Positions 1 to 64,000 of a stretch of 64,000 bases of DNA are shown here, piece by piece. The DNA is from Beroe ovata (Eukaryota; Ctenophora; Nuda; Beroida; Beroidae). The stretch covers positions 151,916-215,915 of the forward strand of contig CAMPET010000001.1 in NCBI GenBank assembly GCA_946803715.1. Reading direction: 5' to 3'. Numbering within the stretch: position 1 is the stretch's first letter; each line of letters begins with the position of its first letter. Both the position numbers and the translations under genes were made by a program. Under the pieces are notes generated by a model. It saw only the letters and a program-made list of their open reading frames with translations. It was not told the DNA's origin and ran no database searches.

Positions 1-25
1 ACACACACACACACACACACACACA
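1..25. repeat. CA dinucleotide repeat at window edge
   Basis: A run of AC dinucleotides opens the window. It lies in the intron just upstream of the first visible exon of the RNA-binding protein gene. Confidence 0.95.
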
Positions 26-46
26 AATCTAACACCTCCCTCCCAG

Positions 47-1488
47 CTTGCACACCATCTCGGAAAGTTTGGACCAATCAAGCAGCTGCAGTGCCGAGTG
101 TACAATGACGTGCACACAGCTCTTGTTGAGTATCATAACCATCAGAGTGCTGAGGCGTGCTTCAACTCGAATGTAGCACTTCTGGGGGTTAGGTTAGTTT
201 TAACATCAGAGCGATCACTGAAATGTTGAATCAGTGGGTGTGATCTGAGAACAGTTTTCCTACTGGTTTGAGTGCCATATCATGGTTTCAGTAATTCATA
301 TTCTAATCCTTCTTATCATGACATCTTTTAGGTTTATCAAATTTTTCTGGAGAGAAATTGTCCCCATTTCCCTTGCTGCCACCCTATTCAAGAGTTTGAG
401 CAAGGTCACAAACCCGCCAGCAAACAGAACAGAGCTTAACCTGGTCAACAACCCATCTACAACTGCAAGTACAGGTTAGTGATTTCAGCATTTTGATTTT
501 TGCGGCATCTAACTTATGATCTGAGCTGGTTTCGCAGTTAGAGAGTCTCTCTATTTCAAATTAATGGCTGCCCAGGTAACGGCACGACCACAACATCTCC
601 TACGACAACCACAACGACGACCACGTGTAGGGATGCCCGATCACGACAGCAACAGAAGCAAGAGTTGCTCAAGAGGAGTCAGGGACTACTGACTCAGAAT
701 GTGTCAAACCAGAGACTTATTCTCAGGTGTGAAATAAGTGATTTTTGGCCGCAAATTTCATCACAATTTCGGACAAGATTCTTTAAAAATCAAATCTCCC
801 GCCAGCAAACTGGAAAACTGCAAAGTACCCGCCGAAAAGAAAGAGCTCCTAGCGACTCTGAAAAAGCTCCAGGAATCTCACGACACAATCAAAGCTGGGC
901 TGACAAGTTTGGATGGCTCGGACCGGAAAAGAAAGCCTGAGCCGGTGAAACCAGCTCCTCCACCGAAATCTACCATGGGGGCAGCAACCAACTTAGACCT
1001 TAGACCAAAGGAGATTCTGGTGAAGAATTGTAGCAATGCTGAGGAGTTACAGCAACATTTCAGGTAAAATGCGCTCCTCAGTTTTATCCCTTCTCCAATG
1101 AGACTCTTCATCACATATTCCTCCAATGTAAAACTTGCCTACTCCTTCATAAAACTCACACCCTCGTACCCACGTAGCAAGTTTGGCACGTGCACGGTTA
1201 TCCCATCGGGAGTGGGAACTATTATAGGGTTTACGACCCGGAGAGACGCGGAGATGGCGTACGTGAAGGGTCGCATTGTGGACGAACAGGAGCTTGACAT
1301 AGAGTGGAATAAGACTGAGACAGTTCAACCTAGTCAGGTCAATAGTGAGAGAGAGAGTGAAATAGGAAATCTTCGAGTTTGTTCAATGAAATCTCGTTCA
1401 AGTTTTACCCAGAAACAAAAATCAAATCTGAGACATGTCCAAATCACCCCCAAATAATTCGCAGGTTGCAGTGGAACCGATAAGATGA
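47..1488 (+). CDS. RBM26/RBM27-like RNA-binding protein, 3' part
   Basis: Five exons are read: 47-192, 332-474, 576-726, 806-1063 and 1178-1337. A short last exon, 1465-1488, ends in TGA. The first two make most of an RRM (starting LAHHLGKFGPIKQLQC, ending FIKFFWRE), which matches the first RRM of RBM26/27, where the end reads like RFIKVLWHRE. Exons 3 and 4 give a Thr-rich linker and a charged helical stretch (KLENCKVPAEKKELLATLKK), as in the RBM26/27 coiled coil. Exons 4 and 5 give a second RRM (ILVKNCSNAEELQQHF, then GFTTRRDAEMAYVKGR and LDIEW). RBM26/27 act in nuclear RNA surveillance and poly(A) RNA exosome targeting. The CCCH finger and PWI domain would lie upstream of the window. The last exon is uncertain: the frame can also read through 1338 to a TAA at 1455-1457. 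Confidence 0.82.
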
Positions 1489-2750
1489 CCACTCTCAGCT
1501 GATAGATGACATTGAAATGTGACAGGAAGGACAGGCCCCGGGCCCGTCATCGAACGGAAACCACATCATCTGCTGTCATGGCGGTAGTTACGGTGACGTC
1601 ACACAAGTGAGATGTGGCTGTCACGGTGACGAGTCATCATTTCAAACTATTGAGCGGGGGCGGGCTCTATAACTGATCGAAAAAGGGACGTTAACAAGGA
1701 CGATTTAGCTCAAATTCCTAACGCCCGAAATAACCGATAAAACTTTATTGCAGAGCGACGTTTTGAATATTGACTGATGTGAAGGGGTTTGTTTTTTCCA
1801 TGTTCCGGAAATTGTATCTTGAGACAGAGGTTTAAGGCATTTTGCGTATCAACAGTTTTACCAGATTTGGTCTACCGTATAGATACAATTGTCAATAGCT
1901 TGACATCTTTCAAGTTCATGAATCATCTTAAAATATCAACATTGATATGATACATGATTGACAAGTTATAAATTGTCTTCCTTGGAGATTACAGTGATCT
2001 ACATGAAAATGCAGTATCGCTTACGTGTTACGGATATGGTTATGAATATGATGACATGAGTGATCACCTCGTGCCGCGCGCAAAAAGTGCTGACATTGCT
2101 GCGCGTGCCACGAAGTTGGTCGAATCATGTCACACATTTTCAATTTGGTCAATTTCACCATGGAATATGTTTGCCTGGTGAAATTGTGCTGTTAATGAGA
2201 TTGCTGTACCTGTTAAAAAAGAGAGCTTGGAACGCGCCGCGCAGAACATATTTCCATTCCATTAACCGAGAAAAACGAAATTGCTGCTTTCGCGTTGGAT
2301 AGAACACGCTTTGTACTGTTTCCAATCACCGCTTGACGTATCGGAGATTTTGTAGAAATTAGGGGAACACACATTTTCGTATAAGGGATTTTCAAAGAAA
2401 GGCATGAGTGAATTCGTAAACATAAAATAGACAATGTTATACCAGCGTCTCATAGTTATACAGCTGTAAAAAGCAGCATGCTGTTACTAAAGCTTCATAA
2501 GGTAATAAATGTCAATATCTCAAGGATCAGCTGCAGGCGTCTGATTAAGGATAATAAGTCTGTTTTATTTATTCGAATTCTTCTGAAGATTAAAGTCTGT
2601 TATTTACACGGGTATACCAGCGTGCCACTGGCATATTAACGATTAACCGAAACCCAAATAAACTTGGGTTCCATATTTCTGTCTGAATCCCAATCAATCT
2701 GTCGTTAAAAATAAACCGTGACGTAAAAATATCAGAAGTTCGCATGAACC
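1489..2750. other. Intergenic region between convergent genes
   Basis: Here the RBM26/27-like gene (+) and the giant Ig gene (-) converge. I find no chain of spliced coding exons on either strand. The only feature I can support is a polyadenylation signal for the minus-strand gene near 2570. Confidence 0.6.
2564..2573 (-). promoter_or_regulatory. Probable poly(A) signal of the giant Ig gene
   Basis: On the minus strand this reads AATAAATAAA, two overlapping canonical hexamers, about 180 nt past the TGA at 2751-2753. Confidence 0.55.
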
Positions 2751-3806
2751 TCAAATCTGTGAAAATCTAGCGGAAGGATTATCTATGACAAGACCCTCAT
2801 CAGGGTACTGATTGTTACTTCTCATAGTGTTACTGTTGTATCCCGGGTTGTTATTGTCCGAACTGCTGTACCTATCGTCATCGTATTGGTTTCTGTAGTT
2901 ATCAGGACCGCGAGGATCGTAACTCTCCGGTCCCCGAGGATCGTAGCCACGATCAGGAGGGTATCCGGCGTTAGATCCCCGATCGGAAAACCCACTTCTG
3001 TCAGAGTACGCACTCCTGGGGTTGTAGTCGGGTCGAGCTTGGTCGTATTGGTCGCTATGGCGATCGTTGCTATAGCGATCTCTGTTGTCATCGCTATATC
3101 GGTTGTCGGGGTAGGGCTTAGCCTCGGGATATCGGTTGTTGGGTTCGTAGTAGTCCTTTCTGTATGAGCCGTTGTAGCTATCTGAGTATCCATCGTCGTT
3201 ATAGCGTCTGGGGAGGGAGGGGTTCAGCGATGGTCAAAACAATCGAAACAAATGAATTCCCTCCTGAATGAACAAATAACCGAAATCAAATGATGAAAAA
3301 CCCTGGAACCCACCTTGGTTGAGTGTTGGAGTGGTAGGATGGTCTGCTATTCTCCGATTCGTGCCGAGTTCTGAGCTCACTCAGTCTCATGTCCGTTGGT
3401 GGTGGGTAGTCGGGTCTGTGGTCGCCTGCCCGACTGTTCCTAGTGCTGTACTTCTCTGAGCTGTGGTCCGCAGCAACAACCACAGGGTTGCCTGGTAACA
3501 GAGGTTGTTACAGCAACCAAAACGAGAAAAATCGTTGCTTCAGCAACACAAATAGCCACAAAAAGTTCACTATTTCCTGAAGCAGTACCTAGTACAATTC
3601 AACATTAACTAATGCGGTACCTAACACAAGAGATCGGTTATCCCTTCCGCCATTGCTGGCTGATGTCTCCCTCGCTATGTACGCAGCTTGTTTCTTCTTG
3701 ATCTTATTCTGTTGGCTCGGCATAAGCTTCTTCTTGTAGATGAAGTAGTAGAATAGGAAGATGAATAGAATAATGAAGAGGAGTGCAAATATTCCCGTCA
3801 TCATAC
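2751..3806 (-). other. Giant receptor exons 75-77: membrane helix and Tyr-rich tail
   Basis: Exons 3621-3806, 3314-3491 and 2751-3207. Exon 75 encodes the single membrane helix (core GIFALLFIILFIFLFYYF), followed by a basic stop-transfer stretch YKKK and a lysine-rich juxtamembrane segment. Exons 76 and 77 encode the cytoplasmic tail. Exon 77 is low-complexity and holds about 20 tyrosines in about 150 residues, mostly in Asp/Asn/Arg/Pro contexts such as RYSDDNRDRYS, PDYNP and GYDPRGPESY. No enzymatic domain is visible. The many tyrosines suggest regulated phosphorylation and SH2/PTB docking, which is inference. Another frame of exon 77 is open and reads as a Thr-rich peptide, but the phase chain selects the Tyr-rich frame. 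Confidence 0.8.
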
Positions 3807-6800
3807 CTGCACACAAACAGAGGGTTAGAGATGCTGTGATTGGTTGCATAACTAGGATCAGTAGCAACAACATATCAGACCGTATCATGAGATTGAGACC
3901 ACCAAAAAGGAGAAGTTTTGAGAGTTCTTTTTTCGATGAAACTGACATTCTCCGGAGAGAGTGACCCACATTTTCTACTTGAAACTCACCGGCAAACCAA
4001 GTCCGTAGATACAACGGTTTTTTCCAAGTTCTAAACTGGACAGTCGCACTTTTGGGTGAACTACCGATATTGTTGGTGGCAACTATCGATAGCGAGTAAC
4101 TGGTATCATCGTTGAGGGTGGATATGGTGGCAGAGCGATCGTTTCGGTTTGGAATGACATAACTGCTGACACCTCGACGTGTGATCTGAGGATGTAAAGT
4201 TTTCGGTGAGATATGACGAGATAAATGATTGTCAAAAAAGTCCGAGACAGATTGAGAAATGCTTGAGCAAAATCTGCCGAGTTGTGTTATCATCGATATC
4301 AGATCTTTTTCCCCATACCTGACTATTTAGGTAGATAGTAAAGGTATCAATCCCCGTCAGTCCGTCATCTGTCAGTACCCACGTGACATGAATAGTATGC
4401 CAGTTCACCAGCTCCACCACGGGCGGCGCCATGATTTGCGGCACAGACTTCTGCCGAGTCTTGGCTCGAGTCCAAAACGTCTTATCCCCCTCACCCGCGT
4501 CAGTATACGCTGACACCGCGAACAGATACATCGTGTTCTCTGACAGTCCGGTCACATTCTTGTAATGGAATCCGTCCTGCCTGAGCTCAGTTCCGGCGAG
4601 GACCAGCGCCGCTTGCTGGTCGAAGCTCTTGTCATCACGGTAGTAGACTCGGTAACCACGAATAATACCGTTGGTGATACTCGGAGCGGACCACTTGACA
4701 AGGACTGCGTCACGACCACTGCCATCACAGTACGTGATCTCGGGGACTCCGGGCAGCCCTGAGGGAGGAGAAGAGGATGTTACCAATCTTAGATCGGTAG
4801 TCGGATGATAGTCATATAATTGTGTACAGAAGAATGTGAAAGATGAATAGATCTTCATCGGAAGGACCAAGACGTCAATAATAATACCGAATATCTGACA
4901 CCTGCCTATCCTCCAAACCTGTCCGACATTCAGCAAATCCGCTCCCATTACCTGTCTGAGTGGTGGTATAGGCAGCATCACTCCGCTCGCTAGCCATATC
5001 CTCGCTGTTCACCACCTCTATCCTGAACGAGTACCTCTCCCCTGGTACCAGCTCCGAGAGCCACACATTCTCAGCAGCAGAACCTGCACTAACACTCCCC
5101 GAGCTTTGCCTCTTCTTACGTGTGGAGGAAGAGGATACGCTGTAGTCGAAACTCTCCCGTTTGTAGAATATCTGAGGGAGAATGCTGTTTGTAGAATATC
5201 TGAAGGGAGTGACAATGTGGTGAAAATTGTGTTTGTACTATATCTATGTGTAGGTTGAGGAAGTAAAAATTGTCTTGGAGATGTCAGCCGAATGTGAAGT
5301 CTTGGAACTGTCAAGATGTACATAGGAATCGATAACAACTCAAGCATGGTGGCAATGATACTCACATTGAACTCGTTGATCAGCCCAGTTGTCGGCTCCC
5401 AATTGCTATCAAACTTGACAATAAGCTGGGTCGGATCAGATGTTGTCATGAACCCGGTAATGGAGGGAGTAGCGGGAGTGGAGGGGGGAGTCCGGATGCG
5501 GAGTGGTTCGGAGTAGAGACCTTCCCTCCCTCCGGTTATTGGAACCACCTGGGGGGAGGAGAGATTGAAAGGGGGAGGAATATACAGGATAGGGAGGAGA
5601 GAGAGGGGGGAGTGGAGAGGAAGAGGAGATGGGGAGAGAGGGGGAGAGAGGGGGAGTGGCCTTCCCTCCCTCCGGTTAGTTGGAACACCTGGGGGAGGAG
5701 GAATTGGGTGAGAGAGAATGGGGTGGGAGGGGAGAGTGGGGGAGAGGCATGAGGAGATAAATAGGGACAAGAGTGGACATATATTGCTGATTCCATGAGC
5801 TAAGAGTATTACACTGACAAGTTGCTAAATCGAAGCAGCAAAATCCAAAATCCAGCAAAAGTGCAATATAGTGTAAATGCTTGATTAAGCATAGATCGAA
5901 TCCGAGTACCTGTATGTCATACTCAGTGTAAGACTCGAGCAGAACCCCATCAGTAGGCAGTGTGTACGAGTTAGTGGTGACTGTGGCAAGAGCAGCACGT
6001 GCGCTGTTCGATGACACCTTCGTCTGGTATATCTGAAACAGGGAGTCAGTAAATTGTGATGAGATAAAGCAGAAAACCATGAATTTTGCCCAAAAATTTG
6101 TCATGACCACTCCCCGATAACACCATCCTCCTTGGATCCAAACTCGAGTATATGAATTGGTGCATTGTAAGATTTGGGAAGAAATATAAAAGGATAACTA
6201 ACTACCAACCTTGTAACTAGATGCTCCACCCAGAGGGTCCCATGATATGGACTTGTTATCATCACCAGCCCTCACATTAGTGATACTGGTCCGTGGGATG
6301 GAGTTGTAGTCCCTGGAATAGAGAGAAGATGGATGAGAAAAGGAATCCAAACTAGGAACTTGTGATAGTTTTGGGATTGCTCATTCAATAAGACCAAACT
6401 CCAATCTATCAACTAAAAAAACTACCCCTAACGAAAAAACAAGTTCACAATATTTTCACCAATCCTCGTCACTCACCTAAAGTCCACAGTTCCACTCTCC
6501 AAACTAGACTGACTGGCCTCTATCTTATTCTGCAACACCACTGAGAAGGTGTATGACTTCATCTCCAGATTTGACCACGTGTAGGGGTTGTTGGAAGTGG
6601 AGACCCGAGTAGTGGTCGCCGTTTCAACCTCAGTCCTCGTGATAATGTACTTCGTCACCGCAATGGAGTCGTACGATTTCACCCAGATTGTAGCAGAGTA
6701 ACTGTTGGAGTTGCTGATGTCTCGACTGATGCTGGAGACCCATGGGGTTGGTGGTTTTGTGGGCGGACCCTCGACCTCAAGATAGGTCGACACAGAGCTC

Positions 6801-9800
6801 TGACCGTAGGGGTTGCTTGCAAAGCATGCAAAAGTGCCGGTATCAGCGGTTGTCGTTCCATCGATGAGCAAAGAACCAGTTTCCCTCAAAACCATCCGCG
6901 ATCCGTCAATTTTCACCGGAAAATCGTTGAATGTCCACATGTAATTGATGGGATCGTACCCGATTGCGTTACACTCTAACTCGACAGAACTCTTACTACT
7001 CGTCGTGACTCTTTCCGCTGGTCTAGTTATCATGTATGGTTTATTCGTCTTGGTAATGTACGCAAAAGCACTGGCAGACCCGAATATGTTCGTCCCGTAA
7101 CATTCATACCGTCCCAAGTGCACCTCCTGCGTGCTGGCAATGTTCAGTTGGCGGGAAAACTTGTCCACCTCGATAATCGTGACATCTCCGCCAACGGAAA
7201 CCGGGGCTCCGTCCTTCAGGAACTGAACAACACACGGATTGGTCGCCACAGCTTGAGGGTTGCACCGGCAAATGAGATAACTCGGGTCGCCGAACTCGTT
7301 GACCTTGAAATCAACTGGAGGGATGACAATGCTGGGTGGTTCGACCACAATGAGATCGACACTCCCCCAGATCGTTTTGTAGTACTCGTTCGTAACCTCG
7401 CACACGTACGTGCCGTTGTCCCACGTCTGCGCGTACGGGATCACGAGGGCGTGTTCCTCGTCTTCAAACGCCCGAGCGGGGAGCCCGTTGAACGGCTCGT
7501 GTCCGTGATCCTTCCTGCTCCACTTGTACTGAATGGGGGGCGGGGTACCCGTTACTTTACACGGGAATCGTACTGTGCTGTACTGAGCGGCAAACATAGC
7601 TCCGCCCGGAGAGGGGTGCTCCACAAACTCTAGATCTTCCTCTACTTTGAGATATATCGCGTGTTGCGCACTCCCTGCCTTGTTCGTTGCTATCGCTTGC
7701 CACACCCCCTCATCCCCAGCTTGGGTTGGGTCTATCCGCAGTGTCCGTGAATCTACCAACTGTATCCGATTCCCGAGTTGGACACCCTCGCCATTGAACG
7801 TCCAGACAATGGACGGAACTGGATGGCCAGCTGGCGTCCCCAGATCTATTTCCGTCTGATTTCCGATATATCCAATCATGAAGATGTCCGCGTTGCCGAA
7901 CGAGGGCCGTGTGGAGACCTGTAGTTTGAAATCCGCAGGGTTGTCGCCTTCCCGCGTGTTTGTTATGCAGGAGTAGTCGCCGTCAGCGTTCTCGTCGATA
8001 AGGTCGAATGTGAGAAGACGACCACCAAATGAAAGTTTCTGCTCCATCTCAACTGTTGAGGGGGAGGAGAGGGGTAAGATATACTGATGATGACAGGGTT
8101 TAACGACAGGATACAAAACATGGATGAAGCGGGTGCAAATTTGTAAATTGCAAGGAGAATTACAAGGAGAATTGCAAGGAGAATTGCAAGGAGAATTACA
8201 AGGAGAATTGCATGTGAAGAGACCTCAAAATCTCAAGAGAGTTTTCTCCTGGTAAAAGGAGTTTTCTCATGATCACAACCAACCTGAGAAGGGGCTCCCA
8301 TTGTGTGTCCACCTGTAGGTCGGTGTATCGGGGAAACTGGACACAATACAGGCAATAGTGACGGGCGTGTGCTGTGCTACCGTCATATCTCCGGGCTGGA
8401 CGAGCCAGGACGGGTTTCTGAAGATATCGTCAGAGTTGCCCGAGTCCGCTATTCTGACTTGGTAGTCAGGGTTGTAGTTTGTAAACGTGCCTTTTTCGTT
8501 AGTAACCTGCGAAATATATACGAATTATATAGTTAGGGGAACAGTGGCTTTGTAGCATTTCACGCGCAGATTGAAGATCATAATGTTCATGACAAAATGA
8601 TGTAATTCCAGGCAAGAGGTGATATCCATGATCTTACGTACCTGACATCTGTACCTCCCACTCTGATCAGGATCAGCAAAGGGAAACACCAAATCTCCGT
8701 ACTGGTTCACAGCTGGGCTCAGCCCATCAGCATTATCGGTTATTGGGTCATCATCGAAATACCAGGTGGTTTTGGGGTAGGGCCATCCATCGGGCCCGTT
8801 ACACTTCAACATAAATACATCTCCCTCGGTCAGCCCACTTGTGGAGCAATCCTGCATTGAGTTGCCGGCTTCCTTGAGGCAAGTTATGGGCAGAAAGTTA
8901 TCATCCAGATACTGAACTTGGAGTGAAACTTTGGGAGAGTAGATGGTTCCATAGTCATTCTTTGCCACGCAGTAGTAATCCCCTTTATCCGCCTTGGTAA
9001 CCGATGGTATGGTGAGAGTTGAGGTGGTCGGGGTCAGCCTGGTAATCCCCTTGAACCATGTCACACTTTCCGGGTCCGGCACACCCGTTGCTACACACTT
9101 CATGCTCACTGCCACACCCTCCTTCCTAATCCCACCGACGTAGGGTGCGGTTTGGAATCCCAGGTAGTAGTCCTTGACGATCAGCTCGATACTCGACTCC
9201 TCCATTTGATCGATAGCTCCATGTTCCGGGATGACTTGGATCTTGTAGAATGTCGCATCACTCTTATCGGGATTCTTGATGTACATGTTGCCATAGTAAC
9301 CGATCATGTAATACGAATTTCCCACGGTCCCGTTATGAAGTCCATCAAAAGTTCCCGATCCAGTTCGCTTATACCAGGTGATCTCCTTTGGGAACGGTTC
9401 CCCAGTCACCTCAACATCGAACACAAAGCCACTCCGGTCACTATTCGCATTGACTGTGTAGTATAGGTTATTTATCGTGTTTAGCCACTTTATGTTGGGT
9501 GGTACTCTACTGATAACGTGAACCATGATGACTGTCTCATCTTTGCCCGAAACTGTGGCAACGGACGCTTTGTACTGTCCCTGGAATAGTTTACTAATCC
9601 CGTGAACCAGCAGTTGACGGCGTTCTCGGGCGAACGAAACCACGTTGTCATACCCAGGATCTATGGTGTTCAATTCCTTGGCTTCAGTCCAATTCGTCTT
9701 CCCGAAATCCAGCCTGGACCAGATGATGTTGTGGGCGCGTATCTGGTACCTGTACATCACCTCAATGTTCACCTCCAAGTTATCGCCCGATACCACTGTG

Positions 9801-12800
9801 ATGGTGGAGTGACCATGGTATGGGTACACAAAGGGACGAGCCAGCCACTCTACCACTCCCAGATTGAGCGAAGCCTCGGCCGTCCTGAGGACAGAATCAG
9901 GGTTGCTCTGAGCAACGCACGTCCATTCCCCTTCATCTGAGTGAGAAACGGACAGGATTTTCAGTGATCCTGATGCTTCCACGCTATAGGGGAGATCTGG
10001 TCCATTCTCAGTGTATTCCACAGTTTGATCACCAATCGTTCTTTTCCAGGAAACTTTAGGAGAGGGTTTTCCAGTCACCTCACACGGCAGCGAGTACACA
10101 CTGCCGACAAGCGCCACCAGAGTGCCGTGATACTGCGGTATGGTGGCGGTAGGGTACATATACGCGTCTATTATCTGCAGAACGGTACTGGTAGTGGCAC
10201 TTCCGGCTTCAGTTTCGATTGTGAAGCGGTAATTACCCGCACTGGCCGATTCAACACTGATTATCCTCAGCGAAGTTCCATCGTTACCAAACTCGATATT
10301 CCCAGATTCCGTGAGTTGGATACCATTCCGCGTCCATGAGCACATCGATTTCTCGATCACGTTTTGGTACGTGACATCAACTGCGATGACAACCTCCTTA
10401 CCTGGGACTCCGTAGAAGACAGAATCAACCAAGCCCACAGTTGGGGGTGAAATGATCTCCAGATAAGCTGATTTTGTCTGGATACTCCCCTTCAGATTGT
10501 CCGCTTTACACCTATACTCCCCCTGAGAGTCCACCTTGACATTGGACACAACCAGTTCACTCTCAACCCCTCGACTTGTGAACTTGTTGGTGTACTCTGA
10601 TGCCGACATATCCGCCGAGCCCCTCGACCAAAGCACATTCGGATCGGGAATTCCGTACGCCACACACACGAACGTGACCGTCGATCCGAGAATAGCAATC
10701 TGGTCAACTGGTGGCTGAACGATAATCGCTTCCTGGACGTCTTCCGCTGCATAGGTCGTCACATAAATATCTTTTTCATCCTGGATATTATTGGCACCTT
10801 GCCAGGTAGTAAGCAAAGCTGTCACGGTGTACTGCTGAGTTCCCACGCTGGACGGAACAGCGGGACTCAACACGCTCGTGTCCCCGGAAATCGGGCTACC
10901 GTCCAGTTTCCAGGTGATTATCTGAGAGTTTGGATCACCGGACGTGATATGGACGCTAAGCTGATACGATGATCCGGTCCCGAGGAGCAGCCTCCGATGT
11001 GTGGGGTACTGGGTGATCTTGATAGGTGTCAGGACGGTGAGAGTTGCTGACACCTCATCACTTCCTCCACTTCCACTCACGCTACACATGTACAGCCCCA
11101 TGTCCGTGGACACCGTGCCGGTGATTGTCAGCTCTTGTCGTGAGGTTGAGAGTTGGTACCGGGATCGAATTGAGGAATCGAGTTCGAGTACGTTAACACC
11201 GTTCTTCGTCCAGGTTATGAGGCTTTGATCGTCGCTCACCGCACATGAAAACCTGGCACTTTGCCCACGGAACACCGTTTGATCACCGCTAGCACCGGTT
11301 ATTGACACCACATTGACACCAGCGTTAGCCAGCTCCAACTCGGCGCTCTTAACGTACTTCCCCTCACTATACGAGGCTGTAACTTCATACTGCCCGAGAT
11401 CTGATGTCTGAACATCGGAAATGGTGAGGGTCACTTCCTTAACCGCTTCCCCTCCGTCGTCCTTTATACTGTCAGATACGTCGTAGTGACCGCCGTCACT
11501 CTCAGGGAAATGAACCTGACGGTTGTCATGGAAACTGTCAGAAACGGAAAATGGGAAGACGGAAATCGGCAGAAATTATTGGATGTTTGGCATGCTTTCA
11601 AGTTTGAAGCAGTGGAAACATATCAGATCGAATATAAAATTGAACTTATTTGTGAGGCAAACATACTCCACTTCGGGTCCACTCCACTTTAGCGTTTGTT
11701 GGCTGCACCTTAACCGTGAAAACAGCCACCCCACCCATGGTGGCTTCAACTTGGGTGGCAGTCGTTGTGATCTTTATCCTTTCGTTCACCTGGCAATTCA
11801 GAATGCTGAATAGTGCCAGGCACGATATCTTCATGAAAACCACGCAAACATACAAGATCCTCAACTTATCAGTTTCCAAATATCAAGTTATTTTCTATAA
11901 ATCACTGACTTGAAACAAGTAAAGCCGCTATTCAAACATTAGACTCACCGTGATTGTGAATGATTCACTGAGTGGCGTAGCATCGCCACCGCTACTCCCT
12001 CTACAGATGTAGCCGCCACTATCTCCCACTTCCGCCGCGTAGATCACGAGGGAGGTGGCAGTCACGTAGAACCGTCCCTCGTTCTGCAGCTGTGAGTTGT
12101 TGGCAAAGAGGAAGGAGATGGAGGGCGAGGGAGTGCCTGGGGGAGAGTGGGGGACTGGAGGAAAACCGGCATATCCTGATTCAACTTGATAAAGAGGTTC
12201 GATTGGTTGGGTCAGTATACACAGACAGAGGCAAACACACACACACACACACACACACATACACACACANNNNNNNNNNNNNNNNNNNNNNNNNNNNNNN
12301 NNNNNNNNNNNNNACACACACACACACACACACACACACAGATATACACACACGCCACACATATACCTGACACATCGCAAGGGATGGTAACAGTACTCCC
12401 AGAGAATACAGTGGTGTCAGTTGGACGGGTGGTGAATTGCAGTGCATCTGCCACTCTTTTCACTGACACCTGGAGTTCGGTGGTGGCAGTCGTGCCGTCC
12501 ACCTTGTTCACCGAGACACGGTAAGTGTCAGCGTCAGAGAGCTGGACATCACGGATTAGGAGCTCTTGACCTGCATGGGAGCGGAAAACACAGTGTGAAA
12601 CTTTGTGAGTTACTTGTAGTAAAGGTTTATGGATCTTAGTTATTTTCAACCGTTGAGCTGCAAATGCAATAATGGAACTATATAGTTGAAATTTTTTGAA
12701 ACTCTGAAGATCTATAATTATTGCTGAAAACGTACTACATCAAACTTACCCGAGTTTTGTGAGTGGGGTTATATTTAAGAGTCGCATTGTACCTATATTG

Positions 12801-15800
12801 TGAATACAATAGACTCTTGTTTCATTTGTTGAGCTCGCAAAATCCGAGGAAAAACAGAATTTAATCATTCCCTACATCAAACTTACCCGAGTTATAAAAC
12901 TCTATCCGGGGATCAGTCTCAGTGAGAATCTCCCCGGACTTTGTCCACTGAACATTGTGTAGTACCGGCAGTGGGATCATGTGGAATATGACTGACAGCT
13001 TCAGCGGTTTACCGATGATCTGGTTGTCCGAGGATCTGAGAAGAAATGGAGGGTCACCCATATAGAATAAAGATCAGTTTTCACCATAACTTATGAAACG
13101 AAAAACTGATAAGTTTCACAATTTGAATATTATAAACATGGCTCAGCCCCCCTCCACTATATAGTCCGAACAGTCATCCTGATGAATCGTGCATTCTGTG
13201 CACAGAAATTGAGAGTCTTTTCATGAAAAGACTCTCAATTTCAAATTTTACCTGGTGATTTGTATATCATCCTGTTCGATGATTATCACTTCCGCAGTTT
13301 CTTCAGTTCTCCCAGCTGATGTCTCCGCAGCAACCTTGATCACACCCCCATCAGCAATCGTCAACTGTAAGCAACAATGGTATAATAGCAGAACTGTAAC
13401 AAGTGTAACAAGCAAATGTGAAAGCAACTGTGTGAGCAACTGTGTAAGCAACTGTTTTATTAACGAATTTAGATGAATTCAGTAATTTCGACGTCCTTTG
13501 CATGCTGATTTCCATCGATCGATGGCTCCAACCAACACCTTGGGAAAGCAACTTCATCTCGGAGGCAAGCTATATAATTAATAATTGTCCAAGCCATATA
13601 ATTGTCCGCTATATAATTGTCCACAATATACATACGTACGTTTTGAACGTACGTTTGAGCAATATTTGAACAATATTCGAGCAACATACCGAACTTCGGT
13701 AGAGGGTAAGGAAATCGTCCGAAAACCTCACATTGGCATCCCCCTGCTGTAGTCGGACATCATTCGAATACCACTCTATCTGTTGTATGCTGGGTCTCGG
13801 GTTACCTGCACAGTAGGGAATTGGATAATTGAGAGATTGTGATGTGGTGTTCAGGAACACAGCTTACTCAAAATAGAAGAGAAGTGGGAGTTAGTATGGA
13901 TAGAACGAAAGGTGCAATCGGGATTGATCACTTTTATAGTCTGAATTGAGTATTTGACGAAAGCTGCGGAAGTTAATTACTCCTTCATCAAATCAATACA
14001 TTCCTCACCTCCGACCGCAATGGAAAATGTGAGTTGTTCCCCACTCCGTCCCACGTAGGTGGACGCACTGAACTGTACTGTGGGTAGAGCAGAGGTGATG
14101 GCCAGGTACATCGATCCCTCTAGTGTGATGGTTGTCAGCTGGACCAAGACTCGGTAGTGACCTGAGATGAGGAGAAAAACATGTTTCATTTTCGAAGGTT
14201 ATATGAAGAAAGAAAGGAAGATCATGGCTGTCCTTTTCTGAAAAATGACAAAATTCATAGGGTCAAAATGCATGTCTATTGTCTAATTGTGACATCCATC
14301 TTTCCTCAGAAGAATCCATACCTTCATCCGACGCAGTGGGCTTGGTGATGATCAGTTGTTTCTTGGTGTTTCCAAAACTCCGAGTTCCTCCCTGCTCTAG
14401 GATCACGTTATCCTTGTACCACGTGACCATGTCACTGTTGAAACCCTCGTTCACACGTGACGTGACTAGGGGAGGGGTAAGTGAGGGGAGGGGGTTGTTC
14501 AGAAGGGGTACTTGTTATTGAAGGATATTGATTGATAAGTAAGCAATGCCTGAAAACTCATATAATACGAAAGTCTCGTTTAGTCTTTAGAAACTACAAA
14601 ATAAATCAGAGTTCATCCTTCGAGAGATGTGTTTTATTGACAGAGTTAAGAGTTAGGATCCTGTGTTCATCTTTCGGAAAAAAGTTAAGTTCACTGGATC
14701 GTGCTTACTATCAAACGAGAGCATGGCGGTCTGAGAGGACACATCAGCAAGGAGGAATGGTGTCTTTATCAACATGGTGGTGTCATCATTGATAACAAGG
14801 TAGGCAAGCGCTGTAGACTGATACACTTGACTGAAGGAGAGGGTGGAGGTAGTTTTATAGAGATTGAAATAGGAGGAGAGAATTTCTACAAAATATAAAT
14901 CAACAATCTCAAAATATTTGTGTTCTAAATTGACTATTCTACTTGTACTATAGACTGAACTCACTTTGTAACAGAATGTGTGACTGACACGGTGCATTTG
15001 TAACTGGCAGCATTCTCGTGGATCACATTGGAAATCACCAGCAGGGGCGAGGTCTGGCCCACTACCTCATCTGAATTCTTGTCCCAACGGTATGTGACAA
15101 GGGGAGTGCTGATGGAGGGAATTTATATTGCTACTTGTATAAAATAAGTTCTCAATTGTAAATTGTCAGGTCGGATGAAAAAGGCATCGAATGTCATTGT
15201 GAGATAAAACAATGAACTATAGCTAAAAAAACAGAGAATATGGTGGCCCCTGCGGAATTCCAATGCTAACCTCGTTTTTGCCACGCAGGTGAAAGTGACG
15301 TCACTACCCTCCGTTACTCTCGCCGTGGCCGGTGTCACGGCAATGGTGGGAGCCCCCCAAACTTTGATTTCAAATGTAACGATCCCTGAAAATTGAGAAT
15401 TTAGCTTACTTTATGGTCATTGTATGGAGAATATTCCTGTCATTTAGCATAGAATTTTGATTTTCATCAACTTCACGAAAGAACAAGTTGCTCTACCACC
15501 GAAATGTTTTCCATGGAAACCACCACTCACCATATCCAGCAACACCACTGTTGAATGTCTTGTAAACAACAGCATATTCCCCGTTATCAGACGTTGAAGC
15601 GGTGTCAATAGTCAGCTTGTTCTGTGCTGTGTTTACCGGGGTTATCGTGTACCTTCCTCCTGCCATGCGGGGTGTCAAGAAGAGGTGTCAAGTGAGAGTG
15701 GAAGTAGGATAGGAGCTTTAGGAAAGGAAAGGTTTCATAAAAGGAAAGGTTTCATAAGTACATAGAAGGTAGTTTAAGTAAGGCTGACTGGTGCAAATAA

Positions 15801-18324
15801 AGTGTCTCTGGGTCTTCAATTAACTATCTCATGTGTCAATACTATTGACTCATGGGACTCAATACTCTCTGCCACATACCTGTTGTAATGGGGTATGTCC
15901 CCTTATACCAAGAAACTTGGTCCAGGGTAAACGCCCCGGACTCAATTCCAAAGTAGACTGTGATGGTGTCACTCACGTCCCAAACTGACTTGGTTTGAGA
16001 TACACTCGGTGTTGCACCTGACTCTTCTGCAGGGATAGGGATTGTTAGACGTTGACACCACTTTGTACATCAACGCGTTGACACCACTTATCTCTTGACA
16101 CCATTTCACCCTTGACACCACCTCACCCTTGCACCACTAGGTATGTCCTTGACACCACTTCACCCTTTGACACCACATTCACCTGTTCTAGCGAGGGTTA
16201 TAGAAGCACAACAATTGGCACATGAACTGCTGCAGTCAGTACACCCTGAACACAACTCCTCGCCCCCTCTAACTCTGGTAAAGAGAGTGTTTGGATTGAA
16301 AAACGTGATCAGATCAAAGTAGAAATCAGTGGTCATTGATACCAGGTTAAGGAGTCAATCAGATGTATTGATCGTGCGAAATTAATGTAATTTCGAATCT
16401 ATTCATGACCTATTTCTCCTCTGACCTCATCTAAAATAGCACACCCCGATTCTCAGTTCCCAGTCCCCGCCTGACCCACCTGCAGATATAGTTTGTGTAA
16501 TCGGAACTCTGAGTCAGCGCGATGTTGAGTTGAGCTCCCTTCCCTCCAACTCTGAACCGAGTATCGTCATCGGATATGGGGTTACTCAAATCACCCTGCG
16601 ATGGAGAGATAATGGGGGCATGGAGGTGAATGAAGAATTGGGGGTATTGATTAGAAGCGATGGAAAGATTAGGGGGCCTTTAGACTATTTAGGAGGTAAT
16701 GAAATGATGAGAAAAGGGGTGATTATGTCTTAGAAAGCTGAACATCTCACCTTGTACCAAGTTATCTCCTGGAGTGTTGGATATTGGGCGGTGTCAATGG
16801 TGACACTCAACACCGGGTAGTCGCCGTACCGTGCACGTACTTCCGATGACACCGGCTCCACTGTTATCCCAGTACCACCTGGTGAGGGAAAGAGTTGGCG
16901 AGGGGAAGAGATGGTGAGAGAAAGAGATGGTGAGAGAAAGAGATGGTGAGGGAAAGAGATGGTGATGGAAAGAGATGGTGAGAGAGGGGTCAGGTGATGG
17001 AGAGGGAAAGAGATGGTGAGAGAGGGGATGGTGAGGGAAAGAGATGGTGAGGGAAAGAGATGGTGAGGGAAAGAGATGGCGAGGAGTATATATTGCATCT
17101 GCAGTGACTGAATCGGGGGCAAGGTAAAAGGGAGAAAGAGAGAAGAGAGTAGCGATGTGAGGTGAGGGCTTCATGCTGAGAGAATTCAACAGTGGGAGCC
17201 CCTGAGTCACGGGATCAACACCTAAATGGACAATTTAATGGGGCTATATGGCAGGTACATGGGAGGCTTTGGATTTGATGCAGGGAGTTATAGAGAACTT
17301 GAAGTTACTCAAGTGAGTCAATAAGCGACCTAGTGAGGAAAAGGCTTAGGTTTTTCTATGGAGGGTAGAAGTGGCTGAAGTAGGTATAATCTTCACAAAT
17401 ACTGCGATATTTAATTGAGCTTAAAGACTGAAGTGTAATGAGGGGTAAACAGAGGGCATCAAAATGATTTCTTGACAAGTGATTTTAATGAATAAGCATT
17501 GTTTGATTGTCAACTCACCTCGCACAAATGATGCTATTAATAGTAACACTAAAATCATTCCTATCTCTCCCCTAAGTTACATCATGATTCGTCTCTGATA
17601 GGAGGTAGACGATAAGAAAAGTGATGGAAATGGGAGTGGACGCAACAAAAATGCAAGGAAATTATTCAAAACGTTGAATATGTGGAAAAAACTGCTGCAG
17701 TCCGAAACAAGTATGTATGATTATTGGCACCAACTCAGCTCTTATCACATTTCACCTTTGAATACATAAGTTTAAAATACGGTTAAAAATTAACAAAATA
17801 TCATAGACATAATATGGAACCAGAATGGAACTCAGAAACGGCTACGAAGTGGCTCAACGAAATATGACTAACCTAGATTTTAGGAACAAGAATTTTGAAA
17901 ACAAGAATCAAGGAAAAAGGCAAGAATCGAAGAATCAAAATGAATTATCAAAGAACAATTAGTATACCTCAGTAGGTCAGATTCAGCTAATACAAGGAGG
18001 AGTAAAGCTGAGCAACAAATTCAGAGTGTTCTGAGCAAGAAGCATAGTGTATAGATCATCAAGAGTCCCTTACATCACCGTGTATACATTGAGTGTGTAC
18101 GTCTTAGAGGGCAGAGATCACAAGCACAATGAGAAACAGAGAGACATTATTCAGTATAAGTACACATAGACAGCCACAGAAAGATACATAATGCTCACAC
18201 ACACACACACACACACACACACCTCACACCNAATAAATTCCCGACAACTAGATCATTCGCGACTCGGCTGGTCGTAGATATTCTCGTTTAACAAAGTAAT
18301 ACACACACACACACACACACACAC

Positions 18325-18355
<31 letters not shown>

Positions 18356-21300
18356 TACACAAAATACACAAACACAGACGCAGAGACACACGAAATATAC
18401 AAACATGAAACTCGATCAGCCACATTCTTTACACCTATGTACAAATAACAAACATGCTTCTTAATCACATGAATATGTGTATTGGAAATTTGTTTATACA
18501 GACTAAAGAGTGCCTGCAGACTGCATTACGATCATCAAAACTGAAAACATACTCAAACCATGCTCACTTGAAAAACTATGTACAACACTATGAAATGTAC
18601 AAAAATCGAGAAGACGAATGAGGGACAAAACGCAAAGATCGTGAATAAAGGATTGTATAGCGCACAGATAAGAGAAAATTGTGTATAGAGTGGAGCTAAA
18701 GGCCGCCACTTGGATTCAAATGTACATGATATTACAATGGGTCATTACCATGTGTGCTGGAATGTACACACGCAATAATGAGTTACCAATGACTGTTACA
18801 TACCATTAACATGTACCCTGTATACAGTGTACATCATGATTGTAGAATCTACAATGTAGATCGATGTATGATGTATTTGTAGCTTTTGGGATTGGTCCCA
18901 TATGATGACAAATTAGCGAAAGTGCATCAAGAAGGGAGCCTGAACATCGTGTACCAACACTGGAACAAAAATAGTGAATATCACGCAATGTACAATGTAT
19001 ACAATTTACAGCTCAATGTAAAGGGCCTAACAGAATGTACACTGAGATGGTGTGAATGGGGTACCGAGAGAGTGGTGCGTGTCAAGTGACTTCGGTTCCG
19101 CGCGCTCATTGGTCAGAACATTTGAATACTGCGCGCTGATTGGCCCGTCAAATAATAGCGGGATTACATATTGTGTGAATGACCATGGATCCTAAAAATA
19201 GCTTAACATTTTCGTGGAGTAAATGAAAAATTAATGATATATCGAGAAGACATAATTGTCCACAAACTGTTGGCGACTGGGGTTGACAAAAGAAACTCTC
19301 CGCAGCGCGACAAGCAGGTCCAATCATACCATATATGGTCATTGTTTCCAAGGCAATGAGTAACCGTGCCAACATTTAAACATGGGAATCCACAAGTAGG
19401 TACCAGCCCTCACACACCAGCTGACAATATGTGTCATCAAGGACTACCTTGATACCGCTCACAATCAATCCCTTGACACAACTAAATGGGGACAATTGAG
19501 TGATGGAGTGACATACACATGATATAGAAATAACTTGAGTGATGAGTACTCATTACTCAAAAAGTCACATGGCATGATCAGATGACGATACTGGGTGAGG
19601 GTGTAGAGAGGGAGAGAGAGAGAGAACTTGATTGAATTGGCTGAAGATCGATGACTATGAGCAATTGCCACCGTCATGCGCAAGACATCAATTAAGCCTA
19701 AATGAGACTCAAAGCTAAGATGAAAATAGAAAAATCATGGAACCAATTTGTGATTTAATGAATGAAATGAAAAAAGCGCGACAAAAGATTGCAGAGGCAC
19801 TGAAAGATTGCAGAGGCACTGAAAGATTGCAGAGGCACTGAAAGAGGCACTGAAAGATTGCAGAGGCACAGAAAGAAAGAGAATGGCAAATATGTACCAT
19901 ATGTAGCAACTTCAGCGCAAGCTTCAATAGTCAATACAATACGTCATTGCTTAGAAAGTAAAATTCGAATTGGCATGTTAAGGTGACATAATGGGGAGGA
20001 GAGAAATTTCAGAGAACTTTTGACTAGGCTTCAGAAAGTTGCTTGATAAATGAAATAGATATGTGCTTGTTCATTATTTTCTTTGTCCATAAAAGAGGCA
20101 ATCCCCAATGGGGATTTCAATTCATTTTTAGCTTATAATGGAGAGAAGCAATTTCAACAGAAATAGCAATCTTTCTAAACCTAGCGCTACAATGGAATGG
20201 AATTAGGCAGAACAGTCCATTCTCGATGTTGGAGGCATGGGAAGCAGATGAAGTCATAGAACCACGTACAGAATGAAATAAACAAAACCGTGATGGACAC
20301 ACACANAATGGGGAGGAGAGAAATTTCAGAGAACTTTTGACTATAGGCTTCAGAAAGTTACTGAGATAGATTTGCGCTTATTCATTATTTTCTTTGCCCA
20401 TAAAAAAGGCAATCCCCAATGGGGATTTCAATTCATTTTCAGCTTATTATGGAAAGGAGCAATTTCAACAGAAATAGCAATCTTTCTAAACCTTTGTAGC
20501 GCAAATAGAGTTATGTATAACTATCGAAGCATTTATTCAAAAGAGAGAAAATCCATGTTGGAGGCATAGGAAGCAGATGAAGTCATAGAACCACGTACAG
20601 AATGAAATAAACAAAACCGTGATGGACACACACTCACACACACACACAATCACACACACATGGGCAGTGGGTACACGCTGGAGCAACAATAATCGAAGGA
20701 GAGGTATAGAGTTACATTAAATACTTTGAAGAGTGTGTGTGGGGGGGGCTGAGTGTGTCATGTATGGGAGGTGGGTGCTATAATTTGATTTGGATCAAGG
20801 AATGTGATATCATGATGTTACATTGAATTGTGCGATCTTCGGGGAGTAATGAAGTCATTATCATGCCATGCAGTATTCTTATTGATGGCATCACAACACT
20901 CACACCACTCTATTTGCCACCAGCTCGTCTTGACACCACTCCACTTGACCCCAATATTTACTAAAACTTCTCTGCTCTACTTGACACCACTTTCTTCTGA
21001 CATCACTCTGCTCTAACACCACTCTACTTGACACCACTTTCTTCTGACACATGTCTTCTCTACTTGACACCACTTTCTTCTGACACTACTCTGCTCTAAC
21101 ACTTCTCTACTTGACACCACATTCTTCTGACACCTGCCTTCTCTACTTGACACCACTTTCTTCTGACACTACTCTGCTCTGACACCACTCTGTGCTGACA
21201 CCACTAGCATCCCCTCCATGACCCCACGAATAACTCACTGTATAATCGGACGAAAAAGTCTGCTGATCTGGTAACACCTTCATACGTCACGACAGCTTGA

Positions 21301-24300
21301 TATATCCCAACATCACCCGAAAGTACCTGATGAAATGGGTACTATTTAGGGTGACACCGGAAAATTGAGATTCGAAGAATGGAGGTGAGAAATCTGAGGT
21401 GGGGCAGAATGAATCAATGCCTTCTGATCCATGAAAACAGACCAAACTTTACAATCTACAAACCTGGTTGATTGTAAGGACTGTTCCCCGATCACTTGAC
21501 ACCACTCGGATGTTATCTGGTGTCAAGATATCGTGCTCCTTATACCACAATATCCTTCCACTCTGATATGCGTCCTCCTGAGCAGAGCGTGTCAATAAAT
21601 TCTGTCAAAAACAGTATTCTTGTGAGTCAAAACTATCTGTTTTGTGCCAAGGACATCTTAAATTCACTATCTTAAATTCACTAAAAACTAACTGGTGCCA
21701 TGAGAATCTTCAGGACCACCTTTGCTCCATTCTCAGTGTAAACAACTCTCCTATCCGCCCTGACAACCAGCTGCCCTGATTTGGTGTGATGGTAACAGGT
21801 GCTGCCATAGAAACCACTAGACTACTGGTGTCATGGCAACTATATGTGCTGTCTGGTAACCACAATTTTATCAATATTAAGTACGGTGTCATGAGGTATC
21901 AATATCAATGAATAAGTATCTTACTCTTCACAGTGAGCTTGCTAACACCAGAAATGAATACGGTGTCAGCTATCTTACATCTGTACTCGCCCTCATCACT
22001 GTGAAGTAGAGGGTGAGAAAAAGGAAAGCTCCGATACGAGAAATCCAAAATGACACAATTTTTCATATTTTTGTCAAAGAAACGGCGACAGCCGTATGAC
22101 ACTTTTGAAGGAAATACACGATGTCCCTACCTCAGACTTATCTCCTGAATTGTGAGACTCTTCCCATCTCTGGTCACGTGATACTTGGTATGGAAAGAGG
22201 AAGGGAGTAGTGTTATCCGGTCCTTCTGCCAGATAATCTCAGATGGTAGTGGCTCCGGACGAATAGAGACATCCACCTGATTGGGAAATGGAGGAGATAA
22301 TGATATGAGGAAGGTCCTCTTCCAGTTTCGGTCAAAAACACGATGGGGTAGTGCGAATAACATTAGCGCTGGGAGCTCTTTCGAAATGAAAGCAGTCGAA
22401 GAACCAATGTGTGCGCGAGATCTGAATCAGAAAACATCACAAAAACCTGAAAGGTCGCCGAGTCTCCCTCATACAAAGTCAGGTCTGGGGTGAGGATTCG
22501 CATGGACGATGGATCCACCACTTCAACATACATGTCCGTGTAGGCTCCACCGCCCTCTGTGATGGGAGATGAAGTTATAGGGAAGATTTTGGCAACCTAC
22601 CAATTATAAAGGGTTTGATGGGTTGCCCTGCTCAAATTCAATCTGCTGTCGCTTTCCAGCGATTTCACTGAATCTCAAATTCGACCTTTTCGTTGAAATC
22701 TGTTCGGAAAATTGGCAAGCTTCCAATAAACGTTAACAAACCTGCTGAGAGAAGAGTTACTCTGTACTGCCCAGCGTCGTTGAGGAATACTCTGTCACAG
22801 ACAAGTGATGTGCGGTAGGGGTTTTTTGTGAGGAGCTGTGAGAATCGCGAGGAATCGACCGGATTTCCGCCTGAAAGCGGAATATCGGCTTTGATTTGGA
22901 ATATTACAGTCCATGATTAGAAATATTGCAGTTTCCTAATAGATAAATAAAAGGCCACCGAAAATAATAACCGGGCATGCTCAAACTCAGCCGGCAATCA
23001 TGATACACAGGGGACATTGATCAAACCAAAATGAGGGTCAGTCACACCAAAACCCCTTTGATAGTTTGAGTGGGGTCATGCAAAATCAAAATGTGTGGAG
23101 AATTGATTCTCTGAATAGATTTTCAAAGACACTCAACATACCTATAGATCTCCTGATAAGCTATGGAAACTGTCATGAGCATAATAAAACAACTTGAAAA
23201 TGAGATCGGATTCGATCCGATTTCCACCCCACAATCAGGGTTAAACCTCAGAGATTCAAATTGAATGCGAAGGATCCTAATCGTGTCTTCGGCAGTGAAG
23301 CTTACCTGTCCTAGTCCACTGTATCATTCCACCTGTTAGATGGTAGACTCCATTTACAGTAGCTGAGAGAGTCACTGGTTGTCCCACGGTGACAGTTGTC
23401 ACTTCACTCGCTGAAGGGAGGAGTTAGAGCGTTTAGTGAGAAGAGAGGCATAGACGAGGTTAATACGATTAAAGAAAAAGGTGAAAGTTTCTCAAATCAT
23501 TAAAAAAATGAATAGATGATGAGAAAACCTGGAGTTAACGACACAACCACTCCTCCCACATCCAGAGAGAAAGAGACTTGCTCCTTTGCAAAATTATCTG
23601 TCACGTGACATTGGTATAGTCCTTCATCACCTCCGACCACGCCCAAGATACGAAGCTGAGTAGGAATGACAAGTTCATGTTTATTTTCCACTTTTCCTCA
23701 AAAACAATATTTGTGATTTCAGAGAGAGATGGAAGAGTTTCATCGCAAATTTTCCCCCGTACCTCAGTGTTGTAATTGCTGTACAAATGTCTCCTCCCCA
23801 GACTCACACCACTACAATACTCCCCATCTCTCGAGCAGTGTTTCCATGAGATGGTCAGAGAGGGAGGCGAGTGAGAACTGAGAATAGTGATGGAGAATAC
23901 CGCTGTACTTCCTGGAGATGGTATCATGGTTACTTGCTATCATTGTGCGACCATGTGTTGACCGGTGGCCATAGTTATACGTATCTGTACAAATCGATTG
24001 CCAGATATATGGTTACAATGGCCACTCAAGTTACCCATGGAAATTCAAACTTGCACGTTTCTCAGTCACTCAATATACTGAAACACTCACCGCCATTGAC
24101 GTATAAATGACTCTGCATAGGACGGATGTCTAACTCCACCTCGTCAACGACCGTCAGTTGAAATGACATGGTCGTCGTCAACCCAAGATGGGTAACTGAG
24201 ACTCTGAAGGGAGAAGGATAAGCGATGGTCGAGTCGTGTTGTGAGGCAAAAACAGAATTGTGTTGCTATGGTGACCAGGGTGATATCACATGGTGATTTA

Positions 24301-27300
24301 ATCATAAAGCTTCCGAAATATGCGAAACTAACCTGTATGTCCCCGAATCTGTCACCTTGACATCTGTCAAAACCAAAGTCTGCTGGCTGTCATAGTAACT
24401 CCCCCTCACCTCACCCCCTCCCACCCCATCTCTTCCCCACACTATACTCTCTACTTGGGCGGCCGGTGAGATTGACACTTGAAACGTGACAGCTGTCCCA
24501 GACCGGGCTGAAACTATCTCGGGAGAAAGTCGGGTGATGGTCACGTGCTCGGTTGACATGACGTCACCATGGTTTCCATGAACTGTGATGACGTCATTGT
24601 CTGTCACGTGATCGGAGAACAGAGGGGTCTGAAGGAGGAGCTCCGTTTCTTGTGATTGGAGTGCAGTTCCTGAAGAGAAATATCGTTATAACTATGAAAG
24701 ACCTTAATAAAATCATCTTAAATTTCATGCTTTTCCGTCAGAACAGAGGACTTTACCCTTCAAATAAAGAGCATATCTTCCCAAATGACTGACTTCCACG
24801 CCAGCAATATCCAAGGTAATAACAGTAACATCATCCAACGGATATTGTGATGACTCCTCTCTCATGATATACGTGTTTCTGGAATCCTGCATGATAGTCT
24901 TTGGATCTGTGTTGCTTAGCAACACTGTGATGTTGCTTAGAGGGCTCCCGTCACGTTTCCACGACAACAAGGACATGTCGAGCTTTGATTTGTTTAGAAC
25001 TACTACTGAGATAGACGCAGTTTCATTGACCTGAGGACAGAAAGGTGTTTGACGAAAGCATAATTCACTCAAAATTGGGTTGTTTGCCAAATTCATTGAC
25101 TTTCTTGAGGACTCACCTCAGCCATAACTTGTCCTGCTGCCGCAACCAATCGAGGTTGCATCTCACCAGTTACCATGACGACCACTCTGAAAGTCAGGTA
25201 ACCAGTACCATGACCATTGCTACCAGTTACATTCCACAAACACTCATCAGCCAGGGATAGTCTTGGTATGGTCAGTATGGTTCTGTCCGTAGAGAGGGAG
25301 AAGGGACCACCTTAAATATCGCTTGATTATTAATCCAACGAAACATAGACTTATTGAAAAAATACAAGGAAATTTTTTCACGGAATTAGGAAAAATTACC
25401 CGATTCAAGGGTTCTACTCCACATTATGTTCGAAGGTGAGCCATAGAACTTGATTTGCACCATAAGTTCTGAGCCTTTCTTTCCAATAACGACTCCATCT
25501 GAAAAAAGTCTTGAGTTTAGTCGACAGCCGAAATCCCTGTTAACTAACGATATCGTAAGTACATTTCAAGTTTTGAAATATCAAGTCAGCATCATCGGTT
25601 TGGCAGTGAAAAAATGCACGTGCAATTATCGATGGAATCAGTTGCTAGGAAGCGATCTGGAAGACGCATAGTTTCATTTTATCTGATCTTGTATGACATT
25701 GTTTTGTTTTCTTCCATCACAAAGTAACTTTGAACCATCTGGATGAGCTCAAACCAGCATGACGGATGGAGCAAGTTGCAGAAACAGTGGTTGCAGTTTC
25801 TACGGGAGTGAACAGTTTGATGGGCTTTGCTCGGGATGCTTTTCGAAAAGACAAGGTTCGAGAGATGCACCTCAAGTCAGCCTCGGAACTAGTATTTGCT
25901 CAGTAAAGAAACGAAAATCGGTGGAAATTTCCAGCGATGAAGTGGCACATCTCAATCCAAAGACTGAGACTCAAAATGACCCCACAACTGCTGGTGTCAA
26001 GGATGAAACTCCTCAAGTTGACACCAGCACTTCTGCAGCTGAGGGTGGAACTTCCAAAAAGAGGAAAGTTGTAAATCGGTGTCATGTTTGTAACAAGAAA
26101 GTGGGGTTGTTGGGGTTTGATTGTCGGTGTGGGGGTCTGTTTTGCTCGCTTCATAGAGCTGACACGGAACATGGGTGTCAATTCGATTACAAGAGTGTTC
26201 AGAGAGCTGAGTTGGCGGAGAAGAATCCTAAAGTTGTGGGAGAGAAGGTGTCAAAGATATGAAGATTCCAGTCTTAGCTTTTGCCAATTTTCAACCTTGG
26301 GATTCGATGGTTTGGATTACGGTCATTTTATCTCCTTGATTGTTGATACCAATATTCATAATTTCATTTTTACCTGGGTGACTAAGAACGGATGGAATCG
26401 GTCTGAAGGCCCCTGACTCCTTTTGTACGATTCTGAGATGTAAATACTGTTGTTTATATTTAACATTATGTTGATTGTACATAAATTCACTTGACATTCT
26501 GTTAATCGAAATGACATTCACTGAAAGTCTTTGTTGATTTATCTCTTTCTGATTCAACTGCACCATACCTTGCGCGGTTGCTATTGGAAACTCCAGCACT
26601 ATTCCTGGCTCTACACCAAACAAGAACACCATCTCCTGTGACGGCAAGGGGAAGAAGGGTCAGAGTGGACTCTGTCTTGTTGACATCCTGCAAGATAGGA
26701 AAATTGTGTACATTCGTGACACGATTCTGATAGAACTTGCTTTCTGACTCCACTCCCATATTCACTCTTGACACCAATTTTCCTTACAGCATTTCAATGT
26801 TGACACCGCTCTGCTCTTGACACCACTCTTCTCTTGACACCACATAATCATACTTACCGTCTTGACGAGAATGCTGGAACTGTTCTCGAACTCCAACACC
26901 ACTACTTCACCAATATGTTGCGTGGACAACATCCAATCCAACTTCGTGTTCTAGAAAAAGAATACTTGATTAAGAAGATGCCTCCAGGAAATCTATTGAA
27001 TGGTGAGTCAAAAAAAACCGGAAACTATCTCGAAATTACCTGAGCGAGCCCGGGTTTTGTGGAGCAATGGAATTGTGACGATGACTCCTGATCAACTAAA
27101 CTGGTAGCAGGGTGTCTCTCAAACTCAGGCACAGATATAACCTCTGAAATAGGAAACAGTGTCTACAATCTACATGGTAACAGCGTTTGACCTGTGCGTT
27201 ACCATGGTAACAATTCATGTTGCTGCCATGGTAACAGTGACAACAGGTCCAAATGTTAGAAGTGGTTACAGAGGTACCTAGAGTCGTGGTAGCTGCAGCA

Positions 27301-30300
27301 GATCCAATTTCGTTGTACAGTTTGAGTGTGTATTCGCCAGCTTCAGCCACGCTCACATCCTTTATTTCAAGAATTTGTTGTTCCTATAGAGAAAGGTAGA
27401 GGAGCTTCTTGGTAAATCTTGTGAAAGTAACTTCAGTTTTATACAAGACTTCGCTAAGGAATCATATAATCCTAGTTATATTAGACTGATAATGTATAAA
27501 TATATCATACGCTAGTAGAGGTTGAGATGTATTTGTTGAAATAGAACGTGTTGATGACACCATCGTAGTGATACCACTCAGCACTCAGGACTGAACCCTG
27601 GGCGAGAAAAAAACATGGTGTCAATATGAGTAAGTGATGTCAAAAGATCTAGAAAAGTTTTGTCTAGTGATATAGTGGTATCAAGAAATAATTGCGTGTA
27701 TAATGGTGTCAAACTATGAAAACTGAACATGTGGTGCCGTGAATAATTAAGTGGTGTCAAAGTCACAAACCGCAGTGTACGCTATGAGAGTCGCTGTTTC
27801 CCCCGCTATCACAGAAACATCGTTCAACAGCAAAACAATTGGTCTCTGATCTGCGAATTTCCAAATTATAGGTGAAGAATTCAGAGCTATGCGCTGGAAA
27901 CTTGAAGATTTCAGGGAACAGATCTATAGTTAGAGAACGAAACATCTACAAATTGACTCTCATTATAATAAATTTACCGCGCGGAGCAAGATGTATCTCC
28001 GTGGAAACGGTGTCATAGTTGCTAAGATACTGGCACGTGTAAACGCCCTGATCAGTGGGTAACTCCACCATTGACACCACTAACTTGCGTCCCTTGTTTA
28101 GGATTCGGTACCTCCCTGTGGTGACAGAAAATTTTTTTACTTCAATTCCTCATTTGAGACCCCTCGATATCAAAGAATAAAAGTGTGGTGTCAGTCGTTT
28201 CACTATTTTGTCCCATTTTCATGCACAAACTAAGCATTCCCATTTATTTTCAGACGCTGAAAAAAATTAGGGTGATGAATTTAGTACGATTGTATTGGAC
28301 TCATATGTTCTAACCTAACATTTGATAAGAAATTAGAATTTTCCTCGATTCCCGATGAACTAGCTCGAACATTTCCCGTTAAACGACAGATAAAGAGTGT
28401 TTCTGGACTGTTTTATGACGGAGAATCTGATTAGGAAATAATCATTGAACAAGCTCAATGGGAAATCGGTCAAAATTCCAATTCCTTAAAAATTGTGCGG
28501 ATTGAAGTCGCATGATAGATAGCTCAGCAGGGAAGCAAGATAGAGCTTAAATTTTATCGGGAGTCGATTCAGCGGCGAAAAATACGTAGGTATCGATGCT
28601 TTTTGCATTAAAATTGAGCAAAAAAATTTTCTGATCTTGGTGCGTCCCATTGATTTTCGTGTTTTGGCACTGTTTGCTTCCCACAGGTTTGAAATCGTAT
28701 TTGGGCGTGGTTTCACTGCAAGTATGAACTTCAAATGATGTCAATGACGGTTGATACTTGTGGTATGAGAGTAGGAGAGATGATTTGGTGAAAAAGTAGC
28801 GTCATAAATGCCACTTAAGTCCTCATTACAGACCTTTAAAATTGATGTGCAAAAGTGTGAGATCATCTACTTCACTTTTCACTGATACTCAGATCAGAAA
28901 TCCGGAGAAAATTTTTCCTCAGTTTAGCGACATATAAAGAGTGTTTCTAGACTGTTTTTGACGTAGAATCTGATTATGAAATAATCATTGAACTAGCTCA
29001 ATGGGAAATCGGTCAAAATCCCAAATCTTTCAAAGTTGTGGGGATTGAAGTCGCGCGATAGATAGCTCAACAGGGAAGCGAGATAGAGCTAAAATTTGAT
29101 CGGGAGTCGATTCAGCGGCCAAAAATACGTAGGAATCGATGGTTTTTGCATTAAAATTGAGCAAAAAAATTTTCTGATCTTGGTGCGTCCCATTGATTTT
29201 CGTGTTTTTGCACTGTTTGCTTCCTAGGGGTTTGAAATCGTGTTTTGGGTGTGGTTTCACTGCAAGTCTGAACTTCAAATGATGGCAATGAGGATTGATA
29301 CTTGTAGTGTGAGAGTAGGAGAGATGATTTGATGAAAAAGTAGCGTCATAAGTGCCGGTTAAGTCCTCATTACAGACCTTTAAAATCGACGTATAAAAGT
29401 GTGGGATCATCCACTTCACTTTTCACTGATACTCAGATCAGAAATCCGGAGAAAATTTTTCCTCAGTTTAGCGACAGATAAAGAGTGTTTCTAAACTGTT
29501 TTTTGACGTAGAATCCGATAATGAAATAATCATTGAACAAGCTCAATGGGAAATCGGTCAAAATTCCAATTCCTTCAAAGTAGTAAGGATTGATGTCGCA
29601 TGATAGATAGCTCAAGAGGGAAGCAAAATGGAGCTAAAATTTGATCGGGAATCGATTCAGCGGCCAAAAATACGTAGGAATCGATGGTTTTTGCATTAAA
29701 ATTGAGCAAAAAAATTTTCTGATCTTGGTGCGTCCCATTGATTTTCGTGTTTTTGCACTGTTTGCTTCCCACGGGTTTGAAATCGTGTTTTGGGTGTGGT
29801 TTCACTGCAAGTCTGAACTTCAAATGATAGCAATGAGGGCTGATACTTGTAGTGTGAGAGTAGGAGAGATGATTTAGTGAAAAAGTAGCGTCATAAGTGC
29901 CGGTTAAGTCCTCATTACAGACCTTTAAAATCGACCTATAAAAGTGTGGGATCATCCACTTCACTTTTCACTGATACTCAGATCTGAAATCCGGAGAAAA
30001 TTTTTCCTCAGTTTAGCGACAGATAAAGAGTGTTTCTAGACTGTTTTTTGACGTAGAATCCGATAATGAAATAATCATTGAACAAGCTCAATGGGAAATC
30101 GGTCAAAATTCCAATTCCTTCAAAGTAGTAAGGATTGATGTCGCATGATAGATAGCTCAAGAGGGAAGCAAAATGGAGCTAAAATTTGATCGGGAATCGA
30201 TTCAGCGGCCAAAAATACGTAGGAATCGATGGTTTTTGCATTAAAATTGAGCAAAAAAATTTTCTGATCTTGGTGCGTCCCATTGATTTTCGTGTTTTTG

Positions 30301-33300
30301 CACTGTTTGCTTCCCACGGGTTTGAAATCGTGTTTTGGGTGTGGTTTCACTGCAAGTCTGAACTTCAAATGATAGCAATGAGGGCTGATACTTGTAGTGT
30401 GAGAGTAGGAGAGATGATTTAGTGAAAAAGTAGCGTCATAAGTGCCGGTTAAGTCCTCATTACAGACCTTTAAAATCGACCTATAAAAGTGTGGGATCAT
30501 CCACTTCACTTTTCACTGATACTCAGATCTGAAATCCGGAGAAAATTTTTCCTCAGTTCAGCGACATATAAAGAGTGTTTCTGGACTGTTTTTTGACGTA
30601 GAATCCGATTATGATATGATCATTGAACTAGCTCAATGGGAAATCGGTCAAAATCCCAAATCTTTAAAAGTTGTAAGGATTGATGTCGCGAGATGTGTGG
30701 AAGAGAGCTATTTATACCTCCTGATGAAATCCTGTCCCCGGCTGGGGAAATCCATGTGATGGCTGCAGGATTTGTGTCATCAGTTGACACCACTACTTGT
30801 AGTGTTACGTTATCACCATTTGATGCCTGGGAGGGGAAAGGAGTAAGAGGATGGGAGCTGAAAAAACTTTGAGCCATACCTACCTAAGCGAGGGCTACCT
30901 AAGAGAAGGTTAAAGTATGGCTGAAAGAGAATGAGTAAGTTGCGACTCACGTGTACAATTGGTTGAAGAGGAGTCACCGTTGGTGTCATGGTAACCAGAA
31001 GTGAGAAGATAGCTTCATCCGATCCAGCTGAGTTGGACGCCACACATCTGTACCGAGAGTCAGCATCTGTGAGCTGGACAATAGGGGTGTAAGGATAATT
31101 TTACTGAGAATATTGGACATGCTGAGCATGAAGCTGCATTTTATTTCCGATGAAGTTTTATCAGACTGTGGTATTTCTGGCTCTGATTGCTGAAAGGAAA
31201 ATAACCCATCATTACCTGCACTTTTCGAACTGTTAGCATCGCTCCATCAGGTGTGATGATCGTTCTGGAAGAAGTGAGAACAGTGTCTCCTCTATACCAA
31301 GTTACAGCTGGTGATGGATACCCTGTGTGACATGACTATAATTAATGGTTTGACATGATGAGTGTAATCAAGGTCATCATTATTCAGAATACACAAGTCC
31401 GGCGAAGGGTCGAAAACTTGCATTTTTTGATCTCTTTTAGGGAATAGAGTCATGGGAAAATGAAATATGATCAAAGTTATCTATTATCGTACCAGAAACT
31501 AAGCATGAGAATACTGCATCCTGACCCGTAGTAACTCGCCGACTGTTGGCATTTGTCCAATAAACACGGGGAGTTTGCTGACGTGAGACAAGTGATGAGA
31601 TAAGATGAATTTGGAAGTCATGGTGCAAGCAGTTGTCATGGTGAATTATGGAATCGAACCTGTACGAAGAGTTGAAACTCTAGGTAACCGTTGTTGTAGT
31701 AGAACCTGCAATTGGCAATGTTAAGAGAAATGAGTCTTCCGAATGTTCGTTTTAACTAACTCTCGCATCAAAAGTTCGATTCAACTGACTTCCAAAGTCC
31801 TTAATCCACCACTTCGCACAAAAGTGCATTTTACCCCGAAGAAACCCTCACTCACCTGTAAAATCCAGCATCACTCTCCTCTACTCGCTCCACTCTGAGC
31901 TGGTCACGTGACACGAATACTCTCTCCCCATTGGTCAGTGTGGTGTAGTTGTGACTNCCTCATTACAGACCTTTAAAATCGACCTATAAAAGTGTGGGAT
32001 CATCCACTTCACTTTTCACTGATACTCAGATCTGAAATCCGGAGAAAATTTTTCCTCAGTTCAGCGACATATAAAGAGTGTTTCTGGACTGTTTTTTGAC
32101 GTAGAATCCGATTATGATATGATCATTGAACTAGCTCAATGGGAAATCGGTCAAAATCCCAAATCTTTAAAAGTTGTAAGGATTGATGTCGCGAGATGTG
32201 TGGAAGAGAGCTATTTATACCTCCTGATGAAATCCTGTCCCCGGCTGGGGAAATCCATGTGATGGCTGCAGGATTTGTGTCATCAGTTGACACCACTACT
32301 TGTAGTGTTACGTTATCACCATTTGATGCCTGGGAGGGGAAAGGAGTAAGAGGATGGGAGCTGAAAAAACTTTGAGCCATACCTACCTAAGCGAGGGCTA
32401 CCTAAGAGAAGGTTAAAGTATGGCTGAAAGAGAATGAGTAAGTTGCGACTCACGTGTACAATTGGTTGAAGAGGAGTCACCGTTGGTGTCATGGTAACCA
32501 GAAGTGAGAAGATAGCTTCATCCGATCCAGCTGAGTTGGACGCCACACATCTGTACCGAGAGTCAGCATCTGTGAGCTGGACAATAGGGGTGTAAGGATA
32601 ATTTTACTGAGAATATTGGACATGCTGAGCATGAAGCTGCATTTTATTTCCGATGAAGTTTTATCAGACTGTGGTATTTCTGGCTCTGATTGCTGAAAGG
32701 AAAATAACCCATCATTACCTGCACTTTTCGAACTGTTAGCATCGCTCCATCAGGTGTGATGATCGTTCTGGAAGAAGTGAGAACAGTGTCTCCTCTATAC
32801 CAAGTTACAGCTGGTGATGGATACCCTGTGTGACATGACTATAATTAATGGTTTGACATGATGAGTGTAATCAAGGTCATCATTATTCAGAATACACAAG
32901 TCCGGCGAAGGGTCGAAAACTTGCATTTTTTGATCTCTTTTAGGGAATAGAGTCATGGGAAAATGAAATATGATCAAAGTTATCTATTATCGTACCAGAA
33001 ACTAAGCATGAGAATACTGCATCCTGACCCGTAGTAACTCGCCGACTGTTGGCATTCGTCCAATAAACACGGGGAGTTTGCTGACGTGAGACAAGTGATG
33101 ATATTGGAAGAATTTGGAAGTCATGGTGCAAGCAGTTGTCATGGTGAATTATCGAATCGAACCTGTACGAAGAGTTGAAACTCTAGGTAACCGTTGTTGT
33201 AGTAGAACCTGCAATTGGCAATGTTAAGAGAAATGAGTCTTCTGAATGTTCTTTTTGAACTCACTATTGCATCAAAACTTCGATTCAACTAACTCCCAAA

Positions 33301-36300
33301 GTCATTAATCCACCACTTCGCACAAAAGTGCATTTTTTCCTGAAGAAACCCTCACTCACCTGTAAAATCCAGCATCACTCTCATCCACTTGCTCCACTCT
33401 GAGCTGGTCACGTGACACGAATACTCTCTCCCCATTGGTCAGTGTGGTGTAGTTGTGACTCCACGAATGGGTGGTCTCACTATCCCGTGGCTCATCCACA
33501 ACAACCTTGGTGGGGATAAATTTTAGGAATAGAATTTCTGTGTCAGAGGACTGGTCTGCACGGATCCCATCGGTTTCGATTCCCTGTTTAACATGCCGTA
33601 CAGCAAGTTTGCCGCCAAATCTTCATGATCAATTATCAATTCCCTCTCTTTGGATCAAGGTTAATTTAATGGCTTATTTCGCATTTCGGTATACCATCTC
33701 AGAAAAGGATATCGAGATAGAACACATGATTAGCAGTTTATATATCACGAATATAGCACGTCATGTATTCAGGTACTAACCGTGAATGTAGCGAAAGCAC
33801 CGAGATCCACGGTCTGTTTGAGTGGTGATACTGGATACACTGTAGCTGGTTCTGGGGGAACGAATCCTTCTTAAGGGAATCTAGATTTCAACAAATAGAC
33901 TGGGTCAAGTAACACCTCTCATAGAAAACAGGGCTCCGAAAAATACACGCGGAAATTTACCATAAGATGCGACACGTAGGGTTATGGTGGTGGTTGCTAT
34001 GTTGTGATCCGGATTAGAGACAAACACGCAGTACCTTCCACTGTCAGATGCCTAAGGATAGATTTCGAATTAGGGTAGAGGAGTGAAAACATTTTCGATC
34101 CATTGTTTCTAAGTAGTATGAATGAAAAAACCATCAAATGTAGATAGGAGACTTCTTACCTTAACATAGGGAATCACAAGTTGTTGCATGCTGTCTTGAA
34201 ATGATGAGGAGAAATTGATTTTTCTGCCATCTTCTCTTGTCCACGCAATCTAGGCAGCCATATGCATGTCACATTGTCACACTGTCACATTGAAAATTGC
34301 TTGGTTTTGTAGCGCGCGAACATAAAAATCTGATCAACGCGCGACGACAAATTATGGGCCTCGACGCGAAATAAAAATATGACAGGAATGTCGACCAAAC
34401 AACAACGATCGAGTGTCGGCCATCATGGACAAATCTCCACTCCCTCAGTCACCACCGATCATCCATCTTTTATCTTTTTATGAACAGTTCGATATGACTT
34501 AACAGAGGGCCAGGATATATCAATAATCAACTCTGCATGCTATATCAATCAACTGAAACGCGCGAAAATATATCCACTGTATATACGAGTACACGCGCGC
34601 ATTAATATTCGATAACGACAGGATAGTTTTCACCAAATTTTCTCGGCGCGCGTTACTCAAAGCCATCTTGCAACAATGCAATTGGAACATGTCAACATGG
34701 GTCACCTNACTCCACGAATGGGTGGTCTCACTATCCCGTGGCTCATCCACAACAACCTTGGTGGGGATAAATTTTAGGAATAGAATTTCTGTGTCAGAGG
34801 ACTGGTCTGCACGGATCCCATCGGTTTCGATTCCCTGTTTAACATGCCGTACAGCAAGTTTGCCGCCAAATCTTCATGATCAATTATCAATTCCCTCTCT
34901 TTGGATCAAGGTTAATTTAATGGCTTATTTCGCATTTCGGTATACCATCTCAGAAAAGGATATCGAGATAGAACACATGATTAGCAGTTTATATATCACG
35001 AATATAGCACGTCATGTATTCAGGTACTAACCGTGAATGTAGCGAAAGCACCGAGATCCACGGTCTGTTTGAGTGGTGATACTGGATACACTGTAGCTGG
35101 TTCTGGGGGAACGAATCCTTCTTAAGGGAATCTAGATTTCAACAAATAGACTGGGTCAAGTAACACCTCTCATAGAAAACAGGGCTCCGAAAAATACACG
35201 CGGAAATTTACCATAAGATGCGACACGTAGGGTTATGGTGGTGGTTGCTATGTTGTGATCCGGATTAGAGACAAACACGCAGTACCTTCCACTGTCAGAT
35301 GCCTAAGGATAGATTTCGAATTAGGGTAGAGGAGTGAAAACATTTTCGATCCATTGTTTCTAAGTAGTATGAATGAAAAAACCATCAAATGTAGATAGGA
35401 GACTTCTTACCTTAACATAGGGAATCACAAGTTGTTGCATGCTGTCTTGAAATGATGAGGAGAAATTGATTTTTCTGCCATCTTCTCTTGTCCACGCAAT
35501 CTAGGCAGCCATATGCATGTCACATTGTCACACTGTCACATTGAAAATTGCTTGGTTTTGTAGCGCGCGAACATAAAAATCTGATCAACGCGCGACGACA
35601 AATTATGGGCCTCGACGCGAAATAAAAATATGACAGGAATGTCGACCAAACAACAACGATCGAGTGTCGGCCATCATGGACAAATCTCCACTCCCTCAGT
35701 CACCACCGATCATCCATCTTTTATCTTTTTATGAACAGTTCGATATGACTTAACAGAGGGCCAGGATATATCAATAATCAACTCTGCATGCTATATCAAT
35801 CAACTGAAACGCGCGAAAATATATCCACTGTATATACGAGTACACGCGCGCATTAATATTCGATAACGACAGGATAGTTTTCACCAAATTTTCTCGGCGC
35901 GCGTTACTCAAAGCCATCTTGCAACAATGCAATTGGAACATGTCAACATGGGTCACCTCTTTAGGAAAACAATAGTTTACCTTGGTGCTACGTGAAGAAA
36001 GGTAACTATCTGCCTGAACACGAATCTGAAGTGTTACCCTGTCACCCACAGTACTGTAGACAGGGTCCACTGTAGCTGTAACTACGGGTGGTCCTGAAAT
36101 ACGGGTCACAAAAATGAACGATGTTCATAACTGATTCCGTTGCATTGATTCAGGCTTCTTTCCAAAAAACGTTGGCGTACAAAAACAATCTTCATATCAT
36201 CGAAAAGTTTGTGATTGTCAACATACCGATCACACGTAGGTACTTGGTGTATTTGTGTGATCCCCTGTTGTTTGTCGCCTCACACCCATAACCCCCTGCA

Positions 36301-39300
36301 TCGCTTGACTCCACTGATTCTATGACATGCCTCCATCTGCGATTATTGATAGGTCGAGCTCAATCAGGATGTTCCATGAATTTAAATCCTCCCTATTTTC
36401 AAGTATCACTAGCCATGTGATCCTTGCAGGAATAGCGAATTAATTGCAGAATTACTAATTAGTGCGAATTTTAACTACCTACTCTTTTCGCATAACACAA
36501 TATGAAAGTGTAATGAATCAGGGGAACTAACCCGGTAGCAACAATTTTCCCAGCGATTGACCATGTTATAGCTGGAGTTGGATTACCTTCTACATAGCAC
36601 TCCAGTGTCACCTGTTAGAGTGAGTGTAGAGGGAAGAAAACCGGGATAGCAAGACGTGGGAATGAAGCAATGTTGCTATGTAACGAATGTTGCTATGTGA
36701 CGAATGTTGCTATGTAACGAATGTTGCTATGTAGCGAGTTGTTGTGCATGTTTAGAATTCCAATGACATTCAAATGTGAGGATTGAAGTCACCGGGAAGC
36801 AAAATAGCAATTCGATGGGGGCACAATCAATGGGACACACCAATGCCAAAAAGATCCGAGAGTTGACAGTTGCAAAAGTTACATAGGGCCGTGTTACCTG
36901 TTGTCCGACAAGAATTGTGTCTGGAGCTACAACTCTCAACACAGTAGGTTGAGTGAAGACATCACTGATCGACACAGAGAAGTAGAGTTTGTTGGATGCC
37001 CCATTCACATTCTCCCCCACCACGCTGTATAGCCCTCTATCCCACTATGGAGAAATTGGAGGAGGAGAAGATTTTGGAACGAAAATTTGACGCGTCAATA
37101 GATCATTGGAGAAAGTATGATAATAGAGAAATATGGCAGAGGAAGTTTGGATCTTTTGACGAGAATAACAACTGTTGTTTAGAGTTGCAATGGATGGTCA
37201 CGTGTAGCGAACATGTCCCACTATCATACTCACAGATTGCACATTGTTTATGATGAGAGTCCGTCCACCGTCCACCAGCATGTACTTAGAACTAGACTCA
37301 ATCCTGAACTCCCCTGAACCTGAGTGGTTACCATGGTAACTATGGGTATGGTAACCTTGGTGAATATCACCATTGTAATTATTTGTCATGGTCAATTGAG
37401 ATTTACCTAGCGTATATAATTGAGGTAGCATGCATGCCGAAGCACGAAATTCTTCCTCTTTCAGAGAAATTCTTACCTCAATGTCCTACGAACATAAAGG
37501 CAATCTACGGAGTGATTGTAAAATGACATTCCTCAATTTCACTCACTCCCCATAACTCCCCATAACTCCCCCGACTCCCTTTTTACCTGATGACCTGGAT
37601 AAACTAGACAAGCTATATTCCCCTAGAACAACGCTCTCTACCGTTACCACTGAGCGACACATACACGAGGAACTTTCGGCAATTATACCATATAAGGCGA
37701 TGTGTTTGAATAACACACATATATTATTCCTACATAGGTTGTGATTATATAAATCAACTGCAGCTTATAGTGTCACGATAATAATCATCGATCGATTGAT
37801 ATTGGAATATCGATGACGAAATGTTAAATTATGTCGAGGTTACAATAGGAGACCTGTTTTTTGTCTTTTAATGAATGCCAAAATATGATCAATCATGCCA
37901 TTTTGAGACAGCATTGAACTTTGTGGATGCCACTTAGACGTACCATGCCCTTGTCAAAGATGGCTGAGGTTAGATGTTTCAACTACGACTGGGTATAGAG
38001 ATTTCTCAGTTCTGATAGGTAACTCCCACATCTCTTGCAGGTTATTAATGTGTAGTAAGTTATTAATATGAGTGCCACCTGTCCTATAAATAGTAACAAG
38101 CCACCCTCCGTGCTGATTGATATCACAGAATAGAGACCGTGAGGATTCATCGTGACAATTTCGTGAATTTCCACAGAAAAACGTGTTCGGAGGAAATTAA
38201 TAACAGTCACAAGGTGTGTGCGTGCGCAGTAGGGGATCACAGCTGAATGTACAATATGTACAGTGTACATATTGTACACATGTTAGTGTACATATTGTAC
38301 ACATGATACCTACTTATTGACATCCAGTGATATCTTAAATCTATCAGATGCAAAATTCCTAGTTTCCCCCTAAATTCCCCCTGCCTACAATCCACATTCC
38401 CTCATACCCACATTCCCCCAGCCCACATTCCCCCAGCCCACATTCACCCAGCCTACATACACCCTGCCCACATTCTCCCNNNNNNNNNNNNNNNNNNNNN
38501 NNNNNNNNNNNNNNNNNNNNNNNNNNNCCCAGCCCACATTCCCCCTGCCCACATTCCCCAGCCCACATTGCCCTGCCCACATTGCCCCTCAACTCACCAT
38601 CTCTCATCCAAATCACATCAGTGAGTGGGGGTGAGGATTCAACGCTCAGAGTTACCACAAATCCAGGATAAACCAATGGGAACAGAGATGTTGCGTTGGT
38701 GAGCAAGGGCGTTGCTATGGAAAGAGATAAATGTAGCTAACAGCAACGGGCAACCAATCACGTTGCTATGGCAACCAATCATTGCTCGGCGTCTGACTTA
38801 CCCAGGACGTTGATGTCGAAACTATCCGATGCCGTGATCTCTCTTCCATTCACTCGCACTTCTGCTGCGCAGGTAAACTCACGCTAAACAGGGAATTCCG
38901 AATAAGGTTGAAACTAGGGAACTTTGGAATAAGGACCCTTAGTTGAAGAAGTTGCACCAAACACATGTGACATAAGAAACAGTGAAACATGTAAGACTCA
39001 CAGAAGTTGATAGCCTAATCACATTGAAAACCCTATAAGCACGTAAAGATACATAAAATACGTGATGCACGCAAGCAACACATGACGTGACAATCATATA
39101 GGTAACCTGGTGTGAGAGGCGGGTGTCGCGAATGTTCAGGTAGGACGGGTTAGTTCCCAGAATCTGTACTCCCGGTACTATGACATCATTCGGTAACACC
39201 TGAACATGGAATCTGAGGGTTGGAAAGCAGATGGACAATCAATTTCCATTCAATCCGGAGGCAAATATTATGATCAATAAGATCTCGATTTGTCGCACTT

Positions 39301-41755
39301 GATTCAATCAGACATGACCAGATTTGCATTTAAATGTATTTTAAGGGTCCTGGACTTCTCAGGGTTTTCCTTTGTATCAATATAATTCAAAACTTCTTCT
39401 CATCCCTAACCGAAGTTTCTCTCCTCTACTACTCACCACTTTGTGCGATGTCCATATTAGCGATGCTCCACTTGACACCACACAAGTCATTAGCACACTG
39501 TCACCCGTTGACACCAGGTCAGGAGGTGATGGTGTCAGTGAGACGGTCGGTGAAGCTGAGGAGGTGTCAGCAATTAAGATGGACCAAGAACCAACTGATG
39601 AAAGTTCAGGTGAATGCGACAAGTTGATTCGTAGCCCTTGGGCCTTGGCCCTTGAATGCATTTTGTGGGAGAGCCCAAAACTGGTCTCACACTGGTCTCA
39701 AACTGGTCTCAAACTGATCTCACTATTTCACCTGTAAAAACTCTCTTACCGATCACGATGAGTTTTGTTGAGTGAGAGGTACATCCGGCCGCGTTTGTCA
39801 CATATGTCACGTAGTCTCCACTGTCAGATTCAAGTGCCTGAAAGGTGAGGGGTGAAGAGTGAGGAGTGAGGAGTGAGGAATTACAGACGGTCGAAGATTT
39901 GGGTGATCGGGAAGAGGAGTTTGGACTTTGATTATAGAGACCGGGGTTACAAAACACTCATTTGTGATGATAGTACTATTATATTAGCGTGGATAAATCC
40001 AGTTCTTGACGCAATCCAGGTCATCGCACAATTATCAGGGCTTACCTTTTGTATGAAGAGTGATGTTTTGTCCAAAGATAAGTTCAAGTGATATGGTACC
40101 TTGTCCTTGAACCACTTTACATCAAACTGTCTGCAAGATTGGAATTGGAAATCATATTTAGATATTTTGAACATTTTGAAGCCAGTGTAATTCCGTCTTT
40201 AAAAACTTCCCTTGTTCCACTTACGAGGGATGAGCAGTAATGTTCAGGTTTAATTCCACAGTTTCTCCAACCAGACCCTCTATCGAACCCGAACTAGAAA
40301 CATGAGGCATACCTGAGAAGGAAAAGGGCTCAATATAGAGATATATATGAGGAATCCTCGGATGCGTTCATTAAAACTTCAATAGACACAAAATTCATTG
40401 ATCAAAATACATAAGAATATGGGTGATTTGAGAAGACTTTTATTTGCTATTCAGTACTCACGGAATACATTCAGCTGTATAGAACTGGTGCTAGATCTGC
40501 TTCTCTCTGCGTCCATCACATTGACAAGATACTGCCCACTGTCACTTGGCAACGTTCCAGAAATAGTGAGAGACGTGCTGTCAGCGGAATAGTGGTACCT
40601 ACGGATCATCTTAGTTATCAAGTTATCAAGAGGTATCGATGGTAACTGTTCTATCACCGGAAATTCTGATACCAACCGTGAGTTATCCCATGTCCCATCC
40701 TGCTTCAGCCATGAAATTGTGCCTGGTTTGATAAGCCCTGAGAAGTGAGGTGTACTGAAATCTTATATAGCTTGCTGTGCACCATCAGAGCCATCTGCCA
40801 ATGTTTCAACAGCAAATGTGAATTACCATTCATTATAGCTGTTGAAAGTGTTATAGCTTCCCCACAGCACAAAGTATTGGCGACAGGAGCGGCGGGAAGT
40901 GCTCTTACCATTCCTGAAGAAGCATCAATACTTGATGGTCTTGGGGAAACATTGGAATGTGGTAAATATTCAATATAAACATGTTATATTGAAGGATTGA
41001 TTAGTTTCCATGAATAGATGTCCATTATTATGCATGTAACATAACATTTCATTACATGGATGGATGAATATGTCAAAGAAACTCAACTATTATAAACAAC
41101 CATGGTCTTTTACTACCTAATACAAGGAGAGTGACAGAAGTTTCCCTGTCAAGATAGCCTCCGTCATTGCGTCTGCCCCTTACATAGACAGTGTAGTCTC
41201 CAGAATACACAGTTTTGACACTGAATAGGTAACAAAGGAGTTGGCACTAATTGCAACAAGGTGTCTCATTTAGGGAACATCAGATCACAGATATACTAAT
41301 TCATCAACCAAAAGGAGCATCATTCACCTATTAAAAACAAGTGATGCAATATTGTTTTTCAAATCTAGACTGTGGCTTTGTGGAACTGAACCACCAACCT
41401 GGATAAGATATTTTGAGGTTTATCATTGAGCAGTAAGCAATAACTTGGAAAACGGATTTTATATGTGGCAGGTTTCAAGTATGTTATTATTGTTACCCTG
41501 GCCCACTGGATATCTTCCTCTGAAACAGTCACAGTTTTGCTGAAGCTCAGTGCAACTTGTAGTTTGGCACTGTAGCTCTCCTCCAAAACAACAATTTCAT
41601 GGAGTAGAGGTTTGATACTGAGATTCTGACCATCTGAGGGCAGATATGAACAGTACCCAAAAGAATTGATACACAAAGACATAAAATACTATTATTTCAA
41701 TACCTGATATGTGGATTGTGGCAAATTGAAGAATAAATAGGAACCAAAGTGACAT
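2751..41755 (-). CDS. Giant transmembrane Ig/FN3 receptor, 77 exons, 4,900 aa
   Basis: One gene read from signal peptide (ATG at 41755-41753) to TGA at 2751-2753. Chaining 77 exons, each with AG/GT borders and matching phases, gives 14,703 nt with no stop. Order: cleavable signal peptide (residues about 1-17), about 41 Ig-like domains (about 20-4107), five FN3 domains (about 4108-4627), one membrane helix, then a tail of about 250 residues rich in Tyr, Asp, Asn and Arg. Ig repeats show the core Trp (for example VTWYK) and the D-x-G-x-Y motif. The design is that of a cell-surface adhesion or recognition receptor, similar in principle to Dscam or Sidekick but much longer. I do not recognise a named orthologue. 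Three places are less certain: the 4.4-kb intron 16879-21238, the duplicated contig ends at 30455-35958, and exon 41399-41633. A split into two genes is possible but the phases argue against it. Exons are listed in the block entries. Confidence 0.82.
3990..6312 (-). other. Giant receptor exons 69-74: FN3 domains 2-5
   Basis: Exons 6210-6312, 5910-6032, 5366-5548, 4952-5171, 4319-4758 and 3990-4185. Together with the end of exon 68 they encode five fibronectin type III domains. The usual landmarks are visible: the B-strand Trp (SISWDPLGG, VLVKWSAPS, IHVTWVL), the C-strand Tyr (YRVYYRDD), the L-x-P-x-x-x-Y motif (SELVPGERYSFRIEV, TGLSENTMYLFAVSA, STLNDDTSYSLSIVA). FN3-3 holds a Ser-rich loop with a dibasic cluster, RKKR. 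These domains sit between the Ig array and the membrane, as in Dscam, Robo and Sidekick. Confidence 0.85.
5516..5760. repeat. Purine-rich tract with duplicated exon edge
   Basis: An about 45-bp segment at 5516-5560 (the acceptor and first codons of giant-gene exon 71) is repeated with changes at 5659-5703. Between and beyond the copies the plus strand is almost pure G and A. The copies share CTTCCCTCCCTCCGGTTA. Confidence 0.75.
6477..11515 (-). other. Giant receptor exons 66-68: large exons with Ig27-Ig41 and FN3-1
   Basis: Exons 8642-11515 (2,874 nt), 8284-8506 and 6477-8052 (1,576 nt). The first encodes the end of Ig27 and all or most of nine further Ig domains without an intron. Exon 68 carries the end of Ig37, Ig38-Ig41 and the first FN3 domain (starting GPPTKPPTPW). 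Canonical Cys-bearing Ig domains are common here, for example ARFSCAVS with GLYMCSV, VTFVCVAYG with GEYRCKADN, and VELECNAIG with GTFACFASN. They are interspersed with domains lacking both Cys, such as the one with SSYQLSVHI and YTVTALL. A donor at 8642 (CAG|GTACGT) and an acceptor at 8506 join RYRCQ to VTNEKG, a normal Ig end. Confidence 0.9.
8151..8210 (+). repeat. 12-bp tandem repeat
   Basis: Five copies of CAAGGAGAATTR lie in the intron between giant-gene exons 67 and 68. They have no coding role. Confidence 0.9.
12231..12352. repeat. CA microsatellite around an assembly gap
   Basis: AC repeats flank 44 Ns at 12270-12313, in the intron between giant-gene exons 63 and 64. Peptides such as CVCVCV predicted here are translated microsatellite. 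Confidence 0.95.
13205..13242. repeat. Perfect 38-bp palindrome
   Basis: Two 19-nt arms meet without spacer at TCA|TGA (arm start GAAATTGAGAGTC). It starts 10 nt inside the intron after giant-gene exon 61. Confidence 0.9.
16183..16268 (-). other. Cys-rich exon 52 inside Ig20
   Basis: An 86-nt exon with phase-matching borders adds GEELCSGCTDCSSSCANCC to the F-G region of Ig20, between NYICR and ASITLART. Seven of 19 residues are Cys, unlike anything else in the protein. The other two frames fail to keep the chain open. Confidence 0.65.
16881..17082. repeat. GA-rich minisatellite
   Basis: Imperfect tandem copies of AGAGATGGTGAGRGAA, with spacing that slips. They follow directly on exon 50 of the giant gene and carry no gene. 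Confidence 0.85.
18197..18362. repeat. CA microsatellites flanking a single-N join
   Basis: AC runs at 18197-18222 and 18301-18360 lie on either side of an N at 18231. Intronic. Confidence 0.9.
19785..19875 (+). repeat. 19-bp tandem repeat
   Basis: About four to five copies of AGATTGCAGAGGCACTGAA, one of them shortened, in the long intron of the giant gene. Confidence 0.9.
19990..20635. repeat. Duplicated segment across the N at 20306
   Basis: 19990-20305 and 20307-20635 start alike (AATGGGGAGGAGAGAAATTT) and end alike (ACCACGTACAGAATGAAATA), with many substitutions and indels between. This fits two alleles of one intron segment joined head to tail by the assembler. Confidence 0.75.
20885..21215 (+). 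repeat. TTGACACCAC-type imperfect repeat cluster
   Basis: Irregular copies of CTACTTGACACCACTTTCTT alternate with CTGACACTACTCTGCTCTAA. Intronic. The short core recurs elsewhere in the window. Confidence 0.75.
21239..28115 (-). other. Giant receptor exons 27-49: Ig10 (second half) to Ig19
   Basis: Exons 27978-28115, 27771-27850, 27511-27597, 27278-27383, 27040-27143, 26858-26950, 26569-26687, 26374-26402, 25400-25498, 25117-25310, 24757-25030, 24333-24669, 24091-24203, 23763-23911, 23529-23655, 23306-23410, 22742-22870, 22447-22556, 22131-22276, 21925-21998, 21693-21775, 21464-21577 and 21239-21326. Each joins the next in phase. Core Trp and F-strand motifs recur: ISWKH with DEGLYQCHV, IIWQKD with DEGEYRCKI, ILWYKEHD with DVGIYQAVV, AEWYHYDG with EAGEYTLKL. 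Most of these domains lack the B-strand Cys. The 29-nt exon 34 (26374-26402) supplies only the linker PIPSVLSHP, and without it the phase would break. Confidence 0.85.
25759..26262 (+). CDS. A20/AN1 zinc-finger protein (ZFAND5/6-like), nested
   Basis: Complete, intronless, 167 residues. An N-terminal A20 finger has Cys at 7, 12, 24 and 27 (CRNSGCSFYGSEQFDGLCSGC). A C-terminal AN1 finger has Cys108, Cys111, Cys122, Cys124, Cys129, His132, His138 and Cys140. A Ser/Thr-rich linker with basic patches (KKRK) joins them. Length and order match ZFAND5/ZFAND6 and plant SAP proteins, which bind ubiquitin chains through A20 and act in stress-linked protein degradation. The gene lies wholly inside the 875-bp intron 25499-26373 of the giant Ig gene, on the opposite strand, so it needs its own promoter. 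No AATAAA is evident just downstream. It is the only complete single-exon gene in the window, which could mean an old retrocopy, though intron-poor coding regions also occur in this family. Confidence 0.93.
   Translation: MTDGASCRNSGCSFYGSEQFDGLCSGCFSKRQGSRDAPQVSLGTSICSVKKRKSVEISSDEVAHLNPKTETQNDPTTAGVKDETPQVDTSTSAAEGGTSKKRKVVNRCHVCNKKVGLLGFDCRCGGLFCSLHRADTEHGCQFDYKSVQRAELAEKNPKVVGEKVSKI
28116..30717 (-). other. Intron 26 of the giant gene, filled by tandem repeats
   Basis: Exon 26 (30718-30826) ends ISSG in phase 1 and exon 27 continues GRYRILNKGR, completing one Ig domain. So the 2.6 kb between them is intron. It consists mostly of the 545-bp tandem array. Confidence 0.85.
28391..30715. repeat. 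545-bp tandem repeat, about 4.3 copies
   Basis: The marker TAAAGAGTGTTTCT recurs at 28391, 28935, 29479, 30024 and 30569, spacings of 544-545 bp. Copies 3 and 4 (29479-30023, 30024-30568) look nearly identical and the first is more diverged. On the minus strand three copies hold an open frame of 129 codons (29030-29419, 29575-29964, 30120-30509). It has no recognisable domain and is most simply explained by low divergence among copies. Confidence 0.92.
30455..33460. repeat. 1.5-kb duplication across the N at 31957 (likely unmerged contig ends)
   Basis: 30455-31956 and 31958-33460 carry the same sequence with very few differences (for example near 31600 versus 33105). Both include giant-gene exons 22-26 and part of exon 21. 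The duplication abuts a single N exactly, and the second copy runs on into sequence that continues the gene. I take the second set of exons (32221-32329, 32454-32576, 32719-32825, 32996-33080, 33163-33208) as copies, not extra domains. Confidence 0.85.
30718..36093 (-). other. Giant receptor exons 17-26: Ig7 to Ig10 (first half)
   Basis: Chosen path: 35981-36093, 35411-35500, 35212-35302, 35032-35102, 33360-33505, 31660-31705, 31493-31577, 31216-31322, 30951-31073 and 30718-30826. Second copies of exons 18-20 lie at 34160-34249, 33961-34051 and 33781-33851. Only the copy of exon 21 at 33360-33505 is whole; 31856-31956 and 34709-34756 are cut by the Ns. Joined, Ig7 reads IAWTREDG then SGRYCVFVSN, Ig8 has THSWSHNYTT then DAGFYRFYYNN, and Ig9 is canonical (AVFSCLVSG, VTWYRG, SRYRCVASNSAG). 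Confidence 0.75.
33458..35958. repeat. 1.25-kb duplication across the N at 34708 (likely unmerged contig ends)
   Basis: 33458-34707 and 34709-35958 match at a constant offset of 1,251, apparently without change. The join is again a single N. The left copy is the right end of the contig that begins at 31958, so that contig (31958-34707) is covered on both sides by its neighbours. Confidence 0.85.
36670..36738 (+). repeat. 17-bp tandem repeat
   Basis: Four copies of ATGTTGCTATGTAACGA lie between giant-gene exons 15 and 14. A rearranged relic of the 545-bp repeat follows at about 36770-36850 (shared GGATTGAAGTC and GGGAAGCAAAAT). Confidence 0.85.
38245..38305. repeat. TGTACA-rich inverted repeats
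   Basis: Alternating GTACAATATGTAC and GTACATATTGTAC units form mutual inverted repeats in the intron between giant-gene exons 12 and 13. Confidence 0.7.
38396..38590. repeat. 15-bp minisatellite with a gap
   Basis: Copies of CCCACATTCCCCCAG, with variants, flank 48 Ns at 38480-38527, next to giant-gene exon 12. Gly/Val-rich peptides predicted here are repeat. Confidence 0.9.
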
Positions 41756-41778
41756 TATGGATCTCTCAGTTGATCCAT
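41755..41778 (-). promoter_or_regulatory. Upstream ORF overlapping the giant-gene start
   Basis: A seven-codon ORF, MDQLRDP, has its TAA overlapping the main ATG by one base (TAATG). Such a layout usually lowers translation and can allow re-initiation. A possible 5'-UTR acceptor (TTCTAG) sits three bases before the upstream ATG. Confidence 0.5.
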
Positions 41779-42658
41779 GATCTAGAAGCAAAAATCATGT
41801 TTTAGCAGGGCAAGTACTGCACTGTTGACACCAAATATTCAACAGAAGTGAAGAAGCAGAACAGCTTGTTGAATTGACTGGAACAATTGTAACTGGAAAT
41901 GGAACCAACTCTTATGACCTTAATAAGTTTATTTAAGATTTGCCTCGGAAGACTTCACTAATAGTGCAAAAGTTTCGCCGCAAGGCAAATAGGTAATCCC
42001 TAACAATCAGTCAATGAATTATCTATATTATAATTTGGTTGTTTGTTTGTATTTATTTATGTCCGTCACTAAATGCACGTGCTGATTTTAAAGTTAAGTG
42101 CGCGTTGCCATGGATACGTGCTACTACTGTAATAATAGTGAACTGGGAGCTCATTTCTGATGATGGTGCTTTGATTACGTTTTAGTTTTCGTTGCAATGG
42201 GATGAATGCAAGTATTCGAGCAAAAGTCAAATTTTTTCTTAAGTTTACAGTTATTGCTTCTGCTCTGCAGTTATGGTAAAATACGATGTTATTTTCAAAA
42301 ACAATACGCTGCACAAATTGAAACGATTAACAAAAGTCGGACAACCGGGCAAGCGCCAAGCACCATTTTCTGTGCCTATTCGAAGAAATGGCTGAATTGT
42401 GATCAAGGGCTCCTTCATAAAATCATTGGTTCAAATAAGTATGTTGGATTTTGATCACAGGTCATGTTTAGCTGTCGTTCTAAAGTAACGTCCTGTTGTC
42501 TTTCAATGGGTAGTGTATCACACCCACTTGGCAGGTTTTCTAGTTTGTAAATAATCTCAATTTTGTTCTGATCATGGCCAGTGTCACAATGTTGGCACTC
42601 AAGCAGCGGCTTTCGATGAAGGCACGCGCGCAAGAATTAACAGGTCAGGTAACAACTT

Positions 42659-42908
42659 ACAATATAGTTGTAGGATTTTACCCTACCCTTGCTTTGTCAG
42701 ATGTTACCTGACCTGTTAATTCTCGCGCGCGGCGCGCGCGCCGCGCGCGAGAAACAGGTCAGGTAACATCTGACAACCCTTGCTGGCGGGATTTTATCCC
42801 TGGCAAGGGGCGGATTGAAAATCGGGCCGCGGATTGAAAATCGGCGCGGGCGCGGATTGAAAATCGCGCGCGTACCGACGGTAGGGTAAAATCCTACAAA
42901 CAATATAG
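42659..42908. mobile_element. Small inverted-repeat element (MITE), copy 1
   Basis: The element, 42668-42899 (232 bp), begins TTGTAGGATTTTACCCTACC and ends with its inverted match. It is flanked on both sides by the 9-bp direct repeat ACAATATAG (42659-42667, 42900-42908). Inside, CGGATTGAAAATCG occurs three times. No coding capacity. The 9-bp target duplication points to a Mutator-like family. The copy is itself interrupted by an 83-bp insertion. Confidence 0.85.
42694..42776. mobile_element. 83-bp palindromic insertion nested in MITE copy 1
   Basis: Nearly perfect palindrome: arms starting TTGTCAGATGTTACCTGACC, with a CGCG-rich centre. It is flanked by CCCTTGCT on both sides (42686-42693 and 42777-42784), and removing it restores the arrangement of copy 2. 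One arm-like relic (TTAACAGGTCAGGTAACA) lies just upstream at about 42637-42654. Confidence 0.75.
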
Positions 42909-43196
42909 GTAAACAAAATTCAAAATTGTTACAGATCTGCTCTGTTCAATGCATTTTGCGTGCACGCGCATGGCGTGCCAAAGCTCTTGTTTTATCGATC
43001 ATGTTTGCATTTCGTTGAATCAATGAATCATAGCATTAGCTATCTGCAGGTTGATGGAGCTGATGCGCGCGCAAAGCATTAGTGGAAATGACAAGAAATT
43101 ATTGTATCAACCTCATGTAAAAAAAACTTTAGCTTTCTTATCATGCTTCATTTCTATAATCAGACATCAGAGTTAATGTGTTTGGCATGGCTTTTC

Positions 43197-43321
43197 TGAC
43201 TTGCATTGTAGGATTTCACCCTACCCTTGCTGGCGGGATTTTATCCCTGGCAAGGCATCCGTCGGGGCGGATTGATAATCGCGCGCACTGACGGTAGGGT
43301 AAAATCCTACAATGACTTGCA
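43197..43321. mobile_element. Small inverted-repeat element (MITE), copy 2
   Basis: 43206-43312 (107 bp) has the same terminal repeats as copy 1 with one change. It is flanked by the 9-bp direct repeat TGACTTGCA (43197-43205, 43313-43321). It lacks the palindromic insertion and carries one instead of three internal CGGATTGA units. Confidence 0.88.
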
Positions 43322-43594
43322 ATATTGAAACCCGTCAAATAATCTGTGGCATGGTTCCAATTGCTATCAAGGATTGTTCATGTTTTGTATATGTCTGGCT
43401 GACATTCAAGGAGATTGATTTATAGGTCAAAAGTAAATGCACTTTCCAGGGTTTTTTCAGCCTGGATTGGTTCATTCTCTGAGCACCCAGAGGCTAGAGT
43501 ACTTCATTGTCAGAGTCCTTCAAATGTTTGAAGCTACTTACTCTTGTAACATTTTACAGTCTCACACATGAATGATCTTTATAGGGCATCAGAT

Positions 43595-46500
43595 ATGGAA
43601 AGATGGACTATTCATCTGTTGCACCTGGCTCATCTGCTTGTATTTGTTGGTGCAAATTTATATGAACTATATAATTGTGATGATACAGGACAGCCTTGCT
43701 TAGAATTTGTTGTTGGAAGTACAAGTGGCTGCGACCAGACAGATATAACCTCATATAGGTTTGTCAAAGAAGTTGTTCCTTGATTGAAAATACTCACTTC
43801 CAATCAAACATGTGATTTTCTTTAGTAAAGGTATATCTTTCTCAATGAAGGTGAATCATTTTCAGGGACAATGTTGACTACAACAATCCTGCTGACTATC
43901 CTTGGTGTAAGTATGGAACGAACACAATTTGTTTTGGTATTATCAAAATGTCTAGAAACTCTTTGAATCTTCACTTAACATATTCAGGGATACAAGAAGG
44001 AACAGAACAAACTCTTTGCTGTGATGTCAAACTATCAGAGCCACTAATGAATGAAACTCTAAAAGCACAGTGGTTGCATTACTCTGATGTAGATGAGGTT
44101 GGGGGCACAGAATACACAATCATAGAAGTAAGTTAGGATTAAATGACCAATATCCATTATTTTGTTATTTTTGCAGCTTACTCATACACCTCTATAGATA
44201 AAACTTTGGACCACCTTTCAATCTTTGTGCTTACTGTATAGATGTTGTCTGAAAACAGCTGTCCTGTAAATTATCCCACACCATAGCAGGGTGTGAATGT
44301 ATACACTGGATTATGTAATAGCCACTGACATAGTCTAAGAAACAGTGGTGACATGTGCCATATGATTTGTTTTGTATGGATTCAGGGCTTGTATTTGCAC
44401 TGTGTTTCTGGGTGAATTATCATGAAAACAGGAGTTACCGGGTTCATATGGGAATTGGGATTCATACCTCATTATTATCCCATTCAAATTGTAATACCAT
44501 TATCCATCATGGTATTTTTGGTGACTAAATTCATTCTTAGCTTTTAGCTGAGGGAAGCATGAAATCGTCAGAAAATTATGCCATTCACTCTCATTATTAT
44601 GCTTTGCATATGTGCATAATAGGAATTGACGATAGATAACTTGAGTTTTTCCTGCTGATACAAATATACACATTACACGTGCTGATTTATCTACCCGACT
44701 TGCTAATAGGTCTTCATTACATTTGTTTAGCTACATTTGTGCGTTGCATCATATGTGTGACATGTGCCTGTCGAGTCTATATAACAGTTCTTCAAGCACG
44801 TGAAGGATGTCAGAAGTGCATATGTCATTCTTATTTGGCAAGAGACAGTTATGAAGATGTATCATTTCATTAAAAGTTCAGTTACCGCTGTCAAAGTTCA
44901 TACCAATACTTCATGGTACATAGAATTCACCAAAAATACAAGACATCTTCCTGGTCTTAGTGCCATCGACAACTAACCTACTTCCGCCTTCCATGCTCAA
45001 ACCTTTCTCTACACTTGTCTTCCGCCATACAAATGCAAATAGTATACCCGGCTCTAGCCAGTCATTTACACTTCGACACGCTAGGTATATTCACTCCTGC
45101 TTAATTTCTAGAAGGAATAATGTGTTCACTGTTTGTTGTAAGTAATGAGCAAATGCTAGAGAGATGGTACTCACATATCATTAATCATACCATGACTTGG
45201 TGTGTGACGTTTTAAAACCGGATATGTATCGAAAAATAACGTCAATGCCTGTTGTAAAGAGGTCAATCTGAAATGTGCATAATATATCCAATATCCATGA
45301 CTGTGTAAGCATATGTCAATTCGTTGTAAATAGAGGGTCGGGCGCTACTCTTAAGAATTTGCAATACATCATTGTAGCACCCTGTGTGTGTGTGTGTGTT
45401 TGTGTGTGTGGGTGTTGTAAGGTTTCTAGCAATCTTAGAAATGTGTCCAATGAATACTTCCCAATACCAATGTACTGTTAAAACTTACACACACAAATTA
45501 TAACGATAAATATTGAGTCATAGCTGATGAAAACTATTGCAGTTACATTTAAACGAACTTAAAACCCAGCCGAACTCCATTTAATTTTTCCATGTATGGT
45601 ACTTTTCGTAATTTCAGGGCGGGTTTCGCATCTTTGTCAAGATAATCAGATAACAGGCATCCGTCGTCAGCATTTATATTATATTTCTTTGTCAACGACC
45701 GCGCACTTCTTCGTAAAGTCGTGTTATGTTACACGGAAAATCGAATTGTATCAGAGTGCAGCAAAGAAACGCCAATCGGTGATACGTTGTATTTTTATAC
45801 ATTGTACAATGTACCAAATACAATGCAAGTAACAATTGTACAATGTACATTGTGCACAGTGCTTAATTATATATTGTGCAATGTACAAGTGCTTTATACA
45901 TTGTGCAATGTACATGGCTAATTGGTGAATGTAAATTGAACCTTGTGCGTTGATGCTTGGGTTTTTGAAACACAACACTGATTGTAATTCAGGGTACAAA
46001 GTGAATACGTTGTACAATGTACATCATACATCAGCACGATGTCATAGGTTACACTATGATATGAATACCTTGTAGAAGACGTGTATGTCTTGTAATTGTC
46101 CCTTTGATTTGTATAAATCAGAATTCCAGAATTTCCACAAGAATGCGTGCCGAATTAAGGCACATCGTTAAGTCACCATCGATACTTGAGAGGCAGAAAG
46201 CAAACTTGGAATTGGAGCCGCGAGTGGAATTTTGCTCGTGAATTCTATTCCTCCTTTTCAATGAAGTCATTGATTTCATAAATATCAAGTTACATGAAAT
46301 GAAATATATATGGATTTGAATGCTGTAAATTAGTACATTGTACATGATCACAATGTACCGTTTTAACAGTATACAACGATTTAGAGGATTTGTTTACTTA
46401 AACCAGAAAATGATTCCTCCCATAATCATGTAGAAATGGCGGCCTATTGTAATGCATGGTCACCCTGGTTCTTAATTAAATCCCAATTATCTCAGCATCA

Positions 46501-49500
46501 GATAATTAGCGTAATTAATGAGTAATTACTCGCCTTGACCACAACACTTCCGTCTTCACGAGGCTTCACTTGTATACCGGAAACAGTTTCACTTCTCCTC
46601 AGTAAGACATTCTCCGGGCATAATGGAATCGTCCACGCTTCTGCACTCCGATAGTCAAATATTCCACAGACGAGATAGACCCAAAACTTCATCAAAATCG
46701 ATTCAGCATCCAAAAACACATTGAAATCGATGGTATTTGTTTGAAAATTGTTCAAAAACTCATCCTTGAATTCCTCATCCCTCCCCCCTCCTTTCAGGAC
46801 AAAGCGGACTTCACCACTTACAGCAGATACTATCACGGGATCAGACTTGTCAGCCGACTCAAGATACTGAACCCTGGGCTGGGGCAGGGCGGGGTGTATG
46901 TCTGTCGGGCAACAGCAGACACGCGGGCGCCATCAGGACAAGAGTCTCTGACACTCGGTCGATTGTCTGGACCTATCTTCCTTACTGTTTACTGTAAGTT
47001 TTTGTAAGTTTTTGCATGGTCTGTAAGTTTCTCGCCATGTTTTTCAAAGTTTAATGGTAATAAGTCCAATGTCAATGCTAGTTACTCCCAATGGCACTAT
47101 TCAAAACCGTCAGTTGTCAGCAGGCACTCACACCTACTTATGCCACTGCCAACTTTCTCCTTTCTACAGCTACCGTTTTATCGTTCGCTACCGACGTTTA
47201 CGATCGAAATGTACAAATGACGAAGGTAGAACTGGATCTATTGTATACAGAATTGGAATACACACTGGTACCGAATATCAACCCTAGCAAGACGATTGTT
47301 CTGGAAGTGGAAACGGATGATTCCTTTCTCCAGTGAGTTAATTAGTTACTTAATTGGTTTATTAGTTGTCGGTATGACGAATTTTTGTCAGTCTCATGAT
47401 TTAGAGTTAACAACAGATTATATTAGCCGTTACGTCGGTTTGCTTATGTCTTTATCGAATTTGTTCATTCCGATGTAAGTGAAACTGGAGCCAAATTGAG
47501 GGCTTTAAAACCCATATTCTGTTACCAAATCGTAGCTTGACCAGTGACCACTGACTATTTGCAGGTACATTGATATCCGTAGTAAGAATAAGCTGATAGT
47601 CAACACGTACGGTAGTACAGATTATATCCCGTTCTCCAAGGAATTCAGTATTTCAATCTTTTACGATGGTGAAAAGGAGCATGCAATAACAAGAAGTTGG
47701 GCAGTTGAAGGTAAGGAACCAAATATTTTCTTTTGTGTCAAATCTTGGAAGAAACAAGATTCTCAATATAGACAAACAAACAAGCAAACAAACAAACAAA
47801 CAAACAAACAGACAGACAATATTTGCAGGTTCATTCCTACACTCGGACAGCAGTAATAATCTGTACATGCCACAAAGTGATGAAGACATCTTGGTTTCCG
47901 TCAACAGACCGGTTCCATTCTACGTTGTGGGGCCGTGCGGTTAGTGAAGAGTGTTTGTACCAACACCATATTAGGGGATTTTCCCGGCATACAAGAATTC
48001 CGCTATCTTGAAGTATGGAAATTCCGCTATCTCGAAGTATGGGAATTCTGTTAATGAGTGTGCCCGGCAACTTGGGTTCTGCCATATTGTGTCTGTGTGT
48101 TAGTGATTGTTAGTTGTTGCACAGTGTGAACATTGTTTACAAATGTCAGTAAATACACTATACAGTGTCTATACTGTAAAGTGTATACTGTATAGTGTAT
48201 ACTGTATACTTGATTCACGACATTTACACGCATTTCGTAGGTCAGTACAAGTACACAGTGTACATTAACGATCAAGCAAATGACCTGACGTTTGATGGGA
48301 ACTTCAACCCTGAGAGTTCATCGATAACACAAGATAACATCATACTGCAGTATCGGTTCGTTAATGAATACAGCACTGGTAAGTCGATATACTTTGAAAA
48401 TAATTATGATTGAATCTTTTTTTCCTTGGATCTACATTTTTTTTTGAGTTTTTGAATCATTGAAACCTCATTTTAAACCCAATCTATGATCGTAGAAACG
48501 TTTTCAAGTGTTTCTCAAATCTAGGTTAACGTCTTAAGGGTTTACGTCTCTGTTGATCCGCCATTTGGAGATATTTTAACTCAATTCACAGGTGAGCTAG
48601 CCACCAAGAATGCCTATGTCGAGCTAGAGTTTTCAACGTCAGAAGATGACAGTCAGTGTACGTATAGAATGTGTCAACTAACTATGTTTAGCACTCTTCA
48701 AAATAGCGGTGTTCAAAGTTCATCTGGAAAAGGAAATTTAACGAACAAATATTTTTGCCTCATTCCGTTCCCGCCAATTTAACGCAATATCCTTCAGATA
48801 TTTCGGCATCAGTTGAAGTGACATGTGTCAGTGACGACAGTTTAAAGAAACGTGTGGATTTCAATGTGAAAGGTTTGCTGCATCGAGTGTTTCTTATTTT
48901 GCATGGTTTCTTAAAACTTGCCCTACTTCCGCTTTCGTCTTTGTCAAAAAGGTTGCGACGAGCCATAATTTTGAACGAACGTCTTTAGCAATAACGAGCA
49001 GTTATTACATATTTATTGAAATTCGAGAGAAAACAGCTGAATGTTCAAATCCCTGAGGAGAATGAACACTTGCTCTTTCCTTGGATTGCACTATTTGTAA
49101 ACAAGTCATTAAATAATTAACTTCTACATTTCGTGACATCCGTTTCGGTCACACAGAAAGAGTTTAGCTTACCGCACGCGCGAAACGAAACTGATGGAAG
49201 TGTGCGCGCGTTCAGGACGCGCGCGTCGCCGGTGCATATCATGGAATTTGCGCGCGATCGAATCGTTAGCGGATATGGGAGACTTCTTTCTTCGAAGACA
49301 TCGGAATCGAATGTTTCCGATTATTAAGCGTAACTGAAATGAAACCACGCATCATTTCACGCTGATCGATCACACAAAGAGGTAGCATCAAATTCCTACT
49401 AAAAGCGACATTCGATGGATCGAGTTTCGAGGACTTGGAAATATTCCATGTTTTCATATAAGATCATTCAGTCTAAATTTAGCTGACGATCAACGTTGTT

Positions 49501-52500
49501 AAACATGCTATGCGACTCAACGTAGCGAGCAGAAATGTGGAGCCAATAACTATGATCGGAGCAAATAATTGAAGAAATTCTAGCTACGAGAGATCATATT
49601 TCGTACGATTATGCGACGAGAGTTTTTGGAAAGAAGTGATTAAATTGATGTGGATTAAACTAAACATAATCAATTTTTGCCAGGTATGCCACTCTTTCCA
49701 ACAGAGGAGGCAAAGTCTCCAAACTGTCTGACGTACAAGCAGAAAGTGGGTAGTGAAGAGTACATGGGCTTATCAACTCACCCCTTGGATGTAAGTTGAG
49801 ATTTGGGATCGAATGATAGATCATATTTAGATAAAATTGGTTGTTTTAAGGTTACTGTTCTGTTGTGATTGATTAATGCCAATAAAAACGATCTAGAGGC
49901 CTACGAAATTCGAATTACTAACCTTGGGGAGGGTGGGATAGTAAATGAAAGGAAATTTAAAGTACTTTCCAGCCATAGGTCGATGAAATTCAAATCGAAA
50001 CTTCATTTCTCAATATTACAGCAATGAGATAAACATAAAACGAAAGAGGGATAGTAAATTGATTTATTAATTTTCAGAAAGGTGTTCGAGCAAAGATCTG
50101 TTGTAAAACGGAGGGAAACATCTACAAAACAAACTTGTGGCACAACGGTAAGGAACGGGGCTGAAACATCGTTTATTCCTATCATAATACCGCTATAGGA
50201 TACTAAACATCAATATTCGAACTTAACCACTTCCTCTTTCCCTCAGCATTATTCAATCTGGTTCAATCACATGATTGAAAGGAAATAAGTTGTAATACGT
50301 TAATATAATATAACATGTTTATCCATACTTCACAGGTAACCTTGCTAGAATGGATGACAATGGCAACTACTATCTAGATTATCTCAGTGATAGAGCTGAT
50401 ACTGACGATACTTACGACTGGTTCCAGAGATACGCTGGCTACTTTCAGGTGGATCAAATTTTGTCGATTTTTCAAGAAATTAGCGATTGAAAAGATGTTT
50501 CTCGTGAAACAGAAACTCGTCATCCTAATATATTGAAATTTAAGTCCTAGAAATCTTATTCCATGTCCCTAAGCACCAATCCAATGATCTACTCAGTGTA
50601 TAGTTCAAGGATACACTTACGAATCAGTGGTCGAGAAGGGCCTGGTTCTCGACGCAGAGGGTAATCATCACTTCATCAGGGTGAAATCCCGAACTATCCA
50701 AATAGGTGAGAACAGGAGAAAATAACAGCTTCTTGACGTCATGATTCAGTCAACGTTGACTTTTACAAGCCGCAAAATACGCCACTTTTTTCCCTATACG
50801 ATCACTAGGGCTTCGAGAACATAATTTCGGAGAAAGGCAGCTTTCTGACTTCATGGCTAACTCATTCTTCCTGTTACGTTTCCTTCCTCAATGACGCTCT
50901 CTTTCTCTCCCGACAGGATTTGACCGTATGAACGGTGCTCTCATACCGCAACTCGAATTCGACATTCCAGCAACAGAGAGCTTCCTGTTGTCTCAATCCG
51001 GCGACGACAGCCCAGTTGAGGATGCAAATAACTCGGATGTGTCCGAGTATTCCATCCTGTTGCCAGATGACAGTTTGCTCGTCGTAAGTGGGGCGTGTGT
51101 GGGTCTCAGAGTTAACGGCATGACTTTCCCTCGACCAGAACTTACGTGTAAGTGTGCAGAAAATCCAATACCGCGAAATTTCTTTCTATTGGTTTTTGTA
51201 TTTGCCTCATGTTATCGGAAGATGTGAATAGAGATTCATTCCTTGACAATGTTCGACAATTCCTTGACAATGTATGACAAGTCGTGTTTATCATTTCATG
51301 ACTGAGCATATCATGTCGTGTTTTTGATGATCCCTCATCAACAGGGTCCACTCGCACCGGTTCCGATCTGTTTGATGACAATCTCTGTTCGGAAAAACAC
51401 GATTCCTCAAAACCCGAGTCAAAACTCAACAATGCCTTCAACTTCACGTGAGTACCCCTCCTTAGCAACCGTTGCTATGGCAGCTTTATCCGTAGCAACT
51501 GCCTTGAAAACAACATAGTATATCAACAGGTTTTACCCTTACGACGAAGTGCATTTCACGACTCTGGTGTACCTGAAGATGAGCCTTGATTCCGAGTCAC
51601 TGACAATACAGATGGATGACCGACGGGAATCTATCGATTTGTTGAGTAAGTAACTCAATTCTCATCACCTAATAGTTGAGATATGTAAGTTGGGTACCAA
51701 CTAACTTATCTCCGCAAATTTGATAACCAGATACGGCTCAAATCCTAACCTAACCCCCTTTCCCCAGCCATTCCCTCGTACCTAGCAACGCCGAACATCA
51801 CGCAAACAGAACGTGACGTCACGTGTGTTGCGTGGGGCTACCCCCTCGATACCGTGACTCTCTACTCACTTGACAAGACACCGGCTATTGTGTTGGAGGA
51901 GTGGCACGTGGAGGAGGGAGGGAAGAGGGATGCGAATGAGGAGGTTAGTTCTGGGGAAGTCCATGACGTGTGAGTCTGCGTGATCGGAAAGTGAAGGAAC
52001 TCCTTTTTCCCTCCCCAATCATCTTTTTGTTTTACAAAAGGGCATTAGAGAAGGGATAGATATTGATGCATCTGTCTCAGTAAAACCTTAGAAATTTCCT
52101 TTTTTTGTGATGAGACCTGGAAACCGTGGTTGAATTTCTTGTTTCCAATTCCAGGGTTTTGAAGTCGAGATTGAGTACCGTATATCGGAGGGATCGAAGA
52201 TAAAGAATCTGAGATGTGAGGCAGTAAACAGTCTCTTATCCGGGGATGAGGGGAGAAAATGGATAGACTTCGTTCCAGAAACAGGTTTGAGAACCATCAT
52301 CTGTGGCTGTATTGCTTACACGCTGCTCGCGCCTCGCGTCCGAATGGAAAACGCTAATTTAGTACAGTTATTTGCTGGCTAAGATCAGATTTAAGATGAA
52401 GCCGATTGGATTTGAACTTGAACTCCGGCAATAACCTCGACTCCCTCAGATGATCCTGGACTCGATACGATGACAATTGTCAGCATTGTAATAAGCGGGG

Positions 52501-55483
52501 TAGTGTTCATATTTGTGCTGTGGATTCTGTGTGCGTGTATGCTCATGTCCCGACATCCCCATACAAAGTTCGGCCAGGCGTTGTGCTGCCAAACAGGTTA
52601 TTGACCGTTAGATGTTCATGAGTCTGCGTATCAGATGTTTCTGTGTCTGCGTATCAGATTTTTCAAGTCCCTCCGATTTTATCTAAAAGTCACTTTTGAC
52701 GCTGTTCATCTTTAAAGATTCTTGGTGATCAATGTTCATTGTTTTCTTATTTCCCCCGGTTTCAGGACCGTATAAGGTTGTCGAAGAGAAGTTACCACTT
52801 GAACCATACAAGCTGAACCACCACGCGCTCATTTTTACCAAGACTCTCGGAGATGGACATTTCGGGATTGTACGGAAAGCTTTCTGCTCAAATATCCCTG
52901 ATAGGTATGTTGCAAACGGGGAATTCTAACTTGATTGAATTCCCCTCACCATTTCCCGTACGCGCGGGTCATCAGTGTTCTGGCAAGTCTCCAGACAGAG
53001 GGATGTCGATTTTCAATATCAATTGATCCTCACCTCTCAGACCTGGTGATAAGGTGGAGGTGGCAGTTAAGGAGGTGAAACCGTGTGCCGAGCGCCAGAG
53101 AAGAGAAGATGATCTGAGGAGGGAGAGGGATATCATGATGATGGTGAGTGACATGTCTGATAGACAGAATCATAGACGTTAGACATTGTCCGCTGCTTTG
53201 GTCAGAAACAGAATGGCTCAGTTTCCTTTGAAAAAACCTATTTTCTCTTTGAAAAAAGCCTAGTTCAAATGCTTCCACCTTACTGATGCTCAATCGCAAC
53301 ACCCCTGAATGGCCAATCTCTCATTTCATGTTTATCAATCCAAACACCGGTTCCTCACACTCCCCTTCCCCTTCCTCTCACTGCCCCCTGGCCCCTAGTT
53401 CCCCCCTCCCACTCCCCCTAATTCCCTCTCACCCGCTCATTCCCTCCCCTCCCTGGGGCCTGCACCCTCTCCTCCTAACCCCCCCCAAAATGATCTCTTT
53501 CCCTCAGATGAGATCTCACCGTAACGTACTCCGGATATACGGCTACACTGATGACCCTGATGTCACGGCAATCGTCATGGAACTGGCAGACAGGGGCAGT
53601 CTTGATATCATACTTGCGGTAGGAGACTAAGTGGACCAATGGATAATAAAAATTCGCCCGTCGGTATCCACCCGTACCGCGTATATGTTGAAGTCGTGCG
53701 CGAGGACCACGAGAAATCACAAATTCTTTCAGAAACTTTCTTTTAATAACCATAATTTGGAGAATGTTATTGCAGGAAGCAAGAAGGATCAAGTCTAGTG
53801 GATACCTGCTCCCAGATGAGCATCTGGATAACCCAATCACAGCTTTCGAACCTCACCACATCCTAGATTTTAGTCGACAGATAGCCGACGGTATGGATTA
53901 CATCGGTAGATGTGGGGTGAGTTGAAACTAATTATACCATATTTGGAAATATGTTTGTTCAACTGAAAAATGTTTGTTCCACTGCTCACTGACTGCATGA
54001 TCCTGCTTCAGTTTGTTCATCGGGATCTTGCAGCTAGGAATATTGTTGTAGCTGGCAGCGGAGATGAATACGTACTCAAAATAGCTGATTTCGGTCTTGC
54101 GAGAGAGATAAATGATGGTGAGATACATATACTGGGGATTAGGGGATTGAGATGCATACTGCGGGGATTTGGTTTACAATAGTTGAGTTTCAATCTAAAT
54201 GAAAGTATCCTTTGACTTTTTCAGTCATACCTCTAAATGAGACTCACTCACCCTAACAAGATCCACAATTGAGAATTGAGAATAAATTGATATTTATATC
54301 CTTCACTGCAAGATCAATCCCATACTTGTCTGAGTTTCTTCCCCTGATCATGATCTCATTAAGCTGAATATACCTCACATCCCTGTTACAGATGGAGTGT
54401 ACACGAGGACGGAAGGCAAGGAGATTCCGATCAAGTGGACTGCCCCCGAGAGTCTTGCCACTGACTTGTACAACGTGAAGAGCGACGTGTGAGTGAAGAA
54501 TATCTCAAATCACTTCTCTTTCAATAGATGCGTTTTCATTTTCAGACTCCCTCTCCCCTCAAACAATCCTCAATCCACAACCTCTTCCTCAACCCTCCCC
54601 TCCGTTTCCTCAGTGAGGATTCCTCACGATCTTTCCTCAGGTGGTCGTACGGAATCACGATATGGGAGATTTGCACGTTAGGAGGCGAGCCATACCACGG
54701 TCTGAGCAATCCTGAAGTCAAGGAGCTCGTCAGAACCGGCCACCGACTCCAGAAACCGCCCTGTTGCCATGACGACGTGTAAGTTTCTAAGTTTGTGATT
54801 GGTCTAGAAGTTGCGACAATCTGAGAATCGCTGTCGAGTATACTGTCGGTCAGTAATTGGTCGAGGTCTTGTTATGACGTCACGTCAGTCAGCCAATCAC
54901 TGTTGAGTTCTGTGAGATTCTGACCAATCATGGCGCGCAGGTACGATCTGATGTCACGGTGCTGGCTAAAGGATCCGGTGGAGAGACCGGATTTCAAGCA
55001 GATACTCGAAACCCTGACCTCGTACTCCCAAACACCAGGGGTTCGTAACCATATTCACTACTCTCTAGTGACGACACTCTAGTTACCACTGTTCAGTTAC
55101 CACTCTCTAGTGACCATACAACCATGCACCTTTGTAACCACATCATGATTTCGTGGTTCCTGAAATCAGGAAACGGCTGATTTCTGATGAAATCCATTAT
55201 TTTGTAGGTTTACATTCGATCAGAAGACCTCTACGAGACAGAATGCGACCTAACGCTACGAATAGCAGCGCTCGACGCCTCAACACTCGACTCTTCTCAC
55301 CATGGCAACAATCACGATGTCAATCATGGTGACAACAGCGTATGTGACGTCATCGCGTCACGTGAACCTGCGTGTTCACGTGACCAGCATGTCTTCGCTG
55401 GTGGAATGTGTCCGTCTAATGAGTACAGTGCCGATCCGACACCAAATAATAATGTAACTACTCTTTCGCATCTATCTGTGTGA
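43595..55483 (+). CDS. Receptor tyrosine kinase, 29 exons, 1,250 aa
   Basis: Exons 43595-43758, 43866-43906, 43988-44127, 46798-46993, 47170-47332, 47565-47710, 47829-47939, 48241-48378, 48592-48657, 48798-48872, 49684-49790, 50078-50147, 50336-50448, 50597-50705, 50917-51147, 51345-51447, 51530-51645, 51768-51943, 52155-52284, 52450-52596, 52766-52904, 53041-53143, 53508-53618, 53776-53916, 54012-54117, 54392-54488, 54641-54778, 54941-55040 and 55208-55483; phases agree throughout. Signal peptide [20 protein letters not shown] (an in-frame ATG at 43568 is the alternative start). The ectodomain of about 800 residues has one clear Ig-like domain near the N-terminus ([20 protein letters not shown]) and weaker Ig-like parts. 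Membrane helix near residues 806-830. Kinase domain about 870-1155: LGDGHFGIV loop, VAVKEV lysine, [39 protein letters not shown] marks a tyrosine kinase and no catalytic residue is missing. The tail is short, with EDLYETE. The RTK subfamily is not recognised. Confidence 0.93.
44128..46797 (+). other. 2.7-kb RTK intron with repeat debris
   Basis: No coding exon is visible. It holds a GT microsatellite (about 45381-45414), a stretch of TTGTACAATGTAC inverted repeats (about 45790-46030) and, at about 46660-46770, a diverged relic of the 545-bp repeat (shared TCGATTCAGC and AATCGATGGT). Confidence 0.7.
47771..47818 (+). repeat. CAAA microsatellite
   Basis: (CAAA)n followed by (GACA)n in an RTK intron, ending just before exon 7. 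Confidence 0.9.
48130..48215. repeat. TATACTGTATA-type inverted repeats
   Basis: Short mutually inverted units (ACTATACAGTGT, GTATACTGTATAGTG) lie in the RTK intron before exon 8. Confidence 0.65.
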
Positions 55484-55890
55484 TTTTTCTTTTCAAATAT
55501 CATGACATGAAAAATTTATAATCGTGGTAGAAGTGACCCCGTCTTTTTAGTGGGCTAGCTTTTGCCACTTCTGTGTGGGGATTGAGCATCGAATTTGTTG
55601 GGGTTTTCACTAAAACAGCAACCGTCTTCCCTAGATCATAATCATAGTGCATATATTCATTATTCTTGGCTCAGATTCAAATTGTTGAGCTACGCCATTC
55701 TTGAAACAAAGACGATTAAGGCACCTTATCTTAACCTTCAACAAGATCAATTTTAAAGATAAATGATCCTTTCGGAATACTGGTTCTTGGTAAGCTCAGT
55801 TATCCGTGTTTCCCAAAGAAATTTCATCGATCGAAAGCGCACTTGATGCAATGCAACTTTCAGACTTGTACTTCTGATTGGTTCCAGCTC

Positions 55891-55896
55891 AATAAA
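55891..55896 (+). promoter_or_regulatory. Possible poly(A) signal of the RTK
   Basis: AATAAA, 408 nt past the RTK stop codon. It is the first canonical hexamer I find on the plus strand there. Confidence 0.4.
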
Positions 55897-56660
55897 GCAT
55901 CTCTTTATAGAAAAATCGATCTCTCATTTTGATTCAGTTTCAAAGCACCCTTTCTCCCTAGATTCATGTGACCACTTCATAAAGCATCGATCGGTTGTAT
56001 CATACGTGTCTCAGTGTCCAATCAATGTCTCATTAACGTGATCAATGTCCAATTAACGTGATATATATCCATAAACTATGTGTTACATGTGTTTGAATGT
56101 AGATTTGACCACATAAAAGGACTGCTATGCTGCCCTTAATTCGATGCTATCCAATGAACAGTTTCCTAGAATGAGAAATGATTCAAACGTACATCCCAAA
56201 CTATATTTTCACGGACTCATTCTGTTTTCAGGAGATGGTTTGAGTCCATGGATCCTGCTAAGTTAGGAAACTGAATTACCCTTTGCTGGAGCAAGCTCAA
56301 GACACATATGATGAGTGAGATTGAGAAGCAACGTTGATTGATAAAGCAACCGAGACGATATATAGGTTGCTATAGGAACAAGCAACACTCGGGTATAGAG
56401 CACAATGAAATGACTTTTACAAGAGGGTTACGGTATTGTGCGGTGTGAAACTGAACAATTTTGTAAATTTCATGGCTATTTCACTTAAGGCTACATAAAT
56501 TGGCTTTGTAAAGTTGTAAGGAGACAGGAGAATTCAAGATCAATTTAACTTTAAGATTGAGTTAATCGAAACTCTATTTCTGAGTTTGAGTCATCAACTG
56601 TTTTTTAGTTTAAGCTTAGTCCCTTGATATTAATATTTTGTACGAACCATTGTTTTTCAG

Positions 56661-57335
56661 TTTATAATTTATGTTGTCGACCACGATGATAGACCTGTCA
56701 AGAATTTCTTCGAGCGCTACACGGTTTGCATCAGCAGTCTAACTCTATCATCGCTCGACAGAATTTATACTTCCTGTAACTGTAAGTGTAATTGTGTTTT
56801 ATACCAAAAAGAGGTTAGGTCAGGGAAGTTTTTTTTTTCACAATTTCATATTTTTTGCTATTTAGAGTCATGTTCTGTTAAAAAAAACAACTAATTTAAG
56901 ATTGCGCCCTATTTTCAATTGATAATCGGAGCTGAAGCGAATTTTCAATTTCGTGTTCCTGAACTTTCTTACTTAATTCTTCATGTTTAATCGCGATCAT
57001 TCAAATACTCAATCTTGGGATTATTTTTTCTTATTTTCATTAAAGGATCGTCTCATCAAATCAAAAGATTTGGTATATCAATATGATTAGCATATTATGA
57101 TCTGAATTGTATTGTATTTGAGTTTTTACGAATAAATGTATTTACAGTGCCGAGGAAAATGTCGTTTCTCTTCGACCCCACCCTTTTTCAAATTCAAAAG
57201 CAACCCGCCAAAGAGCATGGAAAATGTCCATTTATATCCGCAAGCCGATCTAAAATTGAAACAACCGAATTAACGTGGTATAAATTAAAAATAAAACGAA
57301 TATACAAAGTATCATTTAGTAAATTTATCTTTTAA
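56661..57335 (+). CDS. Two orphan exons of unknown protein
   Basis: Exon 56661-56781 follows a strong acceptor (TGTTTTTCAG) and ends at T|GTAAGTG. Exon 57148-57335 follows TTTACAG and ends in TAA. The phases fit, giving 102 residues starting FIIYVVDHDDRPVKNFFERY. No upstream start exon was found in 55484-56660. They could be extra 3' exons of the RTK, used if a weak donor (AAT|GTAACT) in its last exon is spliced, or the end of a separate gene. The stretch VDHDDRPVKNF faintly resembles the HORMA protein Rev7/MAD2L2, but the second exon does not support this. Not identified. Confidence 0.35.
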
Positions 57336-58273
57336 CAGCAACGGGCTATGATCATGATGTTGTCAGTTTAAGTCAATGACAACAACATCTCGACTAACGA
57401 CTTCATCACAGTTTCATACTCAGACAACATCGAACATTGAATTGTCATGGCAACTGTCAACACTCAACAGAGTGCGAACAAGACTCTAAACACAAACCGC
57501 TTCCAAACTTTAAGTCGATGAAGACCAATTGGAACTTGCAACACATATCAGCAAAAGCAACACGGCATGTCGACGCAGCTCATCAAATAGCACTGACACA
57601 AATCTTAGCTAATTTTCATCTCAATCTTATAAAACAAATTTAGTTATTTTCATTTGTGATAACATGTCGGAAATAAAGTTTATGCATTTAAAATTATGAT
57701 GAAAATTGCACATAACAATAACAGCACAATCATGGCCTATTGAATAATGATATGGCATCTGAAACGGCATTTCCTTCAAGTTAATTCGCCTAACATTCAT
57801 TTTATTGGTCAAAACTTACAGTATCAGGGTACTAGGCTAACACTAACAGTATATGGGTACTAGGTTAATTTATTTTTTAGCACTATCGAACAAACTACTT
57901 CTAGTACTATCAAGTTAAGCCTACAGTTACGCAATAATAAACGTCCAGTATTATTTCAAACAATTTTACCTAGCGGATATACAAAGAAAGAATGTTATGT
58001 TAATACTGTTAAGTTTAACAGTCACCAGTTATTGTTAACAGTATCTGTAAACAGTAACTGTTAACAGTTACTGTTAACTGTATTTGTTAACAGTTACAAA
58101 TCAATGTCTCACATTCAAGTGCAAATACCAATTATAATAACAATCAATCTGAATGATATCAGGTCCTATGTTAAAGCTATGGAAACCATAGCAACGCGTA
58201 ACCATAGCAACGCGTACTCCAAATCAAGCGTTCTCGAAATCACGCGTTACGCAATGCGAGAGGTAGACACGTG
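57336..58273. other. Intergenic, AT-rich
   Basis: No supported exon on either strand. It contains a cluster of GTTAAC inverted repeats, including a perfect 24-bp palindrome at 58051-58074. It should include the 3' UTR of the SIK gene. Confidence 0.55.
58051..58074. repeat. 24-bp perfect palindrome
   Basis: The arm ACAGTAACTGTT is followed directly by its reverse complement. It is surrounded by more GTTAACAG units from 58009 to 58097. Confidence 0.85.
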
Positions 58274-63870
<5,597 letters not shown>

Positions 63871-63960
63871 CTGAAAATGTGTGTATGACGTCACAATTTG
63901 TTGTGTTAAATACCGCGATACATGATGTCATGTTTTATTAGATTTTCCTCACAATGATGT

Positions 63961-64000
63961 CAGTGTGTGTGTGTGTGTGTGTGTGAGNTGCAAAAAAACT
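63961..64000. repeat. GT microsatellite with an N at 63988
   Basis: GT run near the window end, in the SIK intron upstream of the last visible exon. Confidence 0.9.

What the first reader, a model, noticed from the sequence alone, without database searches (positions are those of the whole stretch)
2751..41755. A 4,900-residue Ig/FN3 transmembrane receptor in one 39-kb gene
Seventy-seven exons join in phase from a signal peptide to a stop, predicting about 41 Ig-like domains, five FN3 domains, one membrane helix and a tail. Dscam and Sidekick have up to 13 Ig domains; arrays of 40 or more are otherwise known mainly from secreted hemicentin or intracellular titin-like proteins. A membrane-anchored array of this length is unusual and may be a new receptor class.
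Basis: partly seen in the sequence, partly recalled or inferred. Interest (0 to 1): 0.78.

Follow-up and report, generated by a model that had tools for sequence, protein, structure and literature searches.

The report
Two adjacent ctenophore Ig-domain genes
What looked like one giant 4,900-residue receptor gene is, most likely, two neighbouring comb-jelly genes plus a stretch the assembly counted twice, and one of the two is a conserved membrane-anchored adhesion-type protein of about 3,000 residues.

Summary
The reported exons are real: a minus-strand chain from 41755 to 2751 reads through in frame (84 exons, 4,920 aa). It is most likely not one gene. (1) 31957-34708, between single-N joints, repeats its flanks (98.5% and 100%): an assembly duplicate worth about 239 aa. 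(2) The last 28 exons belong to gene B (29 exons, 17558 to 2751, 2,995 aa); its signal-peptide exon, 17519-17558, lies inside the supposed 4.36-kb intron. A Mnemiopsis leidyi predicted protein (2,933 aa; 1,624 of 2,889 aligned residues identical) starts with a signal peptide at the same place and ends alike, so the genome is most likely a ctenophore's. B has about 22 Ig and five FN3 domains, one membrane helix and a tail ending SQI. (3) Upstream gene A (41755-21239, about 50 exons, about 18 Ig) has its own signal peptide; no 3' end and no orthologue were found. Bivalve predicted proteins already show 35-44 Ig domains with a membrane helix, so length alone defines no new class. B is a ctenophore variant of a known kind, the Ig/FN3 adhesion receptor. 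No transcripts were available; function is inferred.

The parts
2751..17558 (-). Gene B: 29 coding exons, 2,995 aa: signal peptide, about 22 Ig, 5 FN3, one membrane helix, 247-aa tail
   Evidence: Own gene finder plus hand-set first exon and tail; end-to-end match to Mnemiopsis P0001, 1,624 of 2,889 aligned residues identical. The 30-nt exon 16245-16274 is uncertain
17519..17558 (-). Gene B exon 1: signal peptide MILVLLLIASFVR|G, GTGAGT donor in phase 1
   Evidence: Only ATG + hydrophobic core + GTRAGT phase-1 exon in the window, both strands (the scan misses A's own start exon, whose donor is GTATTG); the Mnemiopsis protein starts with a signal peptide at the same place
17594..17604 (-). Strong acceptor-like site (acctcctatcag|A) 36 nt upstream of B's ATG, possible spliced-leader acceptor
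   Evidence: PWM score 6.1 against a median of 6.5 for 77 modelled acceptors; 0.05 sites this good expected in 80 nt. The best site before A's ATG scores only 3.3, expectation 0.42. The role is inference
6477..11515 (-). Long exons of B (8642-11515, 8284-8506, 6477-8052) coding most of the central and C-terminal Ig domains and the first FN3
   Evidence: Open frames of 1016 and 583 aa; Pfam I-set
3990..6756 (-). Stretch whose exons code the five FN3 domains of B
   Evidence: Own FN3 HMM 5; Pfam fn3 4 stretches and FN3_DSCAM-DSCAML_C; alignment to Mnemiopsis
5109..5120 (-). Codons for RKKR in the third FN3 domain, furin-like R-x-K-R
   Evidence: Read from the sequence; RQKR at the corresponding place in Mnemiopsis. 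Motif recalled, cleavage inferred
3621..3806 (-). Exon with the core of the membrane helix of B and the start of the tail
   Evidence: Hydropathy maximum 2.81 at residue 2727; helix and following KKK conserved
2751..3491 (-). Last two exons: D/R/Y/N-rich tail ending NPSARFSQI-stop
   Evidence: Exons 3314-3491 and 2751-3207; C-terminal motif shared with Mnemiopsis
21239..41755 (-). Gene A: signal peptide at 41755, about 50 exons and 1,783 aa after removing the duplicate, about 18 Ig; 3' end not identified
   Evidence: Own gene finder on the de-duplicated stretch plus hand curation; Pfam I-set 13 stretches on the raw model
31957..34708 (.). Assembly duplicate: contig between two single-N joints that equals both neighbouring contig ends
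   Evidence: 31958-33460 is 98.5% identical to 30455-31956 and 33458-34707 is 100% identical to 34709-35958; the middle contig spells the join of the flanks
16879..21238 (-).
   Evidence: 4,360 bp against median introns of 177 (B) and 150 (A); joints

Best explanation
Two neighbouring ctenophore genes lie on the minus strand. Downstream gene B (17558 to 2751) encodes a type I membrane protein: a signal peptide, a rod of about 22 Ig domains on a stalk of five FN3 domains, one membrane helix and a 247-residue tail. Most likely it works as a cell-cell (or cell-matrix) adhesion receptor. The Ig rod would bind a partner on the neighbouring cell, the FN3 stalk would set the distance from the membrane, a furin-type protease may cut the third FN3 domain and leave two non-covalently held halves, and the tail would dock to a PDZ scaffold through its last residues, SQI. 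Upstream gene A (41755 to 21239 or beyond) encodes a separate Ig-array protein with its own signal peptide, fast-changing or lineage-specific. Shown: the anatomy, the conservation of B between two ctenophores and the assembly duplicate. Strongly supported but not shown by transcripts: that A and B are separate genes. Inferred: adhesion, furin cleavage, PDZ docking.
For: The Mnemiopsis protein P0001 (ACHWQZ_G001366) aligns to B from first to last residue, starts with a signal peptide at the same place and is B's length, not A+B's; one search admitted proteins up to about 5,240 aa and listed no longer close relative among the best 120 of 248. B's signal-peptide exon is the only one of its kind the scan found in the window on either strand, and a strong acceptor lies 36 nt upstream of its ATG, as expected if B gets a spliced leader, which was found on 56% of Hormiphora Iso-Seq reads (PMC8527503, section read). 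Searches with A gave no hit above 31% identity and none named as a ctenophore's (11 hits, 6 of them unnamed; best 120 of 175). In a hand partition, all 22 Ig and 5 FN3 domains align to Mnemiopsis at 41-73% identity. The best 60 of 142 solved structures matched by the P0001 profile include Robo, contactin, Sidekick, DCC, neurofascin and Dscam, cell-surface adhesion or guidance receptors; the top hit is titin. The helix, the R-x-K-R site and the ARFSQI end are conserved.
Against: No transcript was mapped. The Mnemiopsis protein is itself a predicted protein. The signal-peptide exon alone could be chance: 10.2% of 500 simulated stretches of this length held at least one. No good terminal exon for A was found, and A's last exon ends on a strong GTGAGT donor. 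Signal peptide and helix were judged by eye and hydropathy, with no dedicated predictor. The Hormiphora leader was not found in this genome, and A's ATG has no strong acceptor before it. Two assembly joints lie between A and B. The searches with A are a weak test for a fused protein if A changes fast.
Confidence: 0.78

Rival explanations
1. One gene with one long product: A's last exon is spliced to 16878 over a 4.36-kb intron, giving a membrane protein with about 40 Ig domains.
For: The chain stays open and in frame with good splice sites on both sides of the gap; A's last exon ends on a GTGAGT donor and no terminal exon for A was found; membrane-anchored arrays of this size exist in bivalves.
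Against: The Mnemiopsis counterpart starts with a signal peptide exactly where B does; B has its own signal-peptide exon; the gap is about 25 times the median intron; no long close relative was listed or 32 (best 120 of 248 and of 175).
Confidence: 0.07
2. One locus with two promoters: a short form (B) and a rarer long form that splices A to B and skips the signal-peptide exon.
For: A's last donor and B's second exon are both phase 1, so both forms would be open; A lacks a visible 3' end.
Against: No transcript evidence, and no long form listed.
Confidence: 0.08
3. Separate genes (compatible with the best explanation), but A as assembled is broken or incomplete: its 3' end is missing or scrambled at the joints 20306 and 18231.
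For: No terminal exon found; single-N joints at 18231 and 20306; 84% overlap-like repeat around 20306; two other joints in the same scaffold are demonstrably wrong.
Against: A's 50-exon model is open over 1,783 aa.
Confidence: 0.3
4. B is a separate gene but works as a matrix scaffold of the hemicentin type and not as a receptor: the ectodomain is shed at the R-x-K-R site and acts as a secreted Ig rod.
For: By their labels, hemicentins make up most of the 120 hits listed (21-24% identity; labels not counted one by one); furin-like site conserved.
Against: No VWA, EGF or G2F/nidogen domain in the Pfam scan; membrane helix and C-terminal end of the tail conserved.
Confidence: 0.15

Closest known systems
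Mnemiopsis leidyi hypothetical protein ACHWQZ_G001366 (P0001)
   Same: Orthologue-like over the whole of B: signal peptide, same Ig and FN3 order, helix, R-x-K-R site, ARFSQI end
   Different: 56% identity over aligned positions; shorter tail; named only 'hypothetical protein' in the record
Sidekick, contactin, Robo, DCC, Dscam (bilaterian Ig/FN3 receptors)
   Same: Ig array followed by FN3 domains on the cell surface (recalled); sequence similarity of domains; a hit to FN3_DSCAM-DSCAML_C at 39.8 against a cut-off of 39 bits
   Different: Those have at most about 10 Ig domains by recall; B has about 22 and a different FN3 number
Hemicentin-1/2
   Same: Long I-set arrays; most of the labels listed after P0001
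   Different: No VWA, EGF or G2F domain in A or B; B has a membrane helix; 21-24% identity
Bivalve 'hemicentin-1-like' membrane proteins (P0105 Mytilus trossulus, P0242/P0245/P0246/P0248 Crassostrea virginica)
   Same: Hydrophobic N-terminus, 35-44 Ig domains by my HMM, C-terminal membrane helix and tail (three of the five looked at)
   Different: No FN3 domain by my HMM; different tail; about 1.6 to 2 times B's Ig number; 22-23% identity

Membership tests
Ig/FN3 transmembrane adhesion receptors (IgCAM, broad) | Signal peptide, N-terminal Ig array, membrane-proximal FN3 domains, one membrane helix, cytoplasmic tail | tested here: met
   (signal peptide and helix by hydropathy, no dedicated predictor)
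Ig/FN3 transmembrane adhesion receptors (IgCAM, broad) | Binds a partner on another cell | not testable with these tools
   Needs an experiment
Hemicentin | N-terminal VWA domain and C-terminal EGF and G2F/nidogen domains (recalled) | tested here: not met
   None among the Pfam families listed for B (24) or A (16) at E up to 1
Hemicentin | Secreted, no membrane helix | tested here: not met
   Conserved helix at about 2718-2748 of B
Dscam | Ten Ig and six FN3 domains, the tenth Ig between FN3-4 and FN3-5 (recalled) | tested here: not met
   About 22 Ig then five contiguous FN3
Dscam | DSCAM-type C-terminal FN3 | tested here: inconclusive
   PF25059 at 39.8 bits, cut-off 39
Sidekick | Six Ig and thirteen FN3 domains (recalled) | tested here: not met
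Sidekick | C-terminal PDZ ligand (recalled) | tested here: inconclusive
   SQI end fits class I S/T-x-hydrophobic (recalled) and is conserved; binding not testable
   In frame, but the Mnemiopsis protein starts inside and part of the span is an assembly duplicate; no transcripts available

The most novel reading that the evidence does not exclude
The locus has two promoters. The conserved 22-Ig receptor B is the short form, and an upstream array without a detected orthologue (A, about 18 Ig) can be spliced onto it to give a membrane receptor of about 40 Ig domains. A comb jelly would then lengthen and diversify an adhesion receptor by adding a fast-changing outer half.
Probability: 0.08. Interest if true: 0.6.

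Novelty: new variant of a known kind. Interest (0 to 1): 0.35.

Why it matters
[quoted passage not shown] It also gives a concrete target to stain and perturb in Mnemiopsis. The practical lesson is that single-N joints in this assembly can hide doubled contig ends that inflate domain counts, and that in-frame joins between Ig modules are poor evidence for one gene.

Tried and rejected
A first hidden-Markov gene finder with weak intron penalties gave 406 mostly spurious exons and was dropped. The roughly four ~544-bp tandem units at 28372-30694 were considered as extra exons and rejected: no Ig-like exon seen in their translations, and the finder skips them. For gene A, hand curation changed the finder's output: exon 41117-41220 was lengthened and 40827-40913 added; 29378-29431 and 37944-37963, 37547-37586, 25755-25799 were dropped, the last because it lies antisense to the zinc-finger frame; 38463-38714 was shortened to 38598-38714. 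In one search the script lists nine exons and 256 aa for the duplicate; one of the nine (34706-34756) lies almost wholly outside it, so I count eight exons, 718 nt, about 239 aa. Terminal exons for A in 17.4-21.2 kb were listed; the most hydrophobic (acceptor 20186, score 4.1, TLGLERLLFLLKLLLSIIS-stop) is a weak candidate only. An AlphaFold model of exon 8642-11515 with two sequences was poor (mean pLDDT 39.2) and not used. A 33-base pattern from the Hormiphora spliced leader plus GT, up to 3 mismatches, had no match in this genome, so spliced-leader use at B is inference. tRNA and Rfam (gathering) scans of the window found nothing. Literature searches for ctenophore Ig receptors (2 papers; 31, 15 of 36 listed; 33, 12 of 20 listed; 34, 7) showed no title on this protein; those papers were not opened. 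In the Mnemiopsis immune-genome paper PMC11797021 the four passages found for immunoglobulin/fibronectin do not mention it (passages only); the Beroe ovata genome paper PMC11184263 has no occurrence of immunoglobulin, Ig-like or cell adhesion in its main text (term counts and passages).

Results against my reading: the signal-peptide exon alone has a 10.2% chance level; A's 3' end is missing; A's ATG has no strong acceptor before it; the Mnemiopsis protein is a prediction.

Full report
What was checked. I rebuilt the gene with a simple exon-chain finder trained on the two long open frames. Pfam finds long I-set arrays in both halves.

Assembly duplicate. Within the span there are single-N joints at 18231, 20306, 31957 and 34708, and two longer N runs. 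The contig between 31957 and 34708 consists of a 98.5% copy of 30455-31956 followed by a 100% copy of 34709-35958. It spells exactly the join of the two outer contigs (overlap ACT). So about 2.75 kb, eight exons and about 239 residues of the raw chain, are counted twice (exon list). This pattern fits scaffolding that inserts one N at an unmerged overlap (recalled, not tested).

The break. Between exons 21239-21326 and 16751-16878 lie 4,360 bp, against median introns of 150 (A) and 177 (B). Inside, at 17519-17558, is an ATG followed by MILVLLLIASFVR and a GTGAGT donor in phase 1, which joins exon 16878 in frame. It is the only such exon found on either strand of the window; simulated sequence of this length holds at least one in 10.2% of 500 cases. 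The scan demands a GTRAGT donor and so misses A's own start exon (donor GTATTG). A strong acceptor lies 36 nt upstream of B's ATG (score 6.1, expectation 0.05 in 80 nt); before A's ATG the best is 3.3, expectation 0.42.

The orthologue. A search with B gave 248 proteins (120 listed). The best is Mnemiopsis leidyi ACHWQZ_G001366, 2,933 aa, E 0, 54% identity over the whole query; the next, hemicentins, have 21-24%. A full alignment gives 1,624 identities in 2,889 aligned positions, from MFIFCYLTCLLFKYGAG against MILVLLLIASFVRGGTG at the start to IDNPSAARFSQI against IDNPS-ARFSQI at the end. The genome is therefore most likely a ctenophore's. Which species was not established; it is 77.8 Mb in 534 contigs.

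Anatomy of B. 29 exons, 2,995 aa. My Ig HMM, seeded from B and Mnemiopsis, finds 21 domains in each; one more, at residues 900-986, I added by eye. Five FN3 domains follow, then a helix and a 247-residue D/R/Y/N-rich tail. Several Ig domains lack the usual cysteine pair. In a hand partition, Ig and FN3 domain identities to Mnemiopsis run from 41% to 73%. An R-x-K-R site in FN3-3 and the C-terminal SQI are shared; their reading as a furin site and a class I PDZ ligand is from recall. The last 485 residues (FN3-4 onward) match only this locus in the genome (5 matches, all here). A whole-B search of the genome did not complete.

Gene A. After removing the duplicate and curating by hand, A has 50 exons and 1,783 aa, still open at the 3' end, with 18 Ig rows, 15 of them over threshold and longer than 35 aa. 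It has its own signal-peptide start at 41755. In its genome it has 35 matches: 34 to itself and one, at 25%, to B. Searches with A gave 11 proteins in one length class (6 unnamed, none above 31% identity or 33% coverage) and 175 (120 listed, none above 25%) in a longer class. No ctenophore is named among those listed. A is therefore fast-evolving, lineage-specific, or its relatives are missing from the database. No convincing 3' exon was found.

Is a 40-Ig membrane protein unheard of? Of 249 proteins held, 11 had at least 12 Ig domains and a hydrophobic 19-mer of at least 2.1 beyond residue 60. Five of these (one Mytilus, four Crassostrea isoforms) have 35-44 Ig domains and the helix near the C end; the three that I printed show a signal-peptide-like start, a clear C-terminal helix and a tail. 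They are annotated hemicentin-1-like. They are predicted proteins too.

Context. In Hormiphora californensis, 2,357 genes lie nested in introns of 1,654 hosts, and the spliced leader was found on 56% of Iso-Seq reads (PMC8527503; passages and one section read). This fits the antisense A20/AN1 zinc-finger frame at 25759-26262 inside A and the acceptor before B's ATG. A pattern from the Hormiphora leader was not found here.

Verdict. Most likely two genes and an assembly duplicate, not one giant receptor. Gene B is a conserved, unusually long Ig/FN3 membrane protein of ctenophores and most likely an adhesion receptor. Function is inferred from architecture alone.

Noticed in passing
window 25759-26262, + strand: Intronless frame of 167 aa with an A20-like and an AN1-like zinc finger (ZFAND5/6-like by recall), antisense inside gene A between exons 26374-26432 and 25400-25498: probably a nested gene.
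   Followed up: partly
window 28372-30694: About four tandem units of roughly 544 bp, 91-95% alike, apparently non-coding, in a 2.6-kb intron of gene A.
   Followed up: partly
window 19986-20633: 84% repeat lying across the single-N joint 20306; looks like another unmerged overlap of contig ends.
   Followed up: no
window about 300-1480, + strand: Exons of a charged protein reminiscent of RBM26/27 (recalled); no Pfam match for the two frames tested.
   Followed up: no
window 63283-63648, - strand: Protein-kinase-like fragment, 27.3 bits, below the cut-off of 31.7.
   Followed up: no
G000 contigs C176 (3.5-46.8 kb), C67, C154, C47; C399; C201: Other long runs of I-set exons in the same genome. 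Three C399 matches mirror C176 matches in score and query range, and C201 matches resemble those at C1:744-748 kb, as retained duplicate contigs would.
   Followed up: no
P0105, P0242, P0245, P0246, P0248: Bivalve 'hemicentin-1-like' predicted proteins have a C-terminal membrane helix and tail, so the name probably misleads.
   Followed up: partly
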